Part shown: in pieces, positions 1 through 64,000 of the stretch
Layout of the letters: each line of letters opens with the position of its first letter
How positions within the stretch are numbered: the first letter of the stretch is position 1
Assembly: GCF_018598225.1 (NCBI RefSeq)
Contig: NZ_JAHESF010000018.1
Span: 1-64,000, forward strand
Source of the DNA: Chryseosolibacter histidinae
GTDB lineage: Bacteria > Bacteroidota > Bacteroidia > Cytophagales > Cyclobacteriaceae
Direction: 5' to 3'
Length of the DNA: 64,000 nt
Notes under the pieces: generated by a model
The model's input: the letters and a program-made list of their open reading frames with translations, nothing else
Databases searched by the model: none
What the model was told of the DNA's origin: nothing
Translations under genes and position numbers: made by a program

Positions 1-1
1 C

Positions 2-3000
2 CTGTCGCGCAAGATCACGGTTGACGTGCAGGGCGAGATCCTCGAATTGAAAAATACCATCAACACCATGGTGGACCAGCTGCGCGGCTTTGCCTCTGAA
101 GTAACCCGGGTGGCCCGCGAAGTGGGTACGGAAGGAAAGCTCGGCGGACAGGCTAACGTGCCTGGTGTTGCCGGTACCTGGAAAGACCTTACCGACTCCG
201 TGAACCAGATGGCGGGTAACCTTACCGCCCAGGTGCGTAACATCGCCGATGTGGCCATCGCGGTGGCGAACGGAGATCTCTCGAAGAAGATCACCGTTGA
301 CGTGCGCGGTGAGATCCTGCAGCTGAAAGAAACACTCAATACCATGGTGGACCAGCTCCGCGCCTTTGCTTCTGAAGTAACACGCGTGGCCCGCGAGGTG
401 GGTACCAATGGTAAGCTCGGCGGCCAGGCATTCGTGCCCGGTGTTGCCGGCACCTGGAAAGACCTTACAGACTCTGTAAATAAAATGACCGGTAACCTGA
501 CCGACCAGGTGCGTAACATCGCCCAGGTAACGAAGGCAGTGGCTTCCGGTGACCTGTCGAAGACCGTGGCCATCGATGTGAAGGGCGAGATCCTCGACCT
601 GAAGAACACCATCAACACCATGGTGGAGCAGCTCAACTCCTTTGCGTTTGAAGTAACCCGCGTGGCCCGCGAAGTGGGTACAGAAGGTAAGCTGGGCGGC
701 CAGGCTGAAGTGAAAGGTGTTGCCGGTACCTGGAAAGACCTTACCGACTCCGTGAACATGATGGCATCCAACCTCACCTCGCAGGTGCGTGGTATCGCCA
801 AGGTGGTAACGTCCGTGGCAACCGGTAACCTGCGCCAGAAGCTCTCCATCAATGCAAAAGGTGAAGTGGCGCAGCTCACAGAGACCATCAACGAAATGAT
901 CGAGACCCTGGCGGTGTTTGCCGATCAGGTGACCACGGTGGCCCGCGAAGTGGGCGTTGAAGGACGACTCGGCGGACAGGCCAACGTGCCCGGTGCATCG
1001 GGTATCTGGAAAAACCTGACGGAGAACGTGAACCAGCTTGCCCAGAACCTCACCACGCAGGTGCGCTCCATCTCAGAAGTAGCTTCGGCGGTAACCAAGG
1101 GTGACCTGACCCGAACCATCCGCGTGGAAGCCAAAGGTGAAGTGGAAGCCTTAAAAGACACGATCAACCAGATGATCGCCAACCTGAGGGCCACGACGTT
1201 GCGTAACCAGGAAACCGACTGGCTCAAGTCCAACCTCGCCAAGTTCACACAAATGTTGCAGGGTCAGAAAGACCTCAACACCGTGACCAAACGGATCCTT
1301 TCAGAGCTTGCACAGGTGGTGAACGCGCATTACGGTGCCTTCTACATTCTGAAGCAGGATGACGAGAACATGACGGTGAAGCTTTCCCTGTATGCCACTT
1401 ATGCCTACAAGGAAGACAAGAACGTACCCAAAGAATTTGCCATTGGCGAAGGGCTCGTGGGTCAGTGTGCTTTTGAAAAGGAAAGGATCCTGCTTACCAA
1501 CGTTCCTTCCAACTATATCAAGATCAGCTCGGGGCTTGGAAAATCGAAACCTACCAACCTCATCATTCTGCCGGTGCTTTTCGAAAACAGCGTGAAGGCC
1601 GTGATCGAGCTCGCTGCCTTAGACGCTTTCAGTCAAACGCACCAGGACTTCCTGAGCCAGCTCACGGAATCCATCGGTATCGTGCTCAACACCATCGAGG
1701 CCAACACCCGTACGGAAGAGCTGCTGGCGCAGTCGCAGTCGCTGGCCAGCGAGTTGAAAGTGCAGCAGGAAGAGCTCCGCAGAACGAACGACGAGCTGCA
1801 GGACAAAGCGCTGCTGCTGGTGAAGCAGAAAGAAGAAGTGGAAGAGAAGAACAAGGAAGTGGAAGAAGCGAGAAGATCGCTGGAAGAAAAGGCAGAGCAG
1901 CTGCAGCTTACTTCCAAGTACAAGTCCGAGTTCCTCGCCAACATGTCGCACGAGCTGAGAACACCTTTGAACAGCTTGCTCATCCTGGCGCAGCAGCTGT
2001 ATGAGAACGCCGAAGGCAACCTGAACGAAAAGCAGGTGCGTTACGCCAAGACCATACACTCCTGCGGTGATGACCTGATCCAGCTGATCAACGACATCCT
2101 TGATCTTTCGAAGATCGAATCGGGTTTCATTTCAACCAACATCTCCCCTGTTCATATCTCAGAGATCGCCGCCTTCGTGGAAACCACCTTCAGGCCGATC
2201 TCCGAAGCGCGCAACCTGCGCTTCAGCATCCAGCCTGCACAGGATATTCCGCCGCAGATCGATACGGATATTCAGCGCCTGAACCAGATCCTGAAGAACC
2301 TGCTGTCGAACGCATTCAAGTTCACCGAAAAAGGTGGCGTGAACCTGCGGATCTACGAAGCCAAAAAAGGTGCATGGAAATCCAACCCTAACCTTGACCA
2401 GGCGCGGAAGGTTATCGCCTTCTCCATTACCGACACGGGTATCGGTATACCACAAGACAAACAGATGATCATATTCGAAGCCTTCCAGCAGGCAGAGGGT
2501 TCTACGAGCCGTAAATATGGTGGCACTGGCTTGGGCCTTTCCATCAGCCGCGGTCTCGCCGAACTGTTGGGCGGAACCATCGAGCTTGAAAGCTCACCGG
2601 GCAGGGGAAGCACGTTCACATTGTACCTGCCGAGCGAGAGCATGCCCATCTCTACGTCCAAGCAGACAACCGATAACATCAAAGCCATCCAGCAGCAGCT
2701 TCAGCTCGAGAACGACGACCAGGAGATCAACAGCCTGCTCACCAACCTGCGCATCACCAACGAAGGTATCGAGAACAGGAACCTGGAGATCGTGAGCGAG
2801 CTGATCAACGAAACCGGCGACGACCGCAACAACATCCAGAGCGGCGAAAAAGTAGTGCTGATCGTGGAAGACGACCTGCGTTTTGGCAAGATCGTGATCG
2901 AAAGGGCACACCGCGAGAACTTCAAGGCCATTGTGGCTACGAACTACCTGGAGGTGTTCGATTTCATCAACCGCTTCAACCCGATCGCCATCACGCTCGA

Positions 3001-4015
3001 CGTGAAGCTACCCGATACCAGCGGCTGGAAAGTGATCGACCTGCTGCGCAACGATCTCAACTACAGGCATATTCCCATCCACGTGATCTCGGGAGAAGAG
3101 AACCGGGTGCTGGCGCTGAAACGCGGCGCCAGGAGCTTCATGCTGAAACCCATCGGCAACGAAGCGCTGGACGAGCTGTTCGACGACATCGTTAAGTTCA
3201 GCCGGAAAGATCGCAAGCATGTATTGGTGGTAGAAGACAACGAGATCGACTCTTCACAGATCGCCAAGATCCTGAGAGAAGACAGCGTTGATGTGGAGAT
3301 CGCGCCTACGGGTGAAAAAGCGCTCGAGCTGATCCAAACCGGCGATTATGACTGCATCATCCTCGATTATACACTGCCGGATATCTCGGGGCCTGACCTG
3401 ATCATGAAGGTGAGCAAAGCCAAGCAGAAGCTCACACCCGTGATCGTTTACAGTGCCAAGGATTTCAACAGGCAGGAGCTGGCGCAGATCAACCTCAACT
3501 CCAACGCCGTGCTGCTGAAGGGTGTAAATTCTATCGAGCATTTGCTTGAAGAGGTTGTTACTCATTTGCATATTGCGCACAAGGAGCTTCCACCGGAGAA
3601 GCGGCGGATCATTGAAAATATCCGCAGCAAGGAGGACATCCTGACGGGTAAAACTGTTCTTGTAGTGGATGACGATGTGCGGAACCTCTTCGCCCTGACA
3701 ACGGTGTTCGAACGTTTCAACATCAATGTGATCACGGCAGAAAGTGGCAAGGAGGCTATCCAGATCCTGAACGAGAATACGAAAATAGAAATGGTGCTGA
3801 TGGATATCATGATGCCGGAAATGGATGGTTACGAGACAACGCAGAAGATCAGGCGTGAGCATAAGAACAGCTCGCTGCCGATCATCGCCGTAACCGCCAA
3901 GGCCATGAAAGGAGACAGGCAGAAGTGTATCGAGGCAGGCGCTTCGGATTACATCACTAAACCCGTAAAAATAGACCAACTGCTTTCATTGATGAGGCTT
4001 TGGTTTTGTAAATAG
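2..4015 (+). CDS. Poly-HAMP hybrid histidine kinase with GAF and three receiver domains (5' partial)
   Basis: The reading frame is open from base 2, so the N-terminus lies outside the window; the GTG at 26 is not a real start. Residues here count from that GTG. Residues 1-400 hold tandem 92-residue HAMP units. A GAF domain (about 413-560) follows, then a coiled coil (562-635), a HisKA domain with phospho-acceptor H642 in SHELRTP, a HATPase domain (about 750-870; N-box LLSNAFKF, G-box GTGLGLSI), and three receiver domains with phospho-acceptor aspartates D992, D1114 and D1260. The order resembles group III (Nik1-like) hybrid kinases, known for osmotic and envelope-stress sensing; the stimulus here is unknown. 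No membrane segment is visible in the part present. The next gene starts 2 bp after the stop and is probably cotranscribed. Confidence 0.93.
35..1141 (+). repeat. 276-bp in-frame tandem repeat encoding HAMP units
   Basis: The codon for Glu in the motif GEI(L/V) recurs at bases 35, 311, 587, 863 and 1139, exactly 276 bp (92 residues) apart each time. Each unit also repeats the REVG-x-(E/N)G-(K/R)LGGQA and NLTxQVR motifs at the same phase. The DNA of the first three units is visibly very similar, and the last two have diverged more. The array starts before the window, so total copy number is unknown. Confidence 0.95.
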
Positions 4016-4017
4016 AT

Positions 4018-5280
4018 ATGCAGCCTAAGATCCTGTTAGTAGACGACCGAGAAGATAATCTGTTGTCGATCGAAACTATTTTCGAACCGGACGGCTATAA
4101 GCTGGTAAAAGCCAATTCAGGCAGGCAGGCGTTGAAGATCCTGCTGACAGAAACGGATTTTGCCCTCATCCTCATGGATGTAAAGATGCCGAACCTGAAT
4201 GGTTTTGAGACAGCTTCGCTCATCTACGAGCGCGAGAAGCTTAAACACATACCGATCATCTTCATCACGGCCAATAACTTCGGCGACGAGAACATTTACA
4301 AGGGTTATCAGTCAGGCGCGGTGGATTACATCTACAAGCCCATCAATCCGGATGTGCTCAGGGCCAAGGTGTCGGTGCTTATTGACCTTTACAGGAAGAA
4401 CCGCCAGCTGCTCGCACAGGAACAGCGCCTGGTAGCCATCAACAAAAGTCTCGAGATCGAGATCAAGGAACGGAAAGCCAGCGAAGAGAAGGTGAAGCAG
4501 CTCAACCGTCAGCTGCTGGAGAACATCGCCAGCCTGGAATCGGCCAACAAGGACCTGGACCGTTTTGCCTTCATGGCCTCGCACGATCTGCAGGAGCCGC
4601 TGCGCAAGATCAGGATGTTCAGTGACCGGCTTTTTTTGAAGTATAAGGAGGCCATCGACGACGACGGGCGCACCACCATTCACCGCATACAGAAGGCCGC
4701 AGAGCGCATGCAAACGCTTATAACGGATATCCTCACGTTCTCCAAGATCTCCGTGGATAAACCGTCTTTTGTTGAAAGCGACCTGAATGCGCTGATCAGC
4801 GAGATCCTCACCGAAATGGATGAAGACCTGCGTGAAAAAAAGGCCCGGGTGCTGGTAGACAAGCTGCCCTCGCTGTTTGTGAACCCCAGCCTGATGAAGC
4901 CACTTTTTCACAACCTCATCGGCAACGCGCTCAAGTACCGCAAAAAGGACGTGGACCCGCAGATCCGCATCACGTCAGACATCACCGGTCAGATCAACGG
5001 AAAAACACTCAAAGATCCCCAGCAGAAGTATTGCCGGATCTTTATCGAAGACAACGGCATCGGGTTCGACCAGAAATATGCAGAAGAGATCTTCGGCATG
5101 TTCAAACGCCTGCACCACAACACCGAGTTCGAAGGAACGGGCATCGGGCTGGCGCTGTGCAAAAAGATCGTGGAACAGCACAAGGGTTATATCTCCGCCC
5201 GCAGCAAGGTGAACGAAGGTTCCACTTTTATTATTTCCATTCCCATGCACCTGCAGCAGGAATCGCTTCCCGTGAACTGA
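4018..5280 (+). CDS. Receiver domain-histidine kinase (REC-coiled coil-HisKA-HATPase)
   Basis: This 420-residue soluble protein opens with a receiver domain (residues 3-120; acidic pair D9/D10, phospho-acceptor D54 in LILMDVKMP). A coiled coil covers about 125-180. HisKA follows with H189 in the ASHDLQEPLRKI form common in phytochrome-like and Bacteroidota kinases, then a HATPase domain ending near 415 (DNGIGF, GTGIGLALCKKI). No sensor or membrane domain is present, so its input is probably phosphotransfer from another kinase; the poly-HAMP hybrid kinase 2 bp upstream is the obvious candidate. This link is inferred from position. Its stop is one base away from the convergent stop of the following response regulator. 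Confidence 0.93.
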   Translation: MQPKILLVDDREDNLLSIETIFEPDGYKLVKANSGRQALKILLTETDFALILMDVKMPNLNGFETASLIYEREKLKHIPIIFITANNFGDENIYKGYQSGAVDYIYKPINPDVLRAKVSVLIDLYRKNRQLLAQEQRLVAINKSLEIEIKERKASEEKVKQLNRQLLENIASLESANKDLDRFAFMASHDLQEPLRKIRMFSDRLFLKYKEAIDDDGRTTIHRIQKAAERMQTLITDILTFSKISVDKPSFVESDLNALISEILTEMDEDLREKKARVLVDKLPSLFVNPSLMKPLFHNLIGNALKYRKKDVDPQIRITSDITGQINGKTLKDPQQKYCRIFIEDNGIGFDQKYAEEIFGMFKRLHHNTEFEGTGIGLALCKKIVEQHKGYISARSKVNEGSTFIISIPMHLQQESLPVN

Positions 5281-5281
5281 G

Positions 5282-5722
5282 CTACAGCTTGCGCCAGTCC
5301 TGGCACAGGATCAGCTTCAGCGACCGGCACAGGTCTTCGAAGCGCGACGGCTTCTGAAGGTGGTGTGCGGCGCCTAGCGTATCGATCTCTTCCAGGTCGC
5401 GGGGGGCGAACGATGTTGAGTACATGATCACGGGGATCGATCTCAGCTGTCGTAGGTTCTTGATCTCCCTGAGGATCTGCTTCCCGTTCAGCTTGGGCAT
5501 GTTCAGGTCAAGGAATATCAGGTCGGGCAACATGATCATTTCGCGCTCAAGCTGTTTGAGGGCTTCTTCTCCGCTGGTAGCCGTGTAACATTGAATGGAC
5601 TTATCCACTTCACTCACTGCTTCCATAAAGATCTCCTGGTCTTCCACATCGTCGTCGATAATAAAAAGCCTTTTGTGCAGGATCTCTGCGCGGGGATACG
5701 TCTTTAAAGTAGTTACTTCCAA
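5282..5722 (-). CDS. Single-domain response regulator (Rcp1-like)
   Basis: The protein has 146 residues and consists of one receiver domain after a short N-terminal extension. The acidic pocket is IIDDD (about 21-25), the phospho-acceptor is D72 in LIFLDLNMPKLNG, and the conserved Lys-Pro lies near the C-terminus (LQKPSRF). There is no output domain, so it probably works by protein-protein contact or as a phosphorelay intermediate. The ASHDLQEP-type kinase that converges on it is a plausible partner. It is the last gene of a likely minus-strand operon with the two DUF2267 genes, 23 bp behind the nearer one. Confidence 0.9.
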   Translation of the reverse strand: MEVTTLKTYPRAEILHKRLFIIDDDVEDQEIFMEAVSEVDKSIQCYTATSGEEALKQLEREMIMLPDLIFLDLNMPKLNGKQILREIKNLRQLRSIPVIMYSTSFAPRDLEEIDTLGAAHHLQKPSRFEDLCRSLKLILCQDWRKL

Positions 5723-5745
5723 GGGATAAAGGTTAGCGATATTTT

Positions 5746-6249
5746 CTAAGAAACGCTTTCCGGATGCTGCATCTCCCCTTCCTCCTTCACCATTGCTTTC
5801 TTTGATTCAGCCTCCTCGGGCACCGGGCAGAGGCCCTGTACGGCAGGGGGAAGTTTCTGGCGAAGATCCATCCCCTTGTTTGCGGCCTCCTGGTGAAATA
5901 CCCTGAATACAGATCTCAGGTTGTTGCGCAGTGTCGCATCGTCAGCGGGCAGCTGCGCTCCTGTATGCGGGTACTTCATTCTCACCGCGGTTAACAAATC
6001 TTCCTCATTGAAGAGACGTTGAGGCAGGCTGCTCAGTTTCCAGCCGTGCGCATAAACGCCTTTGACATGCATGGGTAAAAAAGAAATGATCTCCAGTGAT
6101 TCCTCCAGCGAGATCCTTTCGCGCAAAACGTTGAGCAGCGTTGTCACTAACCGGTCTGCATACCCCAGATCGCCTGTCTGCAGCTCGCGGGCAACGCGTT
6201 TGTAAAATTTTATTCCTTTGTGTCTGTACTCATCAAAGTTTAAGACCAT
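5746..6249 (-). CDS. DUF2267 domain protein
   Basis: The 167 residues match the DUF2267 fold by sequence pattern: an N-terminal helical half (FYKRVARELQTGD, DRLVTTLLNVLRERIS) and the segment ISFLPMHVKGVYAHGW, where this family usually has LP-x-x-(L/V)K-x-x-(Y/W). The biochemical function of DUF2267 is unknown; family members are often found among stress-related genes. The C-terminus is an extra hydrophilic tail rich in Glu and Lys (EEAESKKAMVKEEGEMQ). It is a diverged paralogue of the next gene upstream and is read in the same direction, 41 bp behind it. Confidence 0.82.
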   Translation of the reverse strand: MVLNFDEYRHKGIKFYKRVARELQTGDLGYADRLVTTLLNVLRERISLEESLEIISFLPMHVKGVYAHGWKLSSLPQRLFNEEDLLTAVRMKYPHTGAQLPADDATLRNNLRSVFRVFHQEAANKGMDLRQKLPPAVQGLCPVPEEAESKKAMVKEEGEMQHPESVS

Positions 6250-6290
6250 CGTTAAAAATTAGTTTTAGTTGTCGGCAGGTAAGATTCAAA

Positions 6291-6710
6291 CTAGTTCAGG
6301 GAGGGCAGTCTGGCGATGATGTTTCTGGCCTCTCCTTCACTGAGGTATTTTTTTAAGACACGTATAACAGCCTGGACTTCTTGTTTAGCAGTGTCGTCGC
6401 TGATCAGATATCTTTCAGCGATGTGCTCATCCTGCGAGCGGAGTTGATCGAGCAGATCGGCCATTGAACCCGGCTGCATCTGCGCAATGCCAGGTTTCCA
6501 TCCATCGACGTAGGCAGCCTTGATGTACAGCGGAAGCTGCGAGATGAGGTGAAGCGACTCTCCGGGTGACAGGATATCCCTGAGTGTGTGCAGCACAGAA
6601 ACAATAACACGGGAGGCATGATCCGTGTTCTCGGCATCGTTGAGCTCCCGCGCTACATGGCGAATAAATTCATTGCCTTTAAGCACATATTCCTCTACCC
6701 TAATGGCCAT
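6291..6710 (-). CDS. DUF2267 domain protein, paralogue
   Basis: This 139-residue DUF2267 protein shares its plan with the neighbour: FIRHVARELNDAENTDHA, then SRVIVSVLHTLRDILS, then ISQLPLYIKAAYVDGWKPG. Unlike the neighbour it lacks the charged C-terminal tail. It is the first gene of the probable DUF2267-DUF2267-response regulator operon and faces the AsmA-like gene divergently across a 363-bp region. Function cannot be stated; tandem DUF2267 paralogues suggest dosage or heteromer formation, which is inference. Confidence 0.82.
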   Translation of the reverse strand: MAIRVEEYVLKGNEFIRHVARELNDAENTDHASRVIVSVLHTLRDILSPGESLHLISQLPLYIKAAYVDGWKPGIAQMQPGSMADLLDQLRSQDEHIAERYLISDDTAKQEVQAVIRVLKKYLSEGEARNIIARLPSLN

Positions 6711-7073
6711 GCGTAAAAATGTTACAAATCACAGATTATTAAAATGGTACTTTCTGGTGTGGCCCCCCATAAATGCCATGCTGTATTTTACACTGCAGAA
6801 CATTCCTTCGTTGGTTGCGTTTCCATTCTTCCACTTACTGTGGACTTCCAGAAACAATTCACGCCGGGTAACTTACTTCGTTTTATGCGAAGAAAGGCCT
6901 GACTGAGCTGATTTCCCTGATGCTGGATTTGCCAGGACGAGAGGTATTGCCCATGGATAGCCGTTAATAATGCCGTTTCGAAAAAAATCATACCCAAATT
7001 CAGTTATTTTGGGTCATGCAAATGGTTTATGGCCCCCAGAGGCACGTTCTTTTAGACCGCCGGTTGAACATTT
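6711..7073. other. Intergenic region between divergent genes
   Basis: This 363-bp stretch separates a minus-strand DUF2267 operon from a plus-strand AsmA-like gene and should hold both promoters. I see an AT-rich zone near 6715-6745 and a small imperfect hairpin ACCCAAA...TTTTGGGT near 6992-7014. I could not place a convincing TTTG-N19-TAnnTTTG promoter on either strand. Open frames here are short and unconvincing. Confidence 0.5.
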
Positions 7074-8717
7074 ATGCGAACCAGGACTAAAAGGATATGG
7101 GCCATTGTAATGATACTGGGCATCGGCGTGGCCGTGCTGATCGCGGCCCGCTCTTACATTTTTGATCGTCTGAAAGAAACGTTACACGAAAAGGTCAGGA
7201 GCCTCAACAAAACAGATCTCAACATCCGGTACGATTCAATTTACATCGACTGGCGCAGGAACCTCATTATGGTTGACAAGCTCGTGGTGGAAAAAGATGC
7301 TTATGACACTACCTGCGCTTACCCGGAGTTTATCTCAGTGGAGAAAGTGAGGATCGAAGGATTCAGCCTTCTGTCTTATCTGTTCCGCAAGACGGTAAGC
7401 TTCGAAAACGTCTCATTGATGAAGCCACACATTGTCATGAGGCAGGCTTCCCGTCTGCTGCAGGATTCTTCCAGGGGAAAAGAGAACGGGTTCAGGCTCG
7501 CCATCGATGCAGTTCATCTCTACGGTGCCCATTTTGAATACACAGACAGTGCAGCCTGCAAACCCATCACAGAAGTTAAGTCAACCCTTCATGCGCTGTC
7601 CCTTGCCGTTGATGCACAGCCCGGCAGGACACCCAAATTTTCGCTGCAGGCTGTTCAGCTCGACAGCACAACGGTAGAACTGCCCGATGAATTTTATACC
7701 CTGCGCGTGAAAGCCCTTGCCGCAGACCTCAAAAAGGGAACGCTCAGGCTCGATACACTCAAAGTGAGCCCACACCACCCCAAACTCGCCTTTGGCAGGA
7801 AGAAGGGTTTTGAAACAGATCGCCTGGAAGGTGTAGTGCCCTTTCTCAATTTATCGGGCCTCAAGCTGCGATACGTTGATACGTTCGCCATCGAGGCAAA
7901 GAGCGCCAGCGTTCAGACATTCATGAAGATCTTCCGCGACAAGCGGCTGCCGGATAAAAAGAAGGTTACACTGCTGCCGCTCCCGCAACTGCGAAAACTG
8001 CCATTCGGCATCAGCATCGATTCACTTCGGCTGGTGAAGAGCTACATCTCCTATGAGGAGTTCCAGGTCGAAGCCGGCGTGCCGATCACCGTGTTTTTCG
8101 ACGATATCACGGCCACCGTCCTGCACCTCAACAACGACCGGAGCCTGGCACAGGGAGAAACGATCTTAAAGGCAAAGTGTGCTTTTATGAGCAAGGGCAG
8201 TGTCGAGCTGGTTGCGGTGATGCCATGGCAGGAAGAGAAGAATTGTACGGTTGAGGGGAACCTGAAGAATTTCAACCTTGAAAACATCAACCCCCTGCTC
8301 GAGCCGCTGGCCAACATGAAGATTGAATCAGGCATCATGAAAAGGCTTCACTTCAAGTACGCCTACAACAGCACCCGCGCCGATGGTGAAGTGGCGCTCA
8401 ACTATGAGAACCTGAAGGTGATCAGTTACAAAGACGACGAGAAATTAGAAAAAGACAAAAAACGCAAGCGCAACAGGAACAAAGACCCAGAAGACCTGAA
8501 AAAAGATAACCTCAAAAGTTTCATCATCAATGCTTTTGTGATCCGCAAGAACATGGATGAGAGCGTGCCCGAAGAAAAACGAACAGGAACAATACTGTTT
8601 TATCGCGACACCTCGAAATCACTCTTCAATTACTGGTGGAAGTCAGTCTTCTCCGGTGTCAAGGCTGCGTATAACCTCGACAAGCTGGAAGCGCTGGCGA
8701 AGAAAAAGAAGAAGTAG
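7074..8717 (+). CDS. AsmA-like membrane-anchored protein
   Basis: The 547-residue protein has one N-terminal transmembrane helix (about residues 9-25, IWAIVMILGIGVAVLIAA) and a long extracytoplasmic part rich in beta-strand patterns: LNIRYDSIYIDWRRNLIMVDKLVV, VSFENVSLMKPHIVM and FNLENINPLLEPLANMKIESGIMKRL. The last segment resembles the C-terminal region of AsmA/DUF748 proteins, which are thought to bridge the periplasm and affect outer-membrane lipid balance. The match is by pattern only. The C-terminus is Lys-rich (KLEALAKKKKK). The TAG stop lies inside the first unit of the repeat island that follows. Confidence 0.7.
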   Translation: MRTRTKRIWAIVMILGIGVAVLIAARSYIFDRLKETLHEKVRSLNKTDLNIRYDSIYIDWRRNLIMVDKLVVEKDAYDTTCAYPEFISVEKVRIEGFSLLSYLFRKTVSFENVSLMKPHIVMRQASRLLQDSSRGKENGFRLAIDAVHLYGAHFEYTDSAACKPITEVKSTLHALSLAVDAQPGRTPKFSLQAVQLDSTTVELPDEFYTLRVKALAADLKKGTLRLDTLKVSPHHPKLAFGRKKGFETDRLEGVVPFLNLSGLKLRYVDTFAIEAKSASVQTFMKIFRDKRLPDKKKVTLLPLPQLRKLPFGISIDSLRLVKSYISYEEFQVEAGVPITVFFDDITATVLHLNNDRSLAQGETILKAKCAFMSKGSVELVAVMPWQEEKNCTVEGNLKNFNLENINPLLEPLANMKIESGIMKRLHFKYAYNSTRADGEVALNYENLKVISYKDDEKLEKDKKRKRNRNKDPEDLKKDNLKSFIINAFVIRKNMDESVPEEKRTGTILFYRDTSKSLFNYWWKSVFSGVKAAYNLDKLEALAKKKKK

Positions 8718-8900
8718 GGAGTAGGCAAATAGTAGCAGTAGGCAAATCCGATCGCAAGCGATCGGGCAGTAGGCAAAGGACGAGTTACGGCAATTCTGGA
8801 GAGCTTCGTATGTTTAGCGCGAGCACAGTCTCGTAAGTCAACGCCTCGCACGTTGCCTGCTGCATGATAGCGCAGCTATCATATTTTGCCTACTGCCTAC
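8713..8900. repeat. Heptamer island with inverted GTAGGCA arms
   Basis: The left arm has GTAGGGA (8714-8720) and GTAGGCA (8721-8727), then looser copies to about 8747. The right arm has the reverse complement, TGCCTAC, twice (8887-8893 and 8894-8900). The core carries two perfect 8-bp hairpins, CCGATCGC-aa-GCGATCGG (8748-8765) and ATGATAGC-gca-GCTATCAT (8863-8881). The island fills the whole gap between two convergent genes and touches the stop codon on the left. Confidence 0.8.
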
Positions 8901-8904
8901 TGAT

Positions 8905-9246
8905 TTATAGGTAGTTCTTCAGCGTACTCAAGCTCAACGGCTTTTCAAGGATCTTGACAGAAGTACGGCCGGTGAGCTCCGGCGGCAGGTATTTGTATGC
9001 GCTGATGAGGTTGATCTTACATTCGGGATATGCCTGCAGCAGGTAATCCATCTTTTCCCAGCCCAGACCGTCAGGAAGGTTATTGTCGATAAATACGATA
9101 TCCGGAGAAACTTCTTTCATCAGCGTTAAGCCCGTACCGAGGGTGTTGGCTAAAAACACATCGTAATTCAGTTCAACAAGGTAAGTTTTCATGAGATGAC
9201 ACAGGTCTTCTTCGTCATCGATGATCACTATCTTTTTTTTATTCAT
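8905..9246 (-). CDS. Single-domain response regulator
   Basis: A 113-residue receiver domain: acidic residues IIDDEED (about 8-14), phospho-acceptor D54 in IVFIDNNLPDGLGW, a Ser/Thr switch region (LISAY) and Lys-Pro (LEKPLS) before the last helix. No output domain is attached, and no kinase gene is adjacent, so its partner is unknown. The gene ends 5 bp from a repeat island and starts opposite the YtxH gene. Confidence 0.88.
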   Translation of the reverse strand: MNKKKIVIIDDEEDLCHLMKTYLVELNYDVFLANTLGTGLTLMKEVSPDIVFIDNNLPDGLGWEKMDYLLQAYPECKINLISAYKYLPPELTGRTSVKILEKPLSLSTLKNYL

Positions 9247-9427
9247 AGCTGCTCCCTTGCATTTATCGTCAAAATCTATGCAAATGTTTCCGCTTTACAA
9301 GAAAAAAAATCTTGTACCTGAAGATGTAGATATTTTTTCACACGGCAAAATGTGTTAAAAAGGCTCTTTAGGTACAGTTTTTTTTGACGTTTTCCTCATC
9401 AAACAAAACCTTAAAGTATAAAATATT

Positions 9428-9697
9428 ATGAACTCAACAGGCAAAGTACTCTTGGCAATTATCGGCGCAGCAGCCGCAGGTGCAATCATAGGGATGCTCG
9501 TTGCTCCTGAAAAAGGAAGCGACCTGCGCAAAAGAATCTCTGACACTACCGGTGACTGGGCTTCTCAACTGAGCAACCTTCTGGCACAGGGAAAAGAACA
9601 GCTTGAGAATTTAAAACAGTCGGCAATGAGTGAAGGAGAAAACGTTGCTGGTGAAGCAGAAGGTCGTTTTAATAAAGTAAGAGAAAAAGTTTCTTAA
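9428..9697 (+). CDS. YtxH domain protein
   Basis: This 89-residue protein begins with a glycine/alanine-rich hydrophobic helix (residues 7-27, VLLAIIGAAAAGAIIGMLVAP), then EKGSDLRKRI and an amphipathic helix containing repeated Gln, Lys and Glu. That is the standard plan of YtxH (gas-vesicle GvpT-like) proteins of Gram-positive and Bacteroidota species, usually induced by general stress and membrane-associated. The upstream 180 bp separate it from a divergent response regulator. A strong hairpin ends the transcript just after the stop. Confidence 0.88.
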   Translation: MNSTGKVLLAIIGAAAAGAIIGMLVAPEKGSDLRKRISDTTGDWASQLSNLLAQGKEQLENLKQSAMSEGENVAGEAEGRFNKVREKVS

Positions 9698-9705
9698 AAA
9701 ACGGT

Positions 9706-9764
9706 GGTTGTCTCAAAAGTCATCCGTTATGCACGGGAGATCATGACTTTTGAGACAGCCTTTT
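9706..9764 (+). terminator. Long-stem intrinsic terminator after the YtxH gene
   Basis: Arms 9706-9723 and 9743-9760 pair over 18 positions with a single wobble (GGTTGTCTCAAAAGTCAT against ATGACTTTTGAGACAGCC), loop of 19 nt, then TTTT. It begins 8 bp after the stop codon. The long stem is unusual for a simple terminator. Confidence 0.8.
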
Positions 9765-10110
9765 CGTTTCTTAAAACCGCACAAAGATCCCAGAGAAACC
9801 ATTCTCTTTTGCCCCGCACATTTTGCCTGATCATGGCCCTCAGAAACACAAAGCGTTGTTTCCACTTCATCCGGAGCATTATCGTCAGAAAGCATACGAA
9901 TTAACACACGCTTCAGCGGATCAGTTTTTCCGAATGGCTTTTAGCATGAACGCAGCCGCCCACATGCCATTGGTTTGTTCAACCTGTCAAAACCGCCAGC
10001 AGCGTACAAGATCCCGCAGGAAGGTGTAGAAGCACATCTACATACCAGATCAATCTTTTTCGGGGAAAGTGAACTCCTTCTCCGGGGGCACCATTTTTTC
10101 TTCCTAAGTA
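9765..10110. other. Intergenic region without a supported gene
   Basis: Several open frames of 60-70 codons overlap here on both strands, none with a recognisable domain, signal or ribosome-binding site. The sequence has no heptamer array. I assign no function. Confidence 0.5.
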
Positions 10111-10467
10111 ATGGAACAAAACATGATTGCCATGGAAAAGAATAAAAATCAGCGGCAAGCAGGCCCTTCGGAACGACGCACCAGCAGACCCGGGCGGCAG
10201 GAACACACCAACAAGGGCAGGCCTGATCGCAGAAGTGAACCTTCGGCACGTCAGGAAACTGAGCAGGATACAAACGCCGCAACAGGTCATGCGAAACCTA
10301 TCACAAACCAGGATGCGCAGCGGAGGGCAACCAACGCCGGCAACTCAAACGATGTTATGGGCGAGCAGGAAACGGAAGGCGACCGATGGCGAAACGATAG
10401 ATCCAGACCCTATGTGAACAGTAACGATTTTATGAACATTCAACGCAAAACACCAACGATGGAATAA
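10111..10467 (+). CDS. Small hydrophilic disordered protein
   Basis: I do not recognise the family. The 118 residues are almost free of hydrophobic stretches and very rich in Arg, Gln, Asn, Glu and Thr (for example NKNQRQAGPSERRTSRPGRQ), which predicts intrinsic disorder. The start could also be the ATG at 10132 (MEKNKNQ). The next small gene follows after 56 bp in the same direction. Such low-complexity proteins occur near stress genes in Bacteroidota, but the reading could be spurious. Confidence 0.45.
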   Translation: MEQNMIAMEKNKNQRQAGPSERRTSRPGRQEHTNKGRPDRRSEPSARQETEQDTNAATGHAKPITNQDAQRRATNAGNSNDVMGEQETEGDRWRNDRSRPYVNSNDFMNIQRKTPTME

Positions 10468-10523
10468 CAAGTATGTAGACACCGACGAGGCCAAGCAGGC
10501 CCGCCGTTAAACATGACAACATT

Positions 10524-10736
10524 ATGAAAAAGCAATCGATCTTCGTGATTGGCATTGTCGTAGTTGTGATCAGTTGCTTAGGTGAAGGTGCCCTGTCTAT
10601 CCTTGAACATGAACAGTGGTCAAACTACGTTCAGACCTGGCAGACACCATGGGCGTCCGTAAACAAGAAAAAAGTTAAAAAATCAGAGCAGGAAATACCT
10701 TTGTGTGCTGAGAAGCTCGCAAGGGTGAGAATTTAG
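10524..10736 (+). CDS. Small possible lipoprotein
   Basis: A 70-residue frame starts MKKQSIFVIGIVVVVISC, giving a basic n-region, hydrophobic core and a lipobox-like VISC with Cys18. The remaining 52 residues have no recognisable domain. The size, signal and good ATG context (AACATTATGAAAAAG) favour a real gene. I cannot name a function, and the tail may be eroded by the repeat island that follows. Confidence 0.4.
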   Translation: MKKQSIFVIGIVVVVISCLGEGALSILEHEQWSNYVQTWQTPWASVNKKKVKKSEQEIPLCAEKLARVRI

Positions 10737-10760
10737 GAAATAGAGTGAAGTTATTTTAAC

Positions 10761-10899
10761 CGCAGAGAACGCGGAGAAGGCGCCGAGGGCCGCAGAGATT
10801 TTTTGGTAACCCTGAAAGATGCTCTATTAAGAGCACGATGAGATTTGCCTGCATTTTCTTTGCGCACTTTGCGTTTTCTTTGCGGTCTTTGCGTTTTGC
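10761..10899. repeat. Nonamer-type island with inverted CGCAGAG / CTTTGCG arms
   Basis: Left arm 10761-10798 has repeated CGCAGAG/CGCGGAG units about 9-11 nt apart. Right arm has CTTTGCG at 10858, 10867, 10878 and 10887 (steps 9, 11, 9). The arms are roughly reverse complements. The core contains GCTC-tattaa-GAGC. The right arm ends 5 bp before the stop codon of the REC-PAS kinase. Confidence 0.7.
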
Positions 10900-10903
10900 A
10901 TTT

Positions 10904-12343
10904 CTACCCGTGATTAAAGATCACCACAAAGGTGGTTCCCTCATCCACTTTAGACCGCACTTCCACGGTGGCGTTATGGGCCTGGATGATGTTGAGCGTG
11001 GAAGCAAGGCCGAGGCCGATGCCGTTGCGCTTGGAGGTAAAATAAGGTTCGAACAATTTTGAAAGGTTCTCGGTAGGGATACCGCAGCCATTATCGGAAA
11101 TTTCAACCGAGTTGCTTTCTTCCGTGGAGGTTACCGCAATGCTGAGCTCTCCATGGTCATGCGAAATAGCCTCGATGGCGTTGATGATAATGTTCAGGAA
11201 CGCGATCTTCAACTTGTTCTTGTCGCCCCTGATATAACACGGGGTCTCTGGATAGTTGAGCTTAAGCTTGATCTGCTTCAGGGTGATCCTGTCGAGCGCA
11301 ATGGCGATGGTATCGTCGATCACGGTTTGCATGGCGATCTTTTCGAAGCTCATTTCCGCGGGCTTCGATGATGTCAATAGCTCGGTAATGAGGTCGTTGA
11401 TCCTTTTGCCGTTCCTGTCGATGATGTCGAGGTAGATCCTGTCTTCGTCCCTTGTAAGACCATTGAGCTGCTCCAGCGACATGTGGATGTTGCTTAGCGG
11501 ATTCCGCACTTCGTGGGCCAGTGTTCTCACAAGCCTGCCTGTGGCCGCCAGTTTTTCCGCCAGCAGTGTAGCACGTTCTGTTTTCTTCTGGTTGGTGATA
11601 TCGTGCAGGATGCCCTGTACGTAGACGTTGTTATTACTATCGCGCTCCAGCGAAAGGTTCAGGATGCAGTATCGCTTTTTGCCTTTCGTGTTATTGAATT
11701 CCAGCTCCATGTCGTTGATCTCACCCGCTTTGGCCAGTCGCTCCTGGATCTGTGCGCGTGTGGATTCATTGTCGATGAGCTGATAAAGGTTGGAATTGAG
11801 CAGCTGGTGCTTGTCGCAGCCCGCGAGCCTTGACATGGCGGTATTCACATCTCTGAAAACGAGCGCCTGATCTGTGGTAAACACCGCCTCTTTCGATTTT
11901 TCGAAGATGTTCCTGTATTTCCTTTCGTTAGACCGCAGTGCCTTGGTGGAGGCTGCCCGTTCCAGCGAGTAGCGGATGCATCTTTCGAGCTTTTCAGTGG
12001 TGAGCTCGGCTTTCACCAGGTAATCGACGGCGCCCATTTCCATGGCCTGCTTATCGATGTTCGGGTTGCCTTTGCCCGTGAGCAGAATGATGGGCTCTTC
12101 ACAGTTCATGCTCATGGCTTCCTTCAGCAGGTCGATACCTGTTTTCGCGCCAAGCCTGTAATCCACGAGATAGAGATCAAAAGCTTTGGACGCGATCTGC
12201 TGAAGCGCCGCCTTGTAATTATAGCACCACTGGATATCGAGGGTTCGGTCTTCGATCCCTTTCAGAAAACCACTGGTAAGTATGAAGTCATCCTCATCAT
12301 CATCAATGATCAGTATACGCACAGGCTTGGACGGATCGTACAT
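10904..12343 (-). CDS. REC-PAS histidine kinase
   Basis: The 479-residue soluble protein has a receiver domain (residues 9-128; D16-D18, phospho-acceptor D61 in LYLVDYRLG), a PAS domain (about 140-250), HisKA with H277 in LAHEVRNPLSNIH, and HATPase (about 370-478; DNGCGI, GIGLGLASTLN). The HEVRNP H-box and PAS input resemble NtrB-type kinases, which partner sigma-54 activators. It is the last gene of the rpoN-activator-kinase-kinase series, with only 3 bp between it and the PAS kinase. A phosphorelay through its receiver domain is likely but inferred. Confidence 0.92.
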   Translation of the reverse strand: MYDPSKPVRILIIDDDEDDFILTSGFLKGIEDRTLDIQWCYNYKAALQQIASKAFDLYLVDYRLGAKTGIDLLKEAMSMNCEEPIILLTGKGNPNIDKQAMEMGAVDYLVKAELTTEKLERCIRYSLERAASTKALRSNERKYRNIFEKSKEAVFTTDQALVFRDVNTAMSRLAGCDKHQLLNSNLYQLIDNESTRAQIQERLAKAGEINDMELEFNNTKGKKRYCILNLSLERDSNNNVYVQGILHDITNQKKTERATLLAEKLAATGRLVRTLAHEVRNPLSNIHMSLEQLNGLTRDEDRIYLDIIDRNGKRINDLITELLTSSKPAEMSFEKIAMQTVIDDTIAIALDRITLKQIKLKLNYPETPCYIRGDKNKLKIAFLNIIINAIEAISHDHGELSIAVTSTEESNSVEISDNGCGIPTENLSKLFEPYFTSKRNGIGLGLASTLNIIQAHNATVEVRSKVDEGTTFVVIFNHG

Positions 12344-12346
12344 GGG

Positions 12347-13948
12347 TTAAAATTGCTTTTCCGGAAGTATGACGGTAAAAGTAGCCCCCTTCTCGGGCTC
12401 GCTGTGAGCGAAGATTATTCCATTATGATTATCGACAATTTTTTTACAAATGGCAAGGCCGATGCCCGAACCCGGGTATTCTGTTTTGCCATGGAGCCGC
12501 TGAAAGATCAGGAAGATCTTGTCGGCATATTCTTCATCAAACCCGATACCCTGGTCGCGGATATCGATCTTATAGAAGGTGCGCTCCGCCGGAAGCTGCC
12601 ACGCCTTCTTCTCTTCCCGCGCCAGCTTTGAACAAATGATGTCCACCATAGCGGGAGCGTTGTTTTTCCTGAACTTGATGGCGTTAGACAACAGGTTATT
12701 GAACAACTGCTTCATTTCCGAAGGCACGGCTTCTACTTTAGGCAATGTTCCGGAGACCCTGATCGTGCTTCCGGTCTCCTCGATCTTCAATTCAAGATCG
12801 GCAATGGCCTGGTCGATCACCGTCTGGAGCGCGAGCAGGTTGAAATTGTGCGAGCTCCGGTTGATCCTTGAAAATTCCAGGAGATCGTCGATGAGCAGGC
12901 GCATGTTGGCAGAAGCAACCATGACCCGTTCGATGAACAGCTCTCCTTCGCGGTCAAGGGCGTTGCCGAGCTTCAGCTTCAACCGCTCGCTGAACATGGA
13001 GATCTTGCGCAGCGGTTCCTGCAGGTCGTGGGAAGCCACATAGGCAAATTCCTCCAGCTCCTTGTTCGAGCGGTTCAGTTCCCGGATGCTTCGCTCCTGC
13101 TCTTTTTCAAAATTGCGGATGGCGGTAATATCGCGGGTGATGCCCAGGATTTTTTCAACAGTGCCCTGATCGTTCATCACGACCTTGCCCTTGGTGAATA
13201 CCGTCTTGCGGACACCGTTGCGTGTCTGAACAACATATTCGTAATCGAATCCACTTTCAGCCAACATGGCCTGGCTGATGATCTCGTTCAGTCCATCGCG
13301 GTAGCCATTCACGATATGATCGAAATAAACACTCTTGCTGACAGGTGCACCTGCCTCTTCTTTCGGGTAGCCCAGCAGCAGGCAGAGACCCGGCGTCCAG
13401 GTCATCGTGTCACCGGGTACTTCCAGGGTCCAGGTGCCGAACTGGAGCAGCTCTTCTGTTTCAACAGACAGCTTCTTCAGCGAATCGGCCTCCTGTCGCG
13501 ATCTCAGCGTCTCGGTAATATCCTGTGCGATAAAAAGCAAAGACGCAGCCCTGCCATCCGCATCTCTCACAACATAACCGTTGGTCTTGAAATGACGGCA
13601 GTTGCCATCCCGGCCGCAGAGCCTGCTTTCGTAGGTGCAGGCATCAACGTCCGGATCGTCGGCGTAAAGTTTATCGAGCTCGTGCTTTACAAGGTTTACA
13701 TCATCGGGGTGCACCAGGTTGTAAATGGCGTTGGGTGTGTGGCGGATCACTTCATCCGGATAGCCGAAGTATTCGGTAAACTGGAGATTCATATAATCCA
13801 GCTTCCGGCTTTCAATATCACAGGTGTAAATAATGGCGGGAAACAGATCGGCGATCTGCCCCGTCAGTGATTTGTCATCCGCATATTTCCCGGATTCAAA
13901 AAAGGATCTTAAAAAGTCGATCTTGACACTCATATACTGCCCCCTCAT
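12347..13948 (-). CDS. Double-PAS histidine kinase
   Basis: From the first ATG the protein has 533 residues; a second ATG at 13933 (MSVKIDF) is equally possible. Two PAS/PAC domains (about 30-150 and 165-285) precede HisKA with H307 in VASHDLQEPLRKISMFSERL, and a HATPase domain completes it (DQGIGF, GSGIGLAICKKI). No transmembrane helix is seen, so it probably senses a cytoplasmic cue through PAS. It lies 10 bp behind the sigma-54 activator gene and is its best candidate kinase together with the next gene. Confidence 0.92.
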   Translation of the reverse strand: MRGQYMSVKIDFLRSFFESGKYADDKSLTGQIADLFPAIIYTCDIESRKLDYMNLQFTEYFGYPDEVIRHTPNAIYNLVHPDDVNLVKHELDKLYADDPDVDACTYESRLCGRDGNCRHFKTNGYVVRDADGRAASLLFIAQDITETLRSRQEADSLKKLSVETEELLQFGTWTLEVPGDTMTWTPGLCLLLGYPKEEAGAPVSKSVYFDHIVNGYRDGLNEIISQAMLAESGFDYEYVVQTRNGVRKTVFTKGKVVMNDQGTVEKILGITRDITAIRNFEKEQERSIRELNRSNKELEEFAYVASHDLQEPLRKISMFSERLKLKLGNALDREGELFIERVMVASANMRLLIDDLLEFSRINRSSHNFNLLALQTVIDQAIADLELKIEETGSTIRVSGTLPKVEAVPSEMKQLFNNLLSNAIKFRKNNAPAMVDIICSKLAREEKKAWQLPAERTFYKIDIRDQGIGFDEEYADKIFLIFQRLHGKTEYPGSGIGLAICKKIVDNHNGIIFAHSEPEKGATFTVILPEKQF

Positions 13949-13958
13949 AACTGTGATA

Positions 13959-15434
13959 TTACAGTTCCTGGTTATTCAGATCCTTGTATTGTTTGATCTT
14001 ATTGTACAAGGTCTTCCTGTCGATCTTCAGCAACTTGGCAGCTTTGCTTTTGTTAAAATCAACTTTCTTAAGCGTTTCAAGGATCCATTCATATTCAGCG
14101 TCGATGCTGACGCTTTTCAGGCCAGGCTCTCTTATCACAGGTGGCTGATTCACGGCTATCGCCGGATCTTTGGGTACGGCAGGCTGCTCGCCCGTATTTT
14201 CGAACTGCAGCTTGCGGTAGTTCACTAACTCGAAAGGAATGCTCTTGATATCGATCACACTGCTGTCGGCCAGCAGTGTTGCACGCTTCACAACATTCTT
14301 AAGCTCGCGCAGGTTGCCATGCCACACATATTTTCTGAACACTTCTTCCACTTCGGGAGAGAAACGTTTCACATTTTTTCCGAGCTCTTTATTGGTTTGC
14401 GTCAGGAAGTGGTTGGCGAAAACCATGATGTCGTTCACCCGTTCACGCAACGGCGGAACGTTGATGGCAAATTCATTGAACCGGTGATAGAGGTCTTCGC
14501 GGAAATGACCGGACTTGGCGGCATCCCACAGTTTCCGGTTACTGGCCACGATGATCCTCACGTCGAGGTCGATGTCTTTGGTACCGCCTACCCTTCGCAT
14601 CTTGCGCTCCTGGGTTACCCTGAGCAGCTGAACCTGCACATCGTAGGGCAGGTTGGAGATCTCGTCGAGGAAGATCGTGCCGCCATTGGCAAGCTCGAAG
14701 CTTCCCATTTTTTGTCCGATGGCACCGGTGAACGAACCTTTCTCATGACCGAACAGCTCGCTGCCGGCCAGCTCGCGCGATAAGGTTCCGCAGTCGATGG
14801 CGATAAAAGGTTTGCTGCTGCGTTTGCTGCGTTTATGGATCTCCTGGGCGATCACTTCTTTACCACTTCCGCTTTCACCATAAATGATGATGCTGTAGTT
14901 GGTGGGCGCCACCAGGTCTATCTGGTTGAGGATATTCTTGAAATCGGAGCTGTCGCCGAAAATATAGCTGCCCGATTCGGTGTGTGCTCTTTTGGCATTT
15001 AATAAATTAACGCGTTCCTGCTCTTTCAGGGCTGCGTCCTGCTCATTGGCGTCTGCCGAAGCTTTGTCTTCAGCCGACGTGTTCAACGCTTTTTTGATGG
15101 TCAACAGGATCTCATCGGGCAGCAGTGGTTTGGTGACATAGTCCATGGCACCCAGCTTCATTACTTCCACCGCGGTTTTGATGTTGCTGTAACCGGTAAT
15201 GATGATCACGGGCACGGAAGGATTTTTCTCCTTGATCTTCTTCAGGATAGAGCTCCCGCTCATGTCCTCGAGACGGAAGTCGCACAGGATCAGGTTGGGT
15301 TCTACTGAATCCAGGATCTCCAATGCGGCTCTGCCGGTAGTTGCCTCCAGCACTTCAAATCCGTGTTTTGAAAGGAATCGTTTAAGAACAAAACATAAGT
15401 CTTTATCATCGTCGATGATCAGTATTTTTTCCAT
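13959..15434 (-). CDS. Sigma-54-dependent response regulator (NtrC/AtoC type)
   Basis: The 491 residues comprise a receiver domain (1-120; phospho-acceptor D52 in LILCDFRLED), an AAA+ sigma-54 interaction domain with Walker A GESGSGKE (186-193), sigma-54 contact loop GSFTGA (233-238, a Ser variant of GAFTGA), Walker B GGTIFLDE and an R-finger region, then a Fis-type helix-turn-helix (about 450-490, KSKAAKLLKIDRKTLYNKI). It activates transcription from sigma-54 promoters when phosphorylated. It sits 37 bp behind rpoN, so the cell encodes the sigma factor and this activator together. Confidence 0.96.
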   Translation of the reverse strand: MEKILIIDDDKDLCFVLKRFLSKHGFEVLEATTGRAALEILDSVEPNLILCDFRLEDMSGSSILKKIKEKNPSVPVIIITGYSNIKTAVEVMKLGAMDYVTKPLLPDEILLTIKKALNTSAEDKASADANEQDAALKEQERVNLLNAKRAHTESGSYIFGDSSDFKNILNQIDLVAPTNYSIIIYGESGSGKEVIAQEIHKRSKRSSKPFIAIDCGTLSRELAGSELFGHEKGSFTGAIGQKMGSFELANGGTIFLDEISNLPYDVQVQLLRVTQERKMRRVGGTKDIDLDVRIIVASNRKLWDAAKSGHFREDLYHRFNEFAINVPPLRERVNDIMVFANHFLTQTNKELGKNVKRFSPEVEEVFRKYVWHGNLRELKNVVKRATLLADSSVIDIKSIPFELVNYRKLQFENTGEQPAVPKDPAIAVNQPPVIREPGLKSVSIDAEYEWILETLKKVDFNKSKAAKLLKIDRKTLYNKIKQYKDLNNQEL

Positions 15435-15471
15435 GAGCGTTGTTATGTAAAACTATTTAAGACATCAGCTA

Positions 15472-16881
15472 TCAGGCCAGAAAAGCACGCATCTGGGCCG
15501 CGGGTATATGCAACTGTTCGCGGTACTTGGTCACTGTTCTTCTCGCGATCTCAAACCCTCGTTTGGCCAGTACTTTCACCAATTGCTGATCGGAATACGG
15601 ACACTTCTTGTCCTCTGCCTGGATTACCTCTTCTATCGTCTTCTGAATAACTTTGTTGCTTACAACTTCGCCTTTATGGTTTGCAATACCTTCGGTGAAC
15701 AACGACTTCAGCAGCACGTTCCCGAAATGCGTCTGCACGTATTTATTGCAGGTGATACGCGACACCGTCGAAATATCCACACCCACCATATCGGCAACGT
15801 TTTTCAGGATCATGGGCTTCAATTTGGTAATATCCCCTTCCTGAAAAAAATCGTGCTGAAGACGCACGATCGCCTCCATCACTTTAAGCATGGTGTTCTC
15901 CCTTTGCCGTATGGCGTTCACAAACCACTCGGCAGCGTTGAGCTTGCTTTTCAAATATTGCTTGGAACGGTTGTCCGTCTGGCTTTTTTCCGTGTCGTAT
16001 ACCATTTTCTTCCATGACGAGCTGATGCACAACTTCGAAGAACGTTCGCGGGCCAGCGAAACGTGCGTGCCCTCCTCATCCTGACTCAATATAAAATCGG
16101 GCAAAATAGTTTCCGTTTGTGTTGTTGTGCTGGCGGCGGCCACCGGTTTTAATTTCAAGGTGCCGAGCAGGTGAAAGATATCCTTGAGGTCGTCTTCCTC
16201 GATCTTGAGGTCGTTGATGATCCTTTCAAAATTCCGGTGCATGAGCTCCTGGTAATAAGTATCCAGCAATCGGATGGCGAGCTTTACGTCAGGGCTCTGT
16301 TGCATTTTCCGCAGCTGCGCGATGAGGCATTCTTTGATGTTGCCTGTTCCCACGCCCACAGGCTCGAGCTGCTGGATCACGTGAATGATCTTCTGAACAG
16401 TTTCAGGTTCTACCCAGCGGCTGAACTTCATGGAATAATCATCCGCAAGATTCTCAGTGGTGAATTCGAGGAAGCCTTCATCCGTCAGGCTATCGATGAT
16501 AAAATAGCCGACCTCTGTTTCGAGTTCGGTGAGACTCTGCAGCGCAAGCTGGTTCTTCAGCTCCTGCCGGAAGTCTTCCACTTCTATGATCGGTTTTTCA
16601 AGCGGTGCCTGGGTCTGAAAGTGCTGCGCATTCTCGAGCTTGTAATCGGGAATATCGTCATAGCAATATTCATCATAGTCCTTGAAGTCCTGTGAATCCT
16701 GAGTGCCTGTCTCGAATGCGGTTTCTTCTTCAGCCTTCTCCTCAATCAGCGGATTCTCTTCCAATTCGTTTTGAATGCGCTGCTCCAGTTCCACTGTATT
16801 CAGATGTAATAGCTGCAACATTTGGAGATGCTGAGGGTGTATCTTCAACTGTTGTTTTTGTGTCAGGTTTTGGTAAAGCAT
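15472..16881 (-). CDS. rpoN: RNA polymerase sigma-54 factor
   Basis: The protein carries the three RpoN regions: a Gln/Leu-rich activator-interacting N-terminus (LTQKQQLKIHPQHLQMLQLL), an acidic linker, the core-binding region, and the C-terminal DNA-binding region with the RpoN box ARRTVTKYRE. I start at the ATG at 16881 (MLYQNLTQKQQ), because family members begin there; the frame stays open 28 codons further up. This gives 469 residues, the usual length. rpoN heads a four-gene cluster with an activator and two kinases. Upstream lies about 900 bp of non-coding DNA including a large heptamer island. Confidence 0.96.
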   Translation of the reverse strand: MLYQNLTQKQQLKIHPQHLQMLQLLHLNTVELEQRIQNELEENPLIEEKAEEETAFETGTQDSQDFKDYDEYCYDDIPDYKLENAQHFQTQAPLEKPIIEVEDFRQELKNQLALQSLTELETEVGYFIIDSLTDEGFLEFTTENLADDYSMKFSRWVEPETVQKIIHVIQQLEPVGVGTGNIKECLIAQLRKMQQSPDVKLAIRLLDTYYQELMHRNFERIINDLKIEEDDLKDIFHLLGTLKLKPVAAASTTTQTETILPDFILSQDEEGTHVSLARERSSKLCISSSWKKMVYDTEKSQTDNRSKQYLKSKLNAAEWFVNAIRQRENTMLKVMEAIVRLQHDFFQEGDITKLKPMILKNVADMVGVDISTVSRITCNKYVQTHFGNVLLKSLFTEGIANHKGEVVSNKVIQKTIEEVIQAEDKKCPYSDQQLVKVLAKRGFEIARRTVTKYREQLHIPAAQMRAFLA

Positions 16882-17798
16882 AATATAAGGGCCGGTTAAG
16901 TTCCTCCCAAACATTACAAGCTTGGCTCCATTTTCTGCCAAAACCCGGACCGTTTTAATAAACATCTGTAAATCAGTTAGTTAAATTCACTTAGTACGAC
17001 AGCGGCTGTAATCGTTTAAACAGCCGTGTAGAATGATTTCCCATTTTGTTGCTATCTAAGTTAGCTCATTTGAGGAATAAATTCCACACCAAAAATGGGT
17101 TTTTCCGGCGAATTTAGAGGTTTTTAGATGCGATGAAGTGAAGCTGAAAGGTGAAAAATAGCGATCTGAAAACAGCCATTTTCAATAAAATCTTACAGGG
17201 AAATAGAAAATACCGGAGAGGCTACTGTAAATGGTAATCGGTTTTAATAGTAATCGGTATTCGGTAATCGGGTATTCAGGTAATGGAGTCCGGTATTCAG
17301 TAGTCGGTTGGGGTCAGTTACCGATCACCGATTACTGTTTACTGATAACCGATTACCAGTTTACTGATTACTAATCACCGATTACTGTTCACTAATTACG
17401 GTTTGTTCCGTGACAACGGAGGAGTCAGGCGACGCCTCTACAGGAGATAAAACTGAAAGCAGCGCGAAGGCTACGGCGGAGGTTTCCTTCTTCCACTGCA
17501 TGAAGTATAACCAGCATATCTCAGTTCCGTTCATCGTGCCCGGGAGTATACAACCATCCACTATGCTGCGCAGCAGTGTTCTCACAAATACAGTTATTGT
17601 CATCAGTTCCATTCTGTTGCTGAGAAAAAAAACGAAATGCCCGCTGCTTATAGCAGGATTTCCGTTTCTATACGGCACCACTGTGAGCATTTTTTTACAC
17701 ACCCATCCGCATCTGCACTGTGTAATTGACCGGAAGCCGCGTTTTGCTCTGGCATGTTAATGGTGAAGACATCAGTGGATAACCAAAATTGTAATACT
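16882..17798. other. Long non-coding region upstream of rpoN
   Basis: This 917-bp stretch is between divergent genes. The part next to rpoN (16882-17220) is AT-rich and should contain its promoter, though I cannot place boxes with confidence. The middle (17234-17400) is a large heptamer island. The remainder to 17798 has overlapping open frames without domain features and is probably the leader of the DUF1328 gene. Confidence 0.55.
17234..17400. repeat. Heptamer island with the longest phased array (GTAATCG / ACCGATT)
   Basis: Left arm: GTAATCG at 17234, 17250 and 17264, GTATTCG at 17257, and variants to about 17307. Right arm: eleven consecutive units from 17320 to 17397 on an A-C-(C/T)-G/A-A/T-T-T theme, ten of them exactly 7 nt and one (17355) of 8 nt; ACCGATT recurs at 17327, 17348 and 17377. 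The right arm is the approximate reverse complement of the left, with almost no core between. Confidence 0.88.
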
Positions 17799-17966
17799 AT
17801 GCTACGATGGACATTAACATTTCTGGTAATAGCGCTGATCGCTGCTATTTTTGGTTTCACGGGGATCGCCGCAGGCGCGGCTTCAATTGCAAAAATTATC
17901 TTCTACATATTCCTGGTATTCTTTGTGATCTCGCTGATCGCAGGCGCTTTCAGACGATCGGATTGA
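17799..17966 (+). CDS. DUF1328 (YtjA family) small membrane protein
   Basis: The start at 17799 gives [19 protein letters not shown], the standard beginning of DUF1328 proteins, and 55 residues in all, their usual length; an ATG 15 codons earlier is less likely. Two hydrophobic helices (about 4-24 and 28-49, [17 protein letters not shown]) are separated by the small-residue turn [13 protein letters not shown]. The function is unknown; these proteins are typically stress-induced inner-membrane proteins. A perfect terminator follows. Confidence 0.9.
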
Positions 17967-17990
17967 CGACCGAGGTATGCAGAACAAACA

Positions 17991-18023
17991 AAAAAAGTGC
18001 AGCTCCAATGGCTGCACTTTTTT
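17991..18023 (+). terminator. Intrinsic terminator after the DUF1328 gene
   Basis: Perfect 13-bp stem AAAAAAGTGCAGC (17991-18003) with GCTGCACTTTTTT (18011-18023), loop TCCAATG, ending in a T run. It is 24 bp after the stop codon. Confidence 0.92.
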
Positions 18024-18136
18024 TATGGTCTTAACCTATCCATACCTTTCACTGCCGTCGGACTCCCTCTTCCTCTCACGGGTCCTTCGTTTGCGCAATC
18101 ACTCAAATCATCGCTCCAGACAACGTGCCCTCAGGA

Positions 18137-18273
18137 GGCTCCTATGGAGCCGAATGCAAACTCAACTTCCATTCTATAAACAGGAAGCGCCATCCGGAGC
18201 TGAATGTATTTCGCTCTGTAGGAGCGTCCTGTTTATAGAAATGCATCAAATTACGCGCTTGGCTCTGTAGGAG
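18137..18273. repeat. Inverted-repeat element with GCTCTGTAGGAG copies
   Basis: Arms TTCTATAAACAGGA (18172-18185) and TCCTGTTTATAGAA (18227-18240) are perfectly complementary over 14 bp, 18 of 20 when extended inward. GCTCTGTAGGAG occurs at 18213-18224 and again at 18262-18273, and GGCTCC-tat-GGAGCC is at 18137-18151. No coding potential. It lies in a 352-bp gap after the DUF1328 terminator and is distinct from the heptamer arrays in pattern. Confidence 0.7.
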
Positions 18274-18307
18274 CTCCCTGAACTGGTAACAGTCTTCAAC
18301 ACGTCTC

Positions 18308-18365
18308 CTCCTGACTCCTTACTTCTTGCTCCTTACTCCTAATTCTTCTCGCTCCTGACTACTAT
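18308..18365. repeat. Heptamer array (CTCCTKA) overlapping the YihY 3' end
   Basis: Consecutive 7-nt units: CTCCTGA (18308), CTCCTTA (18315), CTTCTTG (18322), CTCCTTA (18329), CTCCTAA (18336), then a 9-nt variant, CTCCTGA (18352) and CTACTAT (18359). The YihY-type gene ends at 18319, so its last 14 or so codons are read from this array. No clear inverted partner arm is seen. Confidence 0.85.
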
Positions 18366-19269
18366 TTTTCGGCACCTGCAACTCCTTCGCTTCCTGCTTG
18401 ATAATAAAAACCGCCGTATCATCAGGCGTGATACCACTTCCGAAGTTGAGCGTATACACCTTGGTGAACTCGGCGCCGAAAAAAAGAATAATGGATGAGT
18501 AGTACACCCAGAGCAGAATGATGATGATGGATGCCGCGGCGCCGAAGGTTAAACCGATATTGGAATTGCCGAGGTAAAACCCGATCAGGAATTTGCCCAC
18601 CAGGAACAGCAACGCCGTGAACGCGGCGCCTACCAGGGTATCCTTCCACCGGATGTGCGCGTCAGGCAGTACTTTGAAGATGATGGCAAACAGCAACGCG
18701 ATCACTACATATAAGATCACATAGTTGACCACCATGAAGATATACACAGTGGCGTCGCTGAAGAAACGCGTGAGCTTTTCAAAGAGCAGGTCTGACAGGG
18801 CGTGAACGGCCAGCGACACCATCAGCACGAAGCCGAAGCCGATGATGAGCGAAAAGGAGATGAGCCTGTTGAGCAACAGCTTGAGCCATCCCTTCCTGGG
18901 CTTCGCCTTCACAGACCAGATATAGTTGATGGAATCCTGGATCTCTGTGAACACACCGGTAGCGCCGATCACCAGAACGATCACCCCGATAAGCGCTCCG
19001 CTGGCGCCGAGCTGCGACTTCTCGATGTTGCGGATAATATCCTGGATCTGGAGCGCAGCCTGGCTTCCTACCAATCCGTTGATCTGGTAGTAGATCTTTC
19101 CGTGCACGGCGTCTTTCCCGAAAAAGATACCCGCCAGCGAGATGATAATGACCAGCACCGGCCCCAGAGAGAAGATCGTATAGTATGAGAGCGAAGCGCT
19201 GAGCTTCATTCCATGGTCATCCAAAAATTCTGTAATAGCCTGGCGCAGGATGAGCCAAAACTTACGCAT
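18319..19269 (-). CDS. YihY/BrkB family inner-membrane protein
   Basis: The 316-residue protein has the family opening (GMKLSASLSYYTIFSLGPVLVIIISLAGIFFG) and about six transmembrane helices, including VLVIGATGVFTEIQDSINYIW and IILLWVYYSSIILFFGAEF. The family was once called ribonuclease BN, but its real role is unknown; envelope transport or integrity is usually assumed. The C-terminal tail after about residue 300 (SSQEREELGVRSKK) is not conserved-looking and is encoded by a heptamer array. Its start overlaps the stop of the next upstream gene by 8 bp, implying translational coupling. Confidence 0.9.
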   Translation of the reverse strand: MRKFWLILRQAITEFLDDHGMKLSASLSYYTIFSLGPVLVIIISLAGIFFGKDAVHGKIYYQINGLVGSQAALQIQDIIRNIEKSQLGASGALIGVIVLVIGATGVFTEIQDSINYIWSVKAKPRKGWLKLLLNRLISFSLIIGFGFVLMVSLAVHALSDLLFEKLTRFFSDATVYIFMVVNYVILYVVIALLFAIIFKVLPDAHIRWKDTLVGAAFTALLFLVGKFLIGFYLGNSNIGLTFGAAASIIIILLWVYYSSIILFFGAEFTKVYTLNFGSGITPDDTAVFIIKQEAKELQVPKNSSQEREELGVRSKK

Positions 19270-19621
19270 TCACTTTCGACGTATTGATCTTCTTCTGTAT
19301 TTCGTGTACCTCAACAATGAACTTCGAGACATCGCTGTCGGAATAAGCACCGTAGGCATCTACCAGTGTTCCTTTCACACCGTCGTCGGTCTCAATAACA
19401 TACAGTATCGAATTATCGCCGGGATCCGATACACCCTCGAAGCGGTAGAAGTTGATGATGCTGATCTGGTCCGGCTTGTAAATTTTGTTTTCACTGTATG
19501 TGCTCAGACCTTTCTTCGTTACCTGAAAATCTTCTTTGTAGCCGTCTTCTTTCATTTTATTCACACAGGATGAAAGGCTTTTCATCCAGGGTACTTCTTG
19601 TGTTTGTCCTCTCGTTTCCAT
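19262..19621 (-). CDS. Small conserved hypothetical protein
   Basis: The 119-residue soluble protein (YKPDQISIINFYRFEGVSDPGDNSILYVIETDDGVKGTLVDAYGAYSD) resembles a small Bacteroidota family often labelled phosphoribosylpyrophosphate synthetase in databases, but it is far too short for that enzyme and lacks its motifs, so that label should not be trusted. Function unknown. The start may also be the Met at residue 13. It overlaps the YihY-type gene by 8 bp. Confidence 0.75.
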   Translation of the reverse strand: METRGQTQEVPWMKSLSSCVNKMKEDGYKEDFQVTKKGLSTYSENKIYKPDQISIINFYRFEGVSDPGDNSILYVIETDDGVKGTLVDAYGAYSDSDVSKFIVEVHEIQKKINTSKVNA

Positions 19622-19709
19622 TTCGTTTCGGTTTATAGTTAAAAAGTCGGCAACAACGCTACCGACTTTCGATCTTCTATTCGTTCAATCAATTTCATTG
19701 CACAGGCAT

Positions 19710-20180
19710 TCATGGCTTCACCGTTTCCTGCATATCGCGGTGACGCTTCACGGTGTCATGCATGGCCTGTATGCTGTGTTTCTGTTCTTCGATCAGTTCC
19801 CTGACGTCGCGTGGCATGGGCACTTCATCTTCCAGTGAAAGCCTGTAAACCCTGAGCGCGGCATCTTCGCCAAATTCACAGAGCGAGAGAATGGATTTGC
19901 GGTCGCGCGCACTCACGCCCGAGCGTATGTCCATCCACACGCGATAGATCTTTCCTGACTGGGTCGAGTCTGAAGACGGATCTCCGCCCAGGTTTCTCAC
20001 TTCGGCAGCCAGGTCATTGGCGTACTGCACGCTGGCGCTGGCAGCGTTGGTGAACATGGTTCTCAGATCGATATCGGTGGGCTTCAGCTCTTCCACCGCT
20101 TTCTGGTAACCTTCTGTTCGGTCGTGATTGATCCTGATAAGATCATTCAGTATCCCTATCAATTCGTTATCGGGTTTCAT
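19710..20180 (-). CDS. PA2169-type four-helix bundle protein (DUF2383)
   Basis: Starting at the ATG at 20180 (MKPDNELIGILNDLIRINHDR) gives 156 residues; the frame is open 16 codons upstream. The pattern LIGILNDLIRINHDRTEGYQKAVEELK, then FGEDAALRVYRLSLEDE and a helical C-terminus matches PA2169 family proteins, ferritin-like four-helix bundles without proven enzyme activity. These are common in stress regulons. It is 88 bp upstream of the small hypothetical gene on the same strand. Confidence 0.85.
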   Translation of the reverse strand: MKPDNELIGILNDLIRINHDRTEGYQKAVEELKPTDIDLRTMFTNAASASVQYANDLAAEVRNLGGDPSSDSTQSGKIYRVWMDIRSGVSARDRKSILSLCEFGEDAALRVYRLSLEDEVPMPRDVRELIEEQKHSIQAMHDTVKRHRDMQETVKP

Positions 20181-20526
20181 GGCTCTTTGGTTTTTTGCAT
20201 TATACACACCGGCCGGAATCATATCCACTACGTGACTATGATACTACCGATGCTCATTTGCAGAACAAGTGAAAGAAACTTGTGCCATGCCTGGGATAAA
20301 AACAGCTGCGATCAAAAGGGCTGAATGCCTGCTTCGCGACCTATCTCCACAAACTGGGCAAAAAATGCCTCAAATTTTAGTAAAGCGTCTTTATAAGGAC
20401 GCTTAAATCCTTTAAAAACCCGCTTTTAATATTTTGGCATAAATTTTAAGATTTAAGGGCATCAGCCGTTGAATCAACAACCAGATTTGAACCGGCAACA
20501 TTGGAGAAGTTGAAAAAGCGGAAAGG
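20181..20526. other. Divergent intergenic region
   Basis: The 346 bp separate the DUF2383 gene from a plus-strand lipoprotein-like gene. A hairpin with 9-bp stem and TATA loop lies at 20383-20404. The stretch 20405-20470 is AT-rich (TTTTAATATTTTGG) and is a plausible promoter zone, but box spacing does not fit the TAnnTTTG consensus exactly. Confidence 0.5.
20383..20404. other. Hairpin in divergent promoter region
   Basis: AAGCGTCTT (20383-20391), loop TATA, AGGACGCTT (20396-20404), one G-T wobble. No T run follows on either strand, so a simple terminator is unlikely; it may be an operator or part of a leader. Confidence 0.45.
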
Positions 20527-20973
20527 ATGAAAACGTTACTTCGCATTTTGGCCATGGTGATGCTCACTTTTTTGATGCTGTCGCTAACCAAATGCAATCC
20601 GAATAATGATCGTGTAGCTGGAAATAACGAGGAGACCACTTTGGCGGAAGATCTAGAACGCGAGCGTGACGAAGTTCGCAAAGATCTCCGGGAACTGAGA
20701 AAGGACCTTGATCGTGAGCTGGAAAAAGTAAACAGAAAGATCGACAAAGCTACCGATGTACAACGCGAGCGGCTCGAAGACGCGAACCGCAGATTGACAG
20801 ACGATCGTGCTAAGGTAGATGAAACGTTGGAAGACCTGGAAAACGCCAGCAACGAAACCTGGGAAGAAGTAAAAGTCGCCGCCCATAACACATCACGCGA
20901 TGTAAAGGCAGCCTTCAGGGAAGTTGGCAACGAGATCAGAGATCTCTTCCAGGATGATAAAACAAGCAATTAA
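20527..20973 (+). CDS. Coiled-coil lipoprotein-like protein
   Basis: The 148 residues open with a signal-like segment (MKTLLRILAMVMLTFLMLSLTKC); the Cys at 23 could be lipidated although LTKC is a poor lipobox. Residues 40-110 are a highly charged coiled coil with heptad-like Leu/Arg/Asp/Glu (LERERDEVRKDLRELRKDLD). The tail (EEVKVAAHNTSRDVKAAFREV) resembles the helical repeats of YtxH- and LEA-like stress proteins. Probably periplasmic; function unknown. A terminator follows 44 bp after the stop. Confidence 0.7.
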   Translation: MKTLLRILAMVMLTFLMLSLTKCNPNNDRVAGNNEETTLAEDLERERDEVRKDLRELRKDLDRELEKVNRKIDKATDVQRERLEDANRRLTDDRAKVDETLEDLENASNETWEEVKVAAHNTSRDVKAAFREVGNEIRDLFQDDKTSN

Positions 20974-21017
20974 AGATAGTTGTTCTATAGTCAGGTTTTA
21001 GCTAGTGGGGTTTAAAA

Positions 21018-21049
21018 GTCGTTACCGTCCTGGTAGCGGCTTTTTTTTT
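21018..21049 (+). terminator. Intrinsic terminator after the coiled-coil gene
   Basis: Stem 21018-21026 (GTCGTTACC) with 21032-21040 (GGTAGCGGC), 9 bp with two G-T pairs, loop GTCCT, then nine T residues. Confidence 0.88.
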
Positions 21050-21143
21050 GCCCATACTTTTCCCATGAAGCCTTTAGCGCAAGCGTCCCCAGCCCGCGAC
21101 ACAGTAGTGCGATGATAGCCAAGAGGATCCCCACCTTCTAACT

Positions 21144-21228
21144 CCCGGGCTCCTGGCTCTTCTCCTTACTCCTTACTCCTTACTCCTACTTCTTCCCCGC
21201 CTCCTGCCCCCTGGCTCCTTGTTCCTGA
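21144..21228. repeat. Heptamer array (CTCCTTA) overlapping the iron-permease-like gene end
   Basis: CTCCTTA occurs at 21162, 21169 and 21176 without gaps, then CTCCTAC (21183). After an 11-nt break come CTCCTGC (21201), CCCCTGG (21208), CTCCTTG (21215) and TTCCTGA (21222), again without gaps. Looser copies start near 21144. The minus-strand gene ends at 21186, so its last 14 codons come from the array. Confidence 0.87.
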
Positions 21229-21710
21229 CTTTTTTTCAAATCCATCGGCTTCCGTTTACGCTTCTTCTCCCTGTGAACCTCATCCGCGTCATCGATGGAG
21301 TGAGAGCTATGAAGATCGCGCTCCTGCTCCGCTAACGCTGACAACTTGATATAGAATTTTTTCAGTGTGATGAGCTCTTCTTCGGTCAGGTCTTCGATCA
21401 CGATCAGCCTGTTGCTGGCCCTTTCGTCGCAGGCAATGAGCTCGTTCAGCTTCAGCTGCGCCGCCATGGTATCCTTATTCTGCGATTGCTGGATGATGAA
21501 TACCATCAGGAACGTGATCACGGTAGTGCCGGTATTGATCACCAGTTGCCATGTATCTGAAAAATTGAAAAAATATCCGCTGGCAGCCCAGACCACAACA
21601 ATCGTTGCTGCAAAGATAAAAGCGGCAGGGCGCCCCGCAGCCCTCGTAACAACGGCGGAGATCCTGTCGAACGGATGTGATGTTCTCTGCGAAGTATTAT
21701 TTGTTTTCAT
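21186..21710 (-). CDS. Low-affinity iron permease-like membrane protein
   Basis: Starting at the ATG at 21710 (MKTNNTSQRTSHPFDRIS) gives 174 residues. Two transmembrane helices (about AAFIFAATIVVVWAASGYFF and WQLVINTGTTVITFLMVFII) and the signature QQSQNKDTMAAQLKLNELI match the bacterial low-affinity Fe permease family. Iron transport is not shown for bacterial members. The last residues (KKSQEQGARGQEAGKK) are encoded by a heptamer array rather than conserved protein sequence. It belongs to the cluster of stress-type genes. Confidence 0.85.
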   Translation of the reverse strand: MKTNNTSQRTSHPFDRISAVVTRAAGRPAAFIFAATIVVVWAASGYFFNFSDTWQLVINTGTTVITFLMVFIIQQSQNKDTMAAQLKLNELIACDERASNRLIVIEDLTEEELITLKKFYIKLSALAEQERDLHSSHSIDDADEVHREKKRKRKPMDLKKSQEQGARGQEAGKK

Positions 21711-21803
21711 GACTTTATTTAATTGAATGGCACAAGGTACAAAAAACAAAAAGTCAGGACAGCACCTGACTTTTTTTGGATCGGGAAATTAGGCATTTTG
21801 CAA

Positions 21804-21824
21804 GGTACGAGGTACGATTTACGA
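21804..21824. repeat. Short heptamer array (GGTACGA)
   Basis: GGTACGA at 21804 and 21811, then TTTACGA at 21818, all in phase. A second pair of similar units, GTACTTC and GTACCTT, is at 41570-41583. The array is short, so this call rests on similarity to the other islands. Confidence 0.5.
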
Positions 21825-21865
21825 AGACGATTTAGCGGCCTCGCACGATACGCAATGCCTGTTGT

Positions 21866-22435
21866 TTATTCTTCAACTTCCTGCTGTGCAGACTGATTGA
21901 TGTTGTTCTCTGCAAGGTTGGTCAGCAGTTCGTCGGCTTCTTTTTCTTCTTCCAGGATCTCTCCCAGAATATTGGCGATGTCTTCTTTGCCGAGTGTTTT
22001 GGCCAGCTGTGCCAGTCCACCGTAAGCAGCTATTTCATAGTGCTCCACTTTCTGTGCAGAGATGATGAGGCCTACATCGCGTGTAGAGGTGCCGTCTTCG
22101 GTATCTTCGATCACCGACTCACCTTCTTTCACCAGGCCTTCCATACCTTCACATTTTTTGCCGCGGGGCTTTTCTCCCAGCATTTCAAACACCTGCTCCA
22201 GGCGGCTTACCTGCTCCTGGGTAACGGCCAGGTGGTCGGAGAATGCTGTGGCAAGCTCTTCTGATGTTGCCGCTTTCTCCAGCTTACCCAGTGCTTTTAC
22301 AAGATGTTTCTCTGCCCAGTAGATGTCGCGTAGTTCATCAATGAACAGCTCCTGGAGCATCGATTGGTTCTCTTCCTTGGAATAAGTAGTTGCCGTACTT
22401 TTTTTGGCTGCACTCTTTTTACCTGTTCTTTCCAT
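21866..22435 (-). CDS. DUF892 (YciE/YciF) ferritin-like protein
   Basis: The 189-residue protein matches the family: MLQELFIDELRDIYWAEKHLVKAL, then LATAFSDHLAVTQEQVSRLEQVFEMLGEKPRGKKCEGMEGL, and KVEHYEIAAYGGLAQLAKTLG. Glu and His residues in these helices would form the di-iron site of a ferritin-like four-helix bundle. The family is stress-induced in enterobacteria. An N-terminal Lys/Ser/Thr-rich extension (KKSAAKKSTATTYSKEE) and an acidic tail flank the domain. It is next to a DUF6496 gene, 31 bp away. Confidence 0.93.
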   Translation of the reverse strand: MERTGKKSAAKKSTATTYSKEENQSMLQELFIDELRDIYWAEKHLVKALGKLEKAATSEELATAFSDHLAVTQEQVSRLEQVFEMLGEKPRGKKCEGMEGLVKEGESVIEDTEDGTSTRDVGLIISAQKVEHYEIAAYGGLAQLAKTLGKEDIANILGEILEEEKEADELLTNLAENNINQSAQQEVEE

Positions 22436-22466
22436 AGTTCGATTTTTTTAAATGTGTGTCCGATGA

Positions 22467-22703
22467 TTATTTCTTTGACCTGCTGCGGGAGCGCGTACTC
22501 TTTTTGGCGGTCTTCTTCCGTGGCTTCGAGGTTTTTTTACGCGGGGTCTTGTAACCTTTCTTCCGCGACTCCGAAAGGGCAATGGCGATGGCTTGCTTCC
22601 GGCTCTTCACCTTTCTGCCTGAACCGCTTTTCAGGCTTCCCTTCTTCCGCCGGCGCATGGTCCTTTTCACCTGGTCCTGCGTCTTCTTCCCGTACTTGGC
22701 CAT
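22467..22703 (-). CDS. DUF6496 basic protein
   Basis: From the ATG at 22703 (MAKYGKKTQDQVKRTM) the protein has 78 residues. The motif GSLKSGSGRKVKSRKQAIAIALSESRK is the hallmark of DUF6496 proteins; it is followed by a Lys/Arg/Ser/Thr-rich tail resembling histone H1-like sequences. Nucleic-acid binding is plausible from composition only. It is the first gene of a probable two-gene unit with the DUF892 gene. Confidence 0.88.
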   Translation of the reverse strand: MAKYGKKTQDQVKRTMRRRKKGSLKSGSGRKVKSRKQAIAIALSESRKKGYKTPRKKTSKPRKKTAKKSTRSRSRSKK

Positions 22704-22802
22704 AGTTTTACCAACACGGTTGAAAAACGCCATGCCGTTAAGCAACTATGCTTTTAGTGTAAGGGGTTGTACAGGTTGTACTAATTTATCCGCAAACGGG
22801 AA

Positions 22803-22884
22803 GGAGTAAGTAGTAAGAATTAAGGAGTAAGAATGGGCAAGAATTAGGAGACAGGAGCCAGGAGTCAGAAGAGGTTACTCCTGG
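22803..22884. repeat. Heptamer island (GGAGTAA / GAGYCAG)
   Basis: GGAGTAA (22803), GTAGTAA (22810), GAATTAA (22817), GGAGTAA (22824), one 10-nt unit, then GAATTAG (22841), GAGACAG (22848), GAGCCAG (22855) and GAGTCAG (22862). A short inverted partner, ACTCCTGGCTTCA, follows near 22877-22889. The island lies between two minus-strand genes. Confidence 0.85.
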
Positions 22885-22902
22885 CTTCACTTTCTTTTTA
22901 CT

Positions 22903-23250
22903 TCACTCGATCTTCAGATCCTTCCTCACCTTCTTCGTGAGCTTGGAACTTACCAGCTCGTACGATTGCCGTACATGATGCTCCCACTCCTTCTTTTTGA
23001 GTGCCGAGGGTTTGGTTACCAGTACCCATTTGTTCCTGGCCATGTAGGGTGCCGGCTCGAAGCCTTCGCGGGAGGTGAGCTCTTCGAACTCGTCGTCAGT
23101 GACCTTGAAAGAGGCGGAAAACGGTCCCTCGAGACCGGTCACACAGAACATCTTGCCGCCCACACAAAAACACAGGTCGTGCCCCCATTTTACATCTTCT
23201 GTGGTGCCACGAAGCGACTTGCAAAACTGCTGCAGGAATTCTATTGACAT
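22903..23250 (-). CDS. MmcQ/YjbR family protein
   Basis: The 115 residues match the YjbR fold: LRGTTEDVKWGHDLCFCVGGKMFCVTGLEG, then SFKVTDDEFEELTSREGFEPAPYMARNKWVLV and a helical end. The family has a CyaY-like or MmcQ-like alpha/beta fold and is often annotated as DNA-binding; its function is not settled. The start ATG at 23250 suits the family. It stands alone between two repeat islands. Confidence 0.9.
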   Translation of the reverse strand: MSIEFLQQFCKSLRGTTEDVKWGHDLCFCVGGKMFCVTGLEGPFSASFKVTDDEFEELTSREGFEPAPYMARNKWVLVTKPSALKKKEWEHHVRQSYELVSSKLTKKVRKDLKIE

Positions 23251-23300
23251 GCGTGTTGATTTGACTTCGTCAAATTTAGGACAGATTTCGGTGTATTACT

Positions 23301-23455
23301 AGAAGCCAGAAGTCAGGAGCCAGGAGTCAGAAGGTGCGGTGCGGTGTAAAAATCAGCCTGGGCACCGGTCTGGGAGACGTCCTGGGGCTGGTTACACCGA
23401 AACCTGGTTGTCACGCTGTATTCTCCTGGCTCCTGACTCCTGGCTCCTGGCTTCT
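23301..23455. repeat. Heptamer island with inverted AGGAGYC arms
   Basis: Left arm: AGAAGCC (23301), AGAAGTC (23308), AGGAGCC (23315), AGGAGTC (23322), AGAAGGT (23329). Right arm: TTCTCCT (23421), GGCTCCT (23428), GACTCCT (23435), GGCTCCT (23442), GGCTTCT (23449). The arms are imperfect 35-nt reverse complements around an 85-nt core that itself has CGGTGTAA...TTACACCG. The first 33 nt of the left arm recur exactly at 52185. The right arm lies immediately before kdsB. Confidence 0.9.
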
Positions 23456-23475
23456 TTTTACTAATTTTAAGCCCC

Positions 23476-24222
23476 ATGAAGAAAATAGTCGGAATCATTC
23501 CTGCACGATACGCCTCTACCCGCTTTCCAGGCAAGCCCCTGATCGATATCCAGGGCAAAAGTATGATCAGGCGGGTTTATGAGCAGGCCCGAAAATGCGC
23601 CTCGCTGAGCGACGTTATCGTGGCTACCGACGACGAACGGATCCGGCGTGAGGTGCAGGGCTTCGGTGGAAAGGTATGCCTCACATCGCCTGATCACCCC
23701 AGCGGCACAGACCGTTGCGCCGAAGTAGTGGAGACCCTGGACCTGAACTGCGACGCCGTGGTCAACATCCAGGGCGACGAGCCTTTTATTGACCCCGAGC
23801 AGATCTCGCTGGTGTGCCGTTGTTTTGACGACGAAAGGACCGAGCTCGCCACCCTCATCAAAAAGATCTCGAACCCCGAGATCCTGTTCAATCCCAATTC
23901 GCCCAAGGTGATCATCGATCGCGACCAGTTCGCCATCTACTTCAGCCGCCATCCCCTACCCTACATCAGGGGTGCCGAAGAAAAGGATTGGATCAACCGT
24001 CATACTTTTTACCAGCACATCGGCATTTATGGTTATCGCACGGATGTGCTCAAAAAAATAACACAACTTCAGCCTTCATCGCTCGAAAAAGCGGAGTCGC
24101 TGGAGCAGCTGCGATGGCTCGAGCATGGTTACAGGGTGAAGACAGCCGTCACAACATTCGAAACGCTGGCGATCGATACGCCTGACGACCTCAACCGGGT
24201 ACTCCACACGCTAAACCTGTAA
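23476..24222 (+). CDS. kdsB: 3-deoxy-manno-octulosonate cytidylyltransferase
   Basis: KdsB uses CTP to activate Kdo as CMP-Kdo, the donor for the inner core of lipopolysaccharide, in the cytoplasm. The 248 residues (usual length) include the nucleotide-binding start IIPARYASTRFPGKPL (7-22), the metal and substrate motifs VATDDERI and SGTDRCAEV, VVNIQGDEPFI, and HIGIYGYRTDVL. The gene starts 20 bp from the right arm of a repeat island and is 3 bp upstream of a DUF3667 gene, with which it probably forms an operon. Confidence 0.97.
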   Translation: MKKIVGIIPARYASTRFPGKPLIDIQGKSMIRRVYEQARKCASLSDVIVATDDERIRREVQGFGGKVCLTSPDHPSGTDRCAEVVETLDLNCDAVVNIQGDEPFIDPEQISLVCRCFDDERTELATLIKKISNPEILFNPNSPKVIIDRDQFAIYFSRHPLPYIRGAEEKDWINRHTFYQHIGIYGYRTDVLKKITQLQPSSLEKAESLEQLRWLEHGYRVKTAVTTFETLAIDTPDDLNRVLHTLNL

Positions 24223-24225
24223 AAT

Positions 24226-24987
24226 ATGATTTGTAAGAATTGCGAGGTAGCCCTCGATGGCAAGTTCTGCGCAAACTGCGGGCAGAAGGCCAATATCTCC
24301 CGGCTCACCTTTGTACACGTCATGCATGAGTTCTTCCACGCCTTTACCCACGCTGACAAAGGTGTGCTGCTACTGGCTAAAAAAATGATCCGTTACCCGG
24401 GAACAGTAGCCAGGGAGTATGTTGAAGGCAAACGAAAGAAGTATTTCAATCCGCTGAGCTTCATCGTGATCACCTCGGCCATCAACGCTTACATCTGCCT
24501 GAAAACGGGATATTACGCCGCCATGAGCCATGGCAGCGAACCCAGCAGCGGAGGCAGAAAAATGCCGGAGATCATGAAGGAGGTCTTCGAATTCAGCGAC
24601 CACAACGGAAAACTTTTAAGTCTCATCGTTGCAGTGCCCCTGCTCGCCTTTTTCTCGTGGGTGTTTTTCAGGATGTTGAGATTCAAAGCTACAAAATACA
24701 CGTTCCCCGAAACCTTTGTGCTCAACTCATTTATCGTCGGCGAAAGCAACATCATCAGGATCCTGATTTTCATCCCCCTCTTTTTGTTGTTTCCGGCGTA
24801 TGTCAACGTGAACCTGTGGATGTTCGAGTTCCTGCTGCTGATCTACCTGATCGTTGCCTATAAACAATTTTTCGGTCAGCATATTCTGCTCACCATTGTC
24901 AAGTCAGTGCTGACCATGGTGCTCTTCATCATCTTTTACTGGGTCTGCATTCTGGCTTACGTGTCCTTTAAGCATCTAATCTTTTAG
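24226..24987 (+). CDS. DUF3667 zinc-ribbon membrane protein
   Basis: The 253-residue protein begins with a zinc ribbon (CKNC-x9-CANC, residues 3-19) followed by the family segment LTFVHVMHEFFHAFTHADKGVLLLAKKMIRYPG and REYVEGKRKKYFNPLSFIVI. About four or five transmembrane helices follow. Bacteroidota-specific; function unknown. It is read 3 bp behind kdsB. Its last 12 bp overlap the convergent hydrolase gene. Confidence 0.88.
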   Translation: MICKNCEVALDGKFCANCGQKANISRLTFVHVMHEFFHAFTHADKGVLLLAKKMIRYPGTVAREYVEGKRKKYFNPLSFIVITSAINAYICLKTGYYAAMSHGSEPSSGGRKMPEIMKEVFEFSDHNGKLLSLIVAVPLLAFFSWVFFRMLRFKATKYTFPETFVLNSFIVGESNIIRILIFIPLFLLFPAYVNVNLWMFEFLLLIYLIVAYKQFFGQHILLTIVKSVLTMVLFIIFYWVCILAYVSFKHLIF

Positions 24988-25992
24988 CAGCGCGTACGGA
25001 GTTTTGGGGAGCTTCACCTGGTGGATCATGAACTGTTCCATTTCACGGTACACGCCATCAACATCGTGTGACGTGATGGACGAGCCGATCACATGCGCGC
25101 CTGTATTGGGCACCGCCTTGATCACCTTGAGCGAATCGGGTGTGCCGAGCTGCGCATTCATTTCAAGCATGGCGCTTACTTTCACCTGCGGATCCTGCTC
25201 CTGTTCGTTCTTGTAGTAATACAGGGTGAGCACGGGTTGCTTCACACGGCTGAATGTTTCGGGGTTCATGGAAGTTTCCAGGAGCTCTTCGAGCTGTACG
25301 GTAGCTTCAAGCCTGTATTTTTCATTCCAGTATTTCTGCTTCTCTTCGTTTGTGTCTTCCGCTTCGCTGTATTTTCCACCCATCACCATGCGTGCGATCT
25401 GCAGGCCCCAGTGGTTGTTCAGCACGAATGCCGCAGGGTTGTTGATGGCGATGTTGGGCGATAAGTTGATGAGCGCATTCACCCGCTCCGGATACTCGGC
25501 AGCCAGCATCAGGCTCAGTGTGCCTCCCGTTGAGGTGCCCACCAGGATCACTTTGTCGCCAATAGCGTTACCGATGGCCAGCGCTTCCTTGGCGGAGTTC
25601 CAGAGCCGGTCTGCTGTCATCAGCTGAAGTGACTCCGTAGTGTCGATACCGTGATCGGAAAGCCTTGACAGGTACAGGTTGCAGCCGAATTCAGTGGCAA
25701 GCTTGCGATGCACCGGGTCACCTTCCCGCTGGCTGGCAGAAAAACCATGCAGGTAAACAATGGCATATGGTGTTTTTCGATGGGCGCTGTCGAACCATAC
25801 GATGCGTGCTTCGTTGTCGGCTTTCAGCTTATGCTGACTCTCGTTGCTGCGGATGTGGTCGTCAAGCGCAGCAGGATCTGACGGCACAACAGGCATTGTT
25901 TTATCGTATACGGGCTTATCGGGCGAAGGCCCCAGCAGATAAATGACAAACAGCAGGATGATGGGAATGAAGATCTTTCTCAGTAGTTTCAT
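24976..25992 (-). CDS. Membrane-anchored alpha/beta hydrolase
   Basis: From the ATG at 25992 (MKLLRKIFIPIILLFVIYLL) the protein has 338 residues with one N-terminal hydrophobic helix that acts as signal anchor. The alpha/beta hydrolase signs are YAIVYLHGFSASQ (oxyanion region), nucleophile elbow GTSTGG, and a late His in NTGAHVIGS. Substrate unknown; a lipase or esterase on the outer face of the inner membrane is a fair guess. It overlaps the DUF3667 stop by 12 bp in convergent orientation. Confidence 0.85.
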   Translation of the reverse strand: MKLLRKIFIPIILLFVIYLLGPSPDKPVYDKTMPVVPSDPAALDDHIRSNESQHKLKADNEARIVWFDSAHRKTPYAIVYLHGFSASQREGDPVHRKLATEFGCNLYLSRLSDHGIDTTESLQLMTADRLWNSAKEALAIGNAIGDKVILVGTSTGGTLSLMLAAEYPERVNALINLSPNIAINNPAAFVLNNHWGLQIARMVMGGKYSEAEDTNEEKQKYWNEKYRLEATVQLEELLETSMNPETFSRVKQPVLTLYYYKNEQEQDPQVKVSAMLEMNAQLGTPDSLKVIKAVPNTGAHVIGSSITSHDVDGVYREMEQFMIHQVKLPKTPYALLKD

Positions 25993-26052
25993 AAGGGCAT
26001 AAATTAAGGTGAAGATACAAGGCTCAGTCCGGTAAGCCAAATCAACTTAATG

Positions 26053-27969
26053 TTATGCGAACACAGCGCGCCTGCTGGTTTTTAGTGTGAAGGTGAAAAC
26101 GGTTCCTTTGCCCAGCTCGCTCGTTACCTTGATGGAGCCTTTGTTTGTTTCGATGAACTCTTTGGAGAGCAACAGGCCTATGCCCACACCTTTTTCCTTG
26201 TAGGTGCCGGGCCGCGTAAAGTGTGTTTCGGCATTGAACAGCTTTTGAATATCCTCATGGCTGATGCCCACGCCGGAGTCTGATACGGTGATCTCACAAA
26301 GGTCTGCACGTTCCTGCGCGGCGATCACTACCACCCCTCCCGGCTTACTGAACTTGATGGCATTGGCAATGAGGTTCCTGAAGATGAGGCTCACGTGATT
26401 GCGGTCTGCCATCACCAATGTGCCGGCCTGGATCTCGTTGACCATGTTCACTTTTTTATTCGCCGCAAGGTCGTTGAACAGCACCAGTTTTTCTTCCGCC
26501 AGCTTTCGCAGGTCGAACTCTTCGGGGAATGCCTGCAGTCCCTTCAGCTGGGTCTGTGCCCACAGCAGGAGGTTGTCGAGGTCATCGTAAACCGAGTCGA
26601 GGTTGCGCTTGAGCGATCGTGTAACATCCACAAATTCCTGCTGGGTCAATCCGGCGGTATCCAGGATCTCGAGCAGCGCCCTCAGGCTGGCCACGGGGCT
26701 TCGCAGGTCGTGACTGATGATCGAGAACAGTTTGTCTTTGGTTGAATTGAGGTTGCGCAGCTGATGCGCCTGCGTTTCAACTTCCTTGTTCTTTTCTTCC
26801 AGCGCAAACTTGGCTTTGCTGTTATAACGGTTGTTATAGTACAGCACAAATGCAAGGATCAGGAGCAGGGTGAGACAGCCTACATAAAAATAGATCCATA
26901 CACGCTGCTGGTTGATCTGCTCCGCCTGCAACGCCGCATCTTTTGTGAGCAGCTCGATCTCCGCCTGCTTCATCTCGGTATCGAACCGGATCTGCATGAG
27001 CGCGATCTGCTCGCTGCTTCTTTGGTTGTACAGCGAATCGTGCAGCTCGATATACTTCGACTGGTATTCGTATGCTTTTGTAAGATCGTTCTGCTTGTAA
27101 TGGATCTCGGCCATCATTCTGTAGGCGCGCTCCAACTCATCCTTGAATCCATAACGGTGGGCTATGCTCAGGTTCTCTTTCAGGTAATCCATAGCCTTAC
27201 TGTATTGTCCCAGCAGGCTGTAGGTTTTGGCAAGGCGATGCAGCACCGAGACCCGCAGAAAGGTGTTGGCGTGTTTGATGGAAAGGTCGAGGCAGATATT
27301 GAAGTTGGCCAGCGCCTCCGGGGTGTTGTTTCTGGCCAGGTAAATGTCACCGAGGGTTCTTCTCCCAAAAGCGATCAGGTAAGGATCTTTTTCCGCTTCG
27401 CTGAGCACCAGGCTTTTTTGCGTGTAGATGAATGCCGAGTCGAGTTCTTTCAATCCAAGGAAACTGTAACCGATATTGCTGTGACACCTTGCTTCGATGA
27501 GCCGCTGACCGATGGCACTGGCAAGGCGTCCGGCCCTGCGGAAAGCTTCGATCGCTTCCCTGAATTGCTTCTGCTCATAGTGAATGGCTGCAACGTTGAT
27601 CTGGCATCGCGCAATGGCCGCGCTGTCTTTCAACTGCGATGCAAGCCGCACTGCCTGCGTGGAAATATCGAGCGATTTTGAATAGTCTCCTTTGCGGTAA
27701 AGCAGCCACCCGTAATTTTCAAGGGCATCGCAGCGACCTTTGTCGTACCGCAGCAATTCTGACAGGTCTTTGGCCTGTTGAGCAAAAACAAGCGCTTTAT
27801 TATTGTCTTTTTCGCGAAGGGAATGCACCAGCCTGTTCAGGAGCCACACCTTGTTGGTATCGGAAGGCACAGACGACACCAGGCTTTCCAGGCTATCGAT
27901 TTCGCTTTTTTGTGCGAAGCCTTGAATGGCCAACAATACCAGGGCAGCCAAAAATATCCTAAAAGACAT
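26053..27969 (-). CDS. TPR-repeat sensor histidine kinase
   Basis: The start at 27969 (MSFRIFLAALVLLAIQGFAQ) gives a signal peptide and 638 residues. Periplasmic TPR repeats (about 45-340; RCQINVAAIHYEQKQFREAIEAFR, RCHSNIGYSFLGLKELDSAFIY) are followed by a coiled coil, one transmembrane helix (VWIYFYVGCLTLLLILAFVLYY, about 365-386), HisKA with H420 in ISHDLRSPVASL, and HATPase (DSGVGI, GVGIGLLLSKEF). This type is abundant in Bacteroidota; its ligand is unknown. No response regulator is adjacent. Confidence 0.93.
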   Translation of the reverse strand: MSFRIFLAALVLLAIQGFAQKSEIDSLESLVSSVPSDTNKVWLLNRLVHSLREKDNNKALVFAQQAKDLSELLRYDKGRCDALENYGWLLYRKGDYSKSLDISTQAVRLASQLKDSAAIARCQINVAAIHYEQKQFREAIEAFRRAGRLASAIGQRLIEARCHSNIGYSFLGLKELDSAFIYTQKSLVLSEAEKDPYLIAFGRRTLGDIYLARNNTPEALANFNICLDLSIKHANTFLRVSVLHRLAKTYSLLGQYSKAMDYLKENLSIAHRYGFKDELERAYRMMAEIHYKQNDLTKAYEYQSKYIELHDSLYNQRSSEQIALMQIRFDTEMKQAEIELLTKDAALQAEQINQQRVWIYFYVGCLTLLLILAFVLYYNNRYNSKAKFALEEKNKEVETQAHQLRNLNSTKDKLFSIISHDLRSPVASLRALLEILDTAGLTQQEFVDVTRSLKRNLDSVYDDLDNLLLWAQTQLKGLQAFPEEFDLRKLAEEKLVLFNDLAANKKVNMVNEIQAGTLVMADRNHVSLIFRNLIANAIKFSKPGGVVVIAAQERADLCEITVSDSGVGISHEDIQKLFNAETHFTRPGTYKEKGVGIGLLLSKEFIETNKGSIKVTSELGKGTVFTFTLKTSRRAVFA

Positions 27970-28124
27970 GGTTTTTACCGAGATCAGATTAAATCCAACC
28001 TTATAACGCTGCAACTACGAGAAGAGCGGCAATAAATACCATTGAAAATCAGGCAAAAACCTACATAATAGGTTGCAATTAAATTATAAAGAATTCAAAA
28101 AAAGGGAACTTTTCAGGCGTTTCT

Positions 28125-30596
28125 TCAATATTCCGGACAACCATGGAACAGGGTCTCGCCAATTGGCTGCCCTGGCGGAGGTGGCAAAAGCTCATCCTGC
28201 TTATATTCTCCGGGACTTTGCTGAAAGGTGTTGATCCGCGAAACAGCGTAGCCATAATGCGCTTTCCACTGCTGGTCGGTCGTATTTTTTTCCATCGCCG
28301 TCAAGGCTGTCTTAAGCTCGGCAAGCTTCAGGTACACCACTCCCTTGACGATGGCCGGCGACTCTTTATGCAAGGCAAGCCTGAAAAGATTATTGAGCAC
28401 CACGTCATTCACCGTGATCTGCACCGCTCCCTGATACCCGGCAGATGGACGGGCTTTGAGGCTTGACGCGATCAGCTTATCAAGTACACTTTCAAGAGAA
28501 GGTTGTTTGGGATCTCTTGCATGATATTCAACAAGCCTGGCTGCGCGGGCAGGATGCAACAACAACGAGACCGTCATGTCTGCAGCGCTCTCAGCGGCAC
28601 CCAACGCATCGAAAGTAAGATCGGTGCGTACCTTGATCACTTCCCTGGTGCGTGTATAACCGATGGGCCGCGGTGGAATATGCTGCAACAGGTCTTCAGG
28701 CAACATCAATGACGCTGGCGCGATGGTGCTGAGCAAGGCATCGAGGGCTTTGGCCTGCTGCTCGGCCGGTACCATCTCCGTTACAGGCTGCGCGTCACCC
28801 CGCAGCGCATACCGGTAGTTCAAACCTCCTATGAGCTTGGCCGAAGCTTCCGCCTGATACCGGTGGAAAAAATACATCGGCACGAGCACCTCTTCCAGGG
28901 TAGCCCAAGGTGTGCCGGGCCTGATATTCTTTTCGCCGAAATTTTTAAGCACCACAGCGCGGATCTCCATCACACGTTTCAGCTCATCGGCGGCGTTGCT
29001 CCCGTTGTCCCACAGGTGAGCGTAGGGATGCGCGCTGCCCGTGGGTCTTGCATCCTGGTCAGACAAAAATGTGAGTCCTTCTTTCAATGCGTTCTGTATA
29101 ATGGCCTCGAGGGCTTGCGCTTCATTTGTGCCGGCAGCAAAATGCTGATACCCGAAAGCGATGGAAGCTTTATCCCAGGCGCCGATCTTATCATCATAAG
29201 CGTTTTGCAGTGTTACTTTTCCATTCGCCAAGGTTGCTACAGGATGCGGATAGTCCATGACAGAGGCGAGCTTTTCGGTGCTGGAGGCATAGCTGTGGGC
29301 CAGTCCCAGGGTATGGCCTACTTCATGCGCCGCCAGCTGCCGCAGCCGTGCCAGGGCCATTTGCTCCATTTCCTTGGAAGCAGGCTTACCTTCTTCGTAG
29401 GGTGCCAGCAATCCTTCGGCGATCAGAAAATCCTGACGCACACGCAACGAGCCCAGCGTGACATGCCCTTTGATGATCTCGCCCGTACGGGGATCAGTAA
29501 CGGAGGCGCCATACGACCATCCTCTTGTTGAGCGGTGCACCCACTGGATCGTGTTGTACCGCACATCCATGGGATCGATACCTTCCGGCATGATCTCTAC
29601 ACGGAAAGCATTTTTATAACCCGCAGCTTCGAACGCCTGGTTCCACCACCGCGCGCCTTCGAGCAACGCTGACCGTACAGGTTCCGGTGTGCCATTGTCG
29701 AGATAATAAACGATGGGCTCCACGGGCTCGCTGATGGCCGCGGAAGGATCTTTCTTCTCAAGCCGGTGCCGCGTGATGAACCGCTTCTCTATTGTTTCAT
29801 GGATGGGCGATGCATAGTCGGCGTACGACATGCTGAAATATCCCGCGCGCGGATCGAACTTCCGGGGCTTATACCCATTGTCGGGCAGCTGCACAAACGA
29901 ATGATGCTCGCGCACTGTAACACTCGAAGGGGTCGGGGTCACACTGCGGATGAAGTTTCCGGCGGGTTGCCCCGTGAAGGTCAGGGTCACTTCGAACTCG
30001 CTGTTCTGCGGAAAGCTTTTGGTGCGTTCCATAAAAAAAGCAGAACGTGTTCTGTCAAGTGAATAGCTACCCTGTTGTGTGGCGCGCAGCTTGCCGGCAA
30101 CATCGTGCACATCCTGCAGCAGGAAATCCGAGGCATCCACCAGCACCTGGCCGTTGTCCTCAGCTTCTACTTTGAAACCCCAGAGCACAGAATGCGCAAA
30201 GGCTTCTTCGGCCGCCTTTCTTTCGGCTTCATTCTCCGTAACCGCACGATAGCGGTAATTGGGTTCCACCAGCAACACCTTCGGACCGCGCCGGTCGAAC
30301 TTCACAATACGTTCGCCTCCCAGCTGGCCGCGGTCCAGGCCTATGTCATTGGAGCCCACACCTGCTGGCAGCGAATGCACATACAGGAACTCCGTAGCAA
30401 ACTTATCGATGACCAGGAATACCTTGTCCTGCTTCTCGTCATAGTAGAAATCAAAAAATCCGTCATAGGCCTTCATACCTTTCACCTTTGCCGCGATGGC
30501 ATTCTCGGGTGGCGGCGGTGTATCATTCTGTTTTTTCTTCTGGGCGTAAGCCAGGGTTGAAAGGAAGATGAGGAGAAGAACAGGTTTCAGCTTCAT
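28125..30596 (-). CDS. Secreted zinc-dependent metalloprotease (DUF4953/DUF5117 type)
   Basis: Start at 30596 (MKLKPVLLLIFLSTLAYAQ) because it gives a signal peptide; the frame is open 84 codons upstream, but that extension reads through a repeat island (PATGNWQPV) and is not protein. The mature part has DUF5118/DUF5117-like segments (FDFYYDEKQDKVFLVIDKF, YLHSLPAGVGSNDIGLDRGQ) and the metzincin zinc site HEVGHTLGLAH (residues 424-434). 823 residues is the family size. It is probably exported and degrades peptides in the periplasm or outside. A terminator separates it from the upstream SusC/SusD operon. Confidence 0.92.
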   Translation of the reverse strand: MKLKPVLLLIFLSTLAYAQKKKQNDTPPPPENAIAAKVKGMKAYDGFFDFYYDEKQDKVFLVIDKFATEFLYVHSLPAGVGSNDIGLDRGQLGGERIVKFDRRGPKVLLVEPNYRYRAVTENEAERKAAEEAFAHSVLWGFKVEAEDNGQVLVDASDFLLQDVHDVAGKLRATQQGSYSLDRTRSAFFMERTKSFPQNSEFEVTLTFTGQPAGNFIRSVTPTPSSVTVREHHSFVQLPDNGYKPRKFDPRAGYFSMSYADYASPIHETIEKRFITRHRLEKKDPSAAISEPVEPIVYYLDNGTPEPVRSALLEGARWWNQAFEAAGYKNAFRVEIMPEGIDPMDVRYNTIQWVHRSTRGWSYGASVTDPRTGEIIKGHVTLGSLRVRQDFLIAEGLLAPYEEGKPASKEMEQMALARLRQLAAHEVGHTLGLAHSYASSTEKLASVMDYPHPVATLANGKVTLQNAYDDKIGAWDKASIAFGYQHFAAGTNEAQALEAIIQNALKEGLTFLSDQDARPTGSAHPYAHLWDNGSNAADELKRVMEIRAVVLKNFGEKNIRPGTPWATLEEVLVPMYFFHRYQAEASAKLIGGLNYRYALRGDAQPVTEMVPAEQQAKALDALLSTIAPASLMLPEDLLQHIPPRPIGYTRTREVIKVRTDLTFDALGAAESAADMTVSLLLHPARAARLVEYHARDPKQPSLESVLDKLIASSLKARPSAGYQGAVQITVNDVVLNNLFRLALHKESPAIVKGVVYLKLAELKTALTAMEKNTTDQQWKAHYGYAVSRINTFQQSPGEYKQDELLPPPPGQPIGETLFHGCPEY

Positions 30597-30654
30597 TGGG
30601 TTATCAGGTTTGGATAAAACTACAAAGACTTCCTGGGAGCGGAAAGGAAATTCT

Positions 30655-30793
30655 GTTACCGGTTGCCAGTTGCCGGTTGCCGGTTCAGTACGTCCCTGGC
30701 GAAGTGGATTCACGGTGCTCATCCAGAGTTGAAAAGAACCAAACGGTGAAAGTTCACACTGCTCAAACAGGCTAACTGGCAACTGGCAACGAA
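30655..30793. repeat. Heptamer island with inverted GTTGCCR arms
   Basis: Left arm: GTTACCG (30655), GTTGCCA (30662), GTTGCCG (30669), GTTGCCG (30676). Right arm: TAACTGG (30773), CAACTGG (30780), CAACGAA (30787). The 90-nt core lacks the hairpins seen in other GTTGCC islands. It sits between a terminator and the metalloprotease gene, so it probably lies in the leader of that gene. Confidence 0.85.
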
Positions 30794-30817
30794 AAAAGGG
30801 AAGCCGAAGCCTCCCTT
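30792..30817 (-). terminator. Terminator of the SusC/SusD operon
   Basis: On the minus strand: nine-pair stem (one G-T) with a UUCG-type tetraloop (plus-strand arms 30796-30804 and 30809-30817), followed by T residues (30792-30797). It lies 31 bp after the SusD stop codon. Confidence 0.9.
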
Positions 30818-30847
30818 TGATAATGCAAACGTGTGCTTTTCCTGGCA

Positions 30848-32311
30848 CTAGTTATACGCCTCGTTCTGTGCAATGTCATACACTTCGCGTTCACGCTCGG
30901 GTATCGGCAGGATCAGCGAAGGACTGGAGAAGGGCAATCCGTTGATATCAAATTTCCAACGCCTGAAATCGTGAAGCCTGAAACCTTCGAAGGCAAGCTC
31001 GCGCTGGCGCTCCAGCCTGATCTCGTCACGCGTTACCACAGCCAGCGGATCAAGACCTGCGCGCTCGCGGATCACGTTGATGTCATTGACAGGCGCATCG
31101 CCCACAGCGGTACCTGCTTCAAAGTTTGCCTCTGCACGCGTGAGATACATTTCGGCGAGGCGGATCACCTGGATGTTCACGTTGGCATCGCCCCATTTCG
31201 CCGTCTGGATATGTCCTGAATTCTGGCTGAATACACCGATGTAGAACATGTCTTCCACGTTGGTGATCGTAGCCGCATCGTTGAGGTCATCCTGTATAAA
31301 GCCACGAAGGTCGCCAGGCTCATAGATATGAAAATGCGGTTCCTGTACCTGCATGTCGCCACGGCCTGTACCGTTGAGGCTGGCGTAGAATGTGGATACA
31401 CCGCCGTTGCTGGTACCTGCGTTGCTCAGCGTAGACTGCTGGATGGCGAAGATATCTTCTTTTGAGTTGGCGGTATTATTGAACGCATCCAGCGGTTCAC
31501 CCGACAGCTCAAACAACTCCGAGCTGATCACAAAGTCTGCCTTCTCCGCGGCCTTGGGATAATTGCCCTGTTGCAGGTACACGCGAGACAACATGGCCGC
31601 TGCCGCATAAGCCGAAATGTTCGTACCGTTTTTATCGAACGGTGTCAGCAGGGTCTGCGCCTGTTCGAGGTCGTTGATCACCTGTGCATAGACAGCAGCT
31701 ACTGTTGAACGTCCAATGGTCTTCAGCGCATCCGCTTCGGCCACCGTGTTCACCGGCGTCAGCACCAGCGGAACCCCTGGATCGGTTGCCTCTGTACCGA
31801 GGCCCCACGTTTTGGACCACAGCCGCACCAGCTCGAAATACAACATACCCCGCAGGCATTTTGCCTCACCTTCAATCTGCGCACGGTCTTCCGGTGTATC
31901 GGCCACGGTCAGGTTTGCCAGCACATTGTTGAGCACATTGATGGCCGTGTAAGCGCGCACCCAGTTAGCCGTAACCCGTGAGTTCACCGTGATCACCCGT
32001 TTATTTTCAAACTGCCTGTATTCGCCGAATGTTCCGCCCCAGTGTACGTTGCTGTCTGCGGAGATCAGCTCGCTGATGATGTTGAAGTCACCGCCATAAA
32101 GCTCGCCGTTCTGCGGACCGTTGAAAGTGCCCTTCACTTCTGAATAGGCACCGAACAAAGCCGCGCGCAGGTTGGATGAGTTTGTAAAAACACGGTTCGA
32201 TTCAATGCTGGCCCTGGGCTCGATGTCCAGCTTGCTGTCGCACGAAACAATGGACAGCGAGAGCGACAGTACCAGTGACAATCCTAATGATGTATATAAT
32301 TTGGTTTTCAT
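30848..32311 (-). CDS. SusD/RagB outer-membrane nutrient-binding lipoprotein
   Basis: The 487-residue protein starts with a lipoprotein signal (LSLSIVSC, Cys near 24) and has the SusD architecture: N-terminal TPR-like helices (LRAALFGAYSEVKG, AYTAINVLNNVLANL, GEAKCLRGMLYFELVRLW) and the SusD C-terminal motif VIRLAEMYLTRAEANFE with LERQRELAFEGFRLHDFRRW. It caps the SusC-type channel encoded 13 bp upstream and hands it an oligosaccharide or peptide. No enzyme gene in the cluster tells the substrate. Confidence 0.96.
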   Translation of the reverse strand: MKTKLYTSLGLSLVLSLSLSIVSCDSKLDIEPRASIESNRVFTNSSNLRAALFGAYSEVKGTFNGPQNGELYGGDFNIISELISADSNVHWGGTFGEYRQFENKRVITVNSRVTANWVRAYTAINVLNNVLANLTVADTPEDRAQIEGEAKCLRGMLYFELVRLWSKTWGLGTEATDPGVPLVLTPVNTVAEADALKTIGRSTVAAVYAQVINDLEQAQTLLTPFDKNGTNISAYAAAAMLSRVYLQQGNYPKAAEKADFVISSELFELSGEPLDAFNNTANSKEDIFAIQQSTLSNAGTSNGGVSTFYASLNGTGRGDMQVQEPHFHIYEPGDLRGFIQDDLNDAATITNVEDMFYIGVFSQNSGHIQTAKWGDANVNIQVIRLAEMYLTRAEANFEAGTAVGDAPVNDINVIRERAGLDPLAVVTRDEIRLERQRELAFEGFRLHDFRRWKFDINGLPFSSPSLILPIPEREREVYDIAQNEAYN

Positions 32312-32324
32312 GTCATTCGATCTT

Positions 32325-35300
32325 TTAAAGTCCTACATTGATGCCCACCACAAAGGTCTTGTCCTGCGGAGCAGTGTAAAAGTCATTACCCTGGATCAGG
32401 TTGTCGTTGGTAGTGGTCTGTCCGCCGGGGTTGTAGCTCACCTCAGGATCCCATCCTTTGTAATCGGTCAGCGTCCAGAGGTTCTGGCCAGAGATGAAGA
32501 TCCTGGTAGAGCGCAGCTTCAGGCGGTCGATGATTGCGCGTGGAAGGTTGTATCCCAGGGTCACTGTTTTTAATCTCACGTAAGATCCATCGCTGAGGTA
32601 ACGCGACGAGCTTTCAGTGCCAATGGAGCCCACCAGCTCTGCCCTGGGAACATCGGTGATGTCGCCGGGTTTTCTCCACCGCCGCATCTGGTCTTTGGTC
32701 TGGTTGTCAACAAAACCGGAAGCATTGTTCGACTGGTATTCGCCAGCCGTGTTATAGATTTCGTTGCCGGAAACAAACTGGAAGAAAACACCGAGGTCGA
32801 AACCTTTATACGAAAGATTGTTGTTAAGTCCGCCGTAAAAATCCGGGTTGGGGTTGCCTACCACAAGATCAGGCGCGTCGTTGTAATCATTGGTGGTGCC
32901 GCCTTCGCCATCGTCATACAAGGCATCGCCATTCGCGGGATCCACACCTGCATACCGGCGGGTAATGAACACACCGATGGGCTCGCCCAGCCTGGCGCGG
33001 TTCACACCGGAGCCTGCAATGATATCGGCATCGCTGTTGAGTCTTGTGATCTTGTTCTTGTTGAAGGCAATGTTGAACGAAGTATTCCAGCGTATGGCGC
33101 CGATCAGGTTCTGGCTGTTCAGCACCACTTCAAATCCCTTGTTCTCCATCTCACCCACATTCTCGAAAATAGAAGTGTAACCCGAGATGGCGGGCAGCGG
33201 CCTGCTGAGCAACAGGTCAGTGGTATTCTTCACATAGTAGTCTACCTGGCCTGTGAGGCGGTCGTTGAACAAACCGAAGTCGATACCTAAGTTGGTCTGT
33301 GCGGTGTTCTCCCACTTCAGGTCAGGGCTCGGCAGTGTAGCGATGGTGAGACCTGACGTCGTTGTGTAATTGGCACCGGTCCATGTGCCAAGGTGTGCAT
33401 TGTTCGCCAACGGAGCATTACCCGTGAGGCCGTAGCTGGCACGGAACTTCAGGAAGCTCAGCACGCTCGATTCGTCGAGGAACGACTCTTCTGAGATGAT
33501 CCAGCCCACAGAAGCTGAGGGGAAGAATCCATACCGGTTCTCCTGCCCGAACTTCGACGAGCCATCGATGCGGCCACTGAGACCGACCAGGTACTTATCG
33601 AAAAATTTCAGGTTGGCGCGGGCAAAATAAGACGTGAATGCAAAACTGGTCTGGTTGCTGAAGATGTTCACCGGAGACGCTGCGCTGGCAATGGTGCTCA
33701 GGTCGTCTGACGGGAAATCTTTGGCCTGAACCGAAGTATTTTCCGAATCGGATTGCTGGAAGCTCATCCCGGCTACGGCATTGATGTTATGCTTGTCGCC
33801 GAATTTTTTATCCAGTGTCAGGAAGTTGTTCCAGGTGTAATTGAGCACGCCGGTTGATCTGCTGGTGCCCAGGCCGCCGGGGGCGCCGTCCTGTGTCAGG
33901 CGTCCGTAATAATTGTCTTCCTGCTGATCGAGCAGGTCAAGTCCCAGCTCAGAGCGGAAAGCCAGGCCAGGCACTAATTCATAGTTGACGTTGAATGTAC
34001 CGAGCGCGCGGTGCACAACGGTGATGTCCCACGCATATTTTTTCTGAATGAGTCCGTTGTAGTAAATGGTGTTGGGGTTGGGCTCGCCATTTTCGAGGTA
34101 AGCTTTCTGTACGGGCGCCAGGGCTACCATCTGCAACGGTGTGGAGAAAGCGTTGTCGTTCGATACGCGGTCGAGCCTTGTCCGGATCAGGTTCAGGCCC
34201 ATGCTGAAGTTGAGCCTGTCGGTAACACGCTGATCGAGGTTCAACCTTCCGCTCAGGCGTTTGAACTCATTGTTGATGAGGATACCAGTCTGGTCGCTGT
34301 AAGAAAGCCCTGTATAGAATTTGGTCTTATCGTTCCCACCACTGGCTGTAAGGTCAAGCTGCTGGTAGCCGGCATTGTCATTAAAGGCCAGGTCTTCCCA
34401 GTTGGTGTCGGTGACTTTATCAGAAGCAAAACCATCCACCAGCTCATCTTCCAGAAACTGCTGGGCGTCCTGCTTATCCTGGTCTGTAGCAGTGATCGGG
34501 TCTATGCCGAGCAGGCGCAAGGTGGCTTCAGTGTAAAGCTCGCGGTATTCGGCTGCATTCAGGAATCCCACTTTGTTGGTGGGTGAGCTCTTGCCGAAGC
34601 GATAGTTCACGTCGATATTGGTTTTACCGGAGCTGCCGCGTTTCGTAGTGATGATCACCACACCATTGGAGGCGCGTGATCCGTAGATGGCCGCAGCCGA
34701 TGCATCCTTGAGGATCTCGATGGCTTCGATGTCGTTGAAGTTGAGATCAGCCAGGGGATTGGTGGGCTGGTTGTTGGTGATGCCCTGGTTATCAGATGTG
34801 ATCGGAATTCCGTCAACCACATACAGGGGCTGGTTTCCTGCCGATATGGACGACGCGCCGCGCACACGTACCTTGATGCCTTCACCGAGCTTGCCACTCG
34901 CCTTTTCAATGAACACACCCGAGGTGCGGCCCTGCAGCGCCGATTCGAAGCTGTTCACGGGCAGCCCATGGATCTCTGCGCCTGACACCGATGCGATGTT
35001 GCCGGTGAGGTCCTGCTTCAGCTGTGTACCATACCCCACCACTACCACTTCTCCGAGTTGCTGCATGTCGGCACTCATCTGCGCATCTACCACGGCGCGG
35101 TTCCCGATCTCAACTTCCTGCGAGCCCATGCCGATGAATGAGAAAAGCAGTGTATTCTGACCCGTGGGAACATCGAGCCTGTAATTTCCTTCGGCATCTG
35201 TAACGGTGCCGGCAGAGGTTCCCTTCACTACAACATTCACGCCGGGTAGCGGTGCACCATCTTCCGCCGCGGTCACTTTACCCGTGACGGTTCTATTTTG

Positions 35301-35363
35301 CGCCTGCACCGGATCAATGGCCATCAGGCTCAAGCCGAACAAGAACAGTAAAATTTTCTTCAT
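32325..35363 (-). CDS. SusC/RagA TonB-linked outer-membrane transporter
   Basis: The 1012 residues comprise a signal peptide (about 1-21), a carboxypeptidase-regulatory-like domain (RTVTGKVTAAEDGAPLPGVNVVVKG), a TonB box and plug (QLGEVVVVGYGTQLKQDLTGNIASV, IRGASSISAGNQPLYVVDGIP-type SusC signature ending GVVIITTKRG) and a long beta-barrel ending in the TonB receptor C-terminal pattern (TYAPQDKTFVVGINVGL). It imports a ligand using TonB energy together with SusD downstream. A candidate promoter lies about 230 bp upstream. Confidence 0.97.
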   Translation of the reverse strand: MKKILLFLFGLSLMAIDPVQAQNRTVTGKVTAAEDGAPLPGVNVVVKGTSAGTVTDAEGNYRLDVPTGQNTLLFSFIGMGSQEVEIGNRAVVDAQMSADMQQLGEVVVVGYGTQLKQDLTGNIASVSGAEIHGLPVNSFESALQGRTSGVFIEKASGKLGEGIKVRVRGASSISAGNQPLYVVDGIPITSDNQGITNNQPTNPLADLNFNDIEAIEILKDASAAAIYGSRASNGVVIITTKRGSSGKTNIDVNYRFGKSSPTNKVGFLNAAEYRELYTEATLRLLGIDPITATDQDKQDAQQFLEDELVDGFASDKVTDTNWEDLAFNDNAGYQQLDLTASGGNDKTKFYTGLSYSDQTGILINNEFKRLSGRLNLDQRVTDRLNFSMGLNLIRTRLDRVSNDNAFSTPLQMVALAPVQKAYLENGEPNPNTIYYNGLIQKKYAWDITVVHRALGTFNVNYELVPGLAFRSELGLDLLDQQEDNYYGRLTQDGAPGGLGTSRSTGVLNYTWNNFLTLDKKFGDKHNINAVAGMSFQQSDSENTSVQAKDFPSDDLSTIASAASPVNIFSNQTSFAFTSYFARANLKFFDKYLVGLSGRIDGSSKFGQENRYGFFPSASVGWIISEESFLDESSVLSFLKFRASYGLTGNAPLANNAHLGTWTGANYTTTSGLTIATLPSPDLKWENTAQTNLGIDFGLFNDRLTGQVDYYVKNTTDLLLSRPLPAISGYTSIFENVGEMENKGFEVVLNSQNLIGAIRWNTSFNIAFNKNKITRLNSDADIIAGSGVNRARLGEPIGVFITRRYAGVDPANGDALYDDGEGGTTNDYNDAPDLVVGNPNPDFYGGLNNNLSYKGFDLGVFFQFVSGNEIYNTAGEYQSNNASGFVDNQTKDQMRRWRKPGDITDVPRAELVGSIGTESSSRYLSDGSYVRLKTVTLGYNLPRAIIDRLKLRSTRIFISGQNLWTLTDYKGWDPEVSYNPGGQTTTNDNLIQGNDFYTAPQDKTFVVGINVGL

Positions 35364-35601
35364 ACAAATATTTTTGATTGAACTTCAGACTCCACCCTGC
35401 AGTGACGTATCAGCCGGAAATCAACGGAAGTTAAAAAGCGTCAGGCCAGAACAGGCTGCAGTACGGTAGTGGTCTCTGTATACATCGCCCGGTGGTTCCT
35501 GGATCGTCTCATCGCGCAGGATCGTAGTATATCCTACCCGTTGAGGTCCTTACTTCCGTCAATTTAAGTGCAGCACGCCGCAAGCAATTTTTGGTGTTAA
35601 C

Positions 35602-35632
35602 CAAATATAGTTTTCCCGGCAATGAAGTTAAA
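35602..35632 (-). promoter_or_regulatory. Candidate Bacteroidota promoter of the downstream SusC/SusD operon
   Basis: On the minus strand TTTA (35632-35629), 19 nt spacer, then TATATTTG (35609-35602). This agrees with the Bacteroidota consensus TTTG-N19-TAnnTTTG except for one base in the -33 box. It predicts a transcript start near 35595 and a leader of about 230 nt. Confidence 0.55.
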
Positions 35633-35687
35633 TCGCCTAAAATGGGGTGAATAAGAATAAAAATAATCCCGTGAAATAAGGTATTAA

Positions 35688-35725
35688 AAACAAGTCGCCG
35701 GACCACAGTGAAGTGATCCGGCGAC
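35688..35725 (-). terminator. Terminator of the upstream SusC/SusD/lipoprotein operon
   Basis: On the minus strand a 13-position stem with one mismatch (plus-strand arms 35694-35706 and 35713-35725; outer GTCGCCGGA with TCCGGCGAC), six-base loop, then TTGTTTTT. It starts about 28 bp after the stop of the lipoprotein gene. Confidence 0.85.
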
Positions 35726-35753
35726 CGAACAGGAATTTAAGCGATACCGGGTA

Positions 35754-36257
35754 TTACTCGTTGATCATAACACGCACGGGCATCGTCACAACGGACGAAC
35801 CATCCGACATTTCGAGCGTAAAGATGAACTCGTAATACATGCCCACACCGACTATAGACGCCTGGCAGGTGGCCGTAGCGTTGGCTGTCAGCGTGCTCAG
35901 GGGAACACTGTAGCTGAAGGTGCGGCTGTCAGTGATATCTGTCTCTGTAGCCTGCACCACGCCGTAGTTCGTGCAAGCACCGGGCGCAGGCAGCTTGGCG
36001 GCACGGGCCTCTACTTTCAGCACTTTGCTGATGCTTACGCTTCCGCCACCCGATACTTCCATCGGCACCACAACATCAGGTGAGCTGCTGAAGCCGCTGA
36101 TCATCACAGCCAGGCCTGCATTCTGATTGTATTGTCTGCCCGGAAACTCTATGGCCACCGGCGGCCGGGTATCCGTCAAACCGTCCATTTCATCTGATTC
36201 AAGGCAACCGCTCACAGCTGCAGCCATCACGATCATTACGATATATAAATATTTCAT
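35754..36257 (-). CDS. Small lipoprotein of a SusC/SusD operon
   Basis: The 167-residue protein has a clear lipoprotein signal (IVMIVMAAAVSGC, Cys18). The rest looks like a beta-sandwich (FSYSVPLSTLTANATATCQASIVGVGMYYEFIFTLEMSDGSSVVTMPVRVMI). I do not recognise a named family. Its place, 14 bp behind SusD as last gene of the operon, is that of SusE/SusF-type surface glycan-binding accessories; a similar role here is inferred from position only. Confidence 0.8.
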   Translation of the reverse strand: MKYLYIVMIVMAAAVSGCLESDEMDGLTDTRPPVAIEFPGRQYNQNAGLAVMISGFSSSPDVVVPMEVSGGGSVSISKVLKVEARAAKLPAPGACTNYGVVQATETDITDSRTFSYSVPLSTLTANATATCQASIVGVGMYYEFIFTLEMSDGSSVVTMPVRVMINE

Positions 36258-36271
36258 AGTCTGTTTAAATT

Positions 36272-37726
36272 TTAATTATCCCACCAAACTTTCAGGTTCA
36301 CCAGGGTCTGCGCAGGAGCCTCGGAATTAGATTGGAGCTCGGTTGCTGAGTAAGGCAGTCTCACCGGGATCTGTCCATCAGGGCTCGAGTTCACCGTGGC
36401 CGGCTGAAGCATCGGGTAACCAGTTCTGCGCCAGTCAGTCCACGATTCTGTAGCCTGTGACACCTGCGATGCCCACTTGTCGCGCATCGTTACGCGGAGC
36501 TTCGCTTCATTGGTACCGGCAGCATCGTAGGTAGCGAGCCTGGCATTTTTATAAGTGTCGGCGGGGCCTGACGTAACACCGACATCGGCCATCGACAACT
36601 CTATACCTTTGCTGAAATAGGCCCTTGCGTTGGCAGCCGTGCCGAGGGTGAGGGAAAACTCTGCCAGCATGAACTGCACCTGTGCCGCTGTGATAAACCG
36701 CTGCGGTGCTTCACCACTGGCGCCGATGTTATACGGTCCCAGCAGGGCACGTACAGCTGCTGTAGGAGGCGTGCCTACACCGCCGTTGTTGAAACCAACA
36801 TACTTCGGATTATTGCTGCCATCAACCTGGCCGTTGTTCCGGAAGTAAAAACCGATCCTGGGGTCCGCCAACTGGTTCAGCGAATCGATGAAGCGCTGGC
36901 TTACCGCGATATCGCCAGACCTGGAGTTGATCGCAAAATCATACATCGGGTGCTGACGGTCGATGGTGGTCAGGAAGCGCACCTGGAAATTTTCAGCGTT
37001 CGTGCTAATGAAGTTGTTGGCTGTGATCAGGGCGTTGATGCCTGTTGTGGCCAAATTCGAATCGCGAAGTCTGAGCTGTAGCAGCATCTTGAGCTTCAGC
37101 GAATTTGCAGCCTTTACCCATTTGGCAGCGTCACCTCCATAAATAAGATCCGCCGCTCCGGGATTCAGTCCTGGCGTAGCCTGGCCGAGCTCGCTGATGC
37201 CTGCGTCAAGGGTCTGAAAGAGGTTTGTATAGATCTCCTGCTGCAGGTCGAATTTCGGTTTAAGGTTAGCAAGACCTGATGTTGCCTGGCTGTAAGGAAT
37301 ATCGCCCCAGACATCTGTCGCCGTGCTCATGGTATATACCTTCAGCACCTTGGCAATACCTGTATACAAGGGGTTAGCGGTACCAGAGATCCGCTCTATT
37401 TCCTTCAGATCTTGTAGTATGCCATCATACACCCTGCCCCAGTTTGCGTCGCTGTCAGTACCCACAACGTTGTACTGGTCATAGGCCAACAGCTGGTTGT
37501 TGGTACCCGCATAGTACTGCATGAACGCGGCGCTCATCCGCTGCAGGTCGTTGCCCATCAGGAACGCTATGTTCACCTGCACAGCAGACAAAAGCTGGCG
37601 GGTCTCGACTTCTGTAGGCGAGTTGGGATCGTTGTTGATATCGAGATAATCACTGCAGCCACCGAGCATATATAACGCCGGTACGAGCAGCAGGATCACT
37701 TTGATTTTCATGATTGTATTCTTCAT
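36272..37726 (-). CDS. SusD-like nutrient-binding lipoprotein (SusD_2 type)
   Basis: The 484 residues start with a lipoprotein signal ending LYMLGGC; the second Met (37711, MKIKVILLLV) may be the true start. LDINNDPNSPTEVETRQLLSAVQVNIAF is the hallmark of the SusD/RagB-like family 2, distinct from the SusD of the neighbouring operon. QFMLAEFSLTLG and ESWTDWRRTGYPML are typical C-terminal motifs. It pairs with the SusC protein encoded 13 bp upstream. Confidence 0.93.
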   Translation of the reverse strand: MKNTIMKIKVILLLVPALYMLGGCSDYLDINNDPNSPTEVETRQLLSAVQVNIAFLMGNDLQRMSAAFMQYYAGTNNQLLAYDQYNVVGTDSDANWGRVYDGILQDLKEIERISGTANPLYTGIAKVLKVYTMSTATDVWGDIPYSQATSGLANLKPKFDLQQEIYTNLFQTLDAGISELGQATPGLNPGAADLIYGGDAAKWVKAANSLKLKMLLQLRLRDSNLATTGINALITANNFISTNAENFQVRFLTTIDRQHPMYDFAINSRSGDIAVSQRFIDSLNQLADPRIGFYFRNNGQVDGSNNPKYVGFNNGGVGTPPTAAVRALLGPYNIGASGEAPQRFITAAQVQFMLAEFSLTLGTAANARAYFSKGIELSMADVGVTSGPADTYKNARLATYDAAGTNEAKLRVTMRDKWASQVSQATESWTDWRRTGYPMLQPATVNSSPDGQIPVRLPYSATELQSNSEAPAQTLVNLKVWWDN

Positions 37727-37739
37727 ATGCGATTGATCA

Positions 37740-40700
37740 TTAGAATGAAACTTTCAGGTTCACACCATAGTTGGCCACACCTGGCGTAGAGTTGAACTCC
37801 AGACCCCTGGTAAGCGCACCCGGAGCGTTCGATACTTCCGGATCGATGTGGTGGCCAAGGTTCGGCGCGTAAGTCCAGATGTTGCGCGCAGAAACGGAAA
37901 GATCCACACCCTGCAACTTCAGTGACTTGACAAGATTAGCGGGAAGTGAATAACCCAATGTTATCTCACGCAGGCGGATGTAAGAGGCATCGAATACAGA
38001 GAATTCGTTAAATCCTCCGGAGAAAGCCCTCCAGTAGGTCTCCGCCGTTACCTGGATATTGTTTGGAATGCTGTTACCCTGGTCGTCGAGCACAACGGCA
38101 CCGGTAGGCGTTGCCTGCACACCTTTGATGATGTGTGGCTTATCGCGGTCTACAGCGGTCTCTTTGATAGAGCCGAGCTGGGTAGCAAAACCAATGGTGT
38201 TGGAGATAATATCGCCACCTTTCTGCATATCGAACTGGAATCCGAATCGGAAACCTTTATATGAGAGGGTGTTGATCAGGCTTCCGTTCCAGTCAGGGTT
38301 CGGGTTGCCCACCACTTCGTCGGTCTCGCCGGGAAGCAGTGTTCCCCGGTTCACGCCACTGTTGATCACCAGCAGCTCGCCCGTCTGGGGATCGCGTGCA
38401 AACTTGGGAGCGATGAATACACCGAAGGGCTGGCCTTCAACAGCAAACGAACCAGTGCCTGTGAAACCGGCCAGCTGCGTCTGCGTCAATCCCTCGGCAA
38501 GCTTCACCACCATGCTTCTGTTCCTTGAAAAATTGATGGTAGCATCCCATTTGAAGTCACCGGCCTTCAGCACATTTCCGCTCACCAGCACTTCAATACC
38601 TTTGTTGGTAATGAGACCGGCGTTGGTCACGTAGCTGTTAAAGCCTGTGGACGACGGTACCTGAAGCGTGATGATCTGGTCTTCTGAACGCTGGTCGTAA
38701 TACGTGAAGTCAACTGTGAACCTGCTCTTGAACAGGCCGAGCTCTGCACCATATTCGTAACCGGTTGTTCTTTCGGGCTTCAGCTTGTTGTTACCCAACA
38801 CACCGCTCTGTGTGAAACCGCCGGTAGAACCAAACGGGAAGTTCACGTTGGCTACGTTGTTTCCATAGTTCGGGATCACATACACCGTGCGGGTGAGGAA
38901 CGGATCGGCATCATTACCAACCTGTGCCCAGTTCACACGCAGCTTGCCGGCACTCAAAATGTTGCTGGAGATATTGAACGCATCGGTGAACAGGAAGCTC
39001 AGCGCGGCGCTTGGATAGAAGAAGCTCCTGTTATCAACGGGCAGGGTAGACGACCAGTCGTTCCTTCCGCTCACGCTTAGGAAGAGGTAGTCATTGTAAC
39101 CGACCGTAGCCTCACCAAACACACCGATGAGCCTGCGGTGGAAGTCAACACCATTGCGCGGATCCACAGTGACTGTCTGCGTGTTCAGCACATTATAAAT
39201 GGTAGGTGTCAGCAAGCCTGAACCACGAACGATGGAGCGGTCGCGACGGGCATCGTTGAGGTTGTGACCCAGCGTAGCTTTCAGCGAGATGCTTTCACCG
39301 AACTCCTTATCGATATTGATGAGGAAGTTAGACTCGATAGAACGGTAGTTGAAGATATCATCCGTTACCTGGCCGGTGAGGAACCTGCGGCTATTGACGC
39401 CGTAAACCTCCTTGCGGGATTCATTGTAGATATCGAAACCTGCCTTATAGGTAGCAGACAGCCACTCGGTGAACTGGTAGCTCAGACTTGCAGAACCGAT
39501 AAACCTGTTGGTCTTGCTGGTATATGGGTTGTGCGTTGCCGACCAGATCGGGTTGTCACTGCTGGTAGAATAGAAGTCTTGCGTTCCATCAGGTTTGGTT
39601 GTAGGACGGCCCAGCAGGTTGTAGCTTCTCGGGATAACCGGCAGCGTAAAGAACACGCTGGATCCACTGTTGCCCTGGGGAGATCCAACGATATTGGTAT
39701 TGATATAGTTGAACGATCCGTCAAGCGAAACGCCATTCTCAAAAGCCGTATTACCTGCCAGCCTGATGTTGGTTCTTTCCATTTCCGATCCGGGAATAAT
39801 ACCGGTCTGGTCTGTTCTTCCCAGTGAAAGGATAAACTTGGTAGTGGTGCTTCCGCCCGACAGCTGAATGTTGTTAGTGAAAAGATGGCCGAGATCGAAG
39901 AAATCTTTCACATTGTTCGGATATGCCTGATACGGCACTTTTTTGCCGTTGTGATCAACGATGGAGTCATTGGCAATGGCACCGAAGCGTCTGCCCCATG
40001 AGTTTGACGATACCGCCGAGTGATGTCTGAACGAAAGTCCCTGACCGTACTCATTCTGATATTGCGGCAGGATGTTAACCTTAGACAGTGTATAAGAAGA
40101 GGTCACTACACCGCTGAATTTGTTTGCACCGGCGCCGCGTTTTGTGGTGATCACAATAGCACCGTTGGCAGCCCTGATACCGTAGAGCGCAGCAGCACGC
40201 GGGCCTTTGAGCACGCTCACAGAAGCTACGTCTTCAGGATTCAGGTCAACACCCCTGTTGCCCATGGCGGCAGATCCGAAAACCTCCGCAGAGCCTGCAG
40301 CGGCATCTGTACCAAAAACGCTGTTGTCTATAGGTGTACCATCAACAATGATGAGCGGACCGTTCCTGTTGCTGCCGCTGAGTGAAGTCACACCCCTGAT
40401 CAGGATCGTGCTTCCCGCACCGGGAGCGCCGCTGTTCTGGTTGATGCTCAAGCCGGCAACCTTGCCTTGCAGCGACTCGAACACGTTGTTGGTAGCTTTT
40501 TGTGAAACCTGTTCACCATTCACGTGCTGCAGCGAATAGCCGAGCGCTTTTTTCTCACGCTCGAGGCCGATGGCGGTAACGACTACTTCGTTGAGCTGCT
40601 GCACATCCTGGCCAAGCTCTACGTCAATGATGCTTTTTCCGTCAACGGCGATTTCTTTGGTAACATAACCGATGAAAGAAAACACAAGCGTGCTGCTGCC

Positions 40701-40901
40701 GGAAGGTACGGTGATGCGGAAGTTGCCTTCCACGTCTGTCACCGTTCCCATGGCGGTTCCCTTGACTACTACGTTGACACCGGGCAACCCGGCGCCGTCT
40801 TCCACGGCGGTAACCTTACCGGTCACTGCCTGTTCCTGCGCCCTGACCTGCCCCCAGGCAATCACAAGACACAGAATTTTTAATAGTAAAAATTTCCTCA
40901 T
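37740..40901 (-). CDS. SusC/RagA TonB-linked outer-membrane transporter, second system
   Basis: The 1053-residue protein has a signal peptide, the regulatory-like domain (AVTGKVTAVEDGAGLPGVNVVVKG), a TonB box and plug (QLNEVVVTAIGLEREKKALGYSLQHV; the LEREKKALGY form is a common SusC subtype), and a barrel ending in PGVANYGVNLKVSF. It differs clearly from the other SusC in plug and barrel, so the two operons are unlikely to be recent duplicates. Substrate unknown. It starts the operon SusC-SusD-lipoprotein. Confidence 0.96.
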   Translation of the reverse strand: MRKFLLLKILCLVIAWGQVRAQEQAVTGKVTAVEDGAGLPGVNVVVKGTAMGTVTDVEGNFRITVPSGSSTLVFSFIGYVTKEIAVDGKSIIDVELGQDVQQLNEVVVTAIGLEREKKALGYSLQHVNGEQVSQKATNNVFESLQGKVAGLSINQNSGAPGAGSTILIRGVTSLSGSNRNGPLIIVDGTPIDNSVFGTDAAAGSAEVFGSAAMGNRGVDLNPEDVASVSVLKGPRAAALYGIRAANGAIVITTKRGAGANKFSGVVTSSYTLSKVNILPQYQNEYGQGLSFRHHSAVSSNSWGRRFGAIANDSIVDHNGKKVPYQAYPNNVKDFFDLGHLFTNNIQLSGGSTTTKFILSLGRTDQTGIIPGSEMERTNIRLAGNTAFENGVSLDGSFNYINTNIVGSPQGNSGSSVFFTLPVIPRSYNLLGRPTTKPDGTQDFYSTSSDNPIWSATHNPYTSKTNRFIGSASLSYQFTEWLSATYKAGFDIYNESRKEVYGVNSRRFLTGQVTDDIFNYRSIESNFLINIDKEFGESISLKATLGHNLNDARRDRSIVRGSGLLTPTIYNVLNTQTVTVDPRNGVDFHRRLIGVFGEATVGYNDYLFLSVSGRNDWSSTLPVDNRSFFYPSAALSFLFTDAFNISSNILSAGKLRVNWAQVGNDADPFLTRTVYVIPNYGNNVANVNFPFGSTGGFTQSGVLGNNKLKPERTTGYEYGAELGLFKSRFTVDFTYYDQRSEDQIITLQVPSSTGFNSYVTNAGLITNKGIEVLVSGNVLKAGDFKWDATINFSRNRSMVVKLAEGLTQTQLAGFTGTGSFAVEGQPFGVFIAPKFARDPQTGELLVINSGVNRGTLLPGETDEVVGNPNPDWNGSLINTLSYKGFRFGFQFDMQKGGDIISNTIGFATQLGSIKETAVDRDKPHIIKGVQATPTGAVVLDDQGNSIPNNIQVTAETYWRAFSGGFNEFSVFDASYIRLREITLGYSLPANLVKSLKLQGVDLSVSARNIWTYAPNLGHHIDPEVSNAPGALTRGLEFNSTPGVANYGVNLKVSF

Positions 40902-40938
40902 ACTAATGGATTTGTTGTTAGATTAATGAAGTATCCCT

Positions 40939-40954
40939 ACCCTATTTGTAGGGT
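40939..40954. other. Short hairpin in the leader of the SusC operon
   Basis: ACCCTA-tttg-TAGGGT, perfect 6-bp stem, 38 bp upstream of the SusC start codon. No T run follows. Possibly part of the leader RNA. Confidence 0.4.
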
Positions 40955-41164
40955 GCTCCAAAACTGCCAAAAGCATGAGCTAAAAGAATGACGCAATCAA
41001 TGGGAATTTGTACTGGTACATATACCGCACGGTGTGGTAAGACCAGGGAAAAATCATCTCTTTTGCTGTATCATCGCACCTGAAGCATACCGTATTCTTC
41101 GTTACCGTTGCGCACAACGGATGGCCTGCCAGGGAAAAAATCAGCTGCAACGTTGGGTCCTTTT

Positions 41165-41518
41165 CTAACCGCCGCATCGTTCTATTCCGCCGTCCTGGCC
41201 GGTGACCATCGTATCAGAAAGTTGTTTCGCATCATCGCCCAGCTGAACGTCGATCACGGAAGCGCCGCCGACAGTACGTTCAACGGTGATGTATCCGATG
41301 AGTGAAAAGACAAGCACACTGCCACTGCATTTAACCGTGAGGGAGTACCGGCCGTGATGGTCGGTCACCGTACCGATGGCAGTTCCTTTTACCAACACGT
41401 TGATTCCCGGCAGCTCGGATCCGTCTTCGGCGGCTGTGACCCTGCCCGAAACAGTTCGCTCCTGTGCCAGGGCCGTTGTTACCTGTAATAATGAGATCAA
41501 TACGATCAGTAGCACCAT
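41165..41518 (-). pseudogene. Truncated SusC N-terminus
   Basis: From the ATG at 41518 (MVLLIVLISLLQVTTALAQ, signal peptide) the 117 residues cover the regulatory-like domain (RTVSGRVTAAEDGSELPGINVLVKGTAIGTVTD) and only the start of the plug (VQLGDDAKQLSDTMVTGQDGG), then stop. A full SusC has another 900 residues, none of which I find downstream; the second SusC operon begins 264 bp further on. The simplest reading is a decayed SusC gene, although a free-standing regulatory-like domain protein is possible. It has an 18-bp palindrome just upstream (41551-41568). Confidence 0.7.
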
Positions 41519-41550
41519 ACGGTGTGAACGTGGCTCAATCGTACCTCTTA

Positions 41551-41568
41551 TCCCGATGGCTATCGGGA
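41551..41568. repeat. 18-bp palindrome TCCCGATRGCYATCGGGA
   Basis: TCCCGATGGCTATCGGGA. Related perfect or near-perfect copies are at 41921-41938 and 55501-55518. Confidence 0.75.
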
Positions 41569-41820
41569 CGTACTTCGTACCTTTAAACATACATCAACAA
41601 AGGGTTTGCTTTTTATGAATTGATCATCCACTTTGGGGGACACCGTTCAAAGCTGAAAAAACAAAGGCCAAAAAAAATGACGTATTCATGGGTATTTAAC
41701 AACCACAAGAATCACCTCTCTGGAAATGGACTGGCAAAATAAACCTGCGTGCGCTTTTTCTGCGGGCGATATTGCAGCGAGAACGGTGATTAAAAAAATA
41801 ACCCTTTCCGGGTTAAGAAT

Positions 41821-41938
41821 TTAGATATGAGATGTAAGACTTGAGATTTGAGACCCGAGACCGTGCACGGACACAGAGTCACCGGGAGGTATTATCTCAT
41901 GTCTCATATCTAACATCTTATCCCGATAGCTATCGGGA
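41821..41938. repeat. Heptamer island (TGAGATN) with terminal palindrome
   Basis: Left arm: six gapless units from 41821 to 41862 (TTAGATA, TGAGATG, TAAGACT, then TGAGATT, TGAGACC, CGAGACC). Right arm: ATCTCAT (41894), GTCTCAT (41901), ATCTAAC (41908), ATCTTAT (41915), reverse complement in type. The core is only 31 nt. The perfect palindrome TCCCGATAGCTATCGGGA (41921-41938) abuts the right arm. Confidence 0.88.
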
Positions 41939-41946
41939 CCATTGTC

Positions 41947-42010
41947 AAAAAAAAGCCCCTCCGGCTGAGGGGCAGATCCTTCGAGTGAAATTTTCATTAA
42001 CCTAAACTTA
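41947..42010 (-). ncRNA. Candidate small RNA or 3' UTR ending in a strong terminator
   Basis: On the minus strand a stem GCCCCTC/GAGGGGC (plus-strand arms 41955-41961 and 41967-41973, loop 5 nt) is followed by eight T residues (41947-41954). The gene it would terminate, the LuxR-type regulator, ends 250 bp upstream, with a heptamer island in between. The AT-rich stretch 41975-42010 directly upstream could belong to a separate small transcript. The terminator is well supported; the RNA is a guess. Confidence 0.4.
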
Positions 42011-42114
42011 TGAAGAAATTTCTACGTGTATGATGAAGGATGTTGTTACAAAGTTTGTCTACGATGAGAGATTTTCTATCACCCACTAAGGTTGATTTTT
42101 GAAAACCGTGGGGG

Positions 42115-42216
42115 GTTTAAAATTTAAAGTTTAAAGTTATTCGAGTGAACGACTGCCGATTTCAGAACCTCCAAACTTGAAACTTCAAACTTCAAACTTG
42201 AAACCTTAACCCTTAG
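42115..42216. repeat. Heptamer island (GTTTAAA / ACTTCAA)
   Basis: Left arm: GTTTAAA (42115), ATTTAAA (42122), GTTTAAA (42129), GTTATTC (42136). Right arm: ACTTGAA (42175), ACTTCAA (42182), ACTTCAA (42189), ACTTGAA (42196), ACCTTAA (42203), CCCTTAG (42210), all without gaps. The stop codon of the LuxR-type regulator is 6 bp away. A related array is at 60600-60627. Confidence 0.87.
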
Positions 42217-42221
42217 ACTTG

Positions 42222-42854
42222 TCAAATGAGCTTTTCCAGGTTTGCTTTCGCGATGGCTTCTGACTTGCTGTTGACCTGCAATTTTGAGTAGATATTTTTG
42301 ATATGCGTTTTTGCGGTTTCTTTTGAGATGAACAATTCTTCCGAGATCTGTGTGTAGGTTTTGCCTTCCGAGATCAGCTGCAGGATCTCTGTTTCCCGCT
42401 TGGTAAGGGGAGAATTGGGATTGACATGGTAGTTGTCGATGACCATTCTGGCGATACGGCTGCTCATGGGTGCGCCACCTTTTACGATCTCCTCCAGCGC
42501 GGTGAGCAGCTCCATGTAGTTGGCGCTCTTGGTGATGTAACCAGAGGCACCGGCCTTCAGCGCTTCAAACACCAGCTCGCTGTCTTCGTATACGGTAACC
42601 ATGATGATCTCGGAGTGAGGACTCTTCTCCTTGATGATCCTTGTACCCTGGATCCCGTTCATACCCGGTAACTCAATATCCATCAGGATGATCTCGGGCT
42701 TGTCGCGGTTAATATTGTCAATCGCATCCTCGCAGTTGCTGTAGGCATTGATCACCATAAACTTCTGCGAACTGTTCACAATCAGACTGAAGCTGTTCCT
42801 GATCTCCTGATCGTCCTCAACTATCAGTACTCTCTTCTTAAAAGGCAAGGCCAT
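42222..42854 (-). CDS. LuxR/NarL-family response regulator
   Basis: The 210 residues comprise a receiver domain (8-125; E13/D14/D15, phospho-acceptor D59 in IILMDIELPGMNG) and a LuxR-type helix-turn-helix (about 145-205; LTKRETEILQLISEGKTYTQISEELFISKETAKTHIKNIYSKL). It is a DNA-binding transcription regulator. Its start overlaps the end of the propeller-kinase gene by 17 bp, so the two form a cognate pair. The SusC/SusD genes downstream on the same strand are plausible targets by proximity. Confidence 0.95.
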   Translation of the reverse strand: MALPFKKRVLIVEDDQEIRNSFSLIVNSSQKFMVINAYSNCEDAIDNINRDKPEIILMDIELPGMNGIQGTRIIKEKSPHSEIIMVTVYEDSELVFEALKAGASGYITKSANYMELLTALEEIVKGGAPMSSRIARMVIDNYHVNPNSPLTKRETEILQLISEGKTYTQISEELFISKETAKTHIKNIYSKLQVNSKSEAIAKANLEKLI

Positions 42855-45783
42855 ACTTTAGTGTTTTATTGAGCTTAAAATTGAGAACGATTTTCGTCCC
42901 CTGATTCTTGATACTCTGTATACGCAAAACAGCGTGTATCCTATCGGCTCTTTCGCGAATATTTTTAAGACCGTTCGATTTTTGTATATCACCGGTATAA
43001 AACCCTACACCATCGTCTTCCAGGCACATTTCGAAATCGTCTTTTTCACGGTTCAGTGAGAAGGTCACGTTCCTGGCGCCGGAGTACTTGAAGGCGTTGG
43101 TCATCGCCTCCTTGAAGATCAGGTTCGCCTCGCGGCTGAAACCGTAAGGAAGCTTGGTCCGCTCCTTCACCTCGTTAAAGGCCCTGAAGCTGATATTCTT
43201 TTCCTCGAACAGCTTCTCGCCAAAATCGCGGATGTGAATGAAGAGCTTCGAGAGCTCGTCGTTGCCCGGATCGATAGACCAGATAAAGTCCCGTGTACCG
43301 GTATACAAATATTTGGCTGAGTCCTCAACCTTGGTATACAGATCATGGCCATTTTCGTTGCCATTGAGCTTGAGCAGGCTCACGTAGTTGATGATGCGCG
43401 TGAGCTGGTTTCCCATCTCGTCGTGAAAGTCGCGGGCGATCTCCTTGCGCAGGGTCTCCTGCTCCTTGGCGCGGATCCGCTCCAGCACCATCACCTGGTT
43501 CACACGCTGCTTCACCCTCAGGTACAACACCAGCGTAACAGCGCCGGCGAAAAGAATGAACACCCCCACAATGAACGATGCTGTCTGGTAGAACGGCGTC
43601 TTCACCGAGAATGCATAGGCCTGCGCAGGCGACCAGCTGCCCTGGTTGTCTGTAGACATGACCCTGAAAACGTATTTGCCCGGAGGCAGATTACTATAGG
43701 TTACTTCGGTATTCGAAGAAGGTTGCGACCAGGTCTTGTCAAAATTTTCAAGGAAGTATTTGAACCGGACAGACTTCGGATAACGCTTATCCACCCGGTT
43801 GTAGTGGAACGTGATGTGATTTTTCTCCGGGGGCAGTTGCGGATTGTAAGGGATCTTGAAAAACCCCATTAGGCTATCGGCATAGTTGCGAATGGAGTGT
43901 TCTCCGTACGACAGCTGAATATCGGTCAGGTGAAGGTCAAACGACCGCCTGCCATCCTGTTTCAGATCGTTGAACTGGTAAACACCATCGATGAGGCCAA
44001 AATATTTTTCGTTGCCTGAAAAGTGGAATGCGTTGAAGTTGGTTTCCACACCCGTCAGTCCGTTATCGTAATCGTAGTGAAGGTTCTCCACGATCTCCAG
44101 CTGATGGTTGAGCCTGATGCGGGTGATGCCTTTCTCTGTGCCGATCCAGATGTAGTTCTGCTGATCGGGTGCCACAAAATAGATAAAGTCGGAGGCCAGG
44201 CCGAGGTGTGTGGTCAGGATCTTTTTGTAATGGGTTCGTGGGTTGAATACCGCTACCCCAGCGCCGCCCGTGCCAATGAGCAGCAATGAATCCTGGTAAG
44301 CGTTGATGGAGGTTACAGAAGTATTCTCGATGCCTGAGATTCCCAACGACTGGATCCTGCCACCGGAGATGGTGGAGACCCCGAATTCATTCCCGATAAA
44401 CAGTGTCTTGTAAGGGATCGAATAGTGCGAGGCGTAGATGGTGTTGGAGCTCAGTCCGTCGCGGATGGTGTAAGCCCTGAAGGTGGTGCCATCGAAATAA
44501 TTCACACCTCCGCTGAACGTGCCGATCCACAACTTTCCCTCGGCATCGAATTCTATACTCCAGACGGAAGCGTTAGACATGCCATCGTCGCGGGTATACC
44601 ACGTGAATGAATCCGTATCCCTGTCATACTTTCCAAGGCCATAACCGGTTCCCACCCACACGGTTCCATCGGGGGCTTCGGCAAGACAATACACTTCATT
44701 CCGGTATGGCTCCTTGTGATCTACATAAGAATGAACCTTGCCCTGATGGATCTTCCAAAGCCCTTTGGTATTGGAGCCCACCCAGCTTGCACCGGTCTTG
44801 TCTTTCAGGATCGCCCACACGCTCTTCAGGTTTTCAGAGCTGCAGCGGTCAAAGTCCTGGATAAAATATTTATACAATCCTGTTCCGGCGGTGGCAAACC
44901 AGGTATTGCCTTCTGAGTCCACCAGCACCTGCGTAACGTCGATGTCGCTGAGCACGGTATCGATCTTCACGGCGCCTTCGGTGATCTTTTCCTTCAGGAG
45001 GAAATTGGCGTGGCGTGTCCAGAACACATCGTTCACGGCATCATAAAAGAGTACGTGGTTCCTGATGGGCAGGGTGCTCCGGAGAAATTTGCGTTGCTCG
45101 AAATCCACCGTAAAAAATCCGCTGTCGGTGCGAAGCCATACTTTCCTGTCGTAGTTGAACATTGCCTGCAGCCTGTTGAACTCGCGCTTGTGGCCCAGCA
45201 CATAGTCGCCCCGGTGTGACCGCACGAAGAAGGTACTGTCACTGAGGTACATCATGATCTCGCGGTCGGGGTTCAGGTGGCAATAGCGAACGAGCAGCCT
45301 TCTAGCAAAAGGTTTGGCCCAATAGTAAACTGAATCGTGATAGATCTTCCCCAGGTCTCCCTGGCCGGAGGTGAAGAACAGTGTGTCACGGTATTCGAAG
45401 ATGCGCCTGATCCTGCGCGCGTTGAGGGGCGAGCCGGGCTGCCTGAATTTGGTGAACTGGATGCCATCGAATTTGGTGATGCCGCGGGGGTGAACGATCC
45501 AGAGGTTCTGATCCTCATCCAGCTTGAGGTAGCTGATGATGTTGCTCAGCAGCCCATCGAGTGTGGTGTATACCGTGAATTTTCTTCCGTCGAACCGCGC
45601 CAGTCCACCGCCCTGCGTGCCGATCCAGAGGTAGCCGTTCCGGTCTTCGAGCATGATGTTTACCTGCGACTGCGGAAGGCCGTCAACCGCTTTGTAGTTG
45701 CGTACAGAATAAGCGTATTCCTGGCCGAGTGCCGACGAAACCCAACAAAACAACAATAGCCCTGCAATCTGAAGAATCCGCAT
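42838..45783 (-). CDS. Two-component sensor with periplasmic propellers, Y_Y_Y domain and HisKA_3 kinase
   Basis: From the ATG at 45783 (MRILQIAGLLLFCWVSSALGQ, signal peptide) the protein has 981 residues. Repeated propeller blades (GLPQSQVNIMLEDRNGYLWIGTQGGGLARFDG; VYCLAEAPDGTVWVGTGYGLGKYD; WSIEFDAEGKLWIGTFSGGVNYFDG) form two seven-bladed-type domains, then a Y_Y_Y domain (PPGKYVFRVMSTDNQGSWS), one transmembrane helix (FIVGVFILFAGAVTLVLYLRV), a HisKA_3 helix with RDFHDEMGNQLTRI, and HATPase. This is the family that senses glycans in Bacteroides, though without the fused AraC regulator. Its partner is the overlapping LuxR-type gene. Confidence 0.95.
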   Translation of the reverse strand: MRILQIAGLLLFCWVSSALGQEYAYSVRNYKAVDGLPQSQVNIMLEDRNGYLWIGTQGGGLARFDGRKFTVYTTLDGLLSNIISYLKLDEDQNLWIVHPRGITKFDGIQFTKFRQPGSPLNARRIRRIFEYRDTLFFTSGQGDLGKIYHDSVYYWAKPFARRLLVRYCHLNPDREIMMYLSDSTFFVRSHRGDYVLGHKREFNRLQAMFNYDRKVWLRTDSGFFTVDFEQRKFLRSTLPIRNHVLFYDAVNDVFWTRHANFLLKEKITEGAVKIDTVLSDIDVTQVLVDSEGNTWFATAGTGLYKYFIQDFDRCSSENLKSVWAILKDKTGASWVGSNTKGLWKIHQGKVHSYVDHKEPYRNEVYCLAEAPDGTVWVGTGYGLGKYDRDTDSFTWYTRDDGMSNASVWSIEFDAEGKLWIGTFSGGVNYFDGTTFRAYTIRDGLSSNTIYASHYSIPYKTLFIGNEFGVSTISGGRIQSLGISGIENTSVTSINAYQDSLLLIGTGGAGVAVFNPRTHYKKILTTHLGLASDFIYFVAPDQQNYIWIGTEKGITRIRLNHQLEIVENLHYDYDNGLTGVETNFNAFHFSGNEKYFGLIDGVYQFNDLKQDGRRSFDLHLTDIQLSYGEHSIRNYADSLMGFFKIPYNPQLPPEKNHITFHYNRVDKRYPKSVRFKYFLENFDKTWSQPSSNTEVTYSNLPPGKYVFRVMSTDNQGSWSPAQAYAFSVKTPFYQTASFIVGVFILFAGAVTLVLYLRVKQRVNQVMVLERIRAKEQETLRKEIARDFHDEMGNQLTRIINYVSLLKLNGNENGHDLYTKVEDSAKYLYTGTRDFIWSIDPGNDELSKLFIHIRDFGEKLFEEKNISFRAFNEVKERTKLPYGFSREANLIFKEAMTNAFKYSGARNVTFSLNREKDDFEMCLEDDGVGFYTGDIQKSNGLKNIRERADRIHAVLRIQSIKNQGTKIVLNFKLNKTLKYGLAF

Positions 45784-45965
45784 AAATCGATCAATTGACA
45801 AAGTAGGAGTATTTGACCATAAAGGTAATACCCCGTTCAACGGTATAATCAGTAGCTTATGGGATTCTTTTGCCATAAATTGCCCGAAAAACAGGCATGC
45901 CGCGCCTGCAACCTGCCCCGGTGTGCGTCAGTCTAATAGGTATATTATACGTAAATCGTCACGGC

Positions 45966-48347
45966 ATGATTAAAAACTATATTCTAATAAGTTTCAGAAA
46001 CTTACGTAAGCATTTTCCCTACGCGCTCATCAACATCTCGGGGCTTGGCCTGGGGCTTGCCACCTGCCTCCTCCTGGTGACCTGGATCACACATGAGCTG
46101 AGCTATGACAGGTTCCATACGAAGGCAGACCGCATCTACCGAGGTTCCCTGGAGTATGGCTTCGGCGGGCGGGTGTCACGCATCGCTGTATCGCCCACCG
46201 CACTGCTTCCCGCCATGCTCACGCTGCCGGAAGCGGAGACCGGCGTAAGGGTTTACAATCCATCCGCACGGAATGCCTTCGTCGTAAAGTATGGCGAAAA
46301 ACTTTTCCTGGAGAATGATTTCTACGCTGCCGACAGCACCTTCTTTGATGTGTTCACCCATGAGCTGGTGCAGGGAGACGCTGGAAGAGCCCTGGCGGAT
46401 CCTTACACCGTAGTGATCACCGAATCGATGGCAAGAAAATACTTCGGCAACGAAGACGCTATTGGGAAGACGTTGCTTGTGAATAACGTGCAGGACTATA
46501 CTGTGACAGGTGTAGTGAAGGATGTACCCTCGAACTCGCTGCTTCAGTTCGATTTCGTCGCTTCGTTCCACTCCATGCCGCCGGGCCGAACCGAACCCAG
46601 CTGGTGGAGTGCCAATTACCAGACGTTTGTGGTGCTGCAACCCAACGCGGATCTTCAGGCGCTGGCTGACAAGACCAACAACATTGTGAAGGAAGCAGTG
46701 GGCTCCGATGTTTCAGGCGGCAACTACGTTAAATACAACTTCACACCGCTTACCGACCTCTACCTGAAGTCTGACTTCTACGGCGAGCCTGAAGTGGTGA
46801 GCGACATCCGGTATGTTTACATTTTCACCGCCATTGCCATTTTAGTGCTGGTGATCGCCTGTATCAACTACGTGAACCTTTCCACGGCCCGCGCTACCGA
46901 CAGGGCCCGCGAGGTGGGGGTTCGTAAGATAGTTGGCGCGTTGCGAAACCAGCTCTTCGTTCAGTTCATCGGCGAGTCGCTGCTCATCACAACATTTGCT
47001 TTCTGTTTCGCTTACATGCTTGCGCTGCTGATGTTACCGTTGTTCAATGAGCTTACGGGGAAAACTTTCAGCGCCGCCATCCTGTTCGAGCCTTCGTTTG
47101 CAGCGTTGTCGATCGTGGCCCTTGTGGCCATCGCCATGGCATCCGGCGCATACCCTGCCCTGGCCATTGCGTCTTTTAAACCGGTGAGTGTGCTCAAGGG
47201 TAATTTCAGAACTTCAGGACGGGGTATCTGGCTGAGAAAATCGCTGGTAGTGATCCAGTTCGGTATCTCGGTAGTGCTCATCACGGGCACACTGATCATT
47301 GTCAGGCAGCTGGACTTCATTCAAGGCAAGAAGCTTGGATATGACCGTGAGAATACGATCATTTTGTCGCTGGATGCCGAGACTAACAAGGCCTTCGAGA
47401 GCCTGAGCACGGAACTGCTACGCAGCGGTGCAGCGGTCCATGTGGGCAGGGGCTCCGAATCACCCGTGAATATCCTGGGGGGCTACTCGATTACCACAGA
47501 CGACTCGCAGGGCATCAACACCACGGGTCTGGTGGCAGACGAGGGTTATATACCAGCCATGGGAATAGAGATCATTGCGGGAAGAAATTTCACAAAAGCG
47601 GACCTGGAGCGTGCACAGAAAGATACCGCTTACGTGTTCATTTTGAATGAAAGTGCTTTGACAGCGTTGTACATCGATGCCAACGATGCTATCGGAATGC
47701 CAGTGACGATCGGTGAACGAAGGGGCGAGATCGTTGGCGTGGTCAGGGACTTCCACTTTGCATCGCTGCACGAGAACATCGGTCCGCTGGCAATATTCCC
47801 GGAACAACAGTTCAACAAAGTCTTCATCCGGATGCCACAAGGCGATGTAGCCGCAAACCTTGACAAGATCAGGAGCATCTGCGCCAGCGTGATCCCGCAC
47901 AGGCCGTTCGACTTCGAGTTCCTCGATCAGCAATACAGCGCACTGTATGCCAACGAACAACGGATGGGCACCGTGTTCATAATCTTTGCCACCCTTGCCA
48001 TCATCATTGCGTGTCTGGGATTACTGGGCCTCGTCTCTTTTTCAGCCGCGCAGAAGACAAAAGAGATCGGCATCAGAAAAGTGCTGGGCGCCACGGCAGG
48101 CAGCATTGTTGTGCTCATCACCAAAGATTTCACCAAGCTCGTGCTCATTGCCATCGCGTTGGGTTTGCCCCTGGCTTACTGGGCGATGTCGCAGTGGCTG
48201 GACGACTTTGCTTACAAAACAGACATCGGCATCTGGCCTACCGTGATCGCATCGTCCATCTGCATCACCATCGCGCTCGGAACTGCAGGCTACCAGGCGA
48301 TCAAGGCTGCGCTGGTTGATCCTGCGCGGACGTTGAGGAACGAGTAG
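45966..48347 (+). CDS. MacB/FtsX-type ABC transporter permease
   Basis: Starting at the ATG at 45966 (MIKNYILISFRNLRKHFPYALINISGLGLG) gives 793 residues. The order is one N-terminal transmembrane helix, MacB periplasmic core (about 40-250), FtsX with three helices (about 285-420; NLSTARATDRAREVGVRKIVGA), second periplasmic part, and C-terminal FtsX (about 665-790; FSAAQKTKEIGIRKVLGATAGSIV). Such double-length permeases work with a separate ATPase, absent here. Bacteroidota encode many; exported substrates are largely unknown. It is divergent from the propeller kinase (182 bp). Confidence 0.95.
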   Translation: MIKNYILISFRNLRKHFPYALINISGLGLGLATCLLLVTWITHELSYDRFHTKADRIYRGSLEYGFGGRVSRIAVSPTALLPAMLTLPEAETGVRVYNPSARNAFVVKYGEKLFLENDFYAADSTFFDVFTHELVQGDAGRALADPYTVVITESMARKYFGNEDAIGKTLLVNNVQDYTVTGVVKDVPSNSLLQFDFVASFHSMPPGRTEPSWWSANYQTFVVLQPNADLQALADKTNNIVKEAVGSDVSGGNYVKYNFTPLTDLYLKSDFYGEPEVVSDIRYVYIFTAIAILVLVIACINYVNLSTARATDRAREVGVRKIVGALRNQLFVQFIGESLLITTFAFCFAYMLALLMLPLFNELTGKTFSAAILFEPSFAALSIVALVAIAMASGAYPALAIASFKPVSVLKGNFRTSGRGIWLRKSLVVIQFGISVVLITGTLIIVRQLDFIQGKKLGYDRENTIILSLDAETNKAFESLSTELLRSGAAVHVGRGSESPVNILGGYSITTDDSQGINTTGLVADEGYIPAMGIEIIAGRNFTKADLERAQKDTAYVFILNESALTALYIDANDAIGMPVTIGERRGEIVGVVRDFHFASLHENIGPLAIFPEQQFNKVFIRMPQGDVAANLDKIRSICASVIPHRPFDFEFLDQQYSALYANEQRMGTVFIIFATLAIIIACLGLLGLVSFSAAQKTKEIGIRKVLGATAGSIVVLITKDFTKLVLIAIALGLPLAYWAMSQWLDDFAYKTDIGIWPTVIASSICITIALGTAGYQAIKAALVDPARTLRNE

Positions 48348-48588
48348 TCCACCCCTGGTGAAACCGGTTTCCTGAGCAGTGGTTTGCGTTGGGGAATGCG
48401 GGCGCGAAGGATCCCCGGATCGGCCAGTGTGTACTTAATTCGTAAGCATGGATTCATGGTACGCACCTTGTAATTCGGGGATTCTTCGCTCGCTCAAAAG
48501 CCAACGCACATGCTGCGCTCAGAATATCGGACTTATGACGCTAACTGGGTTATTGTTATCTAACACCCGTCACCCTATCTTCAACACC

Positions 48589-49857
48589 ATGAAACAACTT
48601 CTACTGATCGGTCTGTTAGCGATGGGAATATGTCCGGCGATCGCGCAACCAAACGCGCTGCCGGAGGCTCTTGCCAAAGCACGTGAAGCTTACAAGGCGG
48701 GTGATCACCAGCGGTTTTATGAGCTGATGCTGGAAGCGCACAAGGTTCACCCCTATCACCAGGGCGTGCTGTACCAGGCGGGTCTTGCCGCGGCGCTGAA
48801 CAACAAACCGGAAGAGGCCATCACCTGGCTGACCAGGGCGATCCAGGTCAACGCAGCGTACGACCTCACACACCAGGACCTGGCATCGCTGAACGGAAGA
48901 GAAGATCTCGAAAAGCTCAAGATATTGCAGCAGGAGCTTCAGCAGCCGATCGTACACTCGGATACAGCCTTTGTGGTGAAAGACCGCACCTTACATGTGG
49001 AGACCATCGCACCCGGAGAATCGAAAGGTGTTTTTTACCTGGGCAGCATTCACAGGAGCAAGATCGTACGGGTTGACGAAAAGGGAAACAGCCGCGACTT
49101 TACCACCGACGGACAGGACGGACTTACCTCGGTGTTTGGCATCAAGGTGGATGCGGCCAAAAAAGTTCTCTGGGCGTGTGCTGCTCCCGTGCCGCAGATG
49201 GAGGGTTTTGATTCAACCCACACGCCTGCCGTATTCAAATATGATCTTCGCACAGGAAAGCTCCTGACCCGGTACTCACCTCGCGTGCCCAAGCAACCAA
49301 TCTTCGGCGACCTGGTGCTTTCTTCCAAAGGTATTGTTTTTATTCCTGACAGCAGGAACAACATCATCTTCACGGTGAATGAGCGCAGCGGACAACTGGA
49401 GCCCTATTTTACGTCTCCCGAGTTCTGGAACATTCAGGGCATCACCTTTTCGGATGATGGCAAATACCTGTTCATCGCCGACTATATCAAGGGCATCTTC
49501 AGGCTCGATATGCAAAACAAAACGCTGACGTTCCTGCCCGCAGATTTTCCGCTCTCGTTAAAATCCATCGACGGCCTTACGTACTACAACAATTCGCTTG
49601 TGGCCATTCAGAACGGCGTGACACCCATGCGCGTAACACGGTATTACCTGAATGATACGCACGACAGGCTTACAAGCTATTCCATCATAGACCGCGCGCA
49701 TCCCGCGTTCAATGAGCCTACTACAGGTTGCAGGATCAACGATACCTTCTATTATGTAGCCAACAGCCTGTGGTCAGGATATGACAAGGCGAACAAGCTA
49801 AAACCAACGAATGAGCTACAGGATGTGGTGATATTGAAGGTTGGGTTGAAAAAGTAG
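48589..49857 (+). CDS. Secreted TPR plus beta-propeller (SMP-30-like) protein
   Basis: Start at 48589 (MKQLLLIGLLAMGICPAIAQ, signal peptide), 422 residues; the open frame continues 47 codons upstream but lacks protein character. Residues 25-120 are TPR-like (ALAKAREAYKAGDHQRFYELMLEAHKVHP). The rest has repeated blades of an SMP-30/NHL-like propeller (DGLTSVFGIKVDAAKKVLWACAA, WNIQGITFSDDGKYLFIADYIKGIFRLDM, DGLTYYNNSLVAIQNG). A lactonase-like or binding role in the periplasm is possible; catalytic residues are not obvious. Confidence 0.8.
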   Translation: MKQLLLIGLLAMGICPAIAQPNALPEALAKAREAYKAGDHQRFYELMLEAHKVHPYHQGVLYQAGLAAALNNKPEEAITWLTRAIQVNAAYDLTHQDLASLNGREDLEKLKILQQELQQPIVHSDTAFVVKDRTLHVETIAPGESKGVFYLGSIHRSKIVRVDEKGNSRDFTTDGQDGLTSVFGIKVDAAKKVLWACAAPVPQMEGFDSTHTPAVFKYDLRTGKLLTRYSPRVPKQPIFGDLVLSSKGIVFIPDSRNNIIFTVNERSGQLEPYFTSPEFWNIQGITFSDDGKYLFIADYIKGIFRLDMQNKTLTFLPADFPLSLKSIDGLTYYNNSLVAIQNGVTPMRVTRYYLNDTHDRLTSYSIIDRAHPAFNEPTTGCRINDTFYYVANSLWSGYDKANKLKPTNELQDVVILKVGLKK

Positions 49858-49860
49858 ATT

Positions 49861-50061
49861 GTTAATTGTTGCCGGTTGCCAGTTGCCGGTTTGGTCTGGG
49901 TCGCGGAAGAAACTTCCGCATCGAGGTGTTGCTACGAATGAGTTTTTTTTTGCGCACGGAAGAAACTCCGCGCCAGTTGTCAGACCACTGCGCCGCCGCC
50001 CGCGCACAAGCAGTGGTCAGACGACTCTCAACCCGCTACCCGGTAACCGGCAACCGGCAAC
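49861..50061. repeat. Heptamer island with inverted GTTGCCR arms and conserved hairpin core
   Basis: Left arm: GTTAATT (49861), GTTGCCG (49868), GTTGCCA (49875), GTTGCCG (49882). Right arm: CGCTACC (50034), CGGTAAC (50041), CGGCAAC (50048), CGGCAAC (50055). The core 49902-49974 has two GCGGAAG/CTTCCGC-type hairpins around a 35-nt linker and is the reverse complement of cores at 56390 and 60475. A further hairpin, CAGACCACTG...CAGTGGTCAG, is at 49981-50020. The patatin gene ends inside the right arm. Confidence 0.9.
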
Positions 50062-50927
50062 CGTTCATAGGCGTTCCGGAAAGCGCTGCGTCCTTCCTCG
50101 ATGATCTCGTTGGCGCGATAGAATTCAAAGACACCGCAGGCATCGCGTGAGATATTCACCACGAGGTCGGGTTTATGGACGTCGATCATCAGGTCGGTGA
50201 GGCGATCCAGGGTGAGGTCGTACGATCTGTTCATGAGATCGAAGAAGCCGAATTTTTCTACCTGCTCTTCCTGTTTTGGATCGGTCTTGAGAAACTGCAT
50301 GCGAAAGGCGTCGAGCATCTTCAGGTATGCCGCTCTTTCCTGGTTCACCACGGGCGCTGCGAGGCGAGGCGGCGGAATGTTGGCATTGACGTTCACTGCC
50401 ACCACCAGGTCACCCTGTTCTTTGCAGACCAGGTTCAGCGGCAACGGGTTCAGCACGCCTCCGTCAACGAGCTGTGACCTGCCTTCGGTCACAGGTGTGA
50501 ATACACTGGGTATGGCGATAGACGCTCTTAGTGCCTTGAACAAACTACCAGTCCTGTAATGCACTTCCTGTTTCTGGATGAGGTCTGCCGCTACCGCGAT
50601 GAAGGGAATCCTGAAGTTTTCAATCTGATGGTCGCCAATAAGTTGTTCAATGGCTTTGAAGACCCTTTCTCCCTTTACAAATCCTTGTGATGAAAATGTG
50701 AAGTCAAGCAACCGGAAAACTTCCAGCTTGGTAAGACTGATGAGCCAGTGTTTATATTCGCTGAGGTACCCGGCGCAATAGATCCCGCCCACTACGGCGC
50801 CCATGGAGCAACCAACAACCTGCTTGATATTATAACCTTCTTTTATAAGCTCTTCAATAACGCCGATATGCGCCATTCCACGCGCACCACCGCTTCCCAG
50901 CACCAGACAAATATTCCCTTGTGGCAT
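50028..50927 (-). CDS. Patatin-like phospholipase (NTE type)
   Basis: From the ATG at 50927 (MPQGNICLVLGSGGARGMAHIGVIEEL) the protein has 299 residues. The oxyanion motif GSGGARG (11-17), the nucleophile S41 in GCSMGAV, and the catalytic Asp in LVDGGVLNPLP make the Ser-Asp dyad of patatin-type lipases; it probably hydrolyses phospholipids. No signal peptide is seen. The final residues (RLPVAGYRVAG) are encoded by a heptamer island and replace whatever the ancestral tail was. The alkaline-phosphatase-like gene lies 46 bp upstream on the same strand. Confidence 0.92.
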   Translation of the reverse strand: MPQGNICLVLGSGGARGMAHIGVIEELIKEGYNIKQVVGCSMGAVVGGIYCAGYLSEYKHWLISLTKLEVFRLLDFTFSSQGFVKGERVFKAIEQLIGDHQIENFRIPFIAVAADLIQKQEVHYRTGSLFKALRASIAIPSVFTPVTEGRSQLVDGGVLNPLPLNLVCKEQGDLVVAVNVNANIPPPRLAAPVVNQERAAYLKMLDAFRMQFLKTDPKQEEQVEKFGFFDLMNRSYDLTLDRLTDLMIDVHKPDLVVNISRDACGVFEFYRANEIIEEGRSAFRNAYERLPVAGYRVAG

Positions 50928-50973
50928 GTGACCAAGATAGTCAAAATGCCGCTTCGAAGAAATACGCGGTAGC

Positions 50974-52104
50974 CTATTTATTGCTGCTCTGTGCACCGGT
51001 GCCTGTATCCGCGGAAGCGTTGTTGGCATTATGCCCGGCCACCGCCATCATGGTCTGCACCACTTCACCAACGGGTTTATTGTTCAGGTAGTCGAGTCCG
51101 AGGAAGGCGGCGATCGTTTTGGCTACCTGTTTCTGATAATACTTGGCTTTGAATCTCATTTCGCCAAAGGGTGGTGTATCGGGACCCATCACGGCAAACC
51201 AGATCTGGCCCGAGCCCGGGGTGATCAGCCGGTGTTTCCGCCAGTTATTTTTGCCACTGCCGCGGCCATGGTCTGTAGTGATCAGCAACGTGGTCTCGTC
51301 TTTGTAGCCGGGAGTTGACTGGATCCATTGCCAGAGCTCGCCGATCATGCCATCGGCCTTGTGTGCGGCCTTCAGGTATTCATCATACCGGCCTTTGTGG
51401 GCATAGCTGTCGGTCTCGTCGAAACTCAGCAGCACCACCCGTGGCCTCTCCCGTTTCATAAACTCGAACGCATACCGGAACGTCATGGCATCCGGCCGCA
51501 CGGGCATTCCCAGCTTCGCCTGCTTTTCGTTCAGCCGCTGTTCCGCTTCAGAGATCTCTCCTTCTGCCACATCTTTGCCGCTGTTCACCGGTATGCCGGA
51601 GCGTTCTTCGCGGATAATGAATGGAAAGGCATCCCACGTTGTAAAAGCGGCAACCTGGTTTCTGAAACCGTCATGGGCATGAATGAATTCAAGCACCGTG
51701 GCGTTGGGATTTTCGATCTTATCATTAGAAGCTACGGAAGGATCAGGAAATCCCACCAGCATCTCGCTGTACCCCGGGTAAGAGAACAGGCGGAGGTTGG
51801 CACAATTTACTTTGCTCTTAAAATTTCGATTGCCATAGAGCTGCCCCTTCGCGGCGATCACATTCCAGAAAAAAGGCATGAGCTGCTCCCGGCTCTCCTG
51901 CGCCGACCTTCCGGCAAACCGCCATACGGAAGTATCTTTCACATATCTGTTATTAAAAAGTATATCGGGATCAGTGCCCTCAAACAGCTCCTTCCAGCGA
52001 TAACCATCGAGCGTAACGATGATAACGTTCTTCGTTTTCGGTACCTGTGCCTGGATACCGACGCTGATATGGAGGAGTGTGGCAATGAACAAAAGAAATC
52101 TCAT
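50974..52104 (-). CDS. Secreted alkaline phosphatase superfamily enzyme
   Basis: The 376-residue protein has a signal peptide (MRFLLFIATLLHISVGIQAQ) and the metal-site pattern of the alkaline phosphatase/phosphodiesterase superfamily: NVIIVTLDGYRWKELF (first Asp), SYPGYSEMLVG (nucleophile region), VVLLSFDETDSYAHKG (Asp and His) and TTLLITTDHGRG (Asp-His). It probably cleaves phosphate or sulfate monoesters or diesters in the periplasm. The C-terminus is Ala/Asn/Ser-rich and likely disordered. Confidence 0.9.
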   Translation of the reverse strand: MRFLLFIATLLHISVGIQAQVPKTKNVIIVTLDGYRWKELFEGTDPDILFNNRYVKDTSVWRFAGRSAQESREQLMPFFWNVIAAKGQLYGNRNFKSKVNCANLRLFSYPGYSEMLVGFPDPSVASNDKIENPNATVLEFIHAHDGFRNQVAAFTTWDAFPFIIREERSGIPVNSGKDVAEGEISEAEQRLNEKQAKLGMPVRPDAMTFRYAFEFMKRERPRVVLLSFDETDSYAHKGRYDEYLKAAHKADGMIGELWQWIQSTPGYKDETTLLITTDHGRGSGKNNWRKHRLITPGSGQIWFAVMGPDTPPFGEMRFKAKYYQKQVAKTIAAFLGLDYLNNKPVGEVVQTMMAVAGHNANNASADTGTGAQSSNK

Positions 52105-52422
52105 GAACTACTGTTTTCCTGATTCATCGAACCAAAAACCGTACCTGCTTATTCTTCTTCGATAGATGCGGTGTATTGGAAAATAGAAGCCAGAAGTCAG
52201 GAGCCAGGAGTCAGAAGTGCAGGGCGTTGAACCAGCTATTTCCGGCTATGAGTTTGGTGACGACAAAGCATCCCCTAACCACCGCTTACCTCTGGGCTTG
52301 GATTCGTCACCCATTCTCTATTACCTGGACGTTCCCTGACTCCTGACTCTGGCTCCTGACTTCTTTTCCTCCGAAACAAACCCTACCTTTATTCTGAAAC
52401 TAAAACTCCGAAATAACTCCAA
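52105..52422. other. Intergenic region filled by a repeat island
   Basis: This 318-bp gap between divergent genes is mostly the heptamer island at 52185-52361. The promoter of the PHP phosphatase gene must lie in the last 60 bp or inside the island. No coding sequence. Confidence 0.6.
52185..52361. repeat. Heptamer island with inverted AGGAGYC arms
   Basis: Left arm: AGAAGCC (52185), AGAAGTC (52192), AGGAGCC (52199), AGGAGTC (52206), AGAAGTG (52213), identical over 33 nt to the island at 23301. Right arm: CCTGACT (52335), CCTGACT (52342), a 6-nt unit, CCTGACT (52355). The 115-nt core is unrelated to that of the 23301 island but also folds (GGTGACGA...TCGTCACC). Confidence 0.9.
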
Positions 52423-53271
52423 ATGTGGTTTAACTGTCATACCCACAGCCGCTACTGCGATGGCGTTGGTGAATTGTCTGATTATGCAGCACAGGCTGTT
52501 GCCAACGGTGTGACCTCATTGGGGTTCTCGTCGCATGCCCCGGTTCCGTTCGACTGCAGCTGGTGTATGAAAAAAGAGAACGTGAGGGCTTACCTTGATA
52601 ACATCGAGCAATTGAAAAAGGAACAGCCGTCGCTTCAGCTTTACAAGGGGATGGAGGTCGATTACATTCCGGGCACGGTTTCGCCCAGCGACTTCAGGCC
52701 ACTGCTGGATTACACCGTCGGCTCCGTTCATTTCATCGACCGGTTTCCTGACGGCAAACCCTGGGAGATCGATGGCTCGCATACCGTTTTTCTTTCCGGA
52801 CTGGAAGCGATCTTCGGCAATGATATCCGTGCGGCCATTACACGGTATTTTGAGCTCACACGCGAAATGATCGTCAACGCTGTACCGGAGGTAGTGGGTC
52901 ACATCGACAAGATCAAGATCCAGAACCAGGGCAACAAGTTCTTCGATGAAGGTGATGCGTGGTACCGTGACGAGGTGATCAAAACACTCGATGCTGTGAC
53001 AGGTTCAGACATGATCGTAGAAGTTAACACGCGGGGCCTGTACCAGAAAAAATCCACCACACCGTATCCGAGTCCCTGGATGCTGGAAGAGATCCTCCGG
53101 CGGAACATTCCCATCACCCTCAGCAGCGACGCCCACCATCCGAAAGACCTCGTGAATCAGTTCGAACAGATGGCTCCACTACTGGTAGCAATAGGTTTCA
53201 GAAAAATCTCCATATTGAGGGATGGATCATGGCAACCTGTTACCTTAACCCCGGATGGCCTCGTATATTAG
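52423..53271 (+). CDS. PHP-domain histidinol-phosphatase-like enzyme
   Basis: The 282 residues form a PHP metal-dependent phosphoesterase: CHTHSRYCDG (H-x-H, 5-14), GFSSHAPVPF, GMEVDYIPG, GSVHFID, VVGHIDKIKI and SSDAHHPKDL supply the trinuclear metal ligands. HisK-type histidinol-phosphate phosphatases have this length and pattern. No other histidine genes are present, so the exact substrate is not certain. Its last 17 bp overlap the DUF5690 gene, so the two are coupled. Confidence 0.9.
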   Translation: MWFNCHTHSRYCDGVGELSDYAAQAVANGVTSLGFSSHAPVPFDCSWCMKKENVRAYLDNIEQLKKEQPSLQLYKGMEVDYIPGTVSPSDFRPLLDYTVGSVHFIDRFPDGKPWEIDGSHTVFLSGLEAIFGNDIRAAITRYFELTREMIVNAVPEVVGHIDKIKIQNQGNKFFDEGDAWYRDEVIKTLDAVTGSDMIVEVNTRGLYQKKSTTPYPSPWMLEEILRRNIPITLSSDAHHPKDLVNQFEQMAPLLVAIGFRKISILRDGSWQPVTLTPDGLVY

Positions 53272-54556
53272 TTCGCTCATCACAGAAAAACTTCGTCGCA
53301 CCAACGCCTTCTGGTTCACCCTCTACGCTTCGGTTGCCGCCTTCTGTCTTTACACCTGCATTTATGCCTTTCGCAAAACATTCACCGCGGCAACTTTTGA
53401 AGGCATCACTTACGCCGGTTATAGTTACAAGTTCTGGCTTGTCATCTTCCAGGTGTTCGGTTATGCCATGGCCAAGTTCTTCGGCATCCGGTTCATTGCC
53501 GAGCTCAAGGCACATTCGCGTACGTCGGGCATCCTGCTGATGGTGGCTATCGCGGGCGCCGCATGGTTCCTGTTCGCCATCGTGCCCCGTCCTTACAATT
53601 TGATCTTCTTATTCATGAACGGTTTCCCGTTAGGGTTGGTCTGGGGCATGGTGTTCGGTTTCCTGGAAGGCAGGCGAATGACGGAAGTGCTGGGCGCCGC
53701 GCTCTCCGTAAGTTTTATCTTTTCTGCGGGCCTGTGCCGTTCTGTTGGCGCATACCTCATGCGCGACTGGGGTGTATCGGAAACATGGATGCCACTGGCC
53801 GCATGTGGTGTGTTCCTCGTTCCGTTGCTGATCTTTTTGTGGATGCTCGATAAAATTCCGGCACCGTCGTCGCTGGATGAGGAGCTGCGCACTAAACGCC
53901 AACCCATGGACAAGGTGGAGCGCAAAAAATTCATCAGCACCTTTTTACCAGGCATCGTCTTGTTTGTGCTCGCTTACATGCTGCTGACCGCCTTCCGCGA
54001 CTTCAGGGAAAACTTCGCTTCGGATGTCTGGAAAACCCTGGGCTACGGAAACCTGCCCGGCATTTACACCCGCACAGAAACACCGGTGTCCATCGCCGTG
54101 CTGGTGATCATGGGCAGCATCATGGTCATTCGCAATAACAAGACGGCACTGATGGTGAACCACCTCATTATCATCATTGGCATGATCATGGTCGGCGCCG
54201 GAACGCTACTCTTCGAACACCAGGTCATCGATGCACCACTCTGGATGATCCTCATCGGCACAGGACTCTACCTGGGCTACGTTCCCTTCAACAGCATTTT
54301 TTTCGACCGCCTCATCGCCGCCTTCCGGTATGTAGGTACCGTCGGCTTTATCATGTACGTAGCCGACGCATTCGGTTACCTGGGCAGCATCGGCGTTCTG
54401 GTGTTCAAGGAATCTGGCTACACCAACCTGAGCTGGCTTGAGTTCTTCATCAGCGGAGGCTACGCGCTTTCTGTGACCGGCACCTTGCTTATTGCAGGGT
54501 CCATGATCTACTTTCATTGGAAGCACAGAAAAATGGGTGCGGGTACCAAGTCCTGA
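53255..54556 (+). CDS. DUF5690 MFS-like membrane protein
   Basis: This 433-residue protein has about twelve hydrophobic helices and the opening FWFTLYASVAAFCLYTCIYAFRKTFTAATFEG, typical of a Bacteroidota DUF5690 family related to the major facilitator superfamily. Charged loops such as GFLEGRRMTEVLGA fit the MFS motif A position. Substrate unknown. It overlaps the PHP phosphatase gene by 17 bp, suggesting a shared role, possibly transport of a phosphorylated compound's product; this is speculation. Confidence 0.87.
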   Translation: MASYISSLITEKLRRTNAFWFTLYASVAAFCLYTCIYAFRKTFTAATFEGITYAGYSYKFWLVIFQVFGYAMAKFFGIRFIAELKAHSRTSGILLMVAIAGAAWFLFAIVPRPYNLIFLFMNGFPLGLVWGMVFGFLEGRRMTEVLGAALSVSFIFSAGLCRSVGAYLMRDWGVSETWMPLAACGVFLVPLLIFLWMLDKIPAPSSLDEELRTKRQPMDKVERKKFISTFLPGIVLFVLAYMLLTAFRDFRENFASDVWKTLGYGNLPGIYTRTETPVSIAVLVIMGSIMVIRNNKTALMVNHLIIIIGMIMVGAGTLLFEHQVIDAPLWMILIGTGLYLGYVPFNSIFFDRLIAAFRYVGTVGFIMYVADAFGYLGSIGVLVFKESGYTNLSWLEFFISGGYALSVTGTLLIAGSMIYFHWKHRKMGAGTKS

Positions 54557-54575
54557 TCGAATGGAAATACAATCA

Positions 54576-54799
54576 CGCAAAGACCGCAAAGGAAAATGCA
54601 AGAAATGCAGACAGTACTTCCTCTGAACTGCTCAGATTTCGTGAATCGCTTAATTAATATTGCAGAAGAGCGCAAAGGTTTCGCTGACGCTCTACCAAGG
54701 TTACGCTCTGCGCATTAAAGGTCTATACGGTCAAACGTAAAAACATCTTTGCGTGCTTTGCGCTTCTTCGTCTCTTTGCGTGAACCTGTATTTGCGTGA
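54576..54799. repeat. Nonamer-type island with inverted CGCAAAG / CTTTGCG arms
   Basis: Left arm: CGCAAAGAC (54576) and CGCAAAGGA (54585), then TGCAAGAAATGCAGA. Right arm: CTTTGCG at 54747, 54756 and 54774, steps of 9 and 18 nt, then TTTGCGTG near 54791. The core of about 145 nt is AT-rich in the middle. The right arm ends 9 bp before the stop codon of the following minus-strand gene. Resembles the island at 10761. Confidence 0.75.
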
Positions 54800-54808
54800 A
54801 CCAGCACT

Positions 54809-55432
54809 CTACTGCGCATAAGAAACAGTACCTCCCATCGCCAGGGGAGCTTTGTTCACATATTGTTGATTGAAACGATCGATGATGCGGACCACATCGT
54901 CGAGCCGGGTGCGGCTGAGCTTGTTCTTGCGGATGTAGGCGTTGAGATTTTCGGTTGATGAGCGCTCCAGCTCGGGAAGTACCTTGCGTTTGAACTTGTA
55001 CATGATGGTGAGCACATCGTCTTTCTTCACGTAGTAATCGTAGTCCACGGTCTCTAAATGAACGGAGTACCATACCACGTGCTCCCTCCTCAAAACGCTC
55101 ACGTATCCATCCAGCATCACTTCATAGAACTGATGCATCTTTGCGGCGCCAAGGGTAAGGTGAAGTGAAACATACTGGCGATTGCGCTCCTGCGTGTCGT
55201 CATAAATATAGAACGAATGAACTTTGTGCGCGGGATACACCGTGAGCTCGTTGCCCGACCTGAAAAGCACAACATCATAGTCGTACCTCACGGCAAGCTC
55301 TCCCTTCAGTGTTTCTTTTGATTTCAGCACCAGTGCCCCCTGATACCAGTCTTCGGCCTGTGCCTGTAACGATCCGAAAATAAGTGATGTGATAAGAACG
55401 GATGCGATCAGAATAAATGCGTGCAGCCTCAT
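54809..55432 (-). CDS. Exported hypothetical protein
   Basis: The 207 residues begin with a signal peptide (MRLHAFILIASVLITSLIFGSLQAQA). The mature part starts DWYQGALVLKSKETLKGELAVRYDYDVVLFRSGNELTVYPAHKVHSFYIYDD, a pattern seen in small Cytophagales proteins of unknown function; a beta-rich N-terminal half is followed by helices (ENLNAYIRKNKLSRTRLDDVVRIIDRFN). No catalytic motif. Probably periplasmic or surface-bound. Confidence 0.75.
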   Translation of the reverse strand: MRLHAFILIASVLITSLIFGSLQAQAEDWYQGALVLKSKETLKGELAVRYDYDVVLFRSGNELTVYPAHKVHSFYIYDDTQERNRQYVSLHLTLGAAKMHQFYEVMLDGYVSVLRREHVVWYSVHLETVDYDYYVKKDDVLTIMYKFKRKVLPELERSSTENLNAYIRKNKLSRTRLDDVVRIIDRFNQQYVNKAPLAMGGTVSYAQ

Positions 55433-55492
55433 ACCTTTACCTCTTTACCCGCTTCGTATGATGAAAATAAATGTGCCAACAGCTGGTGAAAA

Positions 55493-55628
55493 AGTTGACA
55501 TCCCGATAGCCATCGGGAGACAAAAGAACAGTTGACAAAGGTTTGACCAGACTTTCCAGGATCGTAGCTCGAATAATGATGTCGACTCCAACAGTTGTCA
55601 ATTGCCATTTGTCAACTGTCAATTGATC
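55493..55628. repeat. Heptamer island (GTTGTCA) with internal 18-bp palindrome
   Basis: Right arm, gapless: GTTGTCA (55594), ATTGCCA (55601), TTTGTCA (55608), ACTGTCA (55615), ATTGATC (55622). The left arm is looser: AGTTGAC (55493), TTGACAA (55532), TTTGAC (55542). TCCCGATAGCCATCGGGA (55501-55518) lies within the left arm. The HD gene stop codon begins at 55628, the last base of the array. Confidence 0.82.
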
Positions 55629-56215
55629 TACAGCGCTCTTATATTCGCTTTCTCCCAAAATTCGCGCAGGCATTCGTCTACGGTGCGAACGGCGCGTTCA
55701 TATAGTAAGGGATTGCCGCGGGTCATGCCCTGTAATAGTTGTTTGCTTTCACGGAGGTATACCAGGGCGAAGTCTGTGTCGTGTTTTACGATGTCGGTGG
55801 CATTGTCTATGACGTCAGAATATTTGATGGTCTGCGCGTCAGGGGTCACGTCCGATAACCTTTCGGCTTCCCGGGTTCTGCGTGCCCTGCGGTTCAGCAA
55901 TGGATAGTCTTCCTTAATAAAAACATCTGTGAGCGCCACTACGAGGTCGAAGGTCCTGGCCGCCTGCGATGGCTCCATCACCTTTTCGAGGAACGCCCGG
56001 AGCTCCTCTTCTGTCACATGGGTATCTTCCAGCGTATCGTGAAGCAACGCCGCCGAAAGCATCGCCACATCCTGTGCATATTCCCGTACCACGGCCATAA
56101 CCCTGTCAAGGTGCGCGATGTAGGGCTCGTCGGCATATTTTCGCATTTGACCCTGGTGGGCCTTCTCTGCAAAAGCCCGGACCTGCGCCAGTATATCGTC
56201 TTTATCTACTGTCAT
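55628..56215 (-). CDS. HD-domain phosphohydrolase (MESH1/RelA-SpoT-like)
   Basis: The 195 residues match the HD superfamily: FAEKAHQGQMRKYADEPYIAHLDRVMAVV (first His), LSAALLHDTLEDTHVTEEEL (HD pair) and IKYSDVIDNATDIVKHD. This form resembles small ppGpp hydrolases and other nucleotide pyrophosphatases but has no synthetase domain. Substrate unproven. The stop codon abuts a heptamer array. It is transcribed away from the KdpD-like gene. Confidence 0.88.
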   Translation of the reverse strand: MTVDKDDILAQVRAFAEKAHQGQMRKYADEPYIAHLDRVMAVVREYAQDVAMLSAALLHDTLEDTHVTEEELRAFLEKVMEPSQAARTFDLVVALTDVFIKEDYPLLNRRARRTREAERLSDVTPDAQTIKYSDVIDNATDIVKHDTDFALVYLRESKQLLQGMTRGNPLLYERAVRTVDECLREFWEKANIRAL

Positions 56216-56307
56216 TCCCAGCTATTTGGAAAAAACTATGCGCGTGATTTACGGTGACAACAGCCAGGGAAGCGGCAAAAAAGTGGGGCGTTAACTGCAC
56301 AAAATTG

Positions 56308-56505
56308 GTTGCCAGTTGCCGGGTGGCCGGATGGCCAGTTCAGTTTTGTGTGAACATCACATCTGTGCTTCGCTTCCGGAGCATCAACTGGCGCGGAAGT
56401 TTTCCGTGCGCTTAAAACTTATTCGTAGCAATACCCTCGATGCGGAAGTTTCTTCCGCCAACCCGCCTAAACCGGCAACAGGCAACTGGCAACTGGCAAC
56501 CCGAC
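56308..56505. repeat. Heptamer island with GTTGCCR arms and conserved hairpin core
   Basis: Left arm: GTTGCCA (56308), GTTGCCG (56315), then degenerate copies. Right arm: ACCGGCA (56471), ACAGGCA (56478), ACTGGCA (56485), ACTGGCA (56492), ACCCGAC (56499). Core 56390-56459: GCGCGGAAG-TTTTCCGTGCGC hairpin, linker with CTTATTCGTAGCAATACC, then GCGGAAGTTTCTTCCGC. Confidence 0.9.
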
Positions 56506-56608
56506 TACGCCAGGCTTCGTCAGGCAAAGCCACCATTCCGGGCAACCTATTTATAAAATGTTTACACTTTAACACCGCCTTTTAATGAAATCTTTATACC
56601 GTATACCA

Positions 56609-56616
56609 TACTTTTG
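56609..56616 (+). promoter_or_regulatory. Candidate -7 promoter element of the kdpD/kdpE-like/kup operon
   Basis: TACTTTTG fits TAnnTTTG, the Bacteroidota -7 element, 20 bp upstream of the TTG start. No good TTTG box is found 19 nt further upstream, so support is partial. Confidence 0.4.
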
Positions 56617-56636
56617 AGCTGGCTTGAGGCCCGGTT

Positions 56637-57719
56637 TTGAAAAAGCTCATTTTCTATAAGCAGGATAAAAAGGTGCAGTACATGATCAGCGTACTGCTGG
56701 TATGCACGGTTTCCCTGATCGGCCTTTTTATTCATCACCTGACCGGGTACAGGGTGGTGGCTTTTATGCTGCTGGTAACGGTCTCTTTCCTGGCCATGTC
56801 ACTGGATATCCTGCCGGTGCTGGTGGCAGCCCTGCTCAGCGCCCTGATCTGGGATTTCTTTTTCATCCCGCCCCGGTTCACCTTCACCGTAGGCACACCG
56901 GAAGACCGCATCCTGCTCTCGATGTACTTTATCGTAGCCCTCATCAATGCGGTGCTCACCTTCAAGATCAGGCAGATGGAGAAGGAGGTGAAGTCGAAAG
57001 ATGAGAAAGCGAACGCCGTAAAATTCTACAACACCCTATTCAACTCGTTGTCGCATGAACTCCGCACGCCGATCACCACCATCATCGGGTCTACGGATAA
57101 CCTGCAATCGAACACGCAAAAACTTTCCGACGCAGACAAGGCCGAGCTGCTGGCCGAGATCTCGGTGGCATCGCTGCGCCTCAATCAGCTGGTGGAGAAC
57201 CTGCTGAACATGTCACGCCTCGAATCGGGCATCCTCCAGGTAAAAAAGGACTGGTGTGACATCAGCGAGCTCGTTTACAAAACGCTGCAACGCCTCGAGC
57301 CGAACCTGCAGCACTACCGCATCGACGTACACATTCCTGAGCACCTTCCCCTCTTCAAGCTCGACTTCGGGCTCATGGAGCAGGTGATCTACAACCTGAT
57401 CATCAACGTTACCCAACATACCTCCGCCGATACACAAATCACCATCCATGCAAATGGTGTGGGCGATACGCTCGTGCTCACGGTAGCAGATAACGGCAAT
57501 GGATTCCCGGAAGATGAGATCGGCAAAGTGTTCAACAAGTTCCACCGGATGAAGGGCTCCGGCAGTGGAGGTACAGGCCTGGGACTCTCCATCGTAAAAG
57601 GATTTGTAGAAGCGCACCAGGGCACCGTGAAGCTCGAGAACCTGCCAGTGCGCGGCTCCAGGTTCACCATCGAGATCCCGACACAAACCTCCAACGTAAA
57701 CCGGTTAAAAAATGAATAG
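56637..57719 (+). CDS. KdpD-like sensor histidine kinase without the N-terminal KdpD domain
   Basis: The gene appears to use a TTG start at 56637 (MKKLIFYKQDKKVQYMISVLL, 360 residues); the ATG at 56682 would cut into the first transmembrane helix. Four helices (about 16-34, 40-58, 60-77, 93-110) form the DUF4118 module with IWDFFFIPPRFTFTV, as in the membrane part of KdpD. HisKA has H140 in LSHELRTPITTIIG, and HATPase closes the protein ([16 protein letters not shown]). The cytoplasmic KdpD and USP input domains are missing. It overlaps the regulator gene by 8 bp. Confidence 0.9.
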   Translation: MKKLIFYKQDKKVQYMISVLLVCTVSLIGLFIHHLTGYRVVAFMLLVTVSFLAMSLDILPVLVAALLSALIWDFFFIPPRFTFTVGTPEDRILLSMYFIVALINAVLTFKIRQMEKEVKSKDEKANAVKFYNTLFNSLSHELRTPITTIIGSTDNLQSNTQKLSDADKAELLAEISVASLRLNQLVENLLNMSRLESGILQVKKDWCDISELVYKTLQRLEPNLQHYRIDVHIPEHLPLFKLDFGLMEQVIYNLIINVTQHTSADTQITIHANGVGDTLVLTVADNGNGFPEDEIGKVFNKFHRMKGSGSGGTGLGLSIVKGFVEAHQGTVKLENLPVRGSRFTIEIPTQTSNVNRLKNE

Positions 57720-58410
57720 CGCTTCCATTCTGATCATCGATGACGAAACGCAGATCCGGAAACTGCTGACCATCACCCTTCAGTCGAATGGCTACAAGGT
57801 GCTGGAGGCGACCACGGGCGGAGAAGGACTGAAGAGCGTGGCACAACATCCGCCTGACCTGGTGCTGCTGGACCTGGGACTACCCGATGAAAATGGACAT
57901 GAAGTACTGAGACACCTGCGCGAATGGTTCTCCAATCCCGTGATCATCGTTTCTGTTCAGAGCAGCGAAGAAGATATTGTCAAGGCGCTCGACAACGGTG
58001 CGAACGACTACCTCGTGAAACCTTTCCGCACCGGCGAGCTGCTGGCGCGCATCCGCTCGGCCCTGAGGAAATCAGACCGTGAAGACAATATTCCCGTAGC
58101 GGAGTTCCAGGGACTTTCCATCGACTTCGTGAACCGCGTGGTGAAAAAAGACAACGTTATTGTAAAGCTCACAGCCACTGAATATTCACTGCTGGCACTG
58201 CTGGTACAGAACGAAGGAAAAGTGCTCACCCATCACTACCTGTTAAATAAGGTGTGGGGACCATCGCACCAGGACGAGTCGCAATACCTGAGGGTTTTTA
58301 TCGCCCGCCTCAGGAAGAAGATCGAGACCGACCCGAACAGACCCGTGCACATCCTTACAGAGTCAGGCGTGGGATACAGGTTCATCGCCCATAATCCCGA
58401 CGACTTATAA
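57712..58410 (+). CDS. KdpE/OmpR-family response regulator
   Basis: The 232 residues comprise a receiver domain (5-118; D10/D11, phospho-acceptor D54 in VLLDLGLPDENG, K103-P in YLVKPFRTG) and a winged helix domain (about 130-228; LTATEYSLLALLVQNEGKVLTHHYLLNKVWG, VFIARLRKKIE, GVGYRF). It overlaps the kinase gene by 8 bp. The potassium transporter kup starts 25 bp behind it, so it very likely regulates potassium uptake. Confidence 0.94.
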   Translation: MNSASILIIDDETQIRKLLTITLQSNGYKVLEATTGGEGLKSVAQHPPDLVLLDLGLPDENGHEVLRHLREWFSNPVIIVSVQSSEEDIVKALDNGANDYLVKPFRTGELLARIRSALRKSDREDNIPVAEFQGLSIDFVNRVVKKDNVIVKLTATEYSLLALLVQNEGKVLTHHYLLNKVWGPSHQDESQYLRVFIARLRKKIETDPNRPVHILTESGVGYRFIAHNPDDL

Positions 58411-58435
58411 AAAACAACTCCTTCGAGTTTAGAAA

Positions 58436-60382
58436 ATGGATTCTTCAAGCAACAAACATCACCCATTATCCACCGCCGGCGTGCTCATTGCACTGGGCAT
58501 TATTTATGGAGACATCGGCACCTCTCCCATCTATACACTAAAGTTCATTGTCGGCAACCGTGTGATCACCGAAGACCTCGTCTATGGCGGACTGTCATGC
58601 ATTTTCTGGACGCTCACGCTCATCACCACGTTAAAATATATTTACCTGGCACTAAATGCCGACAACAAAGGTGAAGGAGGGATCTTTGCCCTCTATGCGC
58701 TCGTGAGACGGTACAAGGCCAAGTGGGTGATCTATCCGGCCATTATCGGATGCTGCACCCTGATCGCGGATGGTTTCATCACACCGGCCATCAGTGTCTC
58801 TTCAGCGGTGGAAGGATTGCGCCTACTGTATCCTCAGATCCCCACCACCAGCATTGTTATCGCCATCCTGCTTTGCCTTTTCATTTTTCAGCAGTTCGGG
58901 TCGGCTGTAGTAGGAAGAACTTTCGGGCCGATCATGTCCGTGTGGTTTGTGATGCTGGGCGCTTTCGGCACGTATTACCTGGTGCAAAATCCGGTGATCC
59001 TCAAAGCCATCAATCCTGCTTATGCTGTTGACCTGATCATTAACTATCCCCAGGGCTTCTGGCTGCTGGGCGCTGTCTTCCTCTGCACCACGGGGGCTGA
59101 AGCGCTTTACTCCGACCTCGGCCATTGTGGCAAGGGCAACATACGGGTGGGCTGGGGCATGGTCAAGATCTGTTTACTGCTGAACTATTTCGGCCAGGGC
59201 GCGTGGCTGCTCACACAACAAGGCAATACCCTCGGTGAGCTGATCCCGTTTTATGCCATCATGCCGCAGCAGTTCCTCATCATCGGCATCATCATCGCCA
59301 CCATGGCCACCATCATCGCCAGCCAGGCCCTCATCTCCGGCACGTTCTCGCTCGTGAACGAAGCCATCAAGCTCAAGCTCTGGCCTTCCTCCAGGGTTCG
59401 GTATCCGAGCGAATCACAGGGCCAGATGTATATCCCCGCCATCAACTGGATCCTGATGATCGGAAGCATCGTTGTGGTGATCGTCTTCCGCGAGTCGTCT
59501 GCCATGGAAGGCGCCTACGGACTTGCCATCACCGTGAACATGCTCATGACCACTTCCCTGCTGGTGTACTATTTCACCACGGCAAAAAAATCGAAGCTCC
59601 GGTCAGCCATGCTGGCGGTTGTATTCTTCTCGCTGGAAGGTATGTTCCTCGCTTCGAACCTCGACAAGTTCAAACACGGCGGATGGTTCACTTTTGTGAT
59701 CGCGTTCCTCTTCTTTGTAATGATGTTCATCCTGCTGAAGGCGCGCAACCTGCGGCAACGCCACACCGAGTTTGTCGACCTCAGGCACTACGAGGCCATG
59801 CTGAAAGAGCTCCAGGATGACCAGAGCATTCCCAAGGAAGCCACCAACCTCGTTTACCTGTCGGTGGCTGACAGTCGCCGGTATATCGACTCCAACATCA
59901 TCTACTCGATCTTCAAAAAAAGACCGAAACGCGCCGACGTATACTGGTTCGTACACGTGGATACCGTGGACAGTCCGTTCACCAGCAAGTACGTTGTAGA
60001 CACCATCATTCCCAAGCGATGTTTCTTCGTGCGCATAAAACTGGGATTCAAGATGCCGCACCGTGTGAACACCCTCTTCAACAGGATCATCCACGAAATG
60101 GCCGATGCAGGAGAGATCGATCTAACGAGTCCGTACCCCGCCCTGCACAAGTACAGCATGATGGCCGACTTCAAGTTCGTGCTGCTCCATTCGTGGGCAT
60201 CCGCCGACAGCGAGATCTCCAGCTTCGAACGGCTGGTCATCACCGGATACCGCGCCATCAAAACCATCAGCCTTTCCACCGAAGAAATGTATGGCCTCGA
60301 AGCCGCCAACATCGAAGTTGAAAAAGTGCCGATCCAGGTAGGGCCTACGGCGAAGGTGAAAGTGAAACGGGAAAGGGATTAG
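58436..60382 (+). CDS. kup: Potassium uptake protein Kup
   Basis: Kup/HAK/KUP transporters import K+ with protons in the inner membrane. The 648 residues include the N-terminal signature GIIYGDIGTSPIYTLK (20-35), about twelve helices, GADGF-like IADGFITPAISVLS-type segment (CTLIADGFITPAISVSSAVEG), GAEALYSDLGHCG and a cytoplasmic C-terminal domain (from about 440). Length and motifs are usual. It ends an operon with the KdpD/KdpE-like pair. The TAG stop shares its G with the first unit of a repeat island. Confidence 0.97.
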   Translation: MDSSSNKHHPLSTAGVLIALGIIYGDIGTSPIYTLKFIVGNRVITEDLVYGGLSCIFWTLTLITTLKYIYLALNADNKGEGGIFALYALVRRYKAKWVIYPAIIGCCTLIADGFITPAISVSSAVEGLRLLYPQIPTTSIVIAILLCLFIFQQFGSAVVGRTFGPIMSVWFVMLGAFGTYYLVQNPVILKAINPAYAVDLIINYPQGFWLLGAVFLCTTGAEALYSDLGHCGKGNIRVGWGMVKICLLLNYFGQGAWLLTQQGNTLGELIPFYAIMPQQFLIIGIIIATMATIIASQALISGTFSLVNEAIKLKLWPSSRVRYPSESQGQMYIPAINWILMIGSIVVVIVFRESSAMEGAYGLAITVNMLMTTSLLVYYFTTAKKSKLRSAMLAVVFFSLEGMFLASNLDKFKHGGWFTFVIAFLFFVMMFILLKARNLRQRHTEFVDLRHYEAMLKELQDDQSIPKEATNLVYLSVADSRRYIDSNIIYSIFKKRPKRADVYWFVHVDTVDSPFTSKYVVDTIIPKRCFFVRIKLGFKMPHRVNTLFNRIIHEMADAGEIDLTSPYPALHKYSMMADFKFVLLHSWASADSEISSFERLVITGYRAIKTISLSTEEMYGLEAANIEVEKVPIQVGPTAKVKVKRERD

Positions 60383-60587
60383 TTACCAGTTGCCGGTTAC
60401 CGGTTGCCAGTTTGTACATCAGAACTTCATTTTTGCAGATCGTTGATCCATTGACTCGGCCCAATCGCTCCTTCGCGCGGAAGTTTCTTCCGTGCGCTCA
60501 CAAAGAACTCATTCGTAGCCATACCACGATGCGGAAGTTTCTTCGGCCACCCGCCCAAAACCGGCAACCGGTAACTGGCAACCGGCA
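60382..60587. repeat. Heptamer island with GTTGCCR arms and conserved hairpin core
   Basis: Left arm: GTTACCA (60382), GTTGCCG (60389), GTTACCG (60396), GTTGCCA (60403), gapless and starting on the last base of the kup stop codon. Right arm: ACCGGCA (60560), ACCGGTA (60567), ACTGGCA (60574), ACCGGCA (60581). Core 60475-60548 matches those at 56390 and, inverted, 49902: two GCGGAAGTTTCTTCCGY hairpins around a linker with ACTCATTCGTAGCCATACC. Confidence 0.92.
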
Positions 60588-60599
60588 ACCTTCCACCGA

Positions 60600-60627
60600 A
60601 CTTTAAACCTCAAACCTTAAACTTTCC
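60600..60627. repeat. Heptamer array (ACYTYAA)
   Basis: ACTTTAA (60600), ACCTCAA (60607), ACCTTAA (60614), ACTTTCC (60621), gapless. It follows the GTTGCCR island after 12 bp and resembles the right arm at 42175-42209. No inverted partner seen. Confidence 0.75.
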
Positions 60628-60981
60628 TGTCCGGATTCTGAAACCCGCGTTGTCTTTACCACATGAGGCAACTTCTATACATGGCAACGCAGGCGATCCT
60701 GTGGAGCGCTTTTTCACAACCCGGTCCTTCGCCTGTTTTACTTCGATTTCACAGGCAACATCGACGGCTTGCTGGCCTCCACCAGTGCCAGCATTACACA
60801 CAGGCTGATCCCGCTTTCGATCCAGTGCCAGGGCGTATCACCCCTCTGGACCGATTTCCCGGGCAACCACTTCAAATGGAATCCGGGAGTGGTGTATGCT
60901 TTTTGAATTTGTTTACGGAACTTGTAACGAGGCGCCACGTACCTCATACCTTACTTTAAGATCATTCAATACCGATTCTAT
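60628..60981. other. Intergenic region with a possible gene remnant
   Basis: No complete gene. A plus-strand frame is open from 60667 to the stop at 60904-60906 without a plausible start; its end reads GNHFKWNPGVVYAF, which has the look of a protein C-terminus. It may be a decayed gene end or chance. The DGPF gene promoter should lie after 60910 (AACTTGTAACG zone). Confidence 0.35.
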
Positions 60982-61329
60982 ATGGAAAAATTCATGCTGA
61001 TCATCCGCGAAGACCTGAAAAAGCTGAGCCGGCTCACGGACGAAGAACGGTTCTCTAACATCCCCGAGCAGTTGAAATGGATCGAGTCCATCGCTGCCGC
61101 GGGAAATTACATTACTGGCGAACCCTTGGCCATAGAAGGCAGGTATGTGAGCAGGAACGATGTGTTGTCTGACGGGCCCTTCATTGAATCGAAGGAAGGG
61201 GTCAGTGGTTATGACATCATCCTGGCAGAGAACATCAACCAGGCTGTTTCCATCGCGCAGACGTGTCCGCTGGTGATGAAGGGCGTTGCCGTCATAGAAG
61301 TGAGGCCGATCCAAAACATCGATGCATGA
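60982..61329 (+). CDS. DGPF (YciI-like) protein of an ECF42 pair
   Basis: The 115-residue alpha/beta protein has the defining motif LSDGPFIESKEGVSGYDII, plus FMLIIREDLKKLSRL at the start. DGPF proteins have a YciI fold and are the constant neighbours of ECF42 sigma factors; their own function is unknown. The stop TGA overlaps the ATG of the sigma gene (ATGA), so the two are translationally coupled. Confidence 0.93.
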   Translation: MEKFMLIIREDLKKLSRLTDEERFSNIPEQLKWIESIAAAGNYITGEPLAIEGRYVSRNDVLSDGPFIESKEGVSGYDIILAENINQAVSIAQTCPLVMKGVAVIEVRPIQNIDA

Positions 61330-62588
61330 TGGACCCGGTGCAGCAGGAAGCCGACAGGTTATACAAAGCACATTTTGGAAAGATGGTTGCCTCGCTGCTG
61401 TATTCCTTCCGCGACATCGACCCGGAAACCGCTGAAGACCTTGTACACGACTCCTTCTCCGCAGCCCTCACAACCTGGAGGCTGCAGGGCATTCCGCTGA
61501 ATCCCGCCGGCTGGGTCTACAAGGTCTGCAGAAACAAAACCCTGAACCAGCTCAAAAAAGAAAAACGTACGGAGGCACTTGACGAGCACACCCTTGCAGG
61601 ATCGGCTGAAATGAGATTCTCTGAGTCAGTGCTCGATGACCAGTCGCTGAAACTATTGTTTGCCTGCGCCCATCCCGACCTGTCACCCAAAGTGCAAGTA
61701 GTAATCACGTTGAAATATGTGGCCAACCTCAAGGTGGAAGCCATTGCGGGAAGCCTGGCCATGACCATCGATGGCGTGGACAAACTTTTACTTCGGGCCC
61801 GGCAAAAGATCAAAGATGAAAAGATCCTCCTGGAAGAACCGGCAACCCCAGCCTTGAGCGCACGACTCTCCAGCGTACACAAAGTGATCTACCTCATCTT
61901 CAACGAAGGTTATAAATCATCATGGGGCACGGAGATCCTGAGGGAAGAGCTCTGCGAAGAAGCATTGCTCATGAACAAGGCCTTACTCGACAGCGCACTG
62001 GGAAACAAGGAAACGCTGGCACTCCACGCGTTGATGCTGTTCAGCAGCGCCAGGTTCAGGTCCAGGTTCGGGGCTTCCGGTGAGCTGATCGATTTAGAAA
62101 ATCAGGATCGCACCCTGTGGAACAAAGAGCTGATAGCCCTCGGCTCCCACTACCTTCACCAATCAAGAAGCGACACTGTATCCAAGTATCATCTCGAAGC
62201 CTCCATCGCGTGCCTGCATTGCATGGCCGAAAGCTTCCACACCACCCACTGGAAAACCATCGCAGCCCTCTACGCACAGTTGCTGCACGGAACGCCCAAT
62301 CCCTTCATCGCGCTCAACCACGCCATTGCGTTGTATCATGCGGGAGAAAAGTCGCGTGCCTTCGAGATCCTTCACGAACTCCAGAGACATCCCTTCCTCG
62401 GGCAGTACTACCTGCTCAACACAGCCCTGGGAAAATTCCACCACCTCGAAGGCAACGATGCCGCAGCCAAAGAATACCTGCTGAAAGCGCAGCGGCAGAC
62501 AAACTTTGAAAAGGAGAAAGAGTTCATTCAGAAGATGATCGATGAACTCGGAGATGTTGCCGGTTGCCAGTTGCCTGTTACCAGTTGA
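61326..62588 (+). CDS. ECF42-type sigma factor with C-terminal TPR-like domain
   Basis: From the ATG at 61326 (MMDPVQQEADRLYKAHFGKMV) the protein has 420 residues. Sigma-70 region 2 covers about 10-75 (DIDPETAEDLVHDSFSAALTTW), region 4 about 110-165 (KVQVVITLKYVANLKVEAIAGSLAMTIDGVDKLLLRARQKI), followed by a SnoaL-free, helical TPR-like extension (NHAIALYHAGEKSRAFEILHELQR) usual in ECF42. No anti-sigma factor gene is present, as expected in this group. The last eleven residues (DVAGCQLPVTS) are encoded by a heptamer island. Confidence 0.94.
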   Translation: MMDPVQQEADRLYKAHFGKMVASLLYSFRDIDPETAEDLVHDSFSAALTTWRLQGIPLNPAGWVYKVCRNKTLNQLKKEKRTEALDEHTLAGSAEMRFSESVLDDQSLKLLFACAHPDLSPKVQVVITLKYVANLKVEAIAGSLAMTIDGVDKLLLRARQKIKDEKILLEEPATPALSARLSSVHKVIYLIFNEGYKSSWGTEILREELCEEALLMNKALLDSALGNKETLALHALMLFSSARFRSRFGASGELIDLENQDRTLWNKELIALGSHYLHQSRSDTVSKYHLEASIACLHCMAESFHTTHWKTIAALYAQLLHGTPNPFIALNHAIALYHAGEKSRAFEILHELQRHPFLGQYYLLNTALGKFHHLEGNDAAAKEYLLKAQRQTNFEKEKEFIQKMIDELGDVAGCQLPVTS

Positions 62589-62727
62589 GACTGTGCAAAA
62601 TATCACGCGTGATTACCGTTTGATAGGCTGATAAAAATCCACTTCGAAGCACACTCTCCAATGCGGAAGTTTACTTCCGCCACCCGCACTAAACTGGCAA
62701 CCGGTAACCAGCAACCAACTACCCAAC
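62556..62727. repeat. Heptamer island with GTTGCCR arms spanning two gene ends
   Basis: Left arm: GTTGCCG (62556), GTTGCCA (62563), GTTGCCT (62570), GTTACCA (62577), inside the end of the sigma factor gene. Right arm: ACTGGCA (62693), ACCGGTA (62700), ACCAGCA (62707), ACCAACT (62714), ACCCAAC (62721), containing the stop codon of the convergent kinase gene (62719-62721). The core keeps one hairpin, TGCGGAAGTTTACTTCCGC (62662-62680). Confidence 0.9.
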
Positions 62728-64000
62728 CGGTAAACGAAACGTAAACCTGCTCCCCTTTCCCACCTCGCTTGTAACACCAATCTCTCCCTGCTGTGCTTCG
62801 ATGAATTCTTTGGAGATGGCCAGTCCCAATCCCGTGCCGGAAGGTGTACCGGGTACCTGGAAGAATTTTTCGAAGATGCGGTTGAGGTACTTCTCTTCGA
62901 TGCCGGGGCCGTGGTCTTCCACTGAAAAGCTGATGGCTCCATTCGAGTGGTCGCAGCTGAGTATGATGCGCTCATTTTCCGGGCTGTAGCGGATGGCGTT
63001 GGTCAGGAAGTTCACCAGCACCCAGGTGGTCTTGTCAACGTCGGCCTGGATCGGGGGCAGATCGCCTGCAGCCTGAACCTCGATAGCAACGTGTTTTCGT
63101 TCGGCGTGGAATTTCACTGCTTCAACTGCCATGGTCAGGATATCTTTCGGGTCGGCTTTTCGGATGTTCAGCCTGATGTTGCCGGTCTCCACCTGAGAAA
63201 GGTCCAGCAGCTCGTTGGTAATCTTTGACAGGCGTACGATCTCGTCTTCAAGCGTGGAGACAATGTTGCGCTGCTCGTCGTTGAGCGAGCCGATGCGGGC
63301 GTCGTTTAAAAGTCGTGAGCACATTTGCAACGAAGCGATGGGCGTTTTAAGTTCATGCGAGATGGTGGCGATAAAATTCGTCTTGGCCAGGTCCAGCTCT
63401 TTGTACGGGGTGATATTCTTCAGCAGGATCACCTGCCCGATCTTCACGGCATCCTTTTCACCCGTGGGCGTATGGCTGATGTTGATCGATTCTCTGGAGA
63501 AGTAGTTTTCCTTACCACCGACAATCGCCTTGATCAAAGTGCTTTCATGGGCGCCAGCGTTTTCGCGGATCAGGCTTCGGAACAGGTCGTTGTTCACGGC
63601 GATATCGGGGGCATAGTGATTCAGCACGTCTCTGCTGGTGAGGTGCAGCAGGCTCAATGCCTGGTCGTTGGCAAACACCACCTTGTCATGCTCATCCAGC
63701 CCGATCACCGGGTCGTTCATTCTGTTGATGATGGTCTCGATGCGTTTTTTCTCGAACAGGATCTTCGCCAGGTTGCTGTGCTCATACTCATCGAGCTTCT
63801 CCGCCATCTGGTTAAAGGCTTCAGCGAGCTCCTCAAATTCGTCCTTCCGGTCGAAGTGAAGTCGTTCTTCATAATCTTTGTTGGCGATGGACTTGATACT
63901 CCGCGTCAGCTGCATGATCGGGTTGGCGATATATCCTGGGAAGTTGATAATGAACGTAAAGGCCGCCAGCGTGCAGATCGTACCGATAATGATCAGGTAG
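62719..64000 (-). CDS. HAMP-PAS sensor histidine kinase (5' partial)
   Basis: The minus-strand frame stays open to the right edge; the sequence beyond the Met at 63915 reads INFPGYIANPIMQLTRSI, a transmembrane-to-HAMP junction, so the start lies outside the window. Visible in order: end of a transmembrane helix, HAMP (ITRSI-type to DEYEHSNLAKI), PAS (RIETIINRMNDPVIGLDEHDKVVFANDQAL), HisKA with the box TISHELKTPIASL, and HATPase (DHGPGI, GTGLGLAISKEF). It is a membrane sensor kinase; stimulus and partner are unknown. The stop codon lies within a heptamer array. Confidence 0.93.
   Translation of the reverse strand, partial: YLIIIGTICTLAAFTFIINFPGYIANPIMQLTRSIKSIANKDYEERLHFDRKDEFEELAEAFNQMAEKLDEYEHSNLAKILFEKKRIETIINRMNDPVIGLDEHDKVVFANDQALSLLHLTSRDVLNHYAPDIAVNNDLFRSLIRENAGAHESTLIKAIVGGKENYFSRESINISHTPTGEKDAVKIGQVILLKNITPYKELDLAKTNFIATISHELKTPIASLQMCSRLLNDARIGSLNDEQRNIVSTLEDEIVRLSKITNELLDLSQVETGNIRLNIRKADPKDILTMAVEAVKFHAERKHVAIEVQAAGDLPPIQADVDKTTWVLVNFLTNAIRYSPENERIILSCDHSNGAISFSVEDHGPGIEEKYLNRIFEKFFQVPGTPSGTGLGLAISKEFIEAQQGEIGVTSEVGKGSRFTFRLPVG

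Follow-up and report, generated by a model that had tools for sequence, protein, structure and literature searches.

The 23S rRNA intervening sequences (IVS) of Coxiella, Leptospira and others carry an open reading frame (ORF) of the PF05635 type between terminal inverted repeats. The family, PF05635, is that of the 23S-rRNA intervening-sequence proteins (IVP; alias "S23" or "four helix bundle protein"), and a ring of five subunits has been seen in one relative described in print. For the Coxiella IVS, passages of PMC4990558 describe 28 bp terminal inverted repeats and, at the 5' end, tandem GACAGAT heptamers before the S23 ORF. Heptamer arrays between genes have been described separately. Rehm 2015 reports, in the sections considered here, intergenic GGGAATC and GGGGA(C/T)T arrays in Xanthomonas and Nostoc, with 70 convergent inverted pairs in Xcc, 75 in Xac and only a few in Nostoc (PMC4692102). 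MacGregor 2015 describes, again in the sections considered, intergenic TAACTGA arrays in Beggiatoaceae and mentions heptamers in cyanobacteria and Bacteroidetes (PMC4679880). The words S23, intervening and four-helix are absent from the former paper, and S23, four helix, intervening and IVS from the latter.

We analyzed a window of 64,000 nucleotides, the whole stretch presented above, together with further DNA of the same genome and IVP loci of other genomes. Hundreds of intergenic islands in this genome look like gene-less kin of a little-known selfish element found in several phyla. It is quite probable that they are non-autonomous elements of the IVP/IVS type, whose seven-base units (heptads) are putative recognition sites of cognate IVP proteins.

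Heptad islands of the window

Seven-base arrays were detected by TRF at the positions named in an earlier note on this DNA, and a lag-7 detector found 22 arrays at 15/21 and 23 at 16/21. The count of about 17 period-7 islands, made partly by eye, agreed with that of the earlier note; 11 had two inverted arms, and 6 were single arrays or pairs of arrays in one direction. The note had also listed two islands with 9-nt steps. One of them, an inverted island of the CGCARAGAN type delimited by eye (10743 to 10900), lies outside the period-7 set, and the second was not identified.

Unit family F2 (RGTTRCC) was represented by five islands. These were located at 30651 to 30790 (left arm 30653-30685, right arm 30774-30790), at 49857 to 50070, with a nested GCGGAAGAAACTTCCGC repeat in the core, at 56305 to 56508 (a weak left arm from ~56307, placed by eye, and a right arm 56466-56503), at 60377 to 60627 (arms 60378-60412 and 60559-60597, followed by one F9 arm, 60599-60625) and at 62552 to 62726 (arms 62556-62586 and 62692-62723). 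Family F6 (RAGYMAG) contributed a single array on the minus strand (18304 to 18365), two one-direction pairs of F6-type arrays (21154-21196 and 21199-21226 within 21148 to 21227, minus strand; 22799-22833 and 22841-22871 within 22797 to 22874, plus strand), a complete island at 23299 to 23459, in which a left arm (23299-23333), a GTG box, a core and a right arm (23423-23459) follow one another, and another island at 52179 to 52361 (arms 52185-52218 and 52335-52361). The F5 island (RGTAGGC) at 8713 to 8903 had two inverted arms, 8713-8729 and 8885-8901, and IVP genes with the F5 unit were found in the sister genomes G001 (L345) and G002 (L333). The remaining islands were an F3 island (RGTAWTC) at 17227 to 17400 with inverted arms around 17246 and 17318, a weak single F4 array (RGTACGA) on the plus strand at 21797 to 21826, an F8 island (TGAGATN) at 41814 to 41922 (arms 41835-41862 and 41893-41920), an F9 island (RGTTTMA) at 42111 to 42218 with an A-type arm (42116-42143) and a C-type arm (42166-42215), and a single F7 array (RGTTGAC) on the minus strand at 55592 to 55626.

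None of these islands contained a PF05635 ORF, the 7 PF05635 matches of the genome all lying off contig C32; the islands of the window are therefore treated only as putative gene-less relatives of IVP elements. Insertion into 23S rRNA was not found either, since the islands are intergenic and an Rfam scan of the window returned no family at gathering score.

Abundance, architecture and dispersal of the arms

Array statistics were taken from DNA of this genome only (8.04 Mb in 122 contigs). In 1,559,754 bases from 76 stretches, 217 strong arrays, defined in this comparison as at least 19 of 24 lag matches, had period 7, whereas every one of the other periods between 4 and 13 had 0 to 2; matches at periods 14 and 21 were multiples of 7. 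Block-shuffled DNA yielded no period-7 arrays in the 1.16-Mb set. The period-7 excess that the earlier note had proposed to check is thus present. There were 346 arms in 1.56 Mb, which would correspond to 1,784 if extrapolated to the whole genome. Neighbors of the same family within 450 bp in this DNA were convergent in 82 cases, divergent in 1 and in the same direction in 9, an inverted pairing far beyond chance. Among the arms of the 1.16-Mb set, 133 were unpaired; a weak partner lay on the expected side of 45 of them and on the opposite side of 3. The earlier note had described the unit as differing widely between islands, but the units are not different in every island, since 252 of 253 arrays could be assigned to ten recurrent families. 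Its observation that the period is retained while the unit changes holds between families and between genomes.

Arms consisted of four units in 39 of 58 cases in F1 and of about four in 36 of 42 in F4, beginning and stopping at fixed phases in both families; F9 arms were more variable (3 to 11 units), and 14 of 17 F9 islands were heterotypic in their arms. Core lengths ranged from 0 to 219 nt over the 1.56 Mb. They were mostly short in F3, F4, F9 and F10 (medians 11 to 22) and mostly long in F1, F2 and F6 (medians 76 to 92), with overlap between families (F9 up to 83, F1 down to 21). In F1, one of units 2 and 3 was of the GTCGAC type (34 CG, 25 GC, 11 CC, 2 GG and 4 others; Fisher p=1.6e-8). 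Arm complementarity within islands was no higher than between islands in F2 and F6, slightly higher in F1 (P=0.035) and lower in F4 and F9, which gives no evidence of selection for hairpin pairing. Furthermore, in the 20 F1 islands of this genome with both arms anchored, the arms mismatched at the seventh base at 51 of 71 sites (permuted 0.498, P<1/5000), a rule confined to the blunt register (best register, 0.43 versus 0.39). The 17 F1-type islands examined elsewhere did not show it (0.47 versus 0.50), and we therefore report it for this genome alone, without an explanation. Near-intact copies exceeded decayed ones in F1, F4 and F6. As F2 and F9 had no such excess, we dropped the idea that decay is held off in every family.

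Inner sequence was common to several loci for 85 of 253 arms, and outer sequence for 6 of 253. Since the sharing lies inside the arms and hardly outside, the arms look like ends of copied elements, and the islands behave as dispersed copies, which supports part of the earlier note's interpretation. Only 19 of 253 arms fell inside ORF calls, which were ORFs of at least 100 aa picked by length rather than curated annotation. By these calls, arms were present in 44 of the 110 convergent regions between genes, in 85 of the 303 tandem ones, where they lay towards the upstream stop, and in 15 of the 100 divergent ones; their placement was mostly 3' of genes. Five syntenic regions of G002 were read and none contained an island, the counterpart of the 23299 to 23459 region being short and without an array; an empty site at base resolution was not found, and there was no sign of current movement. 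Target-site duplications were not detected in 60 islands (2.62 versus 2.53 permuted), and a MITE of a DDE transposase was rejected on this ground.

IVP genes between heptad arms

An IVP gene lay between inverted short-period arms at 42 of 63 loci, with periods of 7 (33 loci), 8 (7), 9 (1) and 10 (1); the other 21 loci lacked such arms by the criterion used. In the controls, this arrangement was found at 1 of 400 random loci and at none of the 29 kdsB and 26 Y1_Tnp loci. The 63 loci are a non-random sample, comprising 29 of the 30 returned by a PF05635 search (L321 was too short and was dropped), one gene in L188, 18 of 20 stretches hand-picked from the PF05635 match list (two were repeats) and 15 of 46 plasmid records. 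Remnant L173 was left out, L349 to L352 are closely related to one another, and L311/L332 and L326/L339, being the same loci, were counted once here and in the coupling test below. One plasmid relative, L361, sits in what we take to be 23S rRNA sequence.

In the genome under study, IVP genes were flanked by arms of F6 (L014), F1 GTCCAC (L330), F1 GTCCAT (L331), F9 (L332) and F7 (L329; TTGACAA-type arms, identified by eye and as an inverted repeat). These five have the IVS-type layout, with a PF05635 ORF between terminal inverted repeats. The remnant L173 had an F3 array on one side only and was all that was found for F3; for F2, F4, F5, F8 and F10 the genome yielded no IVP gene. IVP relatives with an identical or similar unit were present in other genomes for F8 (L340), F2 (F2-like, L337) and F4 (F4-like, L325), in addition to the F5 genes mentioned above.

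IVP proteins that resemble one another mostly had units that do so too, and this held across Bacteroidota and cyanobacteria as well (33 period-7 loci, with period-8 loci outside the test; Mantel r 0.377, p 0.0002). Mean unit similarity was 0.759 for the 15 pairs with at least 60% identity, 0.508 for the 11 pairs at 50-60%, and 0.457 to 0.471, depending on the bin, for the 502 pairs below 50%. For example, four cyanobacterial IVP proteins with ~60-65% identity to the F6 protein of this genome have the AGTCAGR unit in common with it. However, L353 breaks the coupling, being 69% identical to L351 yet having a different unit and period 8, which slightly lowers our confidence in the IVP reading. 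Period-8 IVP proteins were considered as a separate clade, which was rejected because they are not confined to one clade (p=0.96). Mean density was 16.0 per Mb for dispersed cognate arms (n=10; for L324 and L188 this includes the arms of the gene itself) and 2.08 for non-cognate arms (n=89). Of the 185 units summed for the non-cognate value, ~80 are F6-like cyanobacterial arms and 32 belong to the G001 unit L319, which occurs in the sister genome G002. For some IVP genes, arms were scarce in the genome that carries the gene (0.6 per Mb for L188, 0.0 for L337 and L341). The heptads are probably read by the IVP proteins that accompany them.

Origin of the fixed step and comparison with known systems

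The earlier note had suggested that the fixed step may come from a repeat-writing process such as slippage on a hairpin, or from selection for a structure. Slippage with a preferred 7-nt step, with inverted copies arising by template switching on hairpins, draws on the finding, in the sections considered, that heptamers are the commonest such repeats in most genomes surveyed, for which slippage was proposed (PMC4679880, PMC4692102). The few long perfect arrays elsewhere (~nine units in L244) and the variable F9 arms also fit. We nevertheless regard it as very unlikely, in view of the arm length fixed near four units with fixed phases in F1 and F4, the F1 rule for units 2 and 3, the 82:1 polarity, the same ten families across the sampled genome and the association with IVP genes. 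An IVP partner family is a simpler reason for the fixed step than a repeat-writing process. As for structure, heptad arms could be host-useful RNA 3'-end structures or regulator sites captured by IVP elements. Arms are indeed commoner in convergent than in divergent intergenic regions, with tandem regions in between, and five hand-chosen islands showed strong RNA folding (z -4.25 to -8.70). The position bias, however, is also expected from selection against promoter damage, arm complementarity was not above the family expectation in F2 and F6 and was below it in F4 and F9, and the five syntenic G002 regions lacked islands; this origin is unlikely.

REPIN-like elements moved by a Y1 (RAYT) transposase, with a secondary IVP association, would share with the islands two inverted arms, single arms, variable spacers and the lack of target-site duplication. 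Y1_Tnp matches exist (4 in this genome), and strong inverted repeats flank 9 of 28 Y1_Tnp loci. In a comparison of a few genomes, however, Y1_Tnp copy number (4 here, 3 in G003 and 28 in G015) does not track array density, and period-7 arms on both sides of Y1_Tnp were found in 0 of 28 and 0 of 26 loci, making this explanation highly improbable.

In the IVP reading that we prefer, each element would end in inverted arrays of some four 7-nt recognition sites, gene-bearing members would have an IVP gene framed by these arms, like the 23S rRNA IVS, and the heptad of each family would pair with its own IVP protein. If an IVP ring reads consecutive heptads, the step would be set by binding-site spacing and the unit would drift with the protein, while the inverted arms would make the element look alike from either strand. 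By binding the ends, in DNA or RNA form, the IVP protein may hold them while some polymerase or nuclease copies and reinserts the element in trans. Alternatively, it is possible that the IVP gene spread inside pre-existing arrays. A more tentative extension, which we consider somewhat doubtful, is that IVP rings read in 7-base steps, one heptad per subunit and with paralogue-specific recognition, and drive selfish elements of a large class that crosses phyla, the 23S IVS being only its best-known member. The mismatch at every seventh base in F1 would then prevent pairing between the arms and leave them open to binding by the ring.

If the IVP reading is true, it would link the excess of heptamers in bacterial intergenic DNA, whose cause is open in the cited papers, with the role of the IVP/S23 protein and of the IVS. 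It would also predict that IVP protein and heptad are linked by a readable code. One genome would then contain well over a thousand arms of mobile elements with many parallel specificities, in which the joint change of a nucleic-acid-binding protein and its repeated target could be followed as a natural experiment.

Unlike the 23S IVS, the islands of the window lie between protein genes, lack an ORF, and have hundreds of copies in several unit families. REPIN/RAYT systems resemble the islands in their inverted arm pairs, single arms, variable spacer and proposed trans-acting protein; they differ in protein family and in the absence of period-7 arms at the Y1_Tnp genes examined. The diversity-generating retroelement (DGR) protein Avd is homologous to IVP (NCBIfam Avd model, 36.4 bits, E 5e-9), as is also stated in a passage of PMC10053308, although IVP stays below the DGR cut-offs (Avd, 36.4 versus 80 bits; bAvd, 33.2 versus 40). 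The Xanthomonas and Nostoc arrays, in the sections considered, were studied as G-quadruplexes, with one unit type considered per group (PMC4692102), and the TAACTGA repeats of Beggiatoaceae, likewise in the sections considered, form 169 direct sets and one indirect set, most of them just upstream of start codons in the genome concerned (PMC4679880). The IVP protein whose structure is solved (2gsc) comes from X. campestris. The tentative reading with one heptad per subunit would also explain the heptamers seen in Xanthomonas, Nostoc, Calothrix and Beggiatoaceae, and IVP elements may account for the long-puzzling seven-base repeats of bacterial genomes.

Period-7 arrays and their unit families

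The window (C32:1-64000) lies within an 8.04-Mb genome, and its 7-nt arrays were detected by both TRF and a lag-7 detector. In a 1,559,754-base sample of this genome, 217 strong arrays were found at period 7 compared to 0 to 2 at each other period from 4 to 13, and block-shuffled DNA yielded no period-7 arrays. The conserved step described in an earlier note is thus a genuine excess, and the inversion of the arms reported there was also borne out, as same-family arms within 450 bp of each other were convergent in 82 cases and divergent in 1.

Clustering by unit placed 252 of 253 arrays from 1.16 Mb in ten families (F1 to F10). With a loosened threshold, the 1.56-Mb set comprised 346 arrays, which were assigned to families by unit consensus: F1 (RGTCSAY, 79 arrays), F9 (RGTTTMA, 61), F6 (RAGYMAG, 57), F4 (RGTACGA, 57), F2 (RGTTRCC, 45), F3 (RGTAWTC, 27), and F8, F10, F5 and F7 (20 in total). 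Only 11 of the 346 fitted their own family poorly, and most families can be written as RGTnnnn. Near-intact arrays (0 to 1 mismatches to the family pattern) were commoner than those with 3 to 6 mismatches in F1 (70:34), F4 (43:23) and F6 (59:33), but rarer in F2 (26:43) and F9 (40:77). In 53 anchored F1 arms, most positions were nearly invariant and a few were two-lettered, namely A/G at each seventh base and C/G in units 2 and 3. F1 arms in which units 2 and 3 include one GTCGAC-type unit were far commoner than expected by chance (p=1.6e-8). The A/G sites were mutually unlinked (smallest p 0.137; 0.0125 for a single pair of an A/G and a C/G site), and 67 of 76 F1 arms were distinct.

Island structure and distribution

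A GTG-rich box lay immediately inside the arm in F1, F2 and F6, and GTG starts were more numerous on the inward than on the outward side in F1 (50:2), F2 (30:6), F6 (25:0), F4 (6:2) and F9 (14:2). Sequence inner to the arms recurred at distant loci in 129 pairs involving 85 of 253 arms, whereas outer sequence was hardly shared (3 pairs, 6 arms). The shared core DNA consisted partly of other nested repeats, such as the GCGGAAGAAACTTCCGC repeat. Paired palindromes of this type were nested in F2 cores at 49880-49980, 56380-56440 and 60475-60540 of the window, and the repeat occurred once without arms (L010:187-270). Arms were present in 44 of 110 intergenic regions between convergent genes, 85 of 303 between tandem genes and 15 of 100 between divergent genes, and no target-site duplication was found at the islands. 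A separate tandem repeat of 276 bp was observed within a long ORF at window positions 1-892, with stretches 73-78% similar on contig C62.

The earlier note had also raised selection for a structure. If that structure were a hairpin, the two arms of one island would complement each other better than arms of different islands. No such excess was observed in F2 and F6, a slight one was present in F1 (P=0.035), and complementarity in F4 and F9 was below the between-island level; the reading as a selected hairpin was set aside. At 51 of 71 seventh-base sites, the two arms of an F1 island differed, and in 14 of 17 F9 islands one arm was of C type and the other of A type. In 17 islands from other genomes the F1 mismatch rule was absent, and it is accordingly treated as an unexplained feature of this genome.

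The earlier note had proposed comparing orthologous loci of sister strains for presence/absence. Five syntenic intergenic regions were read in the sister genome G002, and none contained an island. G002 has its own period-7 arrays (8 in 140 kb), mostly with other units, and G003 has 13 in 166 kb. None were detected in 40 kb of G001 or in thirteen 20-kb samples of other relatives (L066-L078). A search of 395 genomes from the phylum found the F1 pattern in 21, among them the present genome with 542 matches. The sharing between loci and this patchy distribution suggest that the islands may be mobile. In the search for the F1 pattern, the control pattern, F1 read backwards, was common in some other families (f34 and f36; e.g., 72+38 matches in G160), possibly reflecting a different heptad family there. 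In a Bacteroidia MAG, a long stretch with a 9-base period (L112:18445-20405; ACAGGN...) is probably a coding repeat.

IVP genes between inverted arms

At L014:1655-2197, an F6 arm pair with a wider gap encloses a gene of the 23S-rRNA intervening-sequence protein family (IVP; PF05635). The genome has seven PF05635 matches, flanked by F6 arms (L014), F1 GTCCAC arms (L330), F1 GTCCAT arms (L331), F9 arms (L332), arms of a GAGCTGT-type unit (L188), and F7 arms slightly under the period threshold and judged by eye and by an inverted repeat of 18/20 (L329); at L173, a remnant, an F3 array lies on one flank. Inverted short-period arms flanked both sides of 42 of 63 IVP loci, with a period of 7 in 33, 8 in seven, 9 in one and 10 in one, compared to one of 400 random loci and none of 29 kdsB loci or 26 Y1_Tnp loci. 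Strong inverted repeats, without period 7 on both sides, were observed in the flanks of 9 of 28 Y1 transposase loci (L199-L228), as expected for REP-like systems.

Fifteen plasmid IVP genes from cyanobacteria, Azospirillum and Gemmatirosa were read. Under separate criteria for each count, ten had period-7 arms and two had period-8 arms; L356, L359 and L362 did not qualify. The left arm terminated directly before the start codon at several plasmid loci. IVP genes flanked by short-period repeats were located in plasmid CRISPR-Cas operons of Picosynechococcus (L353, with cas10 and a cmr3-family gene on either side), Anabaena (L358) and Pseudanabaena (L359; in both, cas6 and cas4 on either side). 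The IVP gene of Azospirillum plasmid AZO_p2 (L361) carries ACRGAKG-type arms and presumably sits inside a plasmid-borne sequence resembling a 23S rRNA gene. The phage collection yielded no IVP match.

Among the 33 period-7 IVP loci, protein identity correlated with unit similarity (Mantel r=0.377, p=0.0002). Mean unit similarity was 0.759 at 60% identity or more (15 pairs), 0.508 at 50-60% (11 pairs) and 0.457-0.471 by bin below 50% (502 pairs). The F6 IVP protein of C. histidinae shares its AGTCAGR unit with four plasmid proteins of cyanobacteria, to which it is about 60-65% identical. An exception was L353, whose protein is 69% identical to one of these four but has another unit and a step of 8. 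Arms of IVP genes averaged 16.0 per Mb in their own genomes (n=10, range 0.0 to 42.6) and 2.08 per Mb in other genomes (n=89). F6-like cyanobacterial arms matching the C. histidinae genome made the largest contribution to this second figure.

Comparison with known systems

The best reading of the islands is as elements of the IVP/intervening-sequence (IVS) type that lack the gene; on this reading, the seven-base step is the footprint of a contact between protein and nucleic acid that is repeated along the array. Among the papers listed from one library, none was recognizable by its title or abstract opening as linking IVP genes with dispersed arrays of heptads. Excerpts of published work describe convergent GGGAATC heptamer pairs in Xanthomonas (70 in Xcc, 75 in Xac; PMC4692102) and homology of the retroelement protein Avd to PF05635 (PMC10053308), which was also seen in our analysis. 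The closest solved IVP structure is X. campestris XCC0516 (2gsc), and the S23 protein of this species is described, again in excerpt, as a homopentamer of four-helix bundles (PMC4990558). We hypothesize a match between ring and heptad. The Coxiella IVS, as excerpted from the same source, is a 428-nt selfish element within 23S rRNA. It has an S23 ORF and a terminal stem of 28 bp, and GACAGAT heptamers are present in two or three tandem copies, depending on the strain (PMC4990558).
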